Notes under the pieces: generated by a model | What the model was told of the DNA's origin: nothing | The model's input: only the letters and a program-made list of their open reading frames with translations | Database searches by the model: none | Shown: piece by piece, positions 1 to 64,000 of the stretch | Layout: each line of letters opens with the position of its first letter | Position numbering within the stretch: the first letter of the stretch is position 1 | Translations under genes and position numbers: made by a program | Assembly: GCA_932294295.1 (NCBI GenBank) | Contig: OW028575.1 | Coordinates: 36,458,253-36,522,252, forward strand | Length of the DNA: 64,000 nucleotides | DNA from: Alitta virens | Lineage: Eukaryota; Annelida; Polychaeta; Phyllodocida; Nereididae | Direction of reading: 5' to 3'

Positions 1-892
1 TAAAGATGGTACGCTACTGCAGGAAACAGAGGTCACAACTTTAACAAGGCCGACTAAGCACAAGTTCAGCCATGACAGAATCCAGAGAGGGCCTTGTTTA
101 ATTGAATATTTGTATGACTTACTGTTTCAGATATTTACATTAGTGATATATATATACCCCAATGTGTAATAATATCTCTCAGTAACCTATAAACTATATT
201 GTAGCATTTTTGATATGTATCTATATACCTTAGTATATACCATGAAATACTATAGTAGTACTATGTGTTTTGATTAAAACATATTTGGAATTACACCTAA
301 GTTGTTGTTGTACTTTTTTACAGCTATATATAGCATCTGCATGATAGTCTTCAATTAGTTATAACTATAAATGTATTTACAGCGATAGGTGTGTGAATAT
401 ATATATACACTATGATAGTACTAACACTTGCATATGTATGGATATTACAGAGTACGATAGTTTCAGCCATCCTTACACATATTAGTAAGTAATTAAAACA
501 TCTGAATTTCTCATTGACAATAAATTTGCACAAATGAACTTTTCATTGACAATAAAGCTGCACAAAAACCATTTGGTGTGCTGTGAATGCTATTCATTGA
601 GATATATATATATATATATATATATATCAACAGTTGAAACATTGTTATGTCATTAAAGTAACATATGTTTTACTATAACAGTCATGAGCTGATGTTTTCA
701 TTGCTGCTGTATAGACATTGCAACCCTGCTAATTACCCCCCTAAAACAGTTCACACTGCACTGTTAGCTAACTATAGACGTCACGAGTGGGGTTTAATTA
801 CATAATAGAGTCAGGGGGGTGGTTAATTACATAATGAATTTCCACTGGTTAGAACTTCTATTCAGTTGCTTGGAAACACTTACAGAGTCAAC
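1..892. other. AT-rich non-coding flank
   Basis: I see no supportable gene here. There is an AT dinucleotide run near 602-627. The 12-mer taattacataat occurs twice shortly before the first gene (near 796 and 831), which could be promoter sequence, but nothing else supports that. The left end of element B is not recognisable and may lie outside the window. Confidence 0.6.
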
Positions 893-2249
893 ATGGAGAC
901 AGTACAATGTCTTAACATTCTGATTGTACTTATTAGTTTAGCAACACTGACATATGGATATCGCTATATTTGCGCTAATCGTTTATGCCTATGCAAGGTC
1001 ACTAACAAGGGAAAAGACATCTGCGCAGATTGCACAAAGTCACCGGCATTAGAACGCGTACCCATAGAGGAGTTTTCAAACATGGAGTACAGTATGCTTT
1101 CTTTTGTGGACATGACGGGTACCAGGTACTGTCATTCAAGTATACCCCTCCCTGCATATGACATATCGGCAAAAAACATATGCAAAAGGAAGGGAAAGAA
1201 GACCCCTGAACCCATCATTAGTCGTAGTAATGATCTGGCTGAACGCCAATATGACTACGTATTTATAGAACAATCGCACAGCACTGCTGTAATCATTTCC
1301 TCCATCTCTGGAGTTTTGCTAATAGCTGAAACGACGGGCATTGGCATATGGATTCATAAGGTAAGGTTATTTAATGACTTACTATTTGTAAAGCTTACTT
1401 ATTTGTTGTCAAAGTCACATAATATGTCAAAGATGTAACTGTATTTAACAGCTATTATTCAGAACTAATGTTATATAATTTTGAACAGTATGTCTATTTT
1501 AAACAGAATATTACAAGGTTGTGCTATACATGGTAAGATTTGACACTTGGTGGCGCTGTATGTATCGTTGAACAGCATGTCTATTTTAAGCAGAATATTG
1601 ACAGGTGGCGCTATATATGTTCAGATTCGACACTTGGTGGCGTTGCATATCGATTTATTTTGGACACCAGATGGTGCTATAATGTTTTAAGATTGAACCT
1701 CACAATTAGCTGATGTATTCAATTAAACTACATGCGATCATATATACGTATTGTTCACTCCTGATGTTAATATGACTCATTCAGTGATTGTTTTATTGTA
1801 TATATAGAGAAATCCTACAGCCGGTACGGCAATTCTGACGGGTGTCACTAGTATGGCTAGGCATACGCTAACGGGTGCACTGAGTAGGTTGCGCCGAGGA
1901 GGGGTTCAATCTACTAATAGCAGGTAACAAAAGAAGAAACACTATATATATATATATATGACATATTACTCCAGTATATAGATATAATACATATATACTT
2001 TTTTTTAGCACATGCGACGATTCCTCGGATACCACCGATCATGAAATCAATGAATCTACACCCTGTTCATCAGCACAGCCATGTATGTCTCAAGGAATAC
2101 CGACAAACGATTTGGATACTACAATTAAGGTTACGGATACTACAGTTAAAGTTAAACTTTCTTATCCTGACACGTCTGATGATGATGAAACTCCTAATAC
2201 TTATAACATGAAACTAAGTAGTTATATTGGCAAAAGTACACCCGTATAG
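893..2249 (+). CDS. Three-exon single-pass membrane protein, element B
   Basis: Exons are 893-1360, 1808-1923 and 2009-2249. Both introns are GT-AG and phases match exactly, giving 274 residues. The start at 893 is the first ATG and opens a hydrophobic signal peptide (ILIVLISLATLTYG). A cysteine-rich ectodomain follows, then a transmembrane segment near residues 135-152 (AVIISSISGVLLIAETTGIG) ending at the first exon junction. The cytoplasmic tail, encoded by exons 2 and 3, is basic and then acidic and Ser/Thr-rich. The design matches the membrane proteins of elements A and C: signal peptide, Cys-rich head, one TM, and a tail split by introns. I do not recognise the family. A viral envelope or host-interaction role is inference. 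A polyadenylation signal AATAAA lies at 2798-2803. Confidence 0.72.
1483..1680 (+). repeat. 87-bp tandem repeat carrying CTCF-like motifs
   Basis: Two units start at 1483 and 1570 (gaacag-atgtctatttta and onward) inside intron 1 of the membrane-protein gene. Four motifs resemble the bilaterian CTCF core in forward orientation: cttggtggcgctgta (1546-1560), caggtggcgctatat (1602-1616), cacttggtggcgttgca (1631-1647) and ggacaccagatggtgctat (1662-1680). Motif identity is by eye. Confidence 0.55.
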
Positions 2250-3015
2250 AGATATTCTTATAACATGACCTAATTGATGCTAATTGTACTTTATATTATA
2301 TGTCTGTTAATGCTCTTTATTACCTAAGGTATTATATATGTACTATTCTATGATATGTATAACTATCATATTTTAATGTCATACTTGTATATATTGTATT
2401 GTTTATGAGTGTTACTCATGTATAGAGATGTTCTTATATAATGAACTAATTGATGCTAACTGTCCTTTCATATTATTACTCAAGGTATATATTTTACTAC
2501 TTCTATGATATTGTTTAATAATATTGTAATGTACTTGTATATATAGGTATTGCTTATGAAAATTACCCATATATACAGATGTTATTATATATAATGCCCT
2601 AATTGATGTTAATTACTCTTTATAATATATATGAAGTAGATCTTTTTTGTTACTCTTTCCATGATCTGTGTGACTAGCATATTGTAATGCTACACTTGTA
2701 TATCTCTGTAATATTTGTGAATACTGCTAGTATTATTATATATTGCTGAATTAGTACTGTGTATACTAAGTCACTTGAAGACTTACTTTTGATATTAAAT
2801 AAAATCATTTAACAGTATATAATTCATGTTGTTTCTATCATGTACTATATGTACAGAGTTATACATTAATAATTAAGTTTACTTGGTTAGTATATATTAG
2901 TAGACGATATGACATAGACAATGTACTTGAGTAATACATATATATGTAGCCTAGGAATCATCTTTGATGTTCAATACATTTTTAATAATAAAACATAGAA
3001 AGTAGTACAACAACA
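2250..3015. other. AT-rich 3' flank of membrane gene
   Basis: No gene seen. Degenerate repeats recur here: tatagagat-ttct-atata-atg-cctaattgatg appears near 2246, 2421 and 2570. This suggests an old tandem array of roughly 160-bp units. The polyadenylation signal AATAAA at 2798-2803 probably serves the upstream gene. Confidence 0.5.
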
Positions 3016-3569
3016 TCATATAAAACAAAAATATGGGGTCAAAAGAGTCATCTCAGGTGCAGCATGTTCCACATGATGTAGTGCAGTGTCGATACTTTGT
3101 AGATTATCAATAGTTAATGATACTCCTTCGCTCTTTTGATCATAACTGCTGGTCTCGCACAATGTTGTTGTACATCCTTCCTTGATTAGGTAGAAAAAGT
3201 CACCCAGATGCACAGTAGCATTGACCTCGTCGCATGATAAAGCTGGTATGTAGTGTACCAAGTTAATAAACATCTGTAGAGGTAGCGATATCGTCAGTTC
3301 ATCTTTAAGAACAGTACCCTGTAATTAAAGATATTATCCATAATTAAATATACACATATGTTTATGTGTTAAATATATGTTAAGGATATATTGTATACTG
3401 TACCTGTGTATCTGTTAGATCGATGCTGACGTCGCCATCTACACACATAACACTGAGAGTTATTGAAGTGTTAATAATAATACTTGTACGTTTACCTCCT
3501 ATTAGTCCTGGAATTGTACTAAACACATCTTCATACTCTCTTTGCAAAAATCTGAAGAACAATGCTGTA
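3016..3569 (-). pseudogene. 3' part of a CARD-like gene of element B, cut by insertion of element A
   Basis: Reading leftwards, exon 3404-3569 runs from the insertion point and splices through an 85-bp GT-AG intron to exon 3016-3318, which ends at a stop. Phase is kept throughout. The frame entering at 3569 continues exactly the frame leaving the right flank at 24428, so the two pieces were one exon before element A landed. The first residues after the junction (FFRFLQREYEDVF) fit the last helix of a CARD. The second exon has a stretch (LGDFFYLI, then GCTTT, then EGVSLT) that weakly resembles a PC4-like domain. The function of the C-terminal part is unknown. Confidence 0.6.
3564..3569. repeat. 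Left target-site duplication of element A
   Basis: gctgta directly precedes the left terminus (actactaagagggg). The same six bases follow the right terminus at 24428-24433. Six-base duplications are the established signature of Polinton integration. Confidence 0.88.
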
Positions 3570-4458
3570 ACTACTAAGAGGGGTAGGTCTGATCCCCCCC
3601 CCCCACTTTTCCATGCTAATTTTCATCCTCGATGTCCTCTAGCTGACCCCCCCAAAAATCACCAAAAATTTGACCCCACTTGACCTTTCTCTTTGCACCC
3701 AGGCACTTCCCATGCTAACTTTCATCGACCCCCCCCCCTTGATCCCACTTGACCCCCCACTTGACCCTACTTGACCCTCTTTGATCCCCTGTCCCCATGC
3801 TAACTTTCATCGATCCCCATATCTAATTAGCACACGGGGGCACTTCCCATGCTAACTTTCACCTTTGATCCCATGTCTAATTAGCACACCGGGGCACTTG
3901 CCATGCTAACTTTCATCGACCCCCCCCCCCTTGATCCTACTTGACCCTACTTGACCCCTTTGATCCCCTGTCCCCATGCTAACTTTCATTGACCCCCCCC
4001 CCCCCTTGATCCCACTTGACCCTACTTGACCCCTTTGATCCGCTGTCTAATTAGCCCATCACCTGGCACTTCCCATACTAACTTTCATTCTCTATGTCCT
4101 CTAGCCCCCCCCCATTTGCAACCCCCCCTGTCTAATAAGCCAGCCCCCTCTCTAATAAGCCACTCTAATCTACTCAGATGTATAGACAGACAGTCTAGAA
4201 CAAATATAGATAGGCTAGACAATTATAGACAGATATAGACAGATATTCTAGGCTAGACAACTAAACACTACAGTCCTCTGACCTAAAATGCATACCCCCC
4301 CCCCCCCCATAGATTTATTTTACCCTAATGCCCCACCAGAGGGCTGCTGCCATTTCCCCCCTTGTTACTCATCAGGGGGGAGATCTTCTATTTTTTACCC
4401 TTGTGACTCACCAGAGGGGAGACCAGTCATATTTACCCTGGTCAAAGGTCATGACCTC
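3570..4458 (+). repeat. Left terminal inverted repeat of element A
   Basis: This pairs with 23740-24427 on the opposite strand. It contains several repeats of a pyrimidine-rich unit (cttcccatgctaactttcat followed by a C-run and ttgatcc-acttgacc). It then has a tagacagata-type stretch and an end block with accagaggggagacc and taccctggtcaaagg. The left copy is about 200 bp longer, mainly from extra units and a segment near 4289-4365. Confidence 0.88.
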
Positions 4459-4579
4459 ATTCTATGCTAGTCTCATTATATTTAAGTACAGACACATGTC
4501 TGACATGACTCATTCTTTCTTTAACTATTTTACTGACAACATCAGACACATTCTCACATTTGCATTTTAATCTGAAAAA

Positions 4580-4852
4580 ATGCTTAAAGTTCACAGAGAT
4601 ACTATTAGAAAAAATGTTGTTAGTTTAGTACGAGAAGTTCCATGTGGAGATGTTTTACCTTCCCTTTTTGAAGATGGTATTTTAAGTCATGACATGGTCT
4701 CAGAAATTTTAGAAAAACCAGCCTCTGAAGGAAATTGCTTTTTGTTGTTGCTATTGCAAAGAAGGGGTCCAAAAGCCTTTTGTTCATTTGTGAAAGCACT
4801 CAAACATGCTAACAGAAAAGATCTGGCCAATCATTTAATCTCTTTTCAATAG
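4580..4852 (+). CDS. CARD-domain protein, element A
   Basis: This is a 90-residue protein with an ATG start at 4580, and nearly its whole length is one domain. The pattern is that of a caspase-recruitment domain of the caspase-2/9 or CRADD type: a first helix with LVREVP, then EDGILS (the L-x-x-x-G-I/L-L turn), an EIL helix, LLLLLQRRGPKAFCSFVKAL (the RRGP-AF--F--AL signature) and a final LANHL helix. CARDs assemble homotypically in apoptotic and inflammasome complexes, so a stand-alone viral CARD could act as a decoy. That role is inferred. The homologue in element C (45801) shares LVREVPC, DGIL, EIL and LLQRRGP-AF-SF-KAL. It is the first gene inside the left terminal repeat. Confidence 0.8.
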   Translation: MLKVHRDTIRKNVVSLVREVPCGDVLPSLFEDGILSHDMVSEILEKPASEGNCFLLLLLQRRGPKAFCSFVKALKHANRKDLANHLISFQ

Positions 4853-5271
4853 ACAAGTAAGCTCTAGTGTAAATAATCAGGTTTTACTGTCAGTCACATG
4901 CTCACTTGTATGTGAAGTCTTCATTATTCAGTATTTTACATCAAAGTGTTACCTTTTTATATTCACAAATGCACATCACATTTAACTTTAAGATGTTTGT
5001 GTTTGCACATGTCATGAAGCATATTAATCAAAGAGCATGATAGTCTTTAATCTTATTGGTCTCATAATGGTTCTATTTTTTTCTGATTTGATACCCAGTA
5101 TCAGAGGTCATCTCATTATACCTTTGATATCAGTTTATGTTTTGATACCCATTTTCAAGTTTTTGATTTCTAGCTCTAAAACACAGATCTGATCATTTTT
5201 TACACTAAAATTTTTGATCCCAAAGACATGCATAAGTCACATGAGGTCATTTATTTTTAGCCACATTGCCC
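4853..5271. other. Intergenic spacer with possible promoter sequence
   Basis: No gene seen between the CARD gene and the TATA box at 5272. The stretch holds repeats of ttttgatacc and gtatcagaggtcatctc-type sequence around 5080-5160. Confidence 0.5.
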
Positions 5272-5279
5272 TATATAAG
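5272..5279 (+). promoter_or_regulatory. TATA box
   Basis: TATATAAG lies about 100 bp upstream of the open frame ending at 5784, in a spacer after the CARD gene. It is a good match to a core TATA element. A transcript start near 5305 would be expected. Confidence 0.5.
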
Positions 5280-5379
5280 CCTTGACCTGACAATACAACT
5301 CACATTCATACTTTTGACATTACCAAGATGCTTACATTAAGATGGATACTTTTTTGCCCATGAACACTGTAAGGGGCAA

Positions 5380-5784
5380 TTGTGTAAATTTATTTTACAT
5401 CAACAGCAAGGTGCTCCATCTCACACTATTGATCAATCTCTACAAGACTTTAACATCAGGAAATCTAATTTCCAACTTCCTGATATTTGGTCACTGAAAT
5501 TTTATGTGGAACAAGATGAGTTTGAGACTGGCATCTCAGATAGTGAAGACACTTTAGTATCATTTCATAAATTACTGAATTACTATCATCAAAGGAGTCA
5601 TATGAGACTAAAATGGATGTTGCTTGCATTCAATGACTGTGAAAAACACCAACATGTTGCAGTTGTGCAAAAAAGTGAATATTATTTTTACAGTCTTCAA
5701 GAATGTTTGGAAGACTTTTATAAAAACTCTGATCTACCAGAATGTGATCTTTATGCCATGAAAATATATGCATTGTATGTTTGA
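5380..5784 (+). CDS. Unknown accessory protein, element A
   Basis: The open frame runs from just after an in-frame TAA at 5338-5340 to the stop at 5784, but has no ATG near its beginning. The position given is the first alternative TTG. The true start may be an upstream exon, or the gene may be shifted. The coded sequence (about 134 residues) is charged and hydrophilic with several histidines, shows no signal peptide or clear domain, and ends in a helical, acidic segment (LEDFYKNSDLPECDLYAMKIYAL). It sits between the CARD gene and the membrane-protein gene, so an accessory role is likely. AATAAA signals follow near 5854. Confidence 0.45.
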   Translation: MCKFILHQQQGAPSHTIDQSLQDFNIRKSNFQLPDIWSLKFYVEQDEFETGISDSEDTLVSFHKLLNYYHQRSHMRLKWMLLAFNDCEKHQHVAVVQKSEYYFYSLQECLEDFYKNSDLPECDLYAMKIYALYV

Positions 5785-5986
5785 TTATGTTCACCTGTAT
5801 TTAACATGTATTTCATAAGTTAATTGTAATATTTCATGTTTTACCTGTGGTGTTTAATAAAATATAATAAATTACAAAATCTTTTTGTTTTTTGATTATC
5901 ACCACACTGATCTCAGTACAGACAGGGTTAATACTGTTTGAATAACATAATTTGGTCATTTGACATTAGTAAAACACTCAGCTAAA

Positions 5987-6172
5987 ATGGATGTAGTTGA
6001 ACTTAATGTTTTTAAATACAGCATAGAGGGTTTATTGCATCATAGTTATAACAAGTTTCTCTATACCCTATATTCATTATGTGATGACATGAACTGTAGA
6101 CCTGTTTCAGGTTACATGCATGACTACCCTAAGACAATACATGGATGTGCCATGTCTACTAAGTGGAATTGA
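5987..6172 (+). CDS. Small unknown ORF, element A
   Basis: A 61-residue frame from ATG 5987 (preceded by aaa) to TGA at 6172. It has a helical leucine/tyrosine-rich stretch (GLLHHSYNKFLYTLYSLCDD) and no known domain. It could be a fragment or first exon of a longer gene. It occupies the same kind of position as the ORF after the CARD gene in element C, but I see no clear similarity. Confidence 0.3.
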   Translation: MDVVELNVFKYSIEGLLHHSYNKFLYTLYSLCDDMNCRPVSGYMHDYPKTIHGCAMSTKWN

Positions 6173-6297
6173 GGGTTACTTTGCTTTCCTACTTAATGAA
6201 GTTATGCAATATTTCCATCATCACTTCCACAGTAGATACCATTGACTTAAGAGATACTGATTATTATTATTATTGACAACAAATTTTGACAACAAGT

Positions 6298-9200
6298 ATG
6301 GATGCCTTCAAGTTCTTGCTTTTTGTAAGCATTGTTTTTGCCTGCGAGAGACTTAGGGACAGACTCTATTGTACCGACGATGATCTGGAAAATTTCGAGG
6401 ACGTCAGCATTGATGGTGTCACAGAGATTGAGTAAGTAGCTTTTATTTTATATGAATCTACACAACAGGTCGGGCAATCCTAACATGTTAAACATCATTA
6501 TGATATCTACATACCTTGAAAACACAATGATTATCCATTTGAAGCTTCTAATCCGTAGTTTAGGGCACAGATACTTGCCGAACAACGTATATTTGATTAC
6601 AGTTGCCGGCAAGCGCATGTGTTTAGGACACTAAATTTATGCCGTTTGTACATGTGTGGAATAGCGCATCAGCAGCGGCTTCAAGCGTCCAGCGTAGTGG
6701 CATAGGATTGCGTTAATAATGGACTTTTAACCGACATTTAGTGTCACTACACACCAAATTAGTTAGAACAATCATGCCTAAGTATGTTACAACTGTTGTC
6801 AAAGGGAAATAAGGATTTACTTCAAATCACGGGTATTACCAGCGAGGTGAGAGACGGTCGTTTGTTTACATTTTTATATTGACGCGTAGCTAGGCAGCGT
6901 AGGCTGGGAGAGGAATTTTACGAATTTGTACTATAATCAAGTTTTTCTCAGCTTCTACTTGTCGGATCTTCATCAAATTTAGTTTGATAGCTGCGCTTTT
7001 GTATTGCGGTTCTAATGGTGTGTCATTTACAGCTGTACTCCCAAAACTGTACGAAAACGCAAGTTAAAACCGTTTTGACAGGATTTCCATATGTATTAAA
7101 GTGTTTACATTTTTCAAATGATTGATAAATATATAAGTTAGACAAAGACCGTTGGTTATTTTGAATGTTTTGTGTTTATAAGTGCAATTATCAGCTAACT
7201 GACTCAATTGGTAATGTTTCTTTTTATCCAGTCCATGTTTTGTGATCGTCAATACTACAATTAAGATAAACCTTATTGTGTGATTTACAATTGCATTTAC
7301 TGACTCAATAGACAATGTTTCTTTTATCCAGTCCATGCTGTGTGATATACAGTATTGCAATTGATAACCTTATGAGTTCTGTAATTTGCAATTGCATTTA
7401 TGAAAGTAAAGCTATGAACACCTTTACCCCATTTAAAAAACTGTAATTAACTGATTTAAAACAAAAGATCACATATTTGTTGGGTTTTAAACATATTTTA
7501 ATTGATAGCCTTTATCATAACTAGACACTTTGATCTAAGAATTAGAAAATGTTGATTACCAAATGAAACAGATCTATTAAAGGGGAATTAAACCCTTTTG
7601 CACTTCACCTCTCAGATGTTAGCTTCGGCCCATTGAAACCAATCCCCGCTATTTATAACTTGTATATAAGCACTGATAAAGTAATATCCTGTATTTATTA
7701 GCTCCGTGTTGTGAACTACGGAGGCCGCCATTTTCGACTTTCCCTGGTGTTTTGCACTCACCGGAAATACGTCACTGTTGTACTAGGTCTCAGCTCAGTG
7801 TGCAAGAGACTCTCATTGCAATCCAATTGCTAGACCATTGGTGTGAACTGACAGTTCAGAAACAGGTTAATTGCACTTGAGCATGTTAGGAGCCTGTCAA
7901 TAGTCAATAGACACAGTTTTCACTAAGTGTCAAGTAAATTGCCATTGAAGAATTTTAGGCAATTCATATAATCACAGAAACTGTCAATTGGGGCTTGGCA
8001 TCCACTTGTCCACTGAACAATTTTTAACTTGTTCAAATACTTTTATTAGTGAAGGTGTGAACCTAGAATCAACCTTATTTTATGAAACTAACTTGAAGCA
8101 GACCAGGGCCTTCTGTATACACATTGTATAGTGATACCAAATAAAAGCTGCATTTAATCTTATAGTGAAAATTTTGCATATATATCAATTATCCCTTTAA
8201 TAACTTCTACTTTGTAAATGCACATGCTTGTGGAAAAAGTCGTTTATATAATAAAATGCAAAATATGGATACCATATCAAGGTGTCCTATAGGCTTCAGA
8301 TAATGGAGGCAGGATTATTTGCCCAGGGAGCAAATGTACATATTCAGAAAATGCGAATTGCTCATTACAATCATGATGTATTCCAAAAAGTTCAATTAAC
8401 ACCTTTCATTTGTTCTATAGATCTGTTCTTGTATTAAATTGCAATATAATGAACAATGAAACGGATTGCAATCTGTGCAGGGTATGGATAGCTCATCATG
8501 CTCATAGCCTAGCTGTGTTCAGTGCTTAGGACATAAGTGACGTCACCAGTCATGGTGCCGTGTGCAATAATGGCGGCCACCAGCGTTTCGGCAGGGGGTG
8601 CAAAATGCACAGTTAATTAGCTTAAAATAAGACTAAAATCAACTTTTAGACATTTTCTTTCACTGCAAAGTATTTTTCTACATCTAACTGAACTTTTAAA
8701 ATTAACATGCAAATTGCCTTTAGTTCCCCTTTAAATATGATAGATTAAATGATAAAGGAGAATGTATCAATACTGATATTTCAGCTATCAGTACATACAT
8801 ATGATTTCCCCCCTATTTTTAGCAATAGTCACAAGATTTTGATAAATGGCCTTTTGCAACAATTAGAATTTGATGGTTGCTGTTCTGACTGTCAAAAATG
8901 TCAGTAAAAAGTTTAGCCAATGGAATTTGTTAGTTATAATAATAGTCTTTGTCAGTAATCACCAAAAATCTTTATCATTGGGAAGGAGTGAATTGTAACT
9001 GTACAGGTTAATAGTTTTTTATAGAAACATTTAGGTATGGGAGGGCTAATATATCTTTCATAGAATGTCAGAGACTGTAAATATGGACAGCTATTTGCCA
9101 GCAAATAATCAAAACCTCATCTTTGTACCTGTTCAAAATCTATATTAAATAAGTTTTAATGCAGATATATTCATATGACTAATTTCTCAAATTTGTTTGC

Positions 9201-10554
9201 AGTTTCGACACGGAGTTGAAGGAGTATGTATTGCACATACTTGAGATGAAAATGGCTACACTTACAGTAATCTTCAACCAGGAGAATGTGGTCCACTTGG
9301 TAGATGGAAAACCTGCAGCATCAACTGAGAGCACCGAAACATCACCTATGACATCATCGGAGCCGCCATCACAGACAACATCACAGACAACATCACAGAC
9401 AACATCAGAGACAACATCAGCAGCGACTACATCATCGGAAACTACATCATCGGAAACTACATCATCAGAGAAATCGACAACACCACGACAAAGACCCCAT
9501 ACACCAAGGAGGATCAAGTCTTCAACTACAGCCAGCACGACAACAAGAAGAAGTGGATCAACTACCGTCACCACCACCACTATTGTCACGACAGTAGAGT
9601 CCGGGACACACCATTCGTCAGGGTGGAGCACGAGGAATGTCAGTCTGATATCATGCATTGCTGGCAGCAGTGTAGTCCTCTGCATCCTGGTTGCCTGTAT
9701 CATCTGTTGTAAAGGTGAGACTATACAGATGTTACATATAATACATTTACCAAGTAATAAGTACTGACTGTAGACCTCAGGGCTATAATATGTGAATATG
9801 AATAATGAGAAAAAAAAAAAAAAAGCCAAAAAGTAACTTTGTTGTTGTCCTTTTTCAGTGAGGAGAAGACATAGGATGCAGGCATATCAGAGACTTGATG
9901 ACGACATTTCTTTGGTTAACATGCAGTCGATTGACAATCCTCTATTTGACAACACCCTATTCATGAATCCTTTGATAGATGTACAGCCCAATGATAACGG
10001 TAATTTAGTACTTATATATGTCAATTGGACAAATTATTGCATATGCTGCTTTGGATAATAAAACATAAACATTTTGTCCCAAATTTCATCTGATGATTCA
10101 GATTAAGATTTGTTTATTTTGCTTTTTCAAAGAAACTACTTCAGAAATCTGTATATAAATACTGTTCATGTAACACTCTGTTTTCATAATGACAATGACT
10201 GATAATAAACTTTTTTTTATCAGTTGTACTTGGAGCTATGGGACCTGTGCTCGTGTGTGATGATAGATCTGAGACTGGAAGTGATGGGAGTGGTTAGTGT
10301 TACGTTTACCTTGTTATATATATGTATCCCTAATACTTAATCACATCAAAATCAGTCAATAATACACATTAATGGATACTTTTGAGTTGTGAAGTTTTTA
10401 ACACCAAAACTGTTTAATAATGATCAAATGGTTATACTTCACAGTATTTACAGCCAAACTAAAATCTATTACACTGCTGCTTTCAGATATAAGGAGAAGG
10501 AGTCAGAGGCAAGCATCCAAAGATGCCACAGAAAAAATGAAGAAGATGAGATAA
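6298..10554 (+). CDS. Five-exon mucin-like type I membrane protein, element A
   Basis: Exons are 6298-6431, 9203-9714, 9859-9999, 10224-10292 and 10487-10554. Every intron is GT-AG, all phases match and the product is 307 residues. The start ATG opens a signal peptide (KFLLFVSIVFA). A short ectodomain with two early cysteines follows, then a Thr/Ser-rich stalk with repeated TTSQ and TTSSE units (likely O-glycosylated). The single transmembrane segment is ISCIAGSSVVLCILVACIIC. The cytoplasmic tail is basic next to the membrane (RRRHR) and ends in a lysine/arginine-rich stretch. Intron 1 is 2.8 kb and contains a MITE-like insert. AATAAA lies at 10606-10611. The architecture matches the genes at 893 (B) and 46903 (C). 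A surface or envelope role is inferred. Confidence 0.78.
6920..7050 (+). repeat. Dispersed repeat, copy 1 (intron 1)
   Basis: The block from cgaatttgtactataatca through attgcggttctaatg to gctgtactc is repeated in the same orientation at about 12207-12333 with scattered differences. It is a short dispersed repeat of unknown family present twice within element A. Confidence 0.65.
7581..8730. mobile_element. MITE-like non-autonomous DNA transposon with TTAA target duplication
   Basis: The left end reads TTAA-AGGGGAATTAAA (TTAA at 7577-7580). The right end reads TTTAGTTCCCCT-TTAA (TTAA at 8731-8734), the inverted complement with one mismatch. Imperfect inverted blocks with gccgccatttt and acgtcac occur further inside near 7730-7770 and 8535-8585. 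It has no coding capacity. TTAA duplications are typical of the piggyBac superfamily. It lies inside intron 1 of the membrane-protein gene. Confidence 0.72.
8731..9202. other. Remainder of intron 1
   Basis: AT-rich intronic sequence with no open frame of interest. It ends in the acceptor tttgtttgcag at 9192-9202. Confidence 0.6.
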
Positions 10555-10836
10555 AATGTTTTTAAATGTACATGGGATTTATATATATATATATTTTTTT
10601 TTCTTAATAAAATAGTGTTTTAAAAGATTCACATGTCTACTCTCACTACCTTAATTTCTACCTCATTATACTTACTAAATTTCAGTGCATTAGATACTAC
10701 TGTATTAAAAATAAGTTTCACAAGACATGATGTTTTGTGTCAGCAACAACATGTGTTCATGGTCTGCTCTCTTTGGAGGATTTGGTGGCCTTGAAAAAGG
10801 CCTATGGATGGTGATTTTGGTAGTCTTGAAAAAGAC

Positions 10837-11148
10837 CTAATAATGAAACTTTCTTTGGTGATCAGGGTACGCCGTAATAATAAATTCCTGATAGTTGGTA
10901 ACCACACTGATTACATCAGTTATGATCCGAGAATGCCTCAACCAACCGATCTCCTCATACAGACATTTTGAATAGACAGTCTTGTTGTCTTTATCTGTCT
11001 CAATCCACATTCCATCTTGCACTGCTTGTATGGACCATTCCATCACCATTTCCATGCTGATCCATTCAAAGAACTGACTCTTATTATCCATTGTTTTCAT
11101 GTGTCTGGAAGAAACATGATGGGCAAAGGATTCAGAAAAACCAGCCAT
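10837..11148 (-). CDS. Possible BECR-fold (RelE/barnase/EndoU-like) nuclease domain protein, element A
   Basis: The 103-residue protein starts at an ATG at 11148. It has a pattern reminiscent of BECR-fold RNases: a His pair near the N terminus (HHVSSRH), a helical middle, a glycine (EEIGWLRHS), and a C-terminal strand pair ending in EFIITAYP, where I-x-TAYP is the usual last strand. The fold is a by-eye impression from a short sequence, and no catalytic triad can be assigned. It lies between the membrane-protein gene and the RING gene, on the strand of the core genes. No homologue is visible in B or C. If real, it would be an RNA-cleaving accessory protein acting on host or competitor transcripts. 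Confidence 0.42.
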   Translation of the reverse strand: MAGFSESFAHHVSSRHMKTMDNKSQFFEWISMEMVMEWSIQAVQDGMWIETDKDNKTVYSKCLYEEIGWLRHSRIITDVISVVTNYQEFIITAYPDHQRKFHY

Positions 11149-11197
11149 TTTCAGTTATTGCAAAAAAGAGAATGAGCCATCATCTCATTTTCAGCAA

Positions 11198-11562
11198 AAA
11201 ATTCTCCCTCCCCCCCCCCAAAAAAAAAAAACAAAAACAAATATGGCCTAATAGTTGTACTTGAGAACCACACCCCTAGTCATATTTTAGTCAATGAAAT
11301 AGACATTGTCACACCCACAAGTACCTCCCCCACTGACCTTTCATCTTACTAATCCTCTCTCACCTACCCCACCTGCCAAAATTCTCCCTCCCCCCCCCAA
11401 AAAAAAAAAAAAAAATACAAATATGGCCTAATAGTTGTACTTGAGAACCACACGCCTAGTCATATTTTAGCCAATGAAATAGGCATTGTCACACCCACAA
11501 GTACCCCCTCACTGACCTTTCATCTTACTAATCCTCTCTCACCTACCCCACCTGCTGCCCCC
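11198..11562 (+). repeat. 180-bp tandem duplication with polypyrimidine/poly-A tracts
   Basis: attctccctcccccccc with an A-run, then atatggcctaatagttgtac and onward, appears at about 11198 and again at about 11392. The shared block atatggccta is at 11241 and 11421 (period 180). A partial third polypyrimidine block precedes the RING gene. Confidence 0.8.
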
Positions 11563-11621
11563 CCCCTACCCACTTGCAGGGTAACTTTCATCACTTGGGA
11601 CCAGCATCTCAACAACTGAAC

Positions 11622-12014
11622 ATGTTGTGCTTAATTTGCTGTGAAAACCGACAACAGGTGACATATTCATGCTGTTCAACTGATAGCATGGAAATGAAGG
11701 TATGCCAGTCTTGTGCTGAGCACATTTTCATTGGAAATGTAACATCTGCAGTTATGAATGGAGTTAACAATCTGAGGCTAGCTCCTGCATGTCCATTCTG
11801 CAGGAGTAAGTTCTTTGTGATTAGGAAACAGAATGGTAGCAGAGTTTCTATTTCAACAAGAAGTGTGATACTTACTGCAAATATTGCAAAGAAAGAAATG
11901 GAACAAAGACTGACCAGGCTTCTTCAGGAGAGGAATGAATTAAGAAGAGCTCTTATTCATGACCATCTTGTACCACTTGGTCAGATACTTGGTGTACCAG
12001 TAAGAAGAAACTGA
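11622..12014 (+). CDS. RING-finger-like protein, element A
   Basis: The first ATG is at 11622, giving a protein of about 130 residues. The N-terminal half has zinc-binding pairs in RING order: CLIC, then CC, then CQSC--H, and finally CPFC followed by a basic residue. The C-terminal half is a charged helix (KKEMEQRLTRLLQERNEL) suited to coiled-coil pairing. RING proteins usually recruit ubiquitin-conjugating enzymes, so an E3-ligase role against a host factor is likely but not proven. Element C has a RING-type gene at 48903 next to its membrane-protein gene, so the pairing of membrane and RING genes is shared. Confidence 0.68.
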   Translation: MLCLICCENRQQVTYSCCSTDSMEMKVCQSCAEHIFIGNVTSAVMNGVNNLRLAPACPFCRSKFFVIRKQNGSRVSISTRSVILTANIAKKEMEQRLTRLLQERNELRRALIHDHLVPLGQILGVPVRRN

Positions 12015-12699
12015 TCATCTTTTTAATTTTTCGGCCTTTTTCAAGGCCACCAAACCCTCCAAAGAGAGCAGACCATGAACACAGCTGTGATATTTAGTTA
12101 TTAATTTAATTTTTAAATGAGAAAAATGTTTTTACATGTTTTTTTTTTATATACCTTTGATTGCATGCAGTAACATAGACAGGGAGGGGGATTTTGTCTG
12201 GACTGAATTTGTACTATAATCAAACTTTTCCCGGTTTCTACCTGTCAGATCTTCACTAAATTTGATTTGCTAGTTACGCTTTGCATTGCGGTTCTAATGA
12301 TGTGTCATTTATCGCTGTACTGATCATACTGTACGCTTGGGAAATATCAGTACAGGTGGCGCTTGAGATGCTATGAGTATTTGTGAGGTACTAGTGGCTC
12401 CATCTACACCATTTGCGCCAAACAACCTTGACATTGCTAAAGGCTTTTTGGGGAAACAGGTTGAACATGTGTTTTGGCATTGAGATGGCTCCAAAGTACG
12501 AAATTAGTGTCAAATGACTTGTTGACACACTAAACCATCGTCAGACAATTTAGAGATTCAACTACAGTCCACTCCAAGAGTCAGCAGTATAGATGTCAAA
12601 CCGGAAAACAATTTTTGACCTATTATCACTCACTGTACAAAGGTAAGTAAAAAAAACACAAATTCATTTCATATATTTAAATCAGTTTATTTTCACATA
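12015..12699. other. Spacer with dispersed repeat copy 2
   Basis: About 12207-12333 repeats the block at 6920-7050 (tgaatttgtactataatcaa, attgcggttctaatga and onward). The phrase ggcctttttcaaggccaccaaa at 12033 is the inverse of a phrase near 10777-10803, a short inverted repeat bracketing the BECR-like and RING genes. No gene seen. Confidence 0.55.
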
Positions 12700-13104
12700 T
12701 CAGTACATAAAAAAGTGTCTGTTAATGTTCATTATATTAGATAGTTGTTCAAATTCTCCTTTCTTCAGATTTACTCCACATTTAGTAGGTACTTTTTCAA
12801 TGTCACCAGGTGGTACCCAAAACAATCTAATGTCAGCTGTGCCGTCTGTCACCCTGAGTTTGATGTCATCATTTATGAACAGTTCAAGTTCTTCTTTAGC
12901 CTCCAATGCTGCTAGAACTCTTGGTGATAGATTCATCAGAACTTTGGCATCCTTTGGAGAAAGACAGACTCCTTTTTTGGTTGGAAGTGAGTATTCATAC
13001 ATTCTTAGATGTAGCAGCATTTTGCCATGATATTCCTTGTATGTAACTCTGTAACCTCTACCTAAGTCCTCCTCAAAATAGACCACATCATTTACTATAG
13101 CCAT
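12700..13104 (-). CDS. Tandem PC4-like DNA-binding protein, element A
   Basis: The ATG at 13104 gives about 134 residues. Two domains resemble the C-terminal domain of the transcription coactivator PC4/SUB1, which binds single-stranded DNA. The first has YRVTYKEYHGKMLLHLRMYE, then LPTKKGVCLSPKDAKVL. The second has IKLRV, then DIRLFW, then PTKCGVNLKKGEFEQL. The recurring signature is [DH][IL]R-x-[YF] followed by PTK-x-GV-L. A role in transcription or replication of the element is inferred. A TATTTAAG box sits about 32 bp upstream. Element B has the same two-domain design split by an intron. Confidence 0.72.
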   Translation of the reverse strand: MAIVNDVVYFEEDLGRGYRVTYKEYHGKMLLHLRMYEYSLPTKKGVCLSPKDAKVLMNLSPRVLAALEAKEELELFINDDIKLRVTDGTADIRLFWVPPGDIEKVPTKCGVNLKKGEFEQLSNIMNINRHFFMY

Positions 13105-13135
13105 CTTGATAGTGATCAATAGATGATCACAGCTG

Positions 13136-13143
13136 CTTAAATA
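13136..13143 (-). promoter_or_regulatory. TATA-like box for the PC4-like gene
   Basis: TATTTAAG on the minus strand lies 32 bp before the ATG at 13104. The spacing implies a very short leader. It matches the tight TATA-to-ATG spacing at 14268. Confidence 0.45.
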
Positions 13144-13177
13144 CTCATCTCAGCTGCTGGTGAGTTCAGTCTGATTG

Positions 13178-13361
13178 GTTTGCTATTTTTAGAAAGTGAT
13201 GTCATTGGCCAGTAGAAGGATCCATGACTTGACCTGCATGGCTGAGGTCATTTCAGGTCAATCTGTCTTGTTTGCTATTTTAAGAAAGTGATGTCATTGG
13301 TCAGTAGAAGGATCCATGACTTGACCAACATGGCTGAGGTCATTTCAGGTCAACTTGTAGT
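13178..13361 (+). repeat. 92-bp tandem duplication
   Basis: gtttgctattttt-agaaagtgatgtcattgg and onward at 13178 is repeated from 13270 with few differences. Confidence 0.85.
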
Positions 13362-13369
13362 AAGTGTTC

Positions 13370-13490
13370 TGAAACGATCAATGGAATCCGGCCTCTGGCA
13401 CGCGCTCGCGCCCGTGCTTGAGTCCGGTCCCATGGTGTGCGGCCGGCGGAGGGGGGGGGGGGCCCCCTCTCTCTCCTCTCTCTTTTGGAC
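13370..13490. other. GC-rich, compositionally foreign segment
   Basis: The stretch (ggcacgcgctcgcgcccgtg, ggtgtgcggccggcgg, then G- and C-runs) is strongly GC-rich in an AT-rich window. It abuts the stop codon of the next gene. I do not recognise it. Possible sources are ribosomal spacer, foreign DNA or an assembly artefact. Confidence 0.5.
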
Positions 13491-13925
13491 TTAATGTATC
13501 AGCCACTTTGATGTTTTTGCAGGTGTACCTGGAGGAGATGTTGAAATTAGAGACAAGGGAGTATTGATGTGCTTCAGTACTTGGTGAAACTGTATCCAGC
13601 CAACTGGTTTTTTTCTGGTCCCATTGACAGCTGTACGGACAAGATCTACAATGTTTGTGTTTGGTAAAATCTTTGTATTAATATTGACATTGCCATTTGG
13701 AGACCATGATATGATGGATGAGTAACGTTTTAGATAACTTAGTAATCTGGATGCTTTTTCTTTTGTAGACTTGGAGAATGATTCAAGTATAAAATCATCC
13801 TCACCGCCTTCAGACTTTTCTTCAATGTGTTCCATTACTTCTGAGGTCTTGGGTGGCTGGATATCATCTTTGACTTGTGACTTCAATTTATTATAAGTTG
13901 ATACAGGTATAACAAAAAACTTCAT
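13491..13925 (-). CDS. Conserved Polinton protein of unknown role, element A
   Basis: The ATG at 13925 opens with FFVIPVSTYNKL, the start style of a family found next to the ATPase in many Mavericks. After an acidic linker comes the conserved core: KEKASRLLSYL, W, then ILPNTNIVDLVR, P-GW--F-QVLK-IN-P. The homologue in element C (60783-61350) has KARAILQHIE, W, IPNSHIIDLI, and PEGLHQFRVAL-D-NIP. The function is not established. The start overlaps the stop of the upstream gene by four bases, so they are probably co-transcribed. Confidence 0.72.
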   Translation of the reverse strand: MKFFVIPVSTYNKLKSQVKDDIQPPKTSEVMEHIEEKSEGGEDDFILESFSKSTKEKASRLLSYLKRYSSIISWSPNGNVNINTKILPNTNIVDLVRTAVNGTRKKPVGWIQFHQVLKHINTPLSLISTSPPGTPAKTSKWLIH

Positions 13926-14233
13926 TCCAGTAACTGTAATTGAGGAAACACAGCTTTCAGTACTTTGGGCCAGGCCCTTTTTAATTTTAAGCAAAGTCCT
14001 CTTCTGCCTTTCTCCTTACTATTTGCTAATTTCCGCAAATCACCACTGTATCTTTTCAGTTCTCTTACTGCAGGTTGAGAAATGACCAACCCTCCTTCCA
14101 AGATGTTACGTACGATCTGACGAAGGGCTTCTGATTGAGGTCTACTTATTGTTCGGAGTAAGACAGTCCTTTGACCGGCATCGGCAGTGAATAACAGCTT
14201 GATGAAGCTCAGATTCTTCTTCACTGCACTCAT
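13922..14233 (-). CDS. Small conserved Polinton protein, element A
   Basis: The 103-residue helical, basic protein starts at ATG 14233, about 35 bp after a TATA box. Its pattern (FIKLLFTADAGQRTVLLRT, then LRQIVRNILEGG, then a K/R-rich half) recurs in B (26855-27091: ALLSKDQVKAILSHI, EIARNILTG) and C (61347-61649: LLHSCSKNQARAILETAD, IIYNITLN). The family is known as a short ORF beside other core genes in Mavericks. A minor virion or DNA-packing role is only a guess from its charge. Confidence 0.68.
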   Translation of the reverse strand: MSAVKKNLSFIKLLFTADAGQRTVLLRTISRPQSEALRQIVRNILEGGLVISQPAVRELKRYSGDLRKLANSKEKGRRGLCLKLKRAWPKVLKAVFPQLQLLE

Positions 14234-14258
14234 GGTGAAAATGAGATGTTTTGCGCAG

Positions 14259-14984
14259 TTACTGTGCTTTATATACCGTAGTTAGATCATCATCAGGAAA
14301 AATATGTGACCTGAGCCGTAAATTTTGTGGAGTGTGATTGTGTAAATCTATGATAAAGTATGTGTATGGTCTTGGTGTGGCTAGGCTATATGCATCGCTC
14401 AGCTTAGGGATGTCAATTTGTCTACCTAGAGTCTTCACCTGCAGTATGTCTCTGGTATTGGCCATTAAGATAAAGACTTGAGTATTGAGACTTAGACTTC
14501 GACCATGCTTTGATTTGACAAAGATGTTGTGAGTTAGCAAAATCACTGTACAGTGATTGTGATGGGTGCCTACAGTAAAAAGCTTTAGTATTGAATCGGC
14601 ATCGGATGCATCAGTCATTAGGTCATCTAGGACTAGTAGCTTGTGGTCATTACTCGATGTTTGAAAGTCTTCTAAATCACCATCACTTGGCATACCATGA
14701 TGAAATGTAATATTATCAATTTCTTCCTGCATCTTGTCAAACTTTTGCTGCCAAGTACTGTTGTAACAGTACATGATATTTTTTGGAGTCTGTTGAAATA
14801 AATCATGCTTTAGTAAGCGGTAGACAAACGAGGTCTTGCCTCCTTGCGTCGGTGAAGAAATAATTATGTTACTTGGACTTGGAAATAGTATGAGGACTTT
14901 GTCTTGTGACATTGTCTTCCAGGATTCTGGCACATCACTATGTTCTTCTACAAAAGAGATATCTACAATGTTTGGTCTCTCCAT
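14259..14984 (-). CDS. FtsK/HerA-type DNA-packaging ATPase, element A
   Basis: 241 residues, close to the length usual for this family. Walker A is PTQGGKTS at residues 45-52 and Walker B is LLVLDDLM near 116-123. A conserved TH motif (VILLTHN) follows, and the C-terminal YFIIDLH with LRLRSHIFPDDD is the typical ending. In Polintons and adintoviruses this enzyme pumps DNA into preformed capsids. It lies directly downstream of the capsid gene with a 35-bp gap, in the usual order. B and C homologues keep both Walker motifs but are shortened or broken. Confidence 0.92.
   Translation of the reverse strand: MERPNIVDISFVEEHSDVPESWKTMSQDKVLILFPSPSNIIISSPTQGGKTSFVYRLLKHDLFQQTPKNIMYCYNSTWQQKFDKMQEEIDNITFHHGMPSDGDLEDFQTSSNDHKLLVLDDLMTDASDADSILKLFTVGTHHNHCTVILLTHNIFVKSKHGRSLSLNTQVFILMANTRDILQVKTLGRQIDIPKLSDAYSLATPRPYTYFIIDLHNHTPQNLRLRSHIFPDDDLTTVYKAQ
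14268..14275 (-). promoter_or_regulatory. TATA box for the small conserved gene
   Basis: TATATAAA on the minus strand, 35 bp before the ATG at 14233, inside the last codons of the ATPase gene. It suggests that the two small genes have their own promoter. Confidence 0.55.
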
Positions 14985-15019
14985 GTCAAATGGTTAGGGT
15001 TGACCATGTGTATTGTCTT

Positions 15020-16288
15020 TTATTTCAGAATGACATTCCTGGTACTGGATATCTCCATGAGAGCAGGTGTCTCAGCATGGATCAAGAGACATGCAGCCTT
15101 CGTGAGTGCAGTTTTAAAGCTGATGGGCAGTCTGGTGTGACCTTGGTCAGGCAAAGTGGAACTTCTGAATGTAGGTTTTATGTTAAATGCATACAATGCA
15201 TAACTCCTGCTATAGTCTGACAAATTAATGTCATTTGAAAAATCATTACCAAGCTCTTTGAATGCCTCATAAAGACTTAGGTAGCTGGGTGCTACCCCTG
15301 TGCCCTTATCATCAAAGGTTGGAGTGTAAGTTGCTGTGGTGGTACCATTGACAGTTAGTGATATCCTGTTTAGATCAAATGGCTTAAAATTGAATGGGTT
15401 TTGTTTCACATCTCCATTGTATGCTTTAGCAGGTACTAGGGCTGTAATAATTCTTGAAGGAAGCTGGTTGGGAAAGATATTTTCCAGGGTCCCTGATGTA
15501 AAACCAATAGGTAGGTTTTCCACTCTGATCTCCCTACGAGTGTAAGGGTACAATGCTGGCTGGGTTTCCAGTGTCCTAGCTATAGAGTATTGAACACTGG
15601 GGTCAAGATCAACCATTCTTGCTTTGAATACCACATCCTGCAATGTCAGCTTGTAAGATACTGCTGTTTCAAGATTCATCAAGATAAATTCTTGCGGCAT
15701 CCTGTCTAATTTGATGGTCAAACGGGTATTGTTGAGTAAGTATCTTTTCTGCATGAACACATCTTCATAAAGGGGCCCCTGTAACTCAACAGTGTTTGAC
15801 TTTTGAAATAGTTTGTATCTTCTGGCCCCTCCAACATTTTCTGTAATCTTGTCCATATCATTTGAGTCATCTTTAAAGTAGCCCTGTGCTTGAAGCTTAC
15901 TGTCCTTGGTGTCTTTCTGATAACTTAGTAATGTACTGAACATGGCTTTAAAGGGATAGGCTTTGTTACTTGTGGTGACTTCTTTACCTTCAATTGTAAC
16001 TGTGATTTTTTCCCACAGGCTGTGTAGAATGTTGTTGACTGGAATTACTTTTTTAGCAGTAATAACAGCGGCACCATCTTTTTTAACAATTTTTAGTTTA
16101 ACATAAAGCTGGCTGTTGTATAGATCAATAAAATGCTTCTGCTCAGTGATATCAAAAAGCACAGGAGCCTCATCGGATAGCTGTGTTATGGGGCGGTAAT
16201 CAGTATTGTATTCTCTCTCAACAGCAGTCTGCACAACCGGCGGGGAAAACAAATCAAGCTCGGCCAAACTTGCGCTTTTTACTGCCAT
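15020..16288 (-). CDS. Major capsid protein (double jelly-roll hexon-like), element A
   Basis: 422 residues, intact. The sequence matches the Maverick capsid family whose nematode members are annotated as F54H12.2-like proteins. Key blocks are the N-terminal IDLYNSQLYVKLKIV strand pair, VNNILHSLWEKITVTIEGKE with AYPFKAMF, then YLLNNTRLTIKLDRMPQEFILM. The C-terminal half has NPFNFKPFDLNRISLTVNG and ends near RSSTLPDQGHTRLPISFK. It is the shell protein of the predicted virion. The start codon overlaps the end of the core-protein gene by 35 bp, as expected for a compact virion operon. Confidence 0.92.
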   Translation of the reverse strand: MAVKSASLAELDLFSPPVVQTAVEREYNTDYRPITQLSDEAPVLFDITEQKHFIDLYNSQLYVKLKIVKKDGAAVITAKKVIPVNNILHSLWEKITVTIEGKEVTTSNKAYPFKAMFSTLLSYQKDTKDSKLQAQGYFKDDSNDMDKITENVGGARRYKLFQKSNTVELQGPLYEDVFMQKRYLLNNTRLTIKLDRMPQEFILMNLETAVSYKLTLQDVVFKARMVDLDPSVQYSIARTLETQPALYPYTRREIRVENLPIGFTSGTLENIFPNQLPSRIITALVPAKAYNGDVKQNPFNFKPFDLNRISLTVNGTTTATYTPTFDDKGTGVAPSYLSLYEAFKELGNDFSNDINLSDYSRSYALYAFNIKPTFRSSTLPDQGHTRLPISFKTALTKAACLLIHAETPALMEISSTRNVILK

Positions 16289-16658
16289 TGCTGAAGATAT
16301 CTTGATGCTGTCTCTTTCCTCGTTTCGTGTGTTGCTTGCTTGGTTTCTTTTTCTGATGTGATCTAATTTGTGTCCCAGTCTTTTTATATACAGTAGTCTG
16401 CCTACGTTTCAAAACCTTTTTGGCAGATGGCTTTCTCTTTAGTTTTGATACACCATTTTCCATGACCATTTCTTCTTTTGCCTGTTCTAGTGTTTTCTTG
16501 ATATTTGAGGTCAGCTCAACTTTCACTTGTTTAGGATCCTGTTTAGCAGAGAGAGTACCAATGACGTACTGGGGGTTATTCATCCCTGAATAACGTCTAA
16601 GTCCATCTGTCACAAATGGGGTGGGGCGGTCTGCTTGAGTTGTGTAATATGTGTTCAT
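16254..16658 (-). CDS. Basic core protein (adenovirus pX/VII-like by position), element A
   Basis: 134 residues from ATG 16658. The C-terminal half is extremely rich in K and R (RKPSAKKVLKRRQT, then KKKPSKQHTKRGKRQ), consistent with a DNA-condensing virion protein. The N-terminal part is neutral. A similarly placed, even more basic protein lies between penton and capsid genes in C (58560-58805). Orthology with adenovirus core proteins is inferred from location and charge, not sequence. Confidence 0.7.
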   Translation of the reverse strand: MNTYYTTQADRPTPFVTDGLRRYSGMNNPQYVIGTLSAKQDPKQVKVELTSNIKKTLEQAKEEMVMENGVSKLKRKPSAKKVLKRRQTTVYKKTGTQIRSHQKKKPSKQHTKRGKRQHQDIFSNGSKKRKFGRA

Positions 16659-16698
16659 GACTGAGTCCTCTGTATTACTGACTAAAGATGACTTGAAT

Positions 16699-17085
16699 TC
16701 ATTCTTTTAATACAAAGTGTAGGGTGATGCGGGTCAGGCCGTCATTATCTCGTATTTTCTTCTCAGTGCGGTCATTCAGTAAATATATATGGACTATGTC
16801 GATCAAGTCTTGTGGTACTGCAGTGTAAAAAGGCTGATAGTCTATGGTGTCTTTGGTTATGTGTCGTAAAATATTGAGCTGATTGGAACCAACAATGGTA
16901 GACGTACATATGTTACTGCACACATAGACTTGATCGACAATGGTAGAGTCGTATTGACAAAGCCCCACCATCCATCTGCCTTTCAGTCTCAAAGGTCTGT
17001 TTAACTTTACTTTAAAGCTGGCAGGAGTATTTTCAAAGAGATCTGTACTCTGAGAGCTGTTGATAATAACATAAAACTCATTCAT
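16699..17085 (-). CDS. Penton-like minor capsid protein, element A
   Basis: About 128 residues from ATG 17085. An in-frame ATG at 17109 is possible, but 17085 overlaps the integrase stop in the ATGAATGA arrangement typical of coupled genes. The pattern (FYVIINSSQSTDLFENTPASF-VKL-RPLRL, V-LCQ-D, then RITLHFVL at the end) fits the single jelly-roll penton of Polintons. The C homologue (58840-59259) shares S--S-NIF-DN-P-DF-VQLDR-I-L. It would form capsid vertices. Confidence 0.82.
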   Translation of the reverse strand: MNEFYVIINSSQSTDLFENTPASFKVKLNRPLRLKGRWMVGLCQYDSTIVDQVYVCSNICTSTIVGSNQLNILRHITKDTIDYQPFYTAVPQDLIDIVHIYLLNDRTEKKIRDNDGLTRITLHFVLKE

Positions 17086-18169
17086 AATTTTTAATTTCAT
17101 GTGCATCAACCCAACTGTTGAATTTTGCAGGGTAACCCAGCCAGCTGACTAACCCCTGATGTTTACCACCTTTAATGCGGTATCTGAGTACACGTTCTAC
17201 TTTATATAGGTCATCATCCCCAACATGAGCCATCTGCAGCTCCTGTTCGTAAAAACTGCCTTTAATTTATTCTTGCTGTAAGTCAATCAGCCTGTATCTG
17301 GGTGGATGTGAACGTACTTGTTTGTGGATAAGAAATAATTCCTCAGACCATTTTTTATCGTAACCTGTGTCAAAGGGTCTTCTTGCATAAGAAACTCTAA
17401 CCTTATCACCTATTTTAAACTTGTAATAGACAGGAGTGTTTTCTCTCTTCAGTTCTATTGGCAGATATATTTTCTCATACAGCTCTTGTTGATTTTCAGG
17501 TGTGACCTTAGAAGGAGGCATACGGATGGAAGAGTGAATGGTATCATTGTAACTATGAACCAGAGACTCCAGGCTGTCAATGTAACGGTGGGTCTGGTGA
17601 TGGGTAAAATAACGAAACAAGCGGCCCTTGACCGTCCTGATGGCTCTCTCTGCATAATTTGCATGGTAGACATTGTATGTGATGATGTGATGTATACCCA
17701 AAGATGATAGGAGTTCTTGAACTTGTTTTGCTTTGTATTCTGACCTCTGATCAGTCCTCAATGTCCTGGGTGCATTGTCTTTAGTAAATACTTTCTTCAT
17801 GGCTTTTATCATTTCATCCCCAGTTTTTCTTATCATAGGCTCTATTCTTAAATATCGAGAAAACAGATCAATGAATATGGCCAGATATTTCGCCCCATCA
17901 TTTTGTCTACTGAATTTTTGCATGTCCATTAAATCAGAGTCCCAGATTTCATTTATTTCCCCAACTAAAATGGCTTCCCTTGGGAATTTCTCTTTGGTAG
18001 GTTTGTGGAGGGAATAAGAGTACTGTTTTGATTGCCAGTCCCTGACATCTTTAAATCTTAATCTGAGTGGGTTGCCATCAGCTTTGATGCTTTGCCAAAA
18101 TTTTGTTATCCCCGTGAAACTTCCTGCTTTATTGGTTTGGTAATAAATGGATTTCAAGTAATCATCCAT
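17082..18169 (-). pseudogene. DDE (rve) integrase with chromodomain, one in-frame stop, element A
   Basis: The frame is open for 300 residues, then has a TAA at 17267-17269. It continues in the same frame for about 61 codons to TGA at 17082-17084. The catalytic triad is visible: D79 (WDSDLMDM), D140 (LRTDQRSEY) and E174 (YAERAIRTVK). The usual glycine after the second Asp (TDxG) is Arg here. Downstream of the stop is a clean chromodomain (YKVERVLRYR, then SWLGYP, then SWV). The stop therefore separates the catalytic core from the chromatin-targeting domain. Whether the short form works is unknown. The enzyme joins element ends to host DNA with 6-bp duplications. Confidence 0.88.
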
Positions 18170-18407
18170 TGTCTGTCCTATCTTTTGCCTGTGTCCGATA
18201 GGATGGTGCCGGCAATAACACCGAAATTGATGATGACAAAAGAGTGACCCACAGCTCGGTGAGTGGGTGCTGGAGTGACAAGTTGACTATGCTGCTTAAT
18301 ATAACAATGTAGAGTGCTATCACTTGAGAAAAGTAGATAATCTTGTGTTTGTTAACTTTTTTACCCTGAATATTCAAGTCATCAGTGTTTACTGAATGAG
18401 ACTCCAT
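18162..18407 (-). CDS. Small two-helix membrane protein, element A
   Basis: 81 residues. After a polar N terminus come a hydrophobic helix (FSQVIALYIVILSSIVNL) and a second (ELWVTLLSSSISVLLPAP), joined by a short loop. Small proteins with the phrase LLSSS-G/S-LLP after N-L-L are familiar from Maverick elements beside the integrase. The end overlaps the integrase start by eight bases, so they are likely co-transcribed. Function unknown. A viroporin-like or membrane-anchoring role is a guess. Confidence 0.6.
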   Translation of the reverse strand: MESHSVNTDDLNIQGKKVNKHKIIYFSQVIALYIVILSSIVNLSLQHPLTELWVTLLSSSISVLLPAPSYRTQAKDRTDNG

Positions 18408-18452
18408 TTAGAAATGACACAAAAAAGGTACTCGACACATGTTAACAATAAG

Positions 18453-21400
18453 TTATATGCTAAGATAACCAAATGGTACAGATATATAATTGTCCAGCAA
18501 AATCCTTTTGTCAAAGACAAGATGAGCTGTCTTGTAGGTTGTTCTGTTGAAGATACCTCCATTAACTTTATCCCTGGTAAAAAGGTTGTAAGGAGGTAGC
18601 TTGATGGTCAGTTTTTGATTAATCAGATCCTGCATGCTTTGGAAATTGACAATATGTATATTAGAAGAGTTGATGGTTAGGCCTTTAAACTTAACACATT
18701 CTGAACCATCAGTAAGTCTGTAGGCATAGGATTTTGGTCCTGAAGAAATGAATTCAGTGATCCACTGACCCTGAGGTAGTTCATCTGTGAGTTGACCTAA
18801 AAAGTCCCCCAGGGGAGGCATAGGGTCCCCCTCCTTGGCTGTGTACAAAACACTATCAGTGTCCATGTATAAAACTCTGCGGCCAAGGAAGTCAATGAGG
18901 TTGTACAGTTCAAGTCTGCCCAGCATGTAGTGAATGATGCTATCACATCATTGGATTTCAGGTTGTCTGGCTCAAAGGTTGTTCTGCTCTTGCTTTCTAC
19001 CATTAGGCACTCTTCATTGACCATGTGGATGTTGATGATCTCTGTTGTGGGGTCATTCATCATTCTTTTAAATTTGACAGGATCTGTGAAATAATGATTA
19101 TTGGTCTGGTTGGGTTTCTGACCAAATTTACCCCAAAAGCTATTGAGAGCTAGCTTTGCAACAGTCCGTAGGCCTGGATTGTGTTTGATGTTCTCTTTTC
19201 TAAGAGTGATTCCCTCAGCAGTCTGGTATTGCTCTATATACCTCTCCATATCAGCATCAGTCTTGACCCAGCTGGGCTTTCCTGAGGATTCCTGCTTGAT
19301 GCGGAGAAAGGTGTCCACATATTCCCTAAACAGGGTGTCAGAGGTCTGTTCCCAGTGGTATACTTCATATATCTTGAGAACAGTGTAGCCTTTTTCTATT
19401 GCTTTCATAATCTCTGGTGTGCAATAGGTCCCTGTTATTGCTCTCTCATCTGTTGTACACTGACAGGGTTTGATGTTTTCATTGTCACAGCATGTCCTAC
19501 AGAGAGGAAATGTCAGTTTTCCTCTGCATCGGTAAGGTAGAACAGCATGATACAGAGATTGCGGTGGGAGTATCTTCAACTTGGCTATACCAAAGTAAGA
19601 TGCCATTGAATAATCAAAGTCCCTGGTTATTATCTTTGGGTGCCGGACAGGTAGAGGCTTGTACTTGTTGATGAATGAATAGAGACTTGTGAAGTCATAA
19701 AAATGGATCTTCTCCCCCGGCTGCACCTTGTGGTAGATAGATACTGGTATAACCCTTCCTCCAAAAAAAAAAGATCTAATGTCCAGCCTCTGGGGTATGT
19801 CAAGCTTGGAAACAAAGTCATTCATCACTGGAGATTCCTTGACCTGCTGGTCAAATTGACATTCCCATATTGTCACCAGCTTGGGGGCTCTGGTCTTGAG
19901 AAATTCTTCTCTATTCATGGTCTTGTCATGGAGTTCTTGCATGGTAGAACCTCCTGGCCTATCTCTTATATGTCTATCAGGAAAACAAGTAGCACATCCA
20001 TGCCAACGGCAACCATAAAATTCATAGAGTACTCCACTTTCACTGGCTCCATCAATTCTATATTTGTCTACCTTGAACTCCCCAGTGTTTCTAGCATGTT
20101 GAATTGATATGTTGTTTTTATGACTGAGATATTCTAGCCACTGGATTGACTTGTAGCTGTGGTTGTTTCTTGCAATATAGCCATTGGATGGTATGTGTGC
20201 AATATCAGAAGCCTCAAATAGCTTTTCTTTGATTTCTCCTGCTGGCACAGTGTCAGTTCCATTGTGATAATTGCCTCCCTTTTTCTTCAGAGTGACCTTA
20301 CTGTTATCCTGCAGGGTAGCATCATAATATTCTACCAGGAAGTTTTGTCTGAAGATCTGCATGCAGGTTGATGCAATTGTAACTTCTGAGAAAGGATCAG
20401 TGCTTTGCATACCATCATCAGTTTCAACAGAGGTAACATCTTTAATTAGTTTTCTGAATGTCAATGATGCCTTTCTGAGAATCTCAACATCAGTCCGGCA
20501 GTATTCCTCCATGTCCTTGTGCATGTCATAGGGTCCTATTCTATTCCTGTACCAGTCAGCTTCAATGTCCCTGGAATAATATTGCATTTCAGGGTAACTA
20601 GCAAAATGCCTCTGCTGGAAGTGTTCCCTAGTATTGAATTTGTGTGGGAAGTCCCCCTTGTTTAGTGCTGCAGAAAGGCCTAGTGTCTTTGGTAGTTTTT
20701 TTAGAGCCATTGGCATGAAACGGTAGGAGTCTATTAATCTCATACTGAGTCCTGGGACATGCATGTAGAGAATCTTGGTGCCATTCCTTATGATCTTGGG
20801 AAATATACCATTATTGATCAGATAATGCTGAAGGAAAACAAAATCATAATTACTGCCACAATGGGCCATTGAGGTATAACCTTTGTGGCTCTCATGAAAT
20901 AACCAGCGTCCAAAGTCTTCAAGAGTATTTTGTCCTTTGAACATGACCTCCTTCTTGTAGCAGCTGGGGCAGGTTGAACTCTTGCTGTGGTTGTGACATT
21001 GTACACCACAGGAGTTGCAATGTGTCTGTTGGTCGGTACATTCTGAGCATTCAGTCTGTGCAATGACCATATTTGGTATATGTTGAGAGAGTCCACAGTA
21101 CCAAAGGTTACAATTACTGCATCTACGGCATGTTGGGCAAACATAGTCTTCAGTGCATGTCTGACAAGTTGACCTCTTAGTGGGCATGTAACCATCTTGA
21201 CATTGAAAGACCTCATCCTGTGTTGCTTCAAAATCAAAAAATATGAACTTCTCTGTACTTGGTTTTGCCTCAGCTGATCTCATGTAGCAGTGGTGCTCCC
21301 CTACAAAGAACAGACTACAGCACTGACATTGCCATTCATGGCAAACATGCTCCTCTCTGCTTCGGTATAATGTGTTGAGCAGTTTCCTACAGCTTGTGCA

Positions 21401-22969
21401 TTTGAAATACATATCACATCTGGAGAGTTTGTCTTGATCCTTCCTGGGTCCCTTCTGATATTGTTGTGTTTCCTTGTGAGTGTGGTAGCATTGCAGACTG
21501 CGACACAGTCTGTTGCAGTCTTTGCAATGGAGTTTGCCATCCCAGGTACATTCTTCTCTATTGCATACAGGGCATCTTTGTGAACAGTGATGAGTGGAAT
21601 TTCTCCCATAAAACTGGAGACATGCTGTGCAGATTTCTTTGCTAGCAAATAAACCATGTATGTTTGTTATTGCATGAAAATGGTCTCCATCCTTGTAGAG
21701 AAATATTTTGGACTTCCTGGACTGGTTCCCAGCATATGTAATATCATGTCCTACTGTTTTGTCTATTACAACAATCTGTACATCAAGATGGTTTTCAAAT
21801 TTGTGAAATTCCCTAATTTCAATTTGTCTGTTAGCAGGTATATTTACCTCTTTTAGTAGCTGGAGGGCTCTACTTAGCTGTGAATTAGATCCAGGCCGGT
21901 GAGCTCTTTGGTGGTCAATGAGATGGTGATATTGTGGATCTTCTTGAAGTTTTGCCATGCATATGACAATGGCTCTTGCAGCACAGGTAACATCATTAGG
22001 CAGCTCAGGAATGGTAACAATACATTTCTTTCTAAACAGAGAACTGTTCTTGTCTTGAGTATTTGTGCTGGTGATGAGTAGTCTTTTTTGTTGTTTCTGA
22101 GAATGACAAATATGATGAGACTGCTTCTTGTAAAACATCTTGCAGTTAAAACAGATCTCTCTGTTTGGAAGGAGTCCTTCAATGTTGATTATGGAATGCA
22201 TGCCATTGTCTTGGTATAAAAATATTCTGCTTTCTCTGGTTTCATTCATGTGTAAGATGTTGTAGTCAGCATCAACAACAATTATTTGAACATTGAAGTG
22301 ATCTTCAAATTTGAATAATTGTGACAGCTCAATTGATCTGTCCCAGGGGAGTTGTAGCTTGGTGAGTATTCTCCTTGCTCTTCCCAGTTGAGAATTAGCA
22401 CCTAGTTGGTGTGCCTTATCTGCTCTGATTAGGTTGTTAAAAAGTGGGTCTTTCCTTAGTTTGGCCATGCAGACAATGATGGATCTGGCAACACCTGTAG
22501 TATCATTTGGTATTTCTGGAATAGTGATGATAGGACTGCCTCCACCTTTGTCAGGATGAAAAATACCAAAATTAACATGGAAAGAATTGTCAACACTGAG
22601 ACTCTCATCAGACTGTAGCACTTTTTCCATGCGGTCCATAATGGTCTTTCCAGTGATGAGGGATTCAGGTCTCATATGAATAACAATATCCTGTCTGAGA
22701 TCATTGTGCTGTATGACAACTCTTGCCTTATCATGTGGTCCATGTCTCTCTGTTGCCTTGTCAACTACATCTTGAAACATGTCCTCAAGTTGTTGTTGCA
22801 TGTCTATCAATCTATGACCCATGTATTGCTGATCAAAGGTTGCTCTGAAGTTCCTTTCTTCATAGCCATATCTCCTGGCAACTCTATGCTGAATCTCCTT
22901 GATATGGTAAGGTAAAAGTCTTGGAGCTTTAACTCTTGAGTTATCATCAAATAAAGATTGTTTTGCCAT
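18453..22969 (-). pseudogene. Protein-primed family B DNA polymerase, one frameshift, element A
   Basis: The first frame (18797-22969, 1390 residues) carries the exonuclease motifs: ExoI FIFFDFEATQ (about residue 575), ExoII SNYDFVFLQ (about 703) and ExoIII YCRTDVEIL (about 825). It also has polymerase motif A DFTSLYS (about 1093) and motif B LALNSFWGKFGQ (about 1275). A one-base shift near 18926 moves motif C (YMDTDSVLY) into the second frame (18453-18926), which ends normally with FDKRILLDNY. The N-terminal region has two tandem copies of a domain of about 150 residues (near 145-300 and 313-470). Cysteine-rich segments flank ExoI. The total length is in the range of Maverick polymerases. 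The enzyme replicates the element from its termini. Confidence 0.92.
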
Positions 22970-23148
22970 GCTGATATTGAAGATTTGGCAAGATGGATCA
23001 TCTTTTTATAGTAATCAGAAGTGGAAATGAAGTATTCTGATTGGATGAGACTAGTGTGTAATTTGATTGGTCTATATGCATGGGAGGGCCAAACAAGTCT
23101 GGACATGCAGCATACTTGATGACCTTAGATGACCTACAGTTGATGACC

Positions 23149-23466
23149 TTAGATGACCTGCAGTGAATGACTCATACCAGTCTCTTCATTTGGGTCATGA
23201 TCCTTTGTTCCTTCTTCATTCAGTCTCCTCATAGCTTCAAGTTGCCAAATTATGCCATTTCTACTTTCATCATCAGGAGTTATTGGGTGAATTATGTTTT
23301 TCTCAGTATTGAAAGTAACAGTAAGCTTTTTAAGACTGATTTTATCTGTGTGACTTTCCATTTCTGAATGATAAAATGTTTCTCTCTCTTTATTTATAGA
23401 GACCAGAGTTATTTTTTGTTCAGCATGTATGATCATGTTGCTGTTATAGAGTATTTTTAGATCCAA
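23149..23466 (-). CDS. Small unknown ORF next to right terminal repeat, element A
   Basis: About 105 residues, charged, with no signal peptide or known domain. It contains alternating strand-like stretches (KLTVTFNTEKNIIHPI) and an acidic end. It lies between the polymerase and the right inverted repeat. Coding status is uncertain. Confidence 0.35.
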   Translation of the reverse strand: MDLKILYNSNMIIHAEQKITLVSINKERETFYHSEMESHTDKISLKKLTVTFNTEKNIIHPITPDDESRNGIIWQLEAMRRLNEEGTKDHDPNEETGMSHSLQVI

Positions 23467-23739
23467 ACAGATGAGTCATAAGATGAAGTAGTGAGACATT
23501 TGATCAGTTACCATCAAATAACATCAAAGGATAGACAGGGGGTAGGATGTATCCATACTTAAGTATAATGAGCCTAGTATATAATAGTAATGCATATAGG
23601 TAATTTATTTTTAGAAACTGACTCATGTGAAATAATGTCAATTTTCACTATCAACAATGATCAAAGGGGTAGAATTGTAAGCATTAGGCTAAACTATCAT
23701 CCTTCAAAGGAGAGGATCGAGGTGACAGCTCTCACCTAG

Positions 23740-24427
23740 TGAGGTCATGAACTTTGACCAGGGTAAATAACACTGGTCTCCCCTCTGGTGAGTCACAAGG
23801 GTAAAAATAGCAGATCTCCCCCCTGGTGAGTAACAAATTTTAGGTCAGAGGACTGTAGTGTTTAGTTGTCTAGCCTAGAATATCTATCTATATCTGTCTA
23901 GAATTGTCTAGCCTATCTATATTTGTTCTAGACTATCTGTCTATATATCTGAGTAGATTAGAGTGGCTTATTAGAGAGGAGGTGGCTTATTAGACAGGGC
24001 GGTTGCAAATGGGGGGGGGGGGCTAGAGGACATAGAGAATGAAAGTTAGTATGGGAAGTGCCAGGTGATAGGCTAAGTAGACAGTGGATCAAAAGTAGGT
24101 GAAGTAGGGTCAAGCAGGATCAAGGGGGGGTCGATGAAAGTTAGCATGGGAAGTGCCCCGTGTGCTAATTAGATATGGGGATCGATGAAAGTTAGCATGG
24201 GGACAGGGGATCAAAGAGGGTCAAGTAGGGTCAAGTGGGGGGGTCAAGTGGGGTCAAGGGGGGGGGGTCGATGAAAGTTAGCATGGGAAGTGCCTGGGTG
24301 CAAAGAGAAAGGTCAAGTGGGGTCAAATTTTTGGTGATTTTTGGGGGGGTCAGCTAGAGGACATCGAGGATGAAAATTAGCATGGAAAATTGGGGGGGGG
24401 GGGATCAGACCTACCCCTCTTAGTAGT
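23740..24427 (-). repeat. Right terminal inverted repeat of element A
   Basis: Reverse complement of 3570-4458. Both read actactaagaggggtaggtc from the outer end. It has fewer copies of the C-rich internal unit than the left copy. Confidence 0.88.
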
Positions 24428-24433
24428 GCTGTA
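24428..24433. repeat. Right target-site duplication of element A
   Basis: gctgta follows the right terminus (cctcttagtagt). It is identical to 3564-3569. Confidence 0.88.
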
Positions 24434-24754
24434 GCTTTGTAACACTTTTCTACGTATAATGTTTTCAGTAGCATTTTAGTCTTATCGTAGAGTAATTTTT
24501 TGTGACCTAATAACAACTAAATCAGAATCCTTCAACAATCCCTCACAACGTAGCATTATAGCTATCTCATTGGTATTGACATGACAAATCAATACATCAG
24601 CATAGTCTCGTAGTATTTCCATAGTGAGTTGCAAGAGTGGGACAGACCCTACCTTTTTATACATGTAGTCAACAGGTATCATGTAATTAACAATCCGGTT
24701 AGGAAGTAGTAACATGAGAAGTATGAAATTGCATGCAACTATCAGTATCTGCAT
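24428..24754 (-). pseudogene. 5' part of the CARD-like gene of element B
   Basis: The ATG at 24754 opens a hydrophobic N terminus, then a helical region resembling a CARD: LRDYADVLI, then MLRCEGLLKDSDLVVI (the L-x-x-x-G-L-L turn), and in the next frame LLYDKTKMLLKTL. A one-base shift in or near the A6 run at about 24498 changes the frame. The shifted frame then runs unbroken to the insertion site and continues at 3569. The helix pattern lines up with the CARDs of A and C, but no RRGP signature is present. Element A therefore disrupted the CARD-like domain itself. The 3' half is at 3016-3569. Confidence 0.55.
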
Positions 24755-25152
24755 GTATAGAGCATTCTCTCATAAACAACTCATCATGCCATGCCTAAAT
24801 TTGCTGTACTAACGTGTGTAATTTTAGACTTTCTCAAATAGATCATCTTATTTGTTTAAAATATGATTGAAACACGTGCTTTGCCCTACATTATAACAAA
24901 TACAATAATTTAATATATATGTATATATTTATTAATGTGGTGATATATATTGGTACATTACTGACAAAAATGCAACACGCATAAACATAGTGTCTATATA
25001 TTATAACAAAGTACTTATAAAGAGATTATATAATAATGCTACAAATAAACGTATGTAATAGTATGGATATATAATTATAGTATAATGAACTATGTTCTGC
25101 CACCTTTTATAACAATATTATACGACCTATAGAACATATTTGAGGTATTAAG
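24755..25152. other. AT-rich spacer
   Basis: No gene or clear regulatory element seen. There is a run of atatatgtatatatt near 24915. Confidence 0.5.
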
Positions 25153-26020
25153 TTAATTAGGCGAATTTGTGACTGTAGAACTGGATGAAGCAGTAGGCTG
25201 CCTGAGTGGGATATTGTAAGGACGATGTGCATGTCTTGGTATAGATGGCTTAGGTGTGCAGTGGTCACATGCATGCACATCGTCCTGAGTATCATGAGTG
25301 TTGTAGCAAGCTGTCAGTTCAGCCAAACCGCTCCATCTGCCTTCAAGTTGTGGCAGGAAGTCTAGCAGTTTCGCGAACTCATACTTCGTGAGCTTTACAC
25401 CTCTTTGTGTTGGATGTTCGGATGTAGGCGACATGTTTCTGAAGAAACTGTGGCGCAGGTCAATTGTGCAGGAGGCCTTTTTTGCACTGCAGTGCACATT
25501 TTTGCCAATGTGTATCTTGAAAATATTCTGAGAATATTCGTCAACCTCAGACGTATTGTCGAACATCTCATTATCATCAGTAATACACTCTATATCATCA
25601 ATCATGTCCGTTCTAGCTGAATCACTCATAATTGCCTCAGTTACGTCGTCTGTTTGATGCGTATTACTATCCTATAACAAATAGTAAAGGAGAAGATTAT
25701 TACAATGTTACATATATGAATATATATTAACAGTATTATACCAAGATACTTACAATACCTATGAAAGTAGCCATGTTACGCATGTTCTCAAGCAAATCTC
25801 GCGTTTGCTGCTTATCCAGTGTAACCCCTTTCTTTGTAGGGATCAGACAGTAATTTTGGTCGTCTAAAGTGTAGACCCTGAGATGCATTGACACCTTGCC
25901 TCTGTACCGATGGAGCGTAAGAAATTTCCTTGAGCTAATTTCTCTATGCCACAAAAACTGAACCTTTATCTGCGTTCCTCCATGATTGTAGTATTTCCTG
26001 GTCATCGTATTGTTTGCCAT
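25153..26020 (-). CDS. Two-exon tandem PC4-like protein, element B
   Basis: Exon 1 is 25754-26020 (ATG at 26020). A GTAAGT donor and TAG acceptor join it in phase 0 to exon 2 at 25153-25671, giving 261 residues. Exon 1 has a PC4-like domain: FLTLHRYRGKVSMHLRVY, then IPTKKGVTLDKQQ. Exon 2 begins with an acidic linker, then a second copy: CTIDLRHSFF, then PTQRGVKLTKYEFAKLL. A Ser/Pro-rich tail with CDHC follows. The layout parallels the single-exon gene of element A. A TATAAAAGG box is present upstream. Binding of single-stranded or promoter DNA is expected for the family. Confidence 0.72.
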
Positions 26021-26103
26021 TTTGTGTGTTGCGATATATGTTTTGATATGAGAGTTTAGCAAGTCTTCGTAGAAGCGAGATAATGCATAGATCCAGTATC
26101 AGG

Positions 26104-26112
26104 CCTTTTATA
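26104..26112 (-). promoter_or_regulatory. TATA box for the PC4-like gene of element B
   Basis: TATAAAAGG on the minus strand, 84 bp before the ATG at 26020. A near-perfect consensus. Confidence 0.65.
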
Positions 26113-26388
26113 GTACTCAGCATTTTTAATTATTAATCATTTGTATGTTTGTTTGGCATATCATCATGTATCACATGTCATTAAATAACATTTAATTGTT
26201 ATAGTGTCATTGTGTGTCCCATGTACTTAAATAACCGTGCATGATGCTAGTTTTTAATAGCTATGACGCCGGAGCGTCTGTTGTATGAATATTCATTACA
26301 TCTGTTATTACTTAATAACGCATTTTATAAAACAGTTGTACTATATATCTTTAATATCTCAATTATAACTTTTAGTTCTAATACCAAT

Positions 26389-26772
26389 TCACTTGAAAAC
26401 TCTAATCCAATTTGCTTTAAGTTTAGACTTTCTATCATGCTGCTTAGATGTCTTGTTGCTACGTTTATCAGTTGTCTTGTTGTTACGTTTATCACGAGTA
26501 ATTGTGTGATTATTTCTTTTTTTCTTTGTAAACTTCTTTATAAAAGTATCTATATCGTCATGCTTAAGACCTGGGGGATAATCAGTCTCTTTATGAGTTA
26601 TATCACCTCTTGCTCTCTGTGTGGTATTTATCTTATCATAGTGTGATATTAAGGATTCATCACCCTCTTTATTATCTGTAGATTGTATTAGTTTGTTATC
26701 TTTAATACTTTTAAGTTGTTCTAGCATTCTATTATATTTATCTCTAGGTATAACGATATTTTCCTCAGCCAT
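26389..26772 (-). CDS. Basic unknown protein, element B
   Basis: 127 residues from ATG 26772. The N terminus (NIVIPRDKYNRMLEQL) resembles the opening of the conserved protein at 13491 in A, which also starts with I/V-P-x-x-x-Y-N-x-L. The C-terminal half is a K/R/T/N-rich low-complexity region (KKFTKKKRNN, then DKRSNKTSKQHD). The conserved core with W and IxDL seen in A and C is not present. It may therefore be a diverged or truncated relative, or a distinct basic virion protein. Confidence 0.55.
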   Translation of the reverse strand: MAEENIVIPRDKYNRMLEQLKSIKDNKLIQSTDNKEGDESLISHYDKINTTQRARGDITHKETDYPPGLKHDDIDTFIKKFTKKKRNNHTITRDKRNNKTTDKRSNKTSKQHDRKSKLKANWIRVFK

Positions 26773-26854
26773 GGCCTACAACTGCAACAAGCTTAGGCAG
26801 AACACTTTTTATCAGTAGTGCTATAACATCTGCTTTACTGGTGATTAAATGACG

Positions 26855-27091
26855 TCAAGTGTTAAGTGTTGCACGTTTGTCAGCCAAATCTCTAATGACG
26901 CGTTTGTACAATATAAGAGACTTCTTATAGCCTCGTTTTAATGTCACAATGCCCGTGAGAATATTTCTAGCTATTTCAACCACTGCCAGAATCTGACTCT
27001 TACTAATATGTGATAAGATAGCTTTAACTTGATCCTTGCTAAGTAAAGCCACGACTTTTAAAAAAGTAATGTTCTCTTTCATCTGTTTCAT
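26855..27091 (-). CDS. Small conserved Polinton protein, element B
   Basis: 78 residues from ATG 27091, overlapping the ATPase stop by four bases (ATGA). It is helical and basic with FLKVVALLSKDQVKAIL, EIARNILTG and YKRVIRDLADKR, matching the 13922 gene of A. The product ends earlier than that of A, so its C-terminal basic half may be lost. Confidence 0.62.
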   Translation of the reverse strand: MKQMKENITFLKVVALLSKDQVKAILSHISKSQILAVVEIARNILTGIVTLKRGYKKSLILYKRVIRDLADKRATLNT

Positions 27092-27720
27092 GATTGAGGG
27101 AGAAACACAATCGTTTCCTCACCTGGAAATATATTAGAACGTAATTTATATTGTTTGTCAACATTGGGTGATAAATCTATTATTAAATAACCATAGCTCC
27201 TTTTAGTAGCACGTTCATAACTGTCCATGAAATACTTCGTTTCACCAGGTAGAACCTGGCTTGTTAAAGATGATACCTGGTGGCCATTTCTATGATTACA
27301 AAAAAGGCATATACAATGAGAATTTCTACTTATTAATCTAGCAGCTTTACTTTCATAAAACATGTCTCGTAAAGTTATAATACATGAAACATGACAATGG
27401 TGGCTAAGAACGCATATTATTTCAGCAACATGTGAACCCTGACGGTTATCATTCAAATTACTCATTTGGTCATCAAGAACAAGTAAACTGTGAGCTCTGT
27501 TTGTTTCCCAGAGATCTGTTAAATATTGTTTTGATGGAATATCTTTCCTAAATTCTATAATATCACCTAAGATATTTTCTAGGTCACTGAAATTATCCTG
27601 CCATACAGAGTATACATATATTATCTTTGCAACTTGAGGTGTAAACATTGTCTTATAATTTATTAACAAACGTTTAACAAACTCCGTTTTTCCAGCCTGT
27701 GTACATGTTTGCTCTGCCAT
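27088..27720 (-). CDS. DNA-packaging ATPase, element B
   Basis: 210 residues with Walker A TQAGKTEF almost at the start, Walker B SLLVLDDQM and the C-terminal YGYLIIDLS with LRSNIFPGEE. About 35 residues that precede Walker A in element A are missing. Either the start is truncated or a short upstream exon exists. It follows the capsid gene with a 34-bp gap, as in A. Confidence 0.82.
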   Translation of the reverse strand: MAEQTCTQAGKTEFVKRLLINYKTMFTPQVAKIIYVYSVWQDNFSDLENILGDIIEFRKDIPSKQYLTDLWETNRAHSLLVLDDQMSNLNDNRQGSHVAEIICVLSHHCHVSCIITLRDMFYESKAARLISRNSHCICLFCNHRNGHQVSSLTSQVLPGETKYFMDSYERATKRSYGYLIIDLSPNVDKQYKLRSNIFPGEETIVFLPQS

Positions 27721-27754
27721 GATGTAACAGTTATGACAGATGTTTGTGTACTAA

Positions 27755-29191
27755 CTATACATCCGTCACACCGCGGTATTTATCAATAGTAACTGTAGCA
27801 GGAAACTTTGCAAAAACAATAAGTGTTGTGGGTTCCGGTAAAGCCTCAGCAAATCTTAGACTGATGCGTAAATTACCTGTGCGCTTTAATGGCAGGATAT
27901 CGTCATTGTTAGAAATATATTGAGAATCAGCATCAAATCTATAGAATGTATAACCTTGCATATATTCTTCGTGTGAAAGAGGATTAAAATGGTCACCATA
28001 CTCAATTCCACAAAGAGTTTTGTATGCATCTATGTACGAGCTTGTTTCGGGTTTTTTGTTATATGAAGGCATGATGGGACCTTGACCTAGGTCATGACCA
28101 TCTACAGTTTCTTGAATGAAATTGAGAGAAGTGTGTTCAAACATAAATGGATGTGTAAACAGAGTGCCATGATTACTAACATCTGTAACTAAACCACAAA
28201 CCATCTCGCATGGTACTCGTCCTGCAAAAGGATCATTAACAGTACATGAAAACTGTCCTTTACCCAATGTGAATTTTTTAACCTCTGTTTTAATATATGG
28301 AAAAATAGCTTGTTTGTCATGCCTTATTTCAGCATGAGATACCAATATTTCGGGTATTACTTCGATCATTGAAACACTTAAGGAAGCTCTAGTAATCTGT
28401 ACTTTATAACCACCAGCTGTCAACTCAGGAGCCATTAAGCAGAACTCAGGCATACTAGGATATAATGTGATACCTAAATTCACACCATTTGGTATGAACT
28501 TGTATATCTCTAAAATATCACAGTACAAGTTACCTGACATATCTACCTCATTGGAGTTAGCAAAGAAACTAGATCTTTTTGTTAATCCTTTGTTATCTCC
28601 TAATTGCCAATTAGGATCTCCTAACTCTCCAGGTGTATCCTTGTAAAACATTCCCATTTAGAGAGTAGTATTTTTCATCTCAGTGTTGGTATGTAATAAA
28701 GCTTTGAAATAAGCTAGATATGGATACGATTCATCAGAATGTGTCAGCACTTTATTCTGTAGTGCTACATCAACACGGCTAAACATTGAATGCATAAAAT
28801 TGTTAACTACTCCAACAGAAGCCTGTTTATTAGATGTAGTAGATGTGTTAGCAGAGGTTGAGGCACTAGCTTCAGCATCTGTGCTTTCTTCGTCTTTTGC
28901 TCTCTTCTCTTTACTATTGCTATCTTTTGTTACTGTAACAGGCTCTATACTAGTTCCATTTTGTCTTACAATTTTGCACGTAATATTAAGTCGTGTCCTG
29001 CGCAGGTCTAAATAATTACTACTATTATTATTAATTTGAAACTGTATAACACCTTGAGTTGAAAAATCATTTACAGGATAAAAAGTCGTTATATGATTAT
29101 TCTTAATGTCTACATTTTGTATAGGTTTCTGGAATATTGCTAATTCTTCCGAATAACCTATATACACATCATCTAAAACTTCTTGGGTCAT
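27755..29191 (-). pseudogene. Major capsid protein with one nonsense codon, element B
   Basis: A 479-codon frame runs from ATG 29191 (MTQEVLDDVYIGYSEEL) to 27755, broken only by TAA at 28658-28660. The N-terminal part has the jelly-roll start (IQFQINNNSSNYLDLRRTRL), a K/E/S/T-rich insert and VVNNFMHSMFSRVDVALQNK with YPYLAYF. After the stop come FYKDT, FIPNGVNLGITLYPSMPEF and LRISLRFAEALPEPTTLIVF. A single C-to-T change in a glutamine codon would explain the stop. A methionine follows immediately, but no internal capsid start is expected. Confidence 0.86.
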
Positions 29192-29240
29192 TATGTAATT
29201 ACTCAAACAGCTCCGCCACGTGACCAATCTTAAACTTCTA

Positions 29241-29360
29241 TAGCGCCACCTGGTGTCCAAATTCCTTAAAACTTCGATAGCTCCACCTGGTGTCCAATAA
29301 TCGATCCTCAGCGCCACCTGGTGCCAAATCTTAATACTTATAGCGCTGCCTGGCGATATT
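29241..29360 (-). promoter_or_regulatory. Cluster of four CTCF-like motifs upstream of the element B capsid gene
   Basis: tagcgccacctggtgtcca (29241), tagctccacctggtgtcca (29278), cagcgccacctggtgcca (29309) and tagcgctgcctggcga (29341) are spaced 31-37 bp apart. The first differs by about two positions from the reverse complement of the CTCF core as I know it. Their orientation is opposite to the cluster at 1546-1680. They lie just before the capsid start codon on the minus strand, so they could also be a viral promoter element. Confidence 0.5.
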
Positions 29361-32300
29361 CCGGAGGTTTACGATAACCTGGTGATAATTTGCGGCGAAG
29401 GGGGTTTATACAGTACCTCTAACTACTTATGCCTATGGGGAGGATAACTTCCATAATTCATGATTGAAAACAGCGCTCGGCGGATCCAGAAAATGTCAGC
29501 CGTTGCGGCCGGATGCTGTCACACAAACACCTGCCACCTTCTGACTGATGGCTATTTGGGCATGACATCGAGATTCGCCACCCCCTCTCTGGATTCGCAC
29601 TTGGAAAATATGTTGAAGAATACATCACTGTAACTGGCAAACTCTGTCTAGACAGAAAACTATTACTGTGGAATCTGGAAACTGTAATTATAGAACTGAA
29701 AAATTTGTAATATGTATTTTCCATTGAGTAATAAAACAGTAAATACTGCCGTTTTCCATAAGCCTACTTGACTCGGAACAAGATGCATACACCACGGGTA
29801 TGTGATTCAGTTCACCTAGGTTTTAATGTCTATTTCAATTATGCAATTTTTTCAAACAGATGATGCTGGACAAGCTTGACAAGTTTGCAAACTGACCACA
29901 AACTCATAATAAACATTTAAGACGAATAGCACTGTGAAATGTGACACATTCTTTATTATGACCACAAAATTTGGTGCAGATTATGAGAAATAAAAATCAT
30001 ATCCAAACAAATCAAACCTAGATGTGACTTTGAAAGCCAGTGAGCATGTATTCCTTTTCAAAAATAAACCCAGATGTCAGAAACACCCAATGAAGTTTGT
30101 CCAGTGTGCTTAATTCCTAGTATTTTGAATTATTTTAATATTATTTTTTCTCAAAGCAAAACGTTTGTAATGTGTATTTTCCATTTAAGTAAATTTCCAT
30201 TAGCCTACATGACTCGGAACAAGATGCATATACACCTACGGGGGGTTTTTTTTTTTTTTAAGTGACGTCATAGCCAAGATATCTCAAGCACTATCAAACA
30301 TGAAAATATTTGGATTCATGTATTTGGATCAAACTATAGTTTTTATCGGTTGCCCTGGTAGCAATTAATGTCTTAGTCTAAAAATGTTCATCTTTAAAGT
30401 TGAATATTTTCTCATGGAGATGCGCAATGCGCTCCTGGATATATCAACGGGTGATTTAATCTCTGTACAAGTTTTCAATTTCTATAATAAAACTATTAAG
30501 CTTCTTGAACCATACATATTTGGAAAATTTAACATTGAAAACACAGGAAATTGCAAGCATAGCCCGTTATGACTTATTGTACATTTTATTCAATATTCAA
30601 TAACTTTGTCATTTTCATCCGATTTTCAATTTAACATTTTGATGATAGATAAGAATCTCTGTTCAAATCCATGACTGATATAGAATGAACTAGAATTGAT
30701 TGAAGAATCCTTCAATCAGTTTCAAAGACACCATTATATATTTTACTCAGACAGAGAGTACAGAATTTGGGCTTTCTTTTTGGTGTAGGGAAAAAGCAAG
30801 AAGAACTGTGCTCAGAATCAAAAATTCTCTGATAAAGTTTTTTTTTTCTCTTGATTTATCATCTATTGGGTCCCCCCTAACATTTCCTGATGGGTGTATT
30901 TGTGCCACCTTTGAGCATTTTGAAATATTCAAGATGGCTGCCAAGCTGGCTGCTGAAAATGCATTTTGCTCTATCTTCGCTTCAAATAAACATGGAATAA
31001 CAAATGAGGGGTCATTTTCTAAGTTTTTAATGTCACGAATCCATTCATATAGGTTTCAAAGTGATGGAACCAATATTTCACTTACATGTGAGGACAGGAA
31101 TCCATATAACGGCCAGAAATTGGGATTTTGTATATGTAACGATGATAATGCAATAAACCACTGATATAGAATCAACAGTGTTGCCTTCTTGTTTAATCAG
31201 AACAATGTAATTATTAGAAACAAAATAGAATAATGTTAGGAATTTGAGCGGCATTTTCCATAAAATATTTTTACACATTGTTATAAAATCTCTCTTGTAC
31301 TGATGTCTAAAATCATTGAAATTCAGCTCTCATTGAATGAGACGCATATACACATTGGTTATTTCTGTAATGTGTATTGAGATTCTATGTGGAAGTGAGG
31401 TTCTGTTCTCTGTCAACATAACTTACGCTATAAGAATATACTGATTATTTACATCCAAGTGTAGAGTATAATTACATTAATTAAGTTCTTATTACTAGAT
31501 GTTGATGTCGTCCGTGTCATATTTCTACTGCATGGGTACAGCTGCAGCATTTTGTCTAACATAGTTTGTTCTGGTTCAGAAAAATGTTTAATTATGGGTG
31601 CCTGTATGCTTTATGAACCCATTGGGAACTTTCATCATACCCTCCAGCAGCTATATTTTACAAAATGGTTGGATTGGAAAAGCCAAGGCAAAGCTTAAAA
31701 TTAACATTTTGAAATAGAGGCATCTGCAAGAAATCTCTCAGAAACAAAATCATGTATTCCAAGATGGATGTACTTCGAGTGATACAATGCCCAGATTAAG
31801 GAACAATATTAAACTTTCATGACAACTTCAGCTGTTAGCTGCCTTACAAGATGTATTTCTGGTCCTATATACCAAAAGCATGAACAAAACTGTGTTTAAC
31901 CAAAAAATCTTTGATACTTAAGCAGCGAAGTTCTGGATTGGTGAATGCGTGAGTTTCGGAGCTTTCAACCAGTTTACATTAAAATGTTAAAGATTCATTC
32001 AGATATCCTCTTTGCGTGAGACAAATTAAAATATGAAGAAAATACTCAAGTACAGAGGGTTGAGACAGCAACTAAATGTATGAGATGCGTGAGACTTGGC
32101 TTGTCTGTATAAAGATGTTAGCCATGTCTAGAGTTTTCAGCCTTCTTCTAATATTCCTTTTACCAAGTCAGTGCCAACACGAGTGTTGATTGAATTAATT
32201 TTTTCAGGCCTGACACAATAAGGGCATCACTCAGTTAAAGCCTGTTCCTGCAAGTGGTTCTGTTCCGGCCACAATGCACCTGCATGGGTGTCGTGATTGA

Positions 32301-32814
32301 ACAACATGACCTTGCCATAACTCATGAAGAGGCTGATACCATGAGTCCATGCTTCATACTCTTCCATTGTTCATGTAGACGTCTCCTGTTTTACATGTAG
32401 ACCCAAGGCTCAAAAAGGGCCTAAAACAACTTCTATATAGCCCCTCCATTTTTGGCACTGACATAAGGGATAATTTTCCTGGGTAAAGCATATAATAAAT
32501 AAGAAATAACTAATATTGGTATCTTAAAATTTTTTCTAAGGGCTTGTTTCAAGGAAAAAAGTAAGATAAGTCGACTGTCTAACTCTAACGGGAAAGAAGT
32601 ATTTTCCCAGTTTTCCAATTCTATATAGTAAAATACACCACTAACACCAAGCTGTTACAGGAAATGAAAGTAACTTTAATAAATGTGGCTAATTCTTCAA
32701 GATATAATAGATATAAAGATATATTAGTTGAAAAATATTGAATGCTTTTCTAGTGAAGTCTGTTAGGATTTGGATCGTTACATGCTAGTACAAAGCATGA
32801 AATTGGGCATGAAA

Positions 32815-33082
32815 TGGCCGCCTATGGTATTGCATGGGTCCAAGAAAATGTTCATAACACCCTGTAAAATCCCACTAGATACTTGAAGTGTGGCGCATAG
32901 GTACGTTTGAACATGCTCTCTCATTATCGGGAAGGCTGCCATCTTTTTTTTTAAAATGGACGCCTATGATATTACAGTGGTCCAATGAAAATGCTCATAA
33001 CACCCTGCAAAATCCTACTAGATACTTGCAATTTGGCACCTGGGTACTTTTGAACATTCTCTTTTTGTCAGTAAGGTTGCTA
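32815..33082 (+). repeat. About 142-bp tandem repeat pair
   Basis: ggccgcctatggtattgca and onward (32815) and ggacgcctatgatattaca and onward (32957) share cataacaccctg-aaaatcc-actagatactt and gaacat-ctct. A third, poorer copy follows near 33762. Confidence 0.75.
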
Positions 33083-33567
33083 TACTAAAATACAGCCAGG
33101 ATGGCGACTACCTTTTTTTTTATATCTGGCTTCTAGACCTATGACCTATTAGATCTATAACTGATATGTTTTGTTTCAATGCCAGGTATTATTACAAACA
33201 CTTGGTTTGGTGGGTGAAAGTAATTAGGTCAAGGACCCAGGCGGGTAGTCTTGCAGACTCTGATTTGATTGGTTGTTCAATTATGAAGAACCCGTCGGGG
33301 GCCTCGATCTTCACTTATTTTAATGTATTTGACCCAGAAATGCTCATGCACAACTAACCTAGGCAGTATTCACCTTAATTTTGGATTAAAATCTGGTTAC
33401 AACTTCCAAAGTTTATAAATTAAAGATTTAGGCATAATTGAACTTGTAACTATGGAGTATTACTGCAGTAAAAAAAAGTAAACATATCGCTCACTGCTCA
33501 GGCAAGCTTATTATAGAACACAGAGCCTACACTTAAAAAACAACAACTTGAAATCACGACCAGAATT

Positions 33568-33645
33568 GGTGGCACATTGGATAGAGTGCTCGCAATGCTG
33601 AGTGTGGTGGCCCTGTACTGACAGTGGTTCGAATCCAGCTCAGTG
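33568..33645 (+). ncRNA. tRNA-like sequence or SINE head
   Basis: ggtggcacattggatagagtg resembles a pol III A box. ggttcgaatcc at 33626-33636 is a perfect B box. A T-run follows at 33649. The stems are too imperfect for a working tRNA, so a tRNA-derived SINE head or tRNA pseudogene is more likely. Confidence 0.5.
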
Positions 33646-36600
33646 AATTTTTTTTTTCATCAAAGTTACAGTCACATAATATTCAGGTTGCCAGATATCT
33701 ATTCTTTTTTTAAAAATAATTTTCTTATTAAGTGACCACTGACGTTACTCAGCAATAAAAAGAAAATGCTCATATTATCCAGTCAAATCGAGCTAAATAC
33801 TTGTAATTTGAACATGCTCTTTTTTATTAGTAAGGTTATCTTAAACTGAATTGCATTTGAGATGGCCACCATATGATATTGTAGTGATGAGTGACAAATC
33901 TGTGAAATTTTATTAGATACAAATGTACATGCTTTACTGTTTGGCAAGGTGCTTTCTCTACATAACCCAACAAGGATTTATATATATTAAAGTCATTGTT
34001 TATTTTGAATTATAAGAAACTTTTCCTCAATAGTGTCTAACATTATACACATTTTGATGAAATAACACTATTACAGCTGAAAAATATCTCCGTTAAACTT
34101 CTTTCTTAAATAATTAGAGCAGTAAATAACTTTATTTTAGATTACTTAGTGACTTCAATCACACATGCCAGCACATGGATATATCTATGCAGTTTACAGT
34201 TCAAGATAGGCATTTACACATATGCCTCATTCATGAACTTAAATTTCCTGCACAAGATATCATCTTAGTAGGAGAACTATTTCCCAGCAACACCAATTTC
34301 TTGGCAAAGAAATCTTGTATTAATTCATGTATGGTAACATTGTTTGCTGTGGAATGTGATTTGAGTCTGAAAAAATTAGCTGAAAGAGCTTGCTTGAAAT
34401 TTTGAAAGCATCAGTTACTGATGGAAAGGCCTTAGAACCCCTGCGACAGAATTTGTCATCGCCAAGTGAATCACAGATACTGCTAATACTACGCTCTTTG
34501 TAATTCTTACTGGCACCAAATGCCAATTACTGTTGTACATCTTGAGGCATACTCTGATGTTTATGTAATAAGTCATTCATTATCACAATTGGATCAGTGG
34601 CAAGTATTGTCCAGTGTCCACTGTGCTGTCATGTTGCCTTTTAGACACACATACATGACTCAGCTTCCTTACAATTGCACGCTGATATGTATGACGGATG
34701 CAAGAACTTTTAAGGCTATGGCAAGACGGTCGAAGTATGGTAACTATGTATGTTGAAAAATTTGTAAAATGTTATTTACACTTAGTACTGATTGGTACTG
34801 AGGAAGATCACTTCTGTACCTGACACCAAATGGCCAGAATTGTCAGACTACAGTCTCCATTTCTTGTAACAAGTCTTTCACAGGCAGGCTTTGAGGACAC
34901 AGAAAAGCCTAATCTGGTGTAAAATTCTTTGTCTTCAAACTGTTGCTGCAAAAACTTTATTGATTTAGAAATGTAAAATTCTCTTGTTTGTTGGATCTTT
35001 GAAGAAGCCTTCAAACTAAGCTGGCATCTAGTGTTTTCTACAAAATTTGTTCTCACTCCTTTCCCCCTCTTTTCTCTCATATTGTAGCTTTCAAACTGTC
35101 TTCTCTATGAATGGCCCTTACCAATGTTACCATGTCCAGTCATGTCATTTGCAATTGTTCAGATTTTGTCTCATCCATGCAGGGAACCTTTATCAGTATA
35201 ATCACTGAATGTTGGTGCTTATCTCATACATGTATTGGAAGAGAGTGTATGACTGTAGTGCCATCAACAAAAGACACTGATGGTTTACATAAAAGAAGTT
35301 CTCAAGATCTCTGCCTGGGATTTTGCTTGCAATCACTCTTTAAGTGCAGATACTTGATTCTTTGTTTTGAAGATGGATTTCACAGGCCCATATAAAAGCA
35401 GAAGTGGGCCATGAATGCTGGAATTTTTGTCACTAAACATCCCAAGCACTGTTCTAAAGCATCATCAAAACCAAGCGACCTAATTGTTTACATGTTTGCT
35501 TGTTTACTTGCCTGAACTAAATTAATCAAGTTCTCTTATTATTTTAATTAATAGTCTAAAGGCTGGCTTCTGGTATTAAAGATCTAACAACCAAATGACA
35601 GAATGATTAGATGTTCATGTGCTGAGTTCACTGAATTCTTGTAAAGCGCAAATCTGACAAGCAGGTTGTTCAGAAAAATAGCCTAAACGGAACAAATATA
35701 TATATATATATATTTCTCCAGTTAGTTTCATTAAAAACGGCCCGTCAAATTGAACCTAGCCAAAGCTGTCATAGCTGGTACTCAAAATTGGATCTAAAAG
35801 TACATATTTATAATATATTAGATTAATTTCTTGCACTTGTCAGTATTTACACTTTTCTGGTGATAAATGTAAGCTGACTATTAACTATGGAAGTGGACAG
35901 AAGCAGCTGGCTTTAGCATGTTTAGACCATAGTCAGGTATAGGCCGCAACAGTCGACTGTTTTTTATGAAAGTAACTGTACATGGTAAACCAGCAAATAA
36001 TGTCCATAATTAGGTCGCTGGGCTTTCATGTGATAGCACACAGAGTAAACCTAATTCTTCAGTTTTCACTGTGGATATGTTAGGCTATATTTAGAATCTT
36101 TCCTGACTTAACAGTGGGAACAGGATCCCTGATAAAAAAAAGCATAAATTTCAAAGAGATCAACACAAATCCAGAGAGTCAGTTCAATGTGAACTTTTGA
36201 ATCTCATAGAAGGCTATATTATATTCTTCACTCAGTTGCTGTGAGCCTATCAGAATGTTTCATTGCAACATGTGTTTATATTTGACAGCTAAAAAATATG
36301 TTGGATGGCTGCAATATATATTTTTGTGAGATTCTGTAAAATTATATTGGCTTCGGGTTCACCTCAGCAAATGTAATTTTTCCTCATAACACAAAACTTA
36401 ATAATGGACTCCTTACTATCCTCTATTGTTATGATATAATTACATACACATATATATGGCTGTGGCTCAGCACCTGAAGCAGCTTTTGTGTGCTGGTAAT
36501 TGTGGCAGTTTATGTAGCACCTCACCAGAATTGTCCCTACGAAACAGACAGACGTCACAACGTCCTCCCATTCACAAGTAATAACCCGCAGAAACCCTGT

Positions 36601-38768
36601 AATATTTTCACACTTGTCAGAATATAATGAACAAGTGAAGAAATTCAAGAGTTCAAAAAATAGGACATCATGGACTCTAATTAGCATTGCATAACAGGTA
36701 ATGTAAGCCGAATGGCAATTGTTGCGGTTCATCACACACACAATATAAACACTCAAGAAATAATATTTTTCCAAATTTTGTAAAACATGACTGAGATTGT
36801 GTGATTCAAAAGGCACCACAAGGCCATATAGAGTGTTACTGTATGAAATTTCATCAGGGTAAGTGCATTAGTGTAAGAGTTCAGCTCTGGAAACAAAAGT
36901 GTGTGTTCGAGCTCTGCTCTGGAAATTTAATGGTAACACCCGCCCTCCTGCTTGTCGGACGTACACTGAAAAGTTTTGATATGGCTGTGTGCTATGTGTA
37001 ATTCGCTGAGGGTTTTGTTGCAGCGCCACCAAAGTTTCAATTATCTTCAGCAATATATGATGAAGTGGATGCAGGGAATATTTATGCTTAGGGAAATTAA
37101 AATATTAGTTATCGATGATGCATTATATGTTATTTTATTGCTGCATGACAAACCATTGAAACGGATACAAAATGTTCATATTTGAAACACATTATCTACA
37201 CTTCTATTACTACCAGGTACTTTCTTGGCATCATCCCCCTGAAGATAAAATGGAAGCAGGTAAGAAGTTGGTTTCAAGTGGAAAGCAAAAGTCAGTGCTG
37301 AAGTTGTGTAGCAAATTTGGAAAAGTTTACTTAGCCAAGCTAAATAGTTAAAGCTTTGAGGAATCTATTTCATTCTATAGTTGTTTCAAGTTGTACCTGT
37401 TTATGATTTGATAAATTGTTGTTTCTATTCTTAGACTTTTGTAAGATAAGTGTAAAGAAATATTCAAAATCTTTCTGTATTTCCTTTGCTGAATTTAAAG
37501 AAGTATTGCGTGACCAAGGAGTCGTAATCTTCATGTAAATTGAAAGAACTCCACCTGAACTGTTACTTTCTGTCGTTATGTCTACAGTAACTCCGTGCCT
37601 GTACAGTTTATTATTGTAAATAACGACAGCATGTGGGTTTCTAACTGCATTATATATGCACAGACACAGCTATTACATTTAATTGACAGAAAGTTTCTAT
37701 CACAATTAACCTCTCTCACCTGCAGGTCCAACACTAACTCTCAGTAACATGTAAAGGATATCTGTAATATTCCATGTAGTTGCTATAAATATCTATGAAA
37801 ATGTTGTGTTCTGACACAGAAAGGTCTGTAATTTACTACAGAGGTTTCTGTACCGATGTGTAACCATACATACAGATTAACAACAGTTTGGAAATGTATA
37901 TTGTTCAAGGTATAGTGCCACAGGTTAACACAATGTTTGGTCAGGTAAGCATATACTGTGCACATGGTGTCTGCTTTCTGCCTCCTGTTCAGCTCACAAG
38001 AGATAATAGCCCAGGTGACTTGTTTCATGGAAATAATGATGATTCAGGTAAAAACTATGGCTGGTTATTTTCACCATGGCATCGCAAAAAGTATCAGTAA
38101 AATGGCTTTTAAATTTTTCAATATTTTCAGTATTTTATGGTATTTTTGGAGCTCCAGGGGACAAATAAGATCAACTCTGTTTCCATGGCAACAAGGACTA
38201 GGGATCCAAAAAATGTTATCAATGATGTTATTTTACCAAGTACATTGATTTCACGAAGTATCAATGGATTTGCTGACTTGTCACATTCCACCCCTTGGTC
38301 GATTTTCTTTGCAAATGCCTCTTACTTAACTGCAATAAGGCAGATTTCAGTTGAAAGCATGGCTGCAATCCCCTTTGATCTTCATGTAGTTGCAAGGTCA
38401 ACCATTATCTTACTTTTTTTTACCTAAACCTTGATTGCTTACATATATTGATTAAAAAACTACTAAAACAATATCTTGTTTTAAGAGTGTTTGAAATTCT
38501 TTATTCGCAACTATAAACTAAAAGTAAAAGTATACGGGTAAACATTAATAATTAGGACTACTGCTCCAATGCTGTAAAGCCCATCACTTGGTGCATAAGA
38601 ACAAGATTATGTCTTTACAGTCTCTGTTACTTAATATTTTACCATTGGCACAACTCTCTTACAGAGCATAATTCTTTGACCTTCTCAGCAGTTCTTACAA
38701 GGTCATCATGAGTAGTATAATTAAGTGCTCTACACATTCCATTGTCTTTTACCTGTGAAGCAGTGGAG

Positions 38769-38960
38769 CAGTGGTAGTAGGGTAGCTTATGTGAAAGGTA
38801 GGTAGGTAATTAATTTGACACCCCAATGAATTTGAATGAATTTGACACCCTATCAATGACATCTCGTAGAGCGGTGGTGCTAGGGTAGCTTATGTGAAAG
38901 AAAGGTAGGTAATTAATTTCACACCCTGATGAATTTGACACCCTGTCAACATCATCTCAT
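38769..38960 (+). repeat. About 105-bp tandem repeat near the left side of element C
   Basis: agggtagcttatgtgaaag, ggtaggtaattaattt and acacccc recur from about 38779 and 38884. It may belong to the terminal region of element C, but no inverted partner is visible in the window. Confidence 0.6.
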
Positions 38961-39093
38961 CATAGGAAACCCCCAATTCTAAAAATAGAAATGTGAAGTC
39001 GTGGTGCAGTGAATCAGACCCCCCTCCATTGTAGTCCATTGCAGCCTGTTGGAATGAAGTCATTTTCTAAACATAACTAGTGATCCATTTTAA

Positions 39094-42000
39094 ATGAGAT
39101 TGGTACTCTTGTTCCTCATTATTGAAATGGCAGAGAGCAGAGATAACCCTTTGATCAATGATTATTTTCAAGAAATTCTAAATTCATTCGATGATGCTGA
39201 GCAATTAGCAATATTTGCCCATAGCAATGATCTTGCGAGAGACCCGCAAGTTATTTCAAGATACAATGAACTTATTTCACCCTGTAATGACTTCTCTGAA
39301 ATGCTTCAAAATTTCAACAATTCACAAGACTTAATGCTATTTGCACAGAGAAACAATCTCACTGAAGATTTCCAAGTTAAAAATAGACTTCATCAATTAA
39401 ACAGTCAACTCATTTCACCCTACAATGACTTCACTGAAATGCTTCAAAATTACAACAATTCACAAGACTTATTATTGTTCGCGTACAGAAAAAACCTAAT
39501 CGAAGATCCGCAAATTCAAAACAGACTTCAACAGTTACAAACACATCTTCATTGTGGAAAATGTTTCAGACAATTCAATGACAGAAATTCTCAAGAATTA
39601 CATCAAAGCAATTGTCAAGGTTATGTTGCATATCCAACTCAAACAACCACTCAATCGTGTGTTCCAACTCCTCAAATCAGTCAACCGGTGCATCCCAAAT
39701 GCTATAATTGTAATGTTTGTGGTAAATCTTTCACCACTAGCTTTAAGAGGAATACACATCAAAAGAAATGTACAGGAATCAAAGAATGCGTACTTTGTCA
39801 TACACAATTTACTTCAGTTTCTTTATTCAGTGTACATAAATGTCAGGAAATGATAAAATGTCAGCACTGTAACAAACAATTTCAAAGTTTCTACGCAAAG
39901 CAAAGACACAAACTTAAATGTCAACTTCCTAAGCGAACAAAACACAAATTTATTAGTCAAAAAAATAATCCAAAGAACCCAACTGATCTCCAGGTACCAC
40001 AGGTACCACAAGTACCACAGGTACCACAGGTACCACAGGTACCACAGCAGACTTTTTCGTGTCCAAATTGTTGCAAAACTTTCCAGAAAAATCCCTCACT
40101 AACTGAACACATGAAAGTTTGCAAGGGAGTGTTTGACTGTCAAAAATGTAAGAAAATTTTCACCAACAGTCTAGCTCATGATTCTCACTCGTGTGAAATT
40201 AAATGTCACTCATGTCACTCTGTATTCAAATCAGAAAAAAGTTTTGGTAAACATATTTGTAAAAAAACTCGAAAAAGGGCTCTTACTGATTCACACTGAC
40301 CAAGCATGTCAAGCATGGGAAGCAAGTCAAGCATGTCAAGCACCAAAAAGGGCTTGTAAAATTCAACCCCACACTAATGATCAGTCTAATATTCAACCAA
40401 GCACTAATGCACATTCAACTATACAACTGAGTGCACATATTCAGTCAACTGTATTATGCGATGTTTGTGGGAGGTTTTTTAACTCTAAAAAAGGGTTGAG
40501 CAAGCATAAATATTATCACAAAACAAATAATAGAATTAAATGTAGACCGTGTTCAGAAGAATTTCAGAATAGACACTCGTTATATCTTCATATAAGAGAT
40601 TCTCATTCCCAACGTGGCAGAGGTCAAGCACACATATTATCCATAGAAGATGAGGAATTACAAGAATTTTACAATAGATATCACTCATTCATTTATGATA
40701 ACCATGAATTAGGACAACCGCAAAGCTTTTATAATTATCCAGTAGTTGAAGATTTCAGCATTGAAGACCTTATGGGTTTTGCTGGCGAAATATACGACGA
40801 TCAAAACCAAACTTTTAATTTAAACTTGTCTTTTGGTTCTATTCTTCAACATATTGAAACTGGGGATTATAGAAATATTTTAAAGCGTACAGCAATTACC
40901 CACTTTAGGATCTTCAGATATCTATTTCTAATAGAACCGATTTAGAAGAACTCAAGGATCATCTGAATGAATTAGATCTAACAGCGTATATAACTAAAGG
41001 CAGGCTTAACACTAAGTGGAAATTAGTTCTAATAACTAACGTTAGATTCTATTACTTCAACAGGCTTCCCTTTAGGTCATGGTGAATTACCAGGTTATAT
41101 AAAAAAAAGCAAATGTATTATATCCCTCACACATAGTTTTTCTCAAAAGAAATATAAGACAACCTTTGTCCATTCAGGTGCTTAGCATATCATAAACACA
41201 GAGATTTGTACAGAAACAACAGAGATTTCGAAGAAAAAGTACAAAACTTCTACCAAAAATTTGCTAGTGTTTGTGAGCAAGATTTGGAAGGAGGAGTTGA
41301 CCTGCAGTTAATTCCAGATTTTGAGAAATTTTTTCAGTTAAATGTCAACATATTTTCTTTACACGAAGATGAAACTGCACACCCCATATTTAAATCTACT
41401 CATAGATACACCAATGCTATGAATTTGAATCTTTACGAGTATCACTTATCATATATCACTAATATTAATAGATATTGTAGTAAATATCAATGCTCAAACT
41501 GTGAAAAGCACTTCAAAACTTTCTTCCTATGCAAAAGACACAGCCAAACGTGTACATTAGCAACGAAATATCAATTTCCAGGTGGTTTTTACGATATGAA
41601 ACAAAACATTTTTGAGCAGTTAGAAGAATTTGCAATAGATGTCCCCAATGATGAACGATTTTACGAATATTTCATAGTTTACGACTTCGAGGCTTATCTG
41701 AAAAAGATTGAAAATGATTCAGTTGAAAACACCATAATGTCAGCAGAACACATACCGATTAGTGTTAGTATTTGTAGTAATGTTCCAGACTTTAAAGAAG
41801 CCCATTGTATAGTCGAACAAGATAGAGAGAAGCTTGTTAAATCAATGCTTGCATACATGATAAGAATTCAAACAACTGCACAAGCACTCATACAAGAGAA
41901 ACTTAGTTATGTTACAGAAGAATTAGAATTACAATTGAGCACTTGGAATACAGAAGTTGATGAGAAAAAAACTTTCAATGCTATGATGCGTAAAAAAATT

Positions 42001-44523
42001 CAAATCATGATTGAAACATTTGAACGTTATTGCACTCAAATCCCGGTTTTAGGATTTAATTCAGCAAAATATGATATGAATTTAATCAAAAGAGAAATAG
42101 CTCTTTGTTTAGAGATGCATAACGTAGAACATAAGTTTGTTGTGAAGAAAAACAATTCATACTCCTGTCTAGCGAATGAGAGTTTTAAATTCTTAGATGT
42201 CATCAATTACCTAGCGCCGGGTACAAGTAATTGTAGCTTTTTAAAAGCTTTTAAAATTCAAGAACAGAAAGGATACTTTCCATACAAATTTTTTGATGAC
42301 CCCTCCAAGTTAGATTATCCAGAATTACCAGCATACGAAGCATTCTACTCTAATCTAAAACAATGTAATGTGTTAGGCTCACACAAAAATTACGAATGGT
42401 TGAAAACAGTTTGGTTTTAGTGAAAATATGAGTTGTTTTAAAGATTTTCTTATATGGTATAATAATTTAGATGTCACACCATTCGTTAAAGCTGTTATCA
42501 AACTACAAGATTTTTATAAGGAGAAGCAAATAGATATTTTCAAGAGCGCTATTAGTGTCCCAGGAATAGCAAGACAGTTAGTTTTTCAGAGTGCTAAGAA
42601 AAATGGTGCACATTTCTCTCTAATAGACAGAGAAAATTCTGGATTATATTTCTGTCTGCTCTCTAATGTAATAGGAGGTCCTAGCATTATTTTCCATGGT
42701 TTTAGTCACAGAGATAAAACATTCATTTGAAATAGTAATAATCGAGTCAAGAAAATAATCGGTTATGACGCTAACGCGTTATATCTATACGCTTTCAGTA
42801 AAGAATTCCCAGTAGGTAGTTTCATTAGTTGACATGCAGAAAACAACTTTAAGCCTGTATTGAGGAATAAATATGATAACATGTTCTATTGGATGGATTA
42901 TTTAAGCAATAAAAGAAATATAAATATTTGGCATAAACGAAATGGGAATAAGGAAAAGAGAGATGGATGTTTCTTAGCAGATGGAGTATCTTCTTCTAGT
43001 GGTAGTACTATGACAAAAAATATATCAGTATGATGGTTGCTATTTCCACCACCACGGTGGAGATTGCCCACTCTTGAGTAAAAATTTGTCTGAGAAAGAA
43101 AAGAAAAAAGGGTTACTCAAACAGAAAAGAAGACAGGATAGGAATAACTACTACAAGAGTCTAGGATACGAAGTCGAGGAAATATGGGAGTGTGAGGGTT
43201 TTTAAAAATGGTTAAAAATACTCCAGACTTACAACAATTCATTGAAAACAAGAGACCAAAGTTTTTCAAAAAATATAAGAAAACTCTAACAGAAAAGGAA
43301 ATTTTAGAAGCAGTGAAACAGGATGAGCTCTTCGGTATGGTAGAAGTAGACATCGCAGTTCCCGAAGAATGGGAACAAGGTTTCCAACAACCAGATAACT
43401 TAGATCCATACGATTATTTTAGTGAGATGTCACCAATATTTTGCACAACAGACATACCATTTGAAGCAATTGGTAAGCATATGCAAAACTTTGCTCGAGA
43501 ATCAGAAATGAGTACAAAACCTAGAAGATTACTAGTAGGTGGAATGAAAGCTAGGAAAATGCTATTAGCTACACCTTTGTTGAAATGGTATTTAAAATTC
43601 ACCAAGTCATAGAATATAACAGAATGAAATGCTTTCAGGAATTTGTTAGCGATGTTACAGAGGCCAGGAGAGCAGGAGATAGAGATCCAGATCTATCAAA
43701 AATTCCGCCTATGGATCAACTACCCTTAATAAACTGAAGCAATCGAATGTTAGATATGTAGAAGGTGAGAATGAGGCTTGTCTCAAAGCTAACGAGAAAG
43801 GATTCAAATCCATGACCCAACTAACACCTGACCATGAATTTTATGAAATCGAATCTCAAAAAAACAAGATTACACTAGATTTACCAATTCAAATAGTTTT
43901 TTTCATTCTGCAATATGCTAAATTAAGAATGTTAGAATTCTATTACGATTTTCTCGTAAATATGTACCAAGAGATAAGTTTCAAATGCTTCAGATGGATA
44001 CCGATAGCAATTACTTTTCAATAGCTGGAGAAACATTACAAGATGTGATTTAACCTGAACTCTTAGATGAATATACGCATAAGTTAAATGGGTATTGTTC
44101 GGTTAAAGATATTGACCCTGATACACACTGGTTTCCAAGAAGGTGTTGTTCAGAACACATGAAATATGACAATCATTGTCCTGGACTATTTAAACTCGAA
44201 TACGAAGGTGAGATATTCTATGGGCTCTGTTCTAAAACCTATATCGTAGCCAACAAAGATCATTGTAAGTTTAGATCTAAAGGTATCTCCAAAAACAGAA
44301 TAAAAAAACCACTAGAAATATTTCAATCTGTCTTGGAAACTAAACAAAAACGTAGCTCTACCAATGTAGGATTTATCAGTAAAAGTAATACTATTTTCAC
44401 GTATCAACAGAATAGAGCTGGATTCTCTTATTTTTATCCTAAAAGGGAAATATTAGCTGATGGCATCACAACCAAACCCTTAGATATAATATTAGAACCG
44501 ATACGAACAAAGTATTTCAGGTA
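39094..44523 (+). pseudogene. Zinc-finger family B DNA polymerase, multiply broken, element C
   Basis: The N-terminal part (39127-40299) has three repeats with F-EMLQN-NNSQDL--FA. These are followed by at least seven C2H2-type fingers (such as CNVCGKSF and CPNCCKTF) and a QVP repeat. A frameshift near 40290 leads to two more fingers (40178-40945). Then come FRCLA near 41170, ExoI FIVYDFEAYL (about 41680) and ExoII LGFNSAKYDMNLI (about 42060). Motif A GYDANALYLYAF is at about 42765, NSAYGSTTLNK (motif B) at about 43696 in another frame, and QMDTDSNYF (motif C) at about 43990. The C terminus has SKTY and FTYQQNRAG. There are many stops and shifts. This type (DNA_pol_B_2-like with fingers) differs from the polymerase of element A. 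Confidence 0.85.
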
Positions 44524-44596
44524 AAAAAATTTAATATAAATATAAAATAAAAAAACCACAAATTTTCACAATATAAATAAAAAAATTTAACAATAT

Positions 44597-45147
44597 TTAT
44601 AACACAGACTCTGCATATCTTTTAGTTCTACTGTGTGTTGATTGACTAGCATGGACACAGGCAACAGAGGGCGGAGTCAAGGATTGTCGAGATTGAAAGT
44701 GAACGGGGGTCCTAGGTGTATGGGGTGTTGGCAAACTCCATCGGTGTGGGTTGGATGGGGAGACTGAGAGGGTTGGAACGGTGAATACGGGGGTATTACC
44801 TCTCACATACTCATCTTTCGTAGAGCCATCTTCCTAAAAGTTAGGAAAAATACTGTTAATGATCATTATAAAGCTGTAAATTCATTATTGCATTGATATT
44901 CGAATTATCTATTAATTTAAATCACTGATAAGAGTTAAATTATTGTTTAAATCTCACTAATTCACTATAATATAACTATATATTTATATATAAATTCATA
45001 CAGCAGATGATACAAGAGGTAAATTATTGTTTAAATTCTACTTACGAATAATTGAACACCTAAAATCATCATCACTCCCGAAAAAATTAAATATAACAAG
45101 TATAAAACTTTATCTTCGGTCATTGGGCAGGTGCAAGTACAATTCAT
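44597..45147 (-). CDS. Two-exon small single-pass membrane protein, element C
   Basis: Exon 1 is 45046-45147 (ATG at 45147). A GTAAGT donor and a TAG acceptor join it in phase 0 to exon 2 at 44597-44833, giving 112 residues. The first exon encodes a Cys-rich start (NCTCTCP) and a membrane helix (VLYLLYLIFSGVMMILGVQL). Exon 2 encodes a Pro/Ser/Thr/Arg-rich tail. With no cleavable signal ahead of the helix, the N terminus is probably short on one side of the membrane. I do not recognise the family. It lies between the polymerase and the CARD gene. Clean splice signals and phase support it as real. Confidence 0.55.
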
Positions 45148-45537
45148 CTTGGAGTGTATATCTCAGTATCGGAGTATCGGAGTATCTGAATATCTGAGCA
45201 ACTGTGTATTGCTGTCTGGATAGATGGATAGATTGTGATGCTATTTAGAAAAAATTCTGGACCTTATATACCATTTCCAGGTGACACTACTCAACTTCAA
45301 AGTTTATTGTTTAAAGTAGGCTTAACTATATGCGAGTTCATCTTAATGCAATGATACCACGATAGAACTATTGTTCCATACCCAATTAACTCCAGGGCTA
45401 CATTTCAGAAGCCACGAAAGTTGGTTTAGGGTAAATTGAAATGAAACCACGACTAGGAGGGTTAACAGAAACCTTGACAGGGGAAAACCTCAGAAGCCAC
45501 GATTTTAAAGGGATACATAAAACAATTGATATGAACT

Positions 45538-45620
45538 TATGGTTGGTTTACCACATAGTTGGTTGACCACATGGTTGGTTGACCACATGGTTGGTTGACC
45601 ACATGGATGGTTGAACACAG
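45538..45620 (+). repeat. 21-bp minisatellite
   Basis: About four units of ggttggttgaccacatggtt-like sequence lie upstream of the CARD gene of element C. Confidence 0.8.
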
Positions 45621-45800
45621 AGTTGAACATATGGTTGAAAAGATAGACTCCTACAACAATTACTCATTTTTGGGGTTATTTAGCAGGTATTTGTGTGCTC
45701 ATTTAGTGTCCACATTTAGCGTCCACATTTCGCGCGCGCGCTTGGCCCACGCGCACTGTCTAAATAAATAAATATTTTTAGTTTGAGACATTACCTTAAA

Positions 45801-46097
45801 ATGCTCAGATGCGATCGTGATGCTTTGCGTAGGAACTTTGTAGTTTTGGTTAGAGAAGTACCTTGTACAGAAGTGCTTTCATTTCTATATCAAGATGGAA
45901 TTCTCAATCAGGATATGGTTACTGAAATATTAGAAGATCCACCATCCAAACGAAATTACTCGCTTTTATTTCTGCTGCAGAGGCGAGGACCGGCTGCATT
46001 CACATCCTTCCTTAAAGCTTTGAAGGAAACAAAAAGAACCGATCTAGCTTATCTCTTAACCAATCTTGAAGACAAATTCACAAAAGTATCGATATGA
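45801..46097 (+). CDS. CARD-domain protein, element C
   Basis: 98 residues from the first ATG at 45801. One CARD fills most of the protein: LRRNFVVLVREVP, then LYQDGILNQDMVTEIL, then LLFLLQRRGPAAFTSFLKAL, then LAYLL. It is clearly homologous to the CARD of element A (4580), with the LVREVPC, DGIL, EIL and LLQRRGP-AF-SF-KAL stretches shared. It is intact although most genes of C are dead, which could mean it is still useful to the host or simply short. The stop overlaps the next start (ATGA), a viral-style overlap. Confidence 0.8.
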   Translation: MLRCDRDALRRNFVVLVREVPCTEVLSFLYQDGILNQDMVTEILEDPPSKRNYSLLFLLQRRGPAAFTSFLKALKETKRTDLAYLLTNLEDKFTKVSI

Positions 46098-46408
46098 GTG
46101 ATTATTTGGATTGGAACATTGCTTTGATAAATAAAGAATTATTTGCGTCAAAACCTAACCCAAAAAACCTTGTGGATCTTTTTGTTTGCATTCTGTGCTC
46201 AGTAATAAGTCATGCTGAATCGAATAGTCACCAATCCAATCTCTGTCAATGCTATAATTTCATTCAAACCCATAGACTCAATATTTTGGAGCGCAACATT
46301 CAAAATTATGCTTCCATTACTATTCAAACTAATCCAAATTCTTGTTGGATTATGCAAATGTCTGATAAATACAGACTCTTGAAACAGATTTATTTAAGGA
46401 TAGGCTAG
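46094..46408 (+). CDS. Unknown protein overlapping the CARD gene, element C
   Basis: 104 residues from ATG 46094, overlapping the CARD stop by four bases. It is helical, with DLFVCILCSVISHAES and several cysteines, and has no signal peptide. I do not recognise it. Its tight coupling suggests it is expressed with the CARD protein. The stop is followed at once by a tagctag-type repeat (46405-46525). Confidence 0.55.
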   Translation: MSDYLDWNIALINKELFASKPNPKNLVDLFVCILCSVISHAESNSHQSNLCQCYNFIQTHRLNILERNIQNYASITIQTNPNSCWIMQMSDKYRLLKQIYLRIG

Positions 46409-46525
46409 CAGTAGCTAGCAGTGGCTAGCTAGCTAACAGTAGCTAGCAGTAGCTAGTAGCTAGTAGCTAGTATCTAGTATCTAGTAGCTAGTAGCTAGTA
46501 GCTAGTATCTAGTATCTAGTAGTAA
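46405..46525 (+). repeat. Simple repeat of agctagta units
   Basis: Runs of tagctagcag, tagctagtag and tatctagta occupy the interval. Confidence 0.9.
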
Positions 46526-46902
46526 TGCTTACTAATATATACATATTTGGCTTGATTTGTATTAAAAAATGTGACTCGGGGTCAACTTTCTTTCATAAGG
46601 AGGTGGTTGAAGGATCTAAATCTCCACCATCTCTGTGTAACAACATAAATCGCTGAGTCGCTTAATTGCGTACAATATGCTTCATTTCATATTCACTGTG
46701 AAACAGTCACACACAAAAAATTTTTAAAGTTAAAAAAAGGGACAGATTTCAAATGTCTATATTCCAAATTATGCTCAACCAAGCTCTGTGGTCTTCATAA
46801 CAACCTGGCAGAGTATCTTTTGAAAAAAAATTCAAGACATAATATCATTTCAACATCTTTATTATTACGCATTAACACACACACTCATAAGTAAACCAAA
46901 AA

Positions 46903-48171
46903 CTACACAGGGGATGTAGCAGTAGCAGTAGCAGCAGCAGCAGCCCTAGCATCAGCCCTAGCAGCAGCAGCAGCAGCTGACATGGAGCGAGTGGTTGGAC
47001 GTCTTGTCGTTGTTGGTGACGGGGATGGAGAGCCCACCAAATCCTGTAACGTTCTTGGTAGTCTCAAACCGCGTGGAACTGAAATAAATTAAATAATAAT
47101 AAACTCAATATCCACGTTTTCCCCCCCTCTGTTCTACTATTAAAACTGCTTTACTCCTTACAATGATCTGAGGATTCCCCGCTGGGTATACCCTGCTGGG
47201 GTATTCCCTGCTGGGGTGATGTCATTTTTAGGATCTCCTAGCACAGCTAGCGCAGCGCCACACTTTATACTACGGAGGTTAATAGAAGCTTCAAGATACC
47301 GCATCGCGCATGCGTTGTAGCACGCAGCACCACTTTTTCAGAACTAATATTATATATTTCGTTTTATTGACAAGCCTGATATCAGGAATTGATACATGTG
47401 TCATACAATATTACAAAATAAAACAAATTTGTGATTTGAAATAAAGATAAACTTACTTTGTAGAGGAGGTGACCTTCTCTGACACGCTTGGCATCGACAG
47501 ATAAACATCATCACTGCATGTATCAATCGTTGTAAACCAAACATCGCAGCAACAGAACAGGGTGGCGTTTGGGCTTGCCTTCTGAAAAAGTTTATCCTTC
47601 TCCATATCTTCAGAAGTCCGCACATTAATGAAATGTTAATACCAAAAAGACCAGAAACGGAGAGAAAGAAAAAACTAATCCATCCCTCAATTTCGACATC
47701 ATCTGTATCCATATCTGTATCCATATCCGTATCCATATCCGCGTCCATATCCATGTCCATATCCATATCCATATCGCCGTCTTTGGTATCATCGTCATCC
47801 AACTGCTTACGTCTCGCAGTTACATCATAGTCAGATGTGGTTGATCTAACATCAGTCGAATCAACAGTTGATTCAACAGCAGTGGAATCAGCACCACACC
47901 CATAACTCCATTTCGTTATCCTGCTATCACCACAGGCTCCATAAATTTCCACGTGTAGAAAGTCCTCTATCCGATCCAATCGAGGGATGATCCTTCCAGA
48001 AAGTTTGAGATTGAGGATTGTCTCTCCTCGAGAATCCTCAGGGATTTCGGGGAAAAAATCCTCGCAGCTGACAACTTGACCATTGCATACGCATTTGTCC
48101 TCCATACATACAACTTGGCTCTTGACCTCGACAAACATCACGCAAGACATTAAAAGCAAAAAAAGAAACAT
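46903..48171 (-). CDS. Two-exon membrane protein with acidic stalk, element C
   Basis: Exon 1 is 47457-48171 (ATG at 48171). The donor AAA|GTAAGT joins in phase to exon 2 at 46903-47078, giving 296 residues. The signal peptide is FLFLLLMSCVMFVEVKS. A short head with C-x-C and other cysteines (VVCMEDKCVCNG, then a GETILNLKLSG strand stretch) resembles a small LRR-like cap. A stalk of Thr/Ser and then Asp-Met-Asp repeats leads to a membrane helix (FFFLSVSGLFGINISLMCGLL) and a basic tail. Exon 2 encodes Pro/Thr/Arg- and Ala-rich sequence. An optional exon at 47162-47225 also splices in frame to exon 2 from its own ATG. AATAAA on the minus strand lies at 46858-46863. Confidence 0.7.
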
Positions 48172-48902
48172 CTTTACACTTCGTAGGATAGACTCAGAGT
48201 GTGAGGAGCTCTTGTCTGGAGTGATGAATTCTTCAGTGATATCACTAATTAATATCAATAAAGATAAATTAACTCTACATCAAAGCATGTTACGCTTCTG
48301 ATTAATGAATTGAAAACAACAGAACAAAGACCCCCTTCTAGGATCAATACATTCTTGATTATTGGAGTGATTCAGATATTGCACAGTAGGTGGAACTGGT
48401 GAAACTGATTAGGTGGGTTTGGACCTTACTTTATCGGGTATGAAATGATAAGACAAGATACCTTAATATCAATTGCTAATCCTTAATGAGTTTACCCCTT
48501 CAGTGAAAAGAGACACCAAACAGCTATCAGCCCTATCAGTCCTATCTCCTCACCCCACTGATTTTTTGGATGCACTTAATGAACGTAATGCACCCACCTG
48601 TCCTGTATCCTAGGGTATTTTAGGGAATGAAAGGGTTTTGGGTAATTTTATTGTTCCATATCCCATTGCACACACCTGTAGGCATCACCATAACCAATAT
48701 AGGGTATGCTATGATATTGTTATTCACATAACACACAAACCCATTTCTGTATTTTCTCTTTGAAAAGTTTAACAGAAAATAAATGCATTTTCCCTTTCAA
48801 ATTTTTAAAATTACTGTATGCAAACTAGCTTTAAAGAATCGGGGTTGATTTCAAATTCCACTTCAGTTGTGATTAGTCCACTATAGGAAAGATATCACTA
48901 AC
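48172..48902. other. Spacer between divergent membrane and RING genes
   Basis: No gene seen. It probably holds the promoters of both neighbours, which diverge from here. No TATA consensus stands out. Confidence 0.5.
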
Positions 48903-49577
48903 ATGGATGTGTGTGTAATATGTTTGGTAGATGGTGGTAAGCAATTGTTCTGCTGTAAAGCCATAATTCACCACTCATGTTGTTCAGCATACATTAATAA
49001 TTTTGATTTTAACATTTACGGTGCTTTGAAATGTCCACACTGTCGTAAAAAGTGGCTTTTTAAAGAAATAAGCAACTTTTTGCATAACTCAGAGGAGCAG
49101 CAGCTGGAAGCAGATGAGAACTCAGAGGAGAACTCAGAGGAGAACTCATAGGAGAACTCAGAGGAGAACCCAGAGGAGAACCCAGAGGAGAATCCAGAGG
49201 AGAATCCAGAGGAGAATCCAGAGGAGAATCCAGAGCAGCAGCAGCTTGATGCAGAGGAGAACTCAGAGCAGCAGCAGCTGAATCCAGAGGAGAATCCAGA
49301 GGAGAATCCAGAGATAGGTCTGTAAGTTAAGGAGCAAATGTTAGGGTTAGAGGAGGGGTTTCTTCAAGATCCTCAGGTAAGTGTTGGAGAAACTTCACCA
49401 CAGGATATTTTTGAAACAGAAGACTTTCAGGTAGGACCCTCAATTTATTATGACTCATCGATTGATGAGATGGTGGGGGATTACACCAGAGTCTCATTTC
49501 AAACGATCTCTGATGCATTGGTTAGAATTGTTAATGGTAGAATGGAGAGTGTTGAGTGGGAAGCTGATGAATTTTGA
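48903..49577 (+). pseudogene. RING-like protein with acidic repeats and two in-frame stops, element C
   Basis: From ATG 48903 one frame runs to TGA at 49577, interrupted by TAG 49149-49151 and TAA 49321-49323. The N terminus has RING-type zinc ligands: CVIC, then CC, then HHSCC, then CPHC with basic residues. A repeat of EENSE and EENPE units (12-bp repeats with QQQL) contains the first stop. The last third is acidic and ends in a folded-looking segment (TISDALVRIVNGRMESVEW). The first stop is a GAG-to-TAG type change inside a repeat. The RING part alone (82 residues) could still be expressed. Confidence 0.65.
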
Positions 49578-50149
49578 TAAATTTTGGGGTATTAGTTCCA
49601 ACTATTTATCACATTATTTAAAAAGTGATAAACAGTTGTATCCAACACTGACCACGTGGATGTTCCCAAAGTAGTGTCACTATCCCTAAATTTTGTTGTT
49701 GTTATGTTGTTTACAGATTTCTCAATCGCGCCAGTGACAACATAACTTTTTATTAATTTTTTTATGTTAACTATCTAACTTTTGAAATTATAATTTTTAT
49801 TTTATTTTTTATTTTTTGGTTAAAACAGTTTACGGATGACTTAATACCACGCCAGTGACTGTCTAACTTTTCAAACTATAAACATTTTTTGGTTCGTTTA
49901 TTTGACTTACGGGTAACTTAATACCATGCCAGGGGTCAGATAACGCTCTCATACATTACAGAATATATAAAACTATCAAGATCCACATTTTTTAGCAAAC
50001 AAATGATAGAAGTAAATTCTATTCCCTGACTACGCAAAATAGTATAGAATATACAAAATTTCCCACAGTCATCGGTTTTAAGGTTTTGAAGAGTGACGTC
50101 GTTTTATAGGTACCTCCCACTCTTTTTAATTAGAAACTTATGCCAATAA
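49578..50149. other. AT-rich spacer before the LINE
   Basis: No gene seen. The stretch has decayed repeats of cgccagtgac-aacataactttt at about 49730, 49850 and 49925, with taa-accacgccagtgactg variants. Confidence 0.5.
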
Positions 50150-50676
50150 GTATATATATATATATATATATATAGCTTTTATTGACACTTTTTCGTATCA
50201 GAAAAGATACATATGTCACATATCTACTTACTACGTCTATCTAAAACTAAATCTACAAAAATCTGATGTACAAGTTCTCATTATTTTATACATAATATAC
50301 AGCTTAACATTTAAGGTCCCAGTTGCCACAATTTGATGTTTTCTGGACAGAGTCCTGCTCTTAAACATTCAGTATTAAGGCCAAATAATATATATATTTA
50401 AGTACATAAAAGATAGCAAATAAAATCACAGATCAAATCACAAATACTGATTATAATATCAATATTAGATTAAAATTTTACAAAAATATACACAAATACT
50501 GATCATAATATCACAATAAGATTCAAATTAACACAAAAAGATAAGAATGTTTACAAGTATAAAAATAAAAAAGTACCAGGCAACATTGCGCTGACCCTGG
50601 CATTTGGCTCTTCTAATTTGTGTTCACAGTCATGTCAGGGAGTGTCATATCGGAGGAGCCCAGTTGTAATTAAAGT

Positions 50677-53230
50677 CTACATTACTTTATTTAGGAAATT
50701 ACCAAGAGCATATATCATTTCAGGTTCTTTATTTGACATTAGTGCTTTAAATTGATGTATTTTATCTAAATTATGGAAATTTGGAATCAGTTTATTTGCT
50801 TTTAGGATTAATTGATTTCTGGGTTCTGCATAATTGTTACAAATTAAGAGACAATGTAGTTCATCTTCTACTTCATTACTATCACATTTATTACATTTTC
50901 TTTCTTCTAATGGTATTTTAGGGGTCTCATGTCTTCCAGTTTCAATTTTGAGGTTATGTGAGCTAAGTCTAAATCTTGCTATGTTATTATAGGTTTTCTT
51001 GGGGAGGTTGAGATTTAGATAAGGTTCAAAGCAATACGTAGTTTTAAATAGTTTGTATGTTCTTAGTTTTCGGTGCTTCTCAGAGTAATTTATCTCGCTA
51101 AGGATCCTTGATTGTTCACTTTCATACAGTTTAAGTTTGATTTCAGAGACCAGAGTCCCTGGCTCCTTTGTTTCCCAACTATTTATATTACATTCATTAA
51201 TGATGTGTATTGTTTTATTGTACCAGTTGATCTGACCCTTAATGTAGAGAGATTCTTGAATTTTGAGGCATTTATTTAGGATGTCATAGGATGGCAGTGA
51301 CATTAATCTTCCCCAGTACTTTATCATATTTATCTTCTGTCTAACCATAAGAGGAAACCTGCCTGTCTCAGCATACACAGCTAAGGTTGGGGTTTGTTTT
51401 CTAACACCTAATAAACTTTTAAGATATCTAATTTGTACTTTCTCCATGTCATTGTGTTGTTTACCCATACACCATAACATGCTATTGTATTAGATGTGTT
51501 AACAATAAGGTGCCATTTTGCACAAAAATTATGTAAGGAATCAATGCTATTCTGTAATCCAGCAGCAGAGCCAGACATGAGGACTATATCATCTGCATAG
51601 AGGAGGTGGGTGAAGTCTGTACTGTTTATTTCTATTCCATCTTTAGAATCTAGGTATTTAGGAAGATCTGACATAGTTCATTAAACAATTTGGGACTTAA
51701 AATTCCCCCTTGTAAGACCCCAAAGATGCTGTCTATAGGGTCACCATATATTCCTTGTTGATATACTTTGGACTGTGCTTTATCAAACATGCTAATAATA
51801 ATATTAAGCATCTTCTTGCCTATTTTCTGTTTATGAAGTTTGTAGTACAGAGCATTTCTATTTATATAATCAAATGCTTTACTGAAATCCACAAAACATA
51901 AAAATATTGATTTCTTATGAAACTGTTGGTATCGAATTACAGTATCCAATACAAAAACACAATCGGTTGTACTACGTGAAGGTGTAAAGCCAAATTGGAA
52001 AGGCTCATCAAGGGACATGGCATCATTCTTAAAATAGAGTCGTGCATTCAAAATTGAATCGAAAACTTTGGCCATAGCTACTGTTACAGTGATTTTCCTA
52101 TAATTGTCTGGATTCAACTTGTCGCCTTTCTTATGTAGTGCATTTATAATTCCCTCTGCCCATTGAGATGGATATTCTCCTTTGTCAAAAATGTAGTTAA
52201 ATATTGTGCAAAAAGGTGTGACTAGTTCATTTGTGATATACCTATAAAATTCACCAGGGATACCATCAGTACCGGATGCTTTGTTATTTTTAAGTTTTCT
52301 AATATGTACAGCTACTTCATCCTCTGTTATAGTAGAGTCGCAGATATGCTCAGCTACTACAATTTCATTACAGTTTGGATTAGTTTGTTGGTCAAATTTT
52401 AACATTTCAACATAATGGTCTATCTCTGTTAAGTGCTCCATGTCAAAATAGTTGCATACAGGTGGACAAGCCTGGTTAGTGAAATACTCATGAAATGTTT
52501 TGAGGTCAGGTTGGTTACTCATTTTATTTTTACCTACTGTCAATTTATTCCAAAATTGCCAGCAATCAGTTTGGTTAGTGGATTTAAGCACACTAAGTTT
52601 ATCTCTGTTTGATTTCTGATGTAAGCGTTTCTTACGTTGTAATACATTCTTATATCTTTTAATTAGAGATTTGTATTGTTCATTATGCACAGGAATATCT
52701 AGGCTATGGGTTTTAGCATAGTTATTAGCAACTTTCCTAGCATCTTTACATTCATCATCATACCAATTATTAACAGGGAAGGTGTTTGTTGCATGCTTGA
52801 GGTATTTTTTCTTAAATGTGGACTCTATGCTATACTTCAAATAATCATAAGTGGAACATATAACTACATCTGTACCAACATTCTCACTTATGCTCTCAGT
52901 GATACTGAAAAGTTTATCCTGTGCTGGGTCACTTTTGAGACTGTTTACATAATCAGGTAGTCTATCCATGTCAAATACATAATAAAATCTTCGGTTATGA
53001 AGTGAGTTGTTAGCAGGTTTAGGTCGTATGCATCCAGTGTTTTCATGGGATGTGTTTATAGGAATTGTGAATGCTAGAGGTGTCTGGTCAGATTCTACTA
53101 ATTTCTGACAGATATTAAAGTTACTTATCACATCACTCAGTTCTTTTGTGCTTACTAGGTAATCTACAATGCTCTTGCCAAGAGGAGCATAGCATAAAGG
53201 TATCAGTATTATTGGCATTAAGATATCCAT
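50677..53230 (-). pseudogene. Reverse transcriptase of the LINE, frameshifted
   Basis: Palm motifs are visible: KASGTDGIPGEF, LHKKGDKLNPDNYR, FGFTPSRSTTD, CFVDFSKAFDYI and GVLQGGILSP in frame 51650-53230. The catalytic YADDIVLMS follows in the next frame (51408-51674). The C-terminal region (50677-51480) has LLGVRKQTPTLAVYAE and a C-x2-C-x8-H-x4-C zinc knuckle (CNKC and HCLLIC). Frames change near 51660 and 51475. The second change also seems to have lost part of the thumb. Confidence 0.88.
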
Positions 53231-54482
53231 TCATTATTCTCATTCCACTGGTTTTACACATTTGGACTAATTCTTTACCATAGTTATTATGTGTGGTATC
53301 TTTTGTCTGTCTGGTTTTAATGTACCAATTTGGGTTTTGGTGAGATATGCTCAGTTGTGTATAAGTAGTATTTATATCTAGTATTGGACCTGTGTCTTTC
53401 CCAACAGTGACTTGTGCAATATCACTTAGTCCCCCAGTGCGACTGTTGAAATCCCCAGAGAGTGCAAACTGTGGTGAGAGTTGGAGAAATTTTACAATGT
53501 CTTGTTGTAACAGGTTAAAGATATCATTCATTTTATTAGTATTTAGATATATTTTGGAACCAATAGGTGGTATATAGGTACCACCAACAAATATAGGAGG
53601 CTGAGGTCTTTGTATTATTTTGAGCCAAATAACATATTCATTTATTTTTTCGATTTTAACAAGGTGCTTTACATTATTTTTTATAAGAACAGCAATGCCA
53701 CCAGATGGCCTACGCACACGAGGGTGCTGGTGTTGCCTTTGGCAATGAATGTATTGATATTCTTGCAATGAAGGCTCGAAAGAGTTTAGTTTCATTGTTT
53801 CGAATAGGAATATGATTTCATATTTAGAGAAAAAATTTAGTATGCTCGCTAGTTCAAGTTTACTACCTATGCCCTGTATATTCCCGGACAGTACATTTAT
53901 GTTGTTAGGTTTACTTGTAATTGCGCAAGGATTTGAGTTTGTTATATTATTATCATTACATTTTTCATTTATGTTGTCCATATTTTGTTCAATATTACAT
54001 TCTATATTGTCACATATGTTTATGCTTTGCTCTTTATCATTAGTTGTGAAGTGTTTTAAAGTATTTGTTGAATCAGCCTGGTCAGCCATAATTTCTCTTT
54101 CATGTTTAGAGCTATCTGCTGCATTATTGTCAGTTAAGCATACAGAGTTTTTGGGGCTTAATGTTACATTAATTTTGTCCCTGTTTTTAAATGAACCTAG
54201 GTTTGATATAGTTATTTCCCTGTTATTAATATAGTTCAGTTTTGGGGTGATACTAGGTTTGAACTGAGCTCCCCCAACATTACCATAATCAGAGATCACA
54301 TAGAGGCTGGTTGTGGCATCTGGACAGGCAGCCGGGACCATCTTATCGAAATTTCTGGAGAGATTCGAGGTGGGGTTTGTGGATGACGGTGGCGACGAGA
54401 CGACATAGAACTGTTTTGGACGTGTGTGAGATATGAATGCTGTCCTGTAATCTTGAGTTATTGTTGCTGGTGTAGGTGACAA
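53133..54482 (-). pseudogene. AP-type endonuclease domain of the LINE
   Basis: An N-terminal extension is followed by the endonuclease: INVLSGNIQGI (N-x-Q-G), FLFETMKL (E), GGIAVLIKN, VGGTYIPP and ALSGDFNSRTG (GDFN). The last part of the domain, with DYLVSTKELSDV, continues in another frame around 53185. The endonuclease nicks target DNA for target-primed reverse transcription. The N terminus overlaps the end of ORF1. Confidence 0.87.
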
Positions 54483-56195
54483 GTCTTTCGTTTGAATCTA
54501 TATGTTGCATCAGTGCATTTAGTCTTTGAATGGCAGATTGGCGTTGTTTGTTGCCAGCCATTGTATGGCCCACAAGGATGATTCGTGACCAGGGATAAAC
54601 TCTGCGCACCTCTCTAACCAACTGTTCATATTGCCTGTTAATGATGTTTGGGTGGACTCCACTGGCGGCTTCAATATCTCCTGCCATCAGGATGATATGA
54701 GTTGGGTCAGGACCGTGAACAGTGTGGCGGATTCGAGACGTAATATATTCTAGAGTACCCCCTAGGTAGCAGTATGATTGCGTCTCAAGCTGATGAGTGG
54801 CAAGAATACTGGCCATTTGTCTGGCATTAGAGTTCCCAAAGATGAGGATTGGTTGAGTGCGAGACGGGGAGCCAGGTTTTTCTGAGGAGTGTCGTTTTCC
54901 AGTTTGAGGGCTTGGTTTCTGTGGGGCTGGCGATTGTGTATTCCTGGGAGCAGTAGTTGGGGTACAGGGGATAATTGGAGAGTTGGTATCACTTTGCTCA
55001 GAAGATTTCTGTACTTGAGTTTCGGCTTTGGGTTGGTCTCGTAGCTTTTCAAGCAATACACCTAGGTTGTTGAGACCCCTGAGGTCAGGTCCACAACCCC
55101 AGTAGCTATTACATATATTATGTAGTAGCAGTTTGTCACCAGTTGCGATAAGAGTGTCCTTGAATTGTTTACACTGGGAAGCTTTAGCCATGAGAATGTC
55201 TGACATGATCTGGGATTTGCATTCCTGCCATTGTTTGCACTTTTTGACTGAATTTGCGATTTCTTTTGCAGTTGCTGGTGTTCTGGCAGTCATGATTTTG
55301 TGAGCAGTGTCATCCTGGGCATGGAATTGCGCCATTTTGTGTTGGTACACGTGTTCCGCACTAGGATAGGTGTTGCCATTATATTGCATCCTTGAGGGGT
55401 GAAAGTTTGACAGAGTTGACAGATTTCCGCTGGACTGGAAAAGGGCAGTGCCTCTGTTGTTGATTGTCTGATCGGTCTTGGGTGACGGGCTAGTTTTCTT
55501 GTTTTTGGGCCTAATACTTGTGTTAGCAGTTTGGAGTATTTTCTCCGCGTTTATTTCTTCTTTGAGTTGTTTTCTGCTCGCAGCTGTGCAATTATCGTGT
55601 TTGCCATTATGAGTTGTGTTAGTGCACTAGTCAGTTCTTGAGACATGCTCGGATAAGGAGGCAATTGGGAGGCGGTGACTAGTGGGGGCGAGTCAGGTAT
55701 GGCTTGGGTGGTTGAATGAGACACCGGAGTTGAGTATAAAGAGTCTCGGTATAACGAGTCTCTGCTGCCTTGGCTGGGCAGAGTGTAGTCAGACATGAGC
55801 AACATAGAATGAGACAATTGTTCCTCAGTTAGAGTGTCTGACAGGGCACTGAACATGGCAATGGAATGTTGAGAACTCGGTGTTCTCGTAATCACCTGTA
55901 TTTCTGAGATTGCCTCTTCGGACTTGGATGTGAGGTTGAGTGAGTCACTTCCTTCAATGACAGGCAACGAGTTAGGGGCAAAAGCTAGGATACTGTCATT
56001 GTCCTGTAATGCATCCCATTGACTGTAAGAGATTATTGAGCCAAGGTCAAAAGAGCAGCGTCTTTCCTCGGAGGGGGAGACAAAGTCATTGTCTGGTGTT
56101 TTCTTAGCATTCCTAGGTGGCTGGATACGTTTAGAGTTACTTGTAGATGCCGGGGAGAAGATTGCTGAGACTTGAGAGAGTGCCATTGTGGACAA
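54343..56195 (-). pseudogene. LINE ORF1 with NADAR and SGNH-like domains, one frameshift
   Basis: The first part (55551-56195) is Ser/Pro-rich and ends in a helix (LIMANTIIAQLRAEN). A one-base shift near 55560 leads to LSNFHPS (about 55400), then YPSAEHVYQHKMAQF, TARTPATAKEIA, IMSDILMAKASQC and WGCGPD. This is the signature of a NADAR (YbiA-like) domain, a family linked to ADP-ribose and N-glycosidase chemistry, with the conserved Glu in AEH. After a Pro-rich linker comes an SGNH-like hydrolase pattern: ILIFGNSNARQM, IILMAGDIEA and IILVGHTMAGN. The SGNH catalytic serine and His are not certain. Some CR1-like LINEs carry an esterase ORF1. The added NADAR is unusual. Confidence 0.75.
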
Positions 56196-56227
56196 ACTGC
56201 TGCAAGGTCCGTCTTTTGGTCCTGCAA

Positions 56228-57239
56228 CAGGAATAATACTAGGCAGAAACTATTTTCGGTAACATTGGGAATATTTCAGACAGTGTGATTCTAAATGGTT
56301 ACCAAACAAAGCAGATGTGACCACAAATAAATCAAAAGACAGTATATGACTAAAATAATATGCACACTGTTGAAGTTGATTCAAAATAAATTTTATGTAA
56401 ATTCTGCAGTTAACAAAAAATATTTTAATATTATGAATTACAAAATTTATGCAAAACTGCAGTAATCGTGATATTTTACAAAGGACAATAGTATCAACCA
56501 ATTGATTACATCAATTTGTAGTGAGCAGATAGGTGCAAAACAGCTGCAGTTTAAGATATTTGCAGTTTAAGATATTTGCAGAATTTTTACCTGTTTGCAT
56601 TGTGTTTACATGGGCGATAATAGAGTATAATATTTCAAGCAGTCAGTGTGTTCAACAAGAAATTTACATTGCAATACTGATCAGTTGCTCTGATGTGGTT
56701 ATATGCCCTTAAGAAATACTATTAGGGCATTTTTCGCGTGTTTTGGCGCTATGGTTGTGTGGGCGAAAATATGGTATTTTTAAGCCCGGTGGACAACGTG
56801 AAAGTTACATGGACAATTCCTTCAGTTAATGCCAATTTACAGCATTTTTAGCTATTTCCGATTGTTTCCTATGTTTGTAATAACACTTTGAACATAAGTT
56901 CACGATGTTAGAGATGCTTTAATTGTATATATCAGATAACTTATCTTTGTTTTGGCAGAGACATCATTCAGGAGTCCATATTCCTCGGCCACCTAGCGGA
57001 ATAAAAAATAAAAAATAAATAAAATAAAAAATAGTTTTCTGGATTCATTCCCAAAGAATCAAAAAATTCGCAAGTTTGATTATTCACAAATACAGCAACC
57101 TAATGAGTGTTACTATCAGCTACATCAGTATTCAATATAGCTATACTGTTATCTTTGATTAAATGAATATGATTGGCAGGGTAAACCCCACCAAACTCTG
57201 GATATTGTCTGTGTAAAATGTTAGTTTTTTCCGAAGTGT
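56228..57239. other. AT-rich spacer between LINE and capsid remnant
   Basis: No gene seen. An aaataaaat-type low-complexity run lies at 57001-57032. ttaagatatttgcag is duplicated near 56550 and 56566. Confidence 0.5.
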
Positions 57240-58559
57240 TCATTGTGTAGTAATGTTTCGTGCAGCATCAATACTCAACAACCCTTTAAATTTTCCATAC
57301 AGAAAGACTACTATCGAATCTTCAAGAGCTTTTGAAAATCTAAGTTTAAGTTTGGTTGTTCCTGTGTGCGAGATTGGAAGCAACTCTTCAAAATTTTCTC
57401 TATTCCCTAGATCGAAGCAGAATATTGTGTATCCTCTATGTAAATCTTCAAAAGAAATGATAGAATCTGGATTCAGTTTATGTAGTCTCTGCCAAGCATC
57501 TAAATAATGCGATTTGTAAGCTGTATCACCGAATTTAACTTGAAGTGGTTTAGCTGGGAGAGAAATGTTGTTTAAATACAATCCTATCTCGCTGATGTTA
57601 AAGTGACTAAAAAAATATGGGTTGTGATGGAATTATCCGCTAACAGCTGCTGATTTAGCCATACAAACGATTAATTGTTCTGGGCATTCGTTCCTGAATA
57701 AATCATTAATTGTTGCCACTTGACTACCTTTAGCAATAGTGTGAGTTCGCATTTTTGAATTGATATAAGGATATTGAGCTGATTTAAGTTTTAGGGCATC
57801 ACTGATAGCAACACCAACTGCTGGATCTAAAGTAACATGACATAATACGAGCTTAGCATCTAATATTTTAACATTAAATTTTTGGGTTAATTCTGAAGAG
57901 AGCAAGGAAAATTCAGGTGTAGAGGGCCAAAATTTCAATCCAATGTTGGTATTGTGTAATAATAACCTTTTCTGTTTCATGAAATCCACTCCAATAGATC
58001 CAGTCATAACAAACTCTTGCCCTTCCTTAACAAACTTTGCTCTTTTTTTCAATGCAGGGTTCCCATCTGTAACAGCATTATCAGTTCCTGATACTGCCTT
58101 GAAATTACTACAAGTATTTATTGCTGTACTTCTATCTTTGGTGAATAATATTCCGGGTTGTTCATCTACTTTACTCGTTAAAAGAGTATCCAACATATAT
58201 TTATAAGGATAGCAGTAAGTAGGGATATCATTAGATATCGTTTAATGTTGTTAACTGAGATCGACTTTCTGAAACATTGATGCAATCAAACAGTTTGTTG
58301 GTGCTACATCACCGGTAGCATCGTATTTCTCCAATGATTCAATAAGTTTGATAGGAGAATTCTACCCTATAACAATTTTACACCTAAGTTGAATATATAA
58401 ACGGGAAAAGTCGATAAAATTTTGTGAGGTTACACTAAATTCCACGCATAGTTGCATAGTTGTGAGATTGGTAGATGTTCTATCATTTGAGATTGTGATA
58501 TTGCTTTGTTGGTAGGTTGTATGCAAAAAAGGTTAAGCGAATCATCGTGAGCTTGCATT
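57240..58559 (-). pseudogene. Major capsid protein remnant, element C
   Basis: Recognisable pieces in order: an N-terminal jelly-roll strand pair (FSVTSQNFIDFSRLYIQL) near 58400-58450 in a frame with stops, then APTNKLFDCINV near 58270, then YPYKYMLDTLL, then FMKQKRLLLHNTNIGLKFWP and YPYINSKMRTHTIAKGSQ in 57633-58196. After a single TAA at 57633-57635 come NPYFFSHFNISEIGLYLN and TTKLKLRFSKALEDSIVVF. The blocks match the capsids of A and B in order. At least three disruptions are visible. Confidence 0.83.
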
Positions 58560-58805
58560 TTATCGTCTCCTTCTTACAACCTTTTTCTTAGTCTGTCTAG
58601 TTTTAGTGTTCTTGCTCCGGTGTTTAGATCTAGACTGAGTTGATTTTTTCTTTTTACTCGATTTTATAGCTTTGTTAATGATAGAGCGCGACATGTTATC
58701 TTTCTGTGCAGCTGCAGTTACAACTTGCAAACCTTTTCCTGATTGAGTAGTTGAAACGTTTACGATAAATATTTTTTGATTCGAAAAAATGTTTCCAACG
58801 ATCAT
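58560..58805 (-). CDS. Basic core protein, element C
   Basis: 81 residues with a strongly basic C-terminal half (KKKKSTQSRSKHRSKN, then KKKVVRRRR), lying between penton and capsid genes as in A. Likely DNA-condensing virion protein by charge and position. Confidence 0.62.
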   Translation of the reverse strand: MIVGNIFSNQKIFIVNVSTTQSGKGLQVVTAAAQKDNMSRSIINKAIKSSKKKKSTQSRSKHRSKNTKTRQTKKKVVRRRR

Positions 58806-58839
58806 TGCAGCTTAATGCTTTTTCCAACTATTGTAATCA

Positions 58840-59259
58840 TTAATAACTGACATTGTGAAAACAAAGTGTTACGTTCAGTTCCGAAAGTGTTAGTGGTGAT
58901 GACGTGAATTCTCCGGGCTTTATATATATTCTGAAGCGATTGAGTTGACCTTGAATAGTTTTCAATTTAATTGGTTGTACGAATTCTGTGTGAGAAACCT
59001 TCAATCCTGGTAATTGAAAAACTCGCAAGACTGGTGAAGATTTTCCGTATAGAAAAGATTCCTGACACAGATCGCTAAAGATATATATCTCTTCTTTGGT
59101 TCTTTCGTTAATTTTACATCTAATTTCTAGCAATTCCACATAAGATTCCGCACAGAGGTTGATATTTCTATCTAGTTGCACTATAAAATCATTAGGTTTA
59201 TTGTCAGTGAAGATATTTTTACTATCTTCACTAGAGGCATACACTGCAAACGATGACAT
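58840..59259 (-). CDS. Penton-like protein, element C
   Basis: About 140 residues from ATG 59259 (SSFAVYASSEDSKNIF). The pattern DNKPNDFIVQLDRNINL, V-LLEI-CK and LTLSELNVTLCF matches the penton of A at the same positions. The frame is intact, although neighbours on both sides are broken. Confidence 0.78.
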   Translation of the reverse strand: MSSFAVYASSEDSKNIFTDNKPNDFIVQLDRNINLCAESYVELLEIRCKINERTKEEIYIFSDLCQESFLYGKSSPVLRVFQLPGLKVSHTEFVQPIKLKTIQGQLNRFRIYIKPGEFTSSPLTLSELNVTLCFHNVSY

Positions 59260-59517
59260 AGTTAAGAATGTAATCTCGTCATGTATCACAGCCTAATATA
59301 CTCCCTGAAATCTCTGAAGTTCATCCTATCTTACAGATGTACAGCTGTAGGTTATCAAACCAGTTGCATGTCACCAAGTCACCAGGTCACCAGGGTACCA
59401 GGTTACCAGCTCACCAGGTTACCTATCAGAGCATGACTCCACTAACCACATAACCACATAACCGGGTCAACAGGTCGGTTGAGAACACTATAAAATATAT
59501 TACCTTTTAACATTAAC

Positions 59518-60798
59518 TCAAAGGTTTGTTGATTTTTGCAAATGTTCTATTTCACTTTTTTTCATCCAGGTCAAATGTTTCTTAGGCCATCCCAACCATT
59601 TAACTAAAAATGTATCTCTTTTTTTTCTAAGTATTTTTCCTATGAGATAAGTTTGATTATCATCACTTATTACTTTCTGTAACTCGTTTTCATGGAAATA
59701 TCCATTTAAGAGTTCATTTTTTATGTCTTTAAATATATATATTGATATTAATATCTCGCCTTTCCTTGCTCAGCTACAAAGAAATGCTCTCTTGTCCACG
59801 ATTCGTCAAATGCTCTCATGAATAAATGACTACACTTATCCTAACTGTATCGTGTATATTAAAACGAAAATTGGTTTGTATCTTATCAGGACGCTTCGTT
59901 TCGTATAACTGCTTCCATATTTTGTATTCATCTGATACTTTAACCGAAGCAGGAGTCTGCTTAATACTGCTATGGTAAGAGTGATTGTACGAATTTGTTG
60001 CTTTTTGCAACTGATCGATCCATTTGTATTTTGAGCAAGCATATAGGTAAACAATAACTTTTTTAAAGTCTTGAAAAATCTCTCAACAATGTTGGCCTTT
60101 GTTTCTGTATTATTGGTAAAAAAATTATTTATTCTCAGTTTCTTGAATAAATTCTGTGTCGCATGGGATCTGAACTCGGGACCTCTATCAGAACGACAGT
60201 TGGTTATAGTTCCTAATTTTAACAACAAGCTTTATAAAGCTGGAACGAATTCTTGCGATTTCAAACTTTTCAAAGCTACTGTATGAGCAACTTTACTAAA
60301 GCAATCTATCCCAGCTAAGATGTAGATGTAACCAGAATTATCTTTATTGTACTGTGGTATATGAGCTGTATCCAAATCTATTTGATAACCAATATATGGT
60401 GTTACAACTCGATTTCTAACAAAGTTAGTATTCACTTGTCTAAGTAATGTGTAATACTCTTGACTTTGTCATACTTTACTAAAGCAATCTATCCCAGCTA
60501 AGATGTAGATGTAACCAGAATTATCTTTATTGTACTGTGGTATATGAGCTGTATCCAAATCTATTTGATAACCAATATATGGTGTTACAACTCGATTTCT
60601 AACAAAGTTAGTATTCACTTGTCTAAGTAATGTGTAATACTCTTGACTTTGTAGAAATTCTTTGATTTGTTTTCTGGTTACAATATGTTTATTATCTTTT
60701 TTTATAGCTCTGTAGAATTTATCAACGCTGCTATAGGCTCCAGGAAAATTTAAATCTTGAAATTTTTTCAGAAGATAGTTTCTTACATCTTGTGCCAA
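59518..60798 (-). pseudogene. DDE integrase with chromodomain, broken and with a 183-bp tandem duplication, element C
   Basis: The N terminus (60469-60798) has VRNYLLKKFQDLNFPGAYSS, typical of Maverick integrases. The segment with the first catalytic Asp (YQIDLDTAHIP) occurs twice because of a tandem duplication, and its junction creates a stop. The second Asp (CRSDRGPEF) and the Glu (IVERFFKTLKKL) follow in the frame of 59836-60228. Another frame holds NSYNHSYHSSIKQTPASV (59816-60010). The chromodomain (YLIGKILRKKRDTFLVKW) lies at about 59560-59670 in a further frame. There are at least three shifts. Confidence 0.85.
60290..60652 (-). repeat. 183-bp tandem duplication inside the integrase
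   Basis: 60290-60469 and 60473-60652 appear identical, with period 183 (61 codons). The sequence actttactaaagcaatctat opens both copies. Confidence 0.92.
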
Positions 60799-61350
60799 AT
60801 CAATTTCTCTTTTTTTTCAGTAATAGGAACACCTGGTGGAGGTTTTCTTTGTGTTTTTGCAGAACTTTGTTTCTGAATTATTCCTGAACCATTCTGAACT
60901 AGAGTTTGAGGTATATTGCTATCTCGCAGTGCTACTCTAAACTGATGTAAACCTTCTGGTTGTACGTTTTTATAATGGTAAAGCATGCATTTTATCAAAT
61001 CAATGATGTGACTGTTTGGGATAAGATTTTGGTTAATTATTACCTCGCCCTTTTTATTCCAAGTTATATTTTCGTTGTTATCTTCAATATGTTGTAGTAT
61101 AGCTCGAGCTTTATATTTGATATTCTGAGGAATTGATGTCAGAATACTATCAGAACTTAGTTTAGGAACTGCTGCAGTTGCTGTGGGTACTGCAGTTGCT
61201 GCTGCAGTTGCTGTGGGTACTGATCCGTGATGGTGCTGTGGATTCACCGGTTCTTGTGTATGTGACAGGTGCTGTTGGTTGTGTTGGTACTGTTGTTGCA
61301 CTACTGTTGGTATTAACTTCTTTGTATGGAATTAAAACATATTTCTTCAT
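60783..61350 (-). pseudogene. Conserved Polinton protein (W / IxDL family), frameshifted, element C
   Basis: ATG 61350 gives KKYVLIPYKEV, the expected opening of the family. A shift within the Ala/Thr/Pro-rich linker (61162-61301) leads to the core: KARAILQHIEDN, ITWNKKGEV, LIPNSHIIDLIK, and PEGLHQFRVALRDSNIPQ. It ends with a proline-rich tail that overlaps the integrase start. Homologue of 13491-13925 in A. Confidence 0.7.
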
Positions 61351-61649
61351 TTTAAGACTTTAATCAGGATCTTTTTAGCTGATAGCAGAATTTTGTGAAT
61401 CTTGGATGAATTATTTCTAATGACAGAATAATTCTTCTTATCCGAATTCTTTTTATTGGTTATTTTTGAAATTAACTTTTTATGTTTGGAAAGCAATTTT
61501 TTGGATTGAGGTGATAATACTGAGGAGTTGAGTGTGATATTATATATGATGTTTACTGTGTTAGCTACTTGTTCTTTATCAGCTGTTTCTAATATGGCTC
61601 TGGCTTGATTTTTGCTACAAGAATGAAGTAGATGGTAAAATATTTTCAT
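61347..61649 (-). CDS. Small conserved Polinton protein, element C
   Basis: About 100 residues from ATG 61649 (KIFYHLLHSCSKNQARAILE), then IIYNITLN and a lysine-rich C-terminal half. It aligns by eye with 13922-14233 of A. The stop overlaps the next gene's start by four bases, the same coupling as in A. Confidence 0.68.
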   Translation of the reverse strand: MKIFYHLLHSCSKNQARAILETADKEQVANTVNIIYNITLNSSVLSPQSKKLLSKHKKLISKITNKKNSDKKNYSVIRNNSSKIHKILLSAKKILIKVLK

Positions 61650-62062
61650 TAATTTTGTGATTTTTAACACCTTTCAAACGGGGGTTGGGCATGAGACAGC
61701 CGAGACTGGATGCCAGCAAAGTAGACCACAAAGTTTTATCACCGGTTGATTACAGAAGTAATAATGATGATATAAATTACAATAATCTGACTGATGAATC
61801 CGAACTGAGATTTCTGGAATTTACGTGTGAAACAATACCACTCTTCGTAATAAGATGTTCTCTCTTCCATTCCAACCCTCTAACAAATTCTTTTTCCAAT
61901 ATTTCGTTCATTTATATCATTTATAAACCCAATAGATGTGTTCGAGCGGGCGAGAACCCCGCTCGGGTGAATAAAAAGCACCAAGCGTTATTTAGTCTGA
62001 ACGCATCAGCATGCTACTTCAGGGCAACTCTTCAGCGGATGCACTAACTATTTCAACAATTC
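61650..62062. other. Spacer between ATPase remnant and small conserved gene
   Basis: A plus-strand open frame exists (61685-62047), but its composition is not protein-like and it has no partner in A or B. Nothing else seen. Confidence 0.45.
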
Positions 62063-62644
62063 TCAATCTTTTTTGTATATAATAGTATCTTCCGTGGGAA
62101 ATTTTTTTGTTCTGAGTCGTAATTCATCAGGGCATTGCGCTGTTAAATCTATAACAAGATATCCATACTGCTAATTTTTCATTATATCATTATAAGCTTG
62201 GATTAACATTCCAGGGATATGAGGGAAGATTTGACTATTAAGATTATGATAATTGTAATAAACTACAAGGAGAACGAAATACCTCCATGTATTTTGTATT
62301 AAGATTTATTGTCACCTGCTTCTTTCCTTGAATGAAAGCATTCTGCAGTATGTAGAAACATGTGCAATTCCTATGGTGACTTATTCTTGTAAATAACAAT
62401 TCCATAACTGATGAATTTGCTGCTTCATCCATGAGATCATCCACAATTATCAAACTATGTTTTTCTGGATCAGTAAATGCTAACAATTCATACCGTAGTA
62501 ATATTTTATAATAGATGGTGGTTGTTCTCCGAATAAATGCTCCTTATTTTGAAGTATTCGCTTAATAAAATTAGTCTTTCCCAATCCTGACTGACCAAAT
62601 ACGATATGTGTGGATCCGGGTTCAAATCCCAACATGTTTACTGA
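62063..62644 (-). pseudogene. DNA-packaging ATPase remnant, element C
   Basis: Walker A (FGQSGLGKTNF) lies at about 62575-62605 and Walker B (SLIIVDDLMDE) at about 62425-62455 in another frame. The C-terminal YGYLVIDL and LRLRTKKFPTED lie at about 62080-62165 in a third. A segment between Walker A and B is missing (the frame ends at NC near 62480), and a satellite array lies just upstream. All three blocks match the ATPase of A in order. Confidence 0.82.
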
Positions 62645-62734
62645 AGCACAACTTGTGAATAAGATATTTTGTATATTAGCACTTTTATAACAAAACAGAG
62701 TAACCCAGACTACAGAATAATACATTGAGCAGAG

Positions 62735-62925
62735 TATAGAGCATTGTGCAGAGCATTGTGCAGAGCATTGTGCAGAGCATTGTGCATAGCATTGTGCAGA
62801 GCATTTTGCAGCAGTGTGCACCAGTGTGCACCAGTGTGCACCAGTGTGCACCAGTGTGCACCAGTGTGCACCAGTGTGCACCAGTGTGTAGAGCAGTGTG
62901 TAGAGCAGTGTGTAGAGCAGTGTGT
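62735..62925 (+). repeat. Short-period satellite (gcattgtgcaga / ccagtgtgca / agcagtgtgt)
   Basis: A 15-bp unit (agagcattgtgcag) changes into a 10-bp unit (ccagtgtgca, about seven copies) and then into gtagagcagtgt. It creates long apparent open frames in several frames that are not genes. Confidence 0.93.
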
Positions 62926-63189
62926 GATAAGCTACGTATGATAGTTCTTGAATGTTTAGGAATGCTTTCAACCATACAAAAAAGCATTATCAGGACAAAC
63001 CATGGCTGGTTGAACCCCAAACAGTGAAAACCCTCACAACCACAACCACTAAACAGCTGATTTGGGGGAATTGGTTATCAAAGAGTTGAAGTATAACAGA
63101 TTCCAACTCCTTGATTACTATTCTCATTTAATCAGTATTCTCAACAAGTAGTGGATGAGATGAAAACTTTATTTGATATGTATGAAAAT

Positions 63190-63227
<38 letters not shown>

Positions 63228-63559
63228 AAGGTCTGGTGGTGGGCTTTGAATTGGATGTGGGTTGTTGGGATGATATAGGATGAAACTGTCAGTTTTGAAG
63301 CTTTCAGTCAACAAGTTACACAGTCTTGTAAAAGCAACAATAATGTGTAACCTGTTTTACAATGTTGCGACGTGAACGCAAGCTTGTGACATCATAATTT
63401 TGTACAGCCATTTTGCTGATTTTTTTAGAATTGGAGGGTTTTAAATTTTTTTTCTTACCTTTTTACTCACAGCTGCTCAAAAGTTGGTCAGCAGCTGCTC
63501 AGCTACTGAGCTGCTCAGTGAGAAAAGGGTTATTTTATAAATTTTTCATGATGGGAGCA
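62926..63559. other. Spacer with (GATA)n microsatellite
   Basis: A (gata)n run lies at about 63190-63227. No gene seen. Confidence 0.6.
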
Positions 63560-63967
63560 CTAGAAACATTTCTGACAGATTTTGTGGTTTTTTGGATTTT
63601 CGAATTGACGAATCTTGGCGTTTTCATAACGCACACAATCCAACAATTCGGTCCATTCTGGATCCAGATTGATGTATTCCTGAATTTTTAATGAAACACC
63701 AGGTACACCTGGCAATGGTATTTGATCGTCTTTTCTTTTGTAGAATTGACGAATTGTAACGCATTTGTAATCTGGCTTGATTTGAAGGAAAATCATATCA
63801 CCCAAAGGGAGAACGAATTCCTCTGTCATTTGCTCAGATTTACATTCATCCACGGCACGACGTATTTCGTCAAAGAATTTGTTCATAATTTTGATTGAAC
63901 CACAACCTAGTGTGATTGAGTATTTTTTCAAATCGCTTGCTTCTACATCAGGGCGAAAAATTGTCAT
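63560..63967 (-). CDS. PC4-like DNA-binding protein, element C
   Basis: About 135 residues from ATG 63967. The C-terminal half has the PC4-like pattern: LPLGDMIFLQIKPDYKCVTI, then RQFYKR, then PLPGVPGVSLKIQEYINL, where I-R-x-F/Y and G-V-L are kept and the TK of the usual PTK-GV is replaced. The N-terminal half is less clear and may be a decayed first domain. It lies upstream of the ATPase, not downstream as in A and B, so gene order differs in C. Confidence 0.6.
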   Translation of the reverse strand: MTIFRPDVEASDLKKYSITLGCGSIKIMNKFFDEIRRAVDECKSEQMTEEFVLPLGDMIFLQIKPDYKCVTIRQFYKRKDDQIPLPGVPGVSLKIQEYINLDPEWTELLDCVRYENAKIRQFENPKNHKICQKCF

Positions 63968-64000
63968 TCCCTCTAGAAATGATCGCACCCTAACGCTCCT

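Follow-up and report, generated by a model that had tools for sequence, protein, structure and literature searches.

Stand-alone CARD genes associated with Polinton-type elements in the annelid Alitta virens

Proteins that consist of a CARD only are known from large DNA viruses of animals, namely the ranavirus and iridovirus vCARDs such as GIV-CARD (027L, 91 aa) and 64R of frog virus 3. For the CARD of grouper iridovirus, PMC4457926 reports inhibition of apoptosis together with reduced activity of caspase-8 and -9, and according to a passage of PMC4974522 knockout of the frog virus 3 vCARD leads to apoptosis above the wild-type level. Single CARDs are also encoded by the host genes ICEBERG, COP/Pseudo-ICE and INCA; ICEBERG and COP are described as caspase-1 decoys (PMC4457926), and GIV-CARD is reported to resemble ICEBERG. 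The herpesvirus E10 proteins of equid gammaherpesviruses 2 and 5 are viral CARD proteins of similar fold, but they are longer and have a part beyond the CARD. In RAIDD (CRADD), Dronc, caspase-9 and CED-3 the CARD is combined with a death domain or a protease part.

Adintoviruses, which are Polinton-like animal viruses, likewise encode a DNA polymerase B and an integrase. Most mammal-associated adintoviruses carry anti-apoptotic homologues and/or candidate oncogenes according to a passage of PMC11071296, in whose main text the word CARD does not occur. The Burro giant retroelements of planarians are animal mobile elements with apoptosis-type domains (BIR, BCL2-like) and are suspected of meddling with host systems, as a passage of PMC6431247 puts it. 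They are, however, LTR retroelements that carry these domains within a polyprotein, and CARD has no occurrence in that text. For CARDs in Polintons we found no description in the open-licence literature, judged by titles and the starts of abstracts among the matches listed.

Here, we describe two CARD-only genes in a window of 64,000 nucleotides from Alitta virens, by which we mean the whole stretch of DNA analysed. In contrast to the iridovirus vCARDs the carrier is a Polinton with an integrase (for the second gene probably so), and the likeness to other iridovirus CARDs is at the level of the fold only. The nearest solved relative is RAIDD and not ICEBERG, and RAIDD and Dronc give the family higher scores than ICEBERG-type proteins do. 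Unlike E10 and unlike RAIDD and the caspases, the Polinton proteins stop after the CARD.

Polinton-type elements in the window

The window contains at least three Polinton-type elements: element A is complete in outline, and elements B and C are decayed. The features of element A are as follows.

3564..3569, no strand: target site duplication GCTGTA, left copy, 6 bp, read directly
3570..4459, plus strand: left terminal inverted repeat, starting ACTACT
4580..4852, plus strand: CARD-only ORF, 90 aa, intronless, open from ATG to stop
12700..13119, minus strand: PC4-domain protein (PF02229, E 1.2e-10)
14259..14984, minus strand: packaging-type ATPase candidate, 241 aa, P-loop TQGGKT read directly
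15020..16288, minus strand: putative major capsid protein, 422 aa, with tblastn homologues
17267..18169, minus strand: retroviral-type integrase, 300 aa (PF00665 rve, E 2.3e-14)
18797..22969, minus strand: main ORF coding for DNA polymerase B, 1390 aa (PF03175, E 1.3e-43)
23740..24427, minus strand: right terminal inverted repeat, ending AGTAGT
24428..24433, no strand: target site duplication GCTGTA, right copy, read directly

By its 6-bp duplication, inverted ends, DNA polymerase B and integrase, element A is a Polinton that is complete in outline. Its ends match in blastn in pieces of 84–98% identity with gaps (left 1–890, right 1–688), and when the first 830 and 760 bases are aligned, 614 of 662 aligned positions are identical. 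The end motif ACTACT//AGTAGT lies outside the three vertebrate motifs given in a passage of PMC8097293 (e.g., AGTAGT//ACTACT). An earlier note on this DNA had implied that A is nested inside B at a 6-bp duplication, and this is right: GCTGTA is found at 3564–3569 and again at 24428–24433. The polymerase copy is broken, as the part with the YMDTDS motif sits in a separate overlapping ORF of another frame (18453–18926). The P-loop ORF, presumably a packaging-type ATPase, has homologues in B and at 62.1–62.5 kb and no Pfam match. The adjacent ORF, which we assume from its size and place to be the capsid protein, has no Pfam or PDB match, and tblastn finds its homologues in B (4e-38) and at 57.3–58.4 kb (6e-30). 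A cysteine protease was not found among the element A ORFs scanned. Going inward from the left end, the CARD gene is the first one that can be recognised.

Elements B and C comprise the following features.

24482..24754, minus strand: ORF of element B claimed to be CARD-like, unsupported
25736..26062, minus strand: PC4-domain protein, element B (PF02229, E 7.4e-9)
26855..29317, minus strand: core remnants of element B, by tblastn from element A proteins (13922-like gene 26855–27091; ATPase 27088–27720; putative capsid pieces 27755–28657 and 28658–29317)
39094..44524, plus strand: ORFs with zinc fingers and a putative remnant of a broken DNA polymerase B, element C
45801..46097, plus strand: CARD-only ORF, element C, 98 aa, open from ATG to stop
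57252..62474, minus strand: remnant core genes, by tblastn from element A proteins (putative capsid 57252–58445; integrase 59834–60780; 13491-like gene 60897–61151; ATPase 62072–62474)

The polymerase-like motifs of the C remnant are presumed ones, assigned by eye. The polymerase of A matches weakly at 42890–42997 (tblastn, E 0.002; the best among 55 shuffled queries reached 0.046), and the Pfam polymerase profile has no match in seven pieces of the remnant. Clear homologues of integrase, putative capsid and ATPase lie 11–16 kb from the second CARD. The core genes at 57.2–62.5 kb probably form the opposite end of element C, and the second CARD lies between core-gene remnants of what is probably one decayed Polinton. 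Termini of this element were looked for and not found; its carriage of the CARD, which the earlier note took as given, is likely, and the identity of the CARD itself holds (see below).

Identity of the CARDs

The ORFs at 4580–4852 and 45801–46097 are real CARDs, and the intact frames claimed for A and C are confirmed to the exact coordinates. In the profile search that had been proposed for them both reach 40.9 bits against PF00619 (cutoff 23.9; E about 2e-10, for 45801..46097 2.2e-10) and cover positions 1–82 and 1–84 of its 85 positions, respectively. The second ORF also matches the CARD of RAIDD (E 1.9e-6) and, in tblastn, the CARD of element A (E 1.3e-29). The two proteins align without gaps with 53 of 90 residues identical (59%), and have the start residue in common with no indel over 90 codons. 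Convergence to a non-homologous helical protein is ruled out by the Pfam score and this identity. A family profile built from five sequences, which include the A and C CARDs themselves, gives these two 193 and 170 bits among the 593 stop-to-stop segments of at least 40 aa in the window, and the next best segment 6.0 bits. For element A both the CARD and its carriage by a Polinton stand, with the gene lying inside an element that has ends and a target site duplication.

The structure prediction that had also been suggested gave, for the protein of element A, which the model covers, a six-helix death fold with pLDDT 83 (helices 2–19, 22–31, 37–45, 48–62, 64–76, and 80–89), and the model superimposes on solved CARDs, with an Apaf-1 CARD over 82 residues at 2.0 Å. 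By sequence and model the protein is one six-helix CARD and has neither an enzyme nor an adaptor part; judged by its sequence, the protein of element C is likewise a CARD alone.

RAIDD is the top sequence match throughout, and the CARDs of Dronc, caspases and Apaf-1 are also near. The alignment with RAIDD, Dronc and caspase-9 is collinear from near the N-terminus. ICEBERG is present in the profile search (E 0.013). At the head of the viral fold list stand iridovirus proteins named as CARDs and herpesvirus E10, the best being those of lymphocystis and cod iridoviruses (15–18% identity, Foldseek E 0.17–1.5). Intact CARD-only proteins that are 87–92% identical to the A or C CARD occur elsewhere. 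The protein searches, with 4, 7, and 388 candidates, yielded as relatives only P0003, P0004, and P0005, all matching PF00619, with longest contigs of 576–716 bp. IMG/VR scans gave no confirmed relative of the CARDs or of the putative capsid, ATPase, polymerase and integrase of element A, and no relative was found when the CARD alignment was compared with prokaryote genome contigs. The NCBIfam scan held nothing further on the CARDs, and the PHROGs scan, run on five core ORFs only, added nothing.

The earlier note had counted a third CARD-like gene, in element B, joined from 24428–24754 and 3404–3569 across the insertion of A. This gene does not hold up. Its minus-strand frame has two stops in the first part and three in the second, and the ORF 24482–24754 and the open frame 3404–3568, tested separately, have no Pfam match even with E values of up to 10 allowed. 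Against the CARD profile, 91 of 1000 shuffles of the larger piece and 320 of 1000 of the smaller one score equally well or better. In pairwise alignment, shuffles of the larger piece do as well in 400 of 1000 cases with A and in 32 of 1000 with C; for the smaller piece the figures are 606 and 193 of 1000. The larger piece, modelled from its sequence alone, has a pLDDT of 46.8 and mixes helices and strands. Taken apart, the pieces provide evidence for a CARD that is no better than weak, and on this evidence element B is rejected as third carrier; the pair may be a genuine split gene that has diverged very far. Of the claimed presence in three elements, two therefore remain.

Selection and proposed role

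The A and C CARDs differ at 32, 16, and 56 first, second, and third codon positions, respectively (chi-square p 8e-6). By the LWL85 method dN is 0.32 and dS 1.6 (dN/dS about 0.2), and with NG86 dS is not finite. In substitution-only neutral simulations the frame stayed open in 167 of 20000 runs. The flanks of the two ORFs exhibit no significant similarity, and the likeness stops at the ORF. As the flanks are unrelated and the synonymous sites nearly saturated, a recent origin of the C CARD as a piece of some A-like element is rejected. Compared with 59% for the CARDs, the identity between A and the probable remnant of C is 24.9–32.4% for the integrase pieces, 25.9% for the putative capsid, and 30.7% (75 residues) and 48.5% (33 residues) for the ATPase pieces. 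Since the CARD is conserved at 59% against mostly 25–32% for core genes and dN/dS is about 0.2, the sequences suggest that the CARD is under selection and is common to divergent Polintons via exchange or repeated capture. The pattern appears to fit this better than it fits a CARD conserved along with the core genes.

We weighed several readings. We favor, with a probability of roughly 0.55, that the Polinton CARD is a captured host-type CARD that acts as a decoy, is selected and is shared among divergent lineages. A stand-alone CARD gene would at some point have been taken from an animal gene; judging by the nearest relatives, the likeliest source is an initiator caspase, namely its N-terminal CARD, or an adaptor of the RAIDD type. 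The protein would bind a host CARD, that of an initiator caspase or of its adaptor, and cap or poison CARD–CARD assembly, and the death of the host cell could thereby be delayed during replication and packaging of the Polinton. Identity and codon patterns support that selection has kept the gene and that divergent lineages came to have it in common; recombination or repeated capture would be the route. By analogy with the ranaviruses, a decoy against the CARD–CARD assembly of initiator caspases or adaptors appears to be the likeliest role. The counter-defence function that had been put forward is plausible in this analogy, given stand-alone genes, purifying selection, and viral CARD precedents.

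It is unlikely, in our opinion, that the protein is an agonist which starts CARD filaments or brings in a partner, either BCL10-like or a caspase, and so activates NF-kB or another pathway favoring the element. Herpesvirus E10, an example of such an agonist, is among the nearest viral folds, and a CARD by itself can, in principle, nucleate filaments. Nevertheless, the nearest sequences are RAIDD, Dronc, caspase, and Apaf-1, with BCL10 absent from the sequence match lists and CARD9 in them only weakly, and the E10 targets have 311 and 511 aa compared with 90 and 98 aa for the Polinton CARDs. We regard as rather improbable that one host CARD-only or caspase gene was captured twice independently and is carried as a functionless passenger. 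The end of the A–C similarity at the ORF would agree with this, and an intact C ORF has a chance of about 45%, with about 0.8 breaks expected in 297 bp; this estimate is based on about 9 breaks in the 3.3 kb polymerase remnant, whose 10 open pieces were chained by eye. Two functionless captures do not account well for the same start residue, the lack of introns and indels, the strong codon-position bias, and three further intact relatives. The 45801 CARD has little probability of being a host gene, or a Polinton gene domesticated by the host, instead of a gene at work in an element. Its ORF is intact in a decayed element whose ends were not found, but with a chance survival of about 0.45 this intactness is no sign of domestication and does not support it, and the copy in A, 59% identical, sits within an element that is complete and flanked by a target duplication.

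Returning to the decoy, the two small proteins suit ordinary cell assays, and the question is thus directly testable. It is still argued whether Polintons are transposons or endogenous animal viruses, and a passage of PMC8097293 describes their viral particles as still unobserved in 2021. A selected gene of the anti-apoptosis type fits best with lytic replication or infection. If the proposed role is true, CARD capture, known from herpes- and iridoviruses, would also occur in the Polinton group. Tentatively, and at somewhat less than even odds, we further suggest that divergent Polintons of this host trade, as a unit, an exchangeable CARD cassette which blocks initiator-caspase assembly. If so, Polintons would have a stage in which they behave like viruses and kill cells, and in which it pays to block apoptosis.

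Organization of the CARD-bearing elements

Element A, the Polinton whose CARD is encoded at 4580–4852 (+), is delimited as listed here together with the genes for PC4, a single-stranded-DNA-binding coactivator domain, found in A, in its decayed host Polinton B and near a core-gene remnant at 57–62 kb.

3570–24427: element A, GCTGTA duplicated on both flanks, ends ACTACT...AGTAGT
3570–4459 and 23740–24427: inverted ends of element A, with gaps between them when aligned
12700–13119 (-): PC4 domain gene of element A, PF02229, E 1.2e-10
25736–26062 (-): PC4 domain gene of element B, PF02229, E 7.4e-9
63560–63988 (-): PC4 domain gene near the 57–62 kb remnant, PF02229, E 0.0096, under the curated cutoff

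Element A encodes an rve integrase (Pfam, 2.3e-14), an ATPase candidate with a P-loop, a 422-aa protein which we take to be the capsid protein and which has no match among solved structures, and a DNA polymerase B (PF03175, 1.3e-43) that is disrupted into two overlapping frames. Reading inwards from the left end, the first gene that can be recognised is the CARD gene, which lies 120 bp beyond the repeat; the polymerase is located at the opposite end. An open reading frame overlapping the left repeat (4328–4570) is without Pfam match. At 9216–9767 (+) there is a candidate membrane protein, as there is in element C at 47401–48258 (-), both judged by eye (Ser/Thr-rich or acidic with a hydrophobic segment).

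The second CARD (45801–46097 (+)) lies in element C, a probable decayed Polinton. A decayed polymerase remnant nearby (39–44.5 kb) gives a weak match (E 0.002; best of 55 shuffled queries 0.046) and polymerase-like motifs as judged by eye, and seven of its pieces have no Pfam polymerase match. At 57–62.5 kb the integrase, the putative capsid protein and the ATPase all have clear homologues. Jointly these genes make up one core-gene set split by a retrotransposon-like stretch, and we read the 39–46 kb region and the 57–62.5 kb remnant as one element, whose termini were not found within the window and may lie outside it. The retrotransposon-like stretch (51650–55389 (-)), apparently nested in element C, has a reverse transcriptase, an endonuclease just under the cutoff, an unusual NADAR domain and a weak GDSL-like match.

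A 104-aa open reading frame (46094–46408 (+)) begins with an ATG that shares bases with the stop of the CARD gene in element C (ATGA), an arrangement resembling the stop–restart pairs of some viruses; this frame has no Pfam match and no counterpart in A by tblastn. Small RING-finger-like Cys/His frames occur in the accessory regions of A (11574–12014 (+); PF24921, E 0.0036, under cutoff) and C (48903–49151 (+), by eye; no Pfam match, RING2 chains only at E of at least 0.55), and are possible ubiquitin-pathway genes.

Selection and possible exchange of the CARD gene

The two CARDs align gap-free with 53 of 90 residues identical, and 37 of these 53 residues use differing codons. The differences fall 32/16/56 on codon positions 1/2/3 (p 8e-6), dN is 0.32 and dS is 1.6 by LWL85 and not finite by NG86. 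In neutral simulations with substitutions only, the frame was kept open in 167 of 20000 runs. The polymerase remnant of C, chained by eye, has nine breaks between ten open pieces over 3.3 kb; at this rate 0.8 breaks are expected in 297 bp, and thus the intact CARD of C gives no evidence for selection after insertion. It is the codon pattern between A and C that argues for selection and not the survival of the frame in C.

Around the two CARD genes, significant similarity is confined to the frame itself. Compared as local pieces of decayed genes, and assuming that C and the 57–62 kb genes are one element, the core proteins are on the whole less similar, with identities of 26% (capsid), 25–32% (integrase pieces), 31% over 75 residues and 48% over 33 residues (ATPase pieces) and 47% over 35 residues (a polymerase piece). 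Since the host-facing CARD gene has diverged less than capsid, integrase and most of the ATPase, these identities suggest that it passed between the two lineages later or that both took it from one source. Three further intact relatives in the protein collection are 87–92% identical to A or C, on contigs too short for context; 44 of 98 columns are common to all five sequences.

The proposed third CARD in element B

The earlier note had placed CARDs in three elements, which holds for A and C. In element B, within which A is inserted, the search covered the pieces 24482–24754 (-) and 3404–3568 (-), each taken separately. Neither matches Pfam even with the E limit set at 10. On the CARD profile, 91 of 1000 shuffles did as well as the larger piece and 320 of 1000 as well as the smaller one. 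Pairwise against A, 400 and 606 of 1000 did so, and against C 32 and 193; the value of 32, the best among four such tests, is the sole one leaning to a CARD. A single model of the larger piece reaches pLDDT 46.8 and contains strands. Thus two CARDs are shown, not three, and the family profile found no CARD beyond A and C among 593 stop-to-stop segments of the window.

The B remnant retains ATPase, putative capsid and PC4-domain genes. Copies of a repeat, inverted relative to each other, are found to the left of A (1593–1695) and at the broken end of element B's putative capsid gene (about 29213–29361), and the start of the frame 28658–29317 appears repeat-derived.

A proposed decoy role for the Polinton CARD

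The gene encodes a lone CARD with no other domain, resides in a virus-like carrier and was under purifying selection in the past. We suggest, with a probability of roughly 0.55, that the protein is a decoy which would bind the CARD of a host initiator caspase or RAIDD-like adaptor, and this binding would stop productive assembly. Its chief rival, for which the agonist activity of herpesvirus E10 is the model, is that the Polinton CARD is itself an agonist, which we consider rather unlikely. The decoy role is supported by analogy: a grouper iridovirus CARD blocks apoptosis and lowers caspase-8 and -9 activity (PMC4457926), and frog virus 3 without vCARD causes more apoptosis (PMC4974522).

CARD-only proteins are already known from iridoviruses and CARD proteins from herpesviruses. 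A paper on adintoviruses mentions anti-apoptotic homologues, and its main text does not name a CARD (PMC11071296); one on planarian Burro retroelements describes BIR and BCL2-like domains (PMC6431247). No CARD in a Polinton came up in searches of open-licence papers, judged mostly from titles and the starts of abstracts. This is thus a familiar kind of protein whose carrier seems to be of a new kind, and there are signs that divergent carriers trade it.
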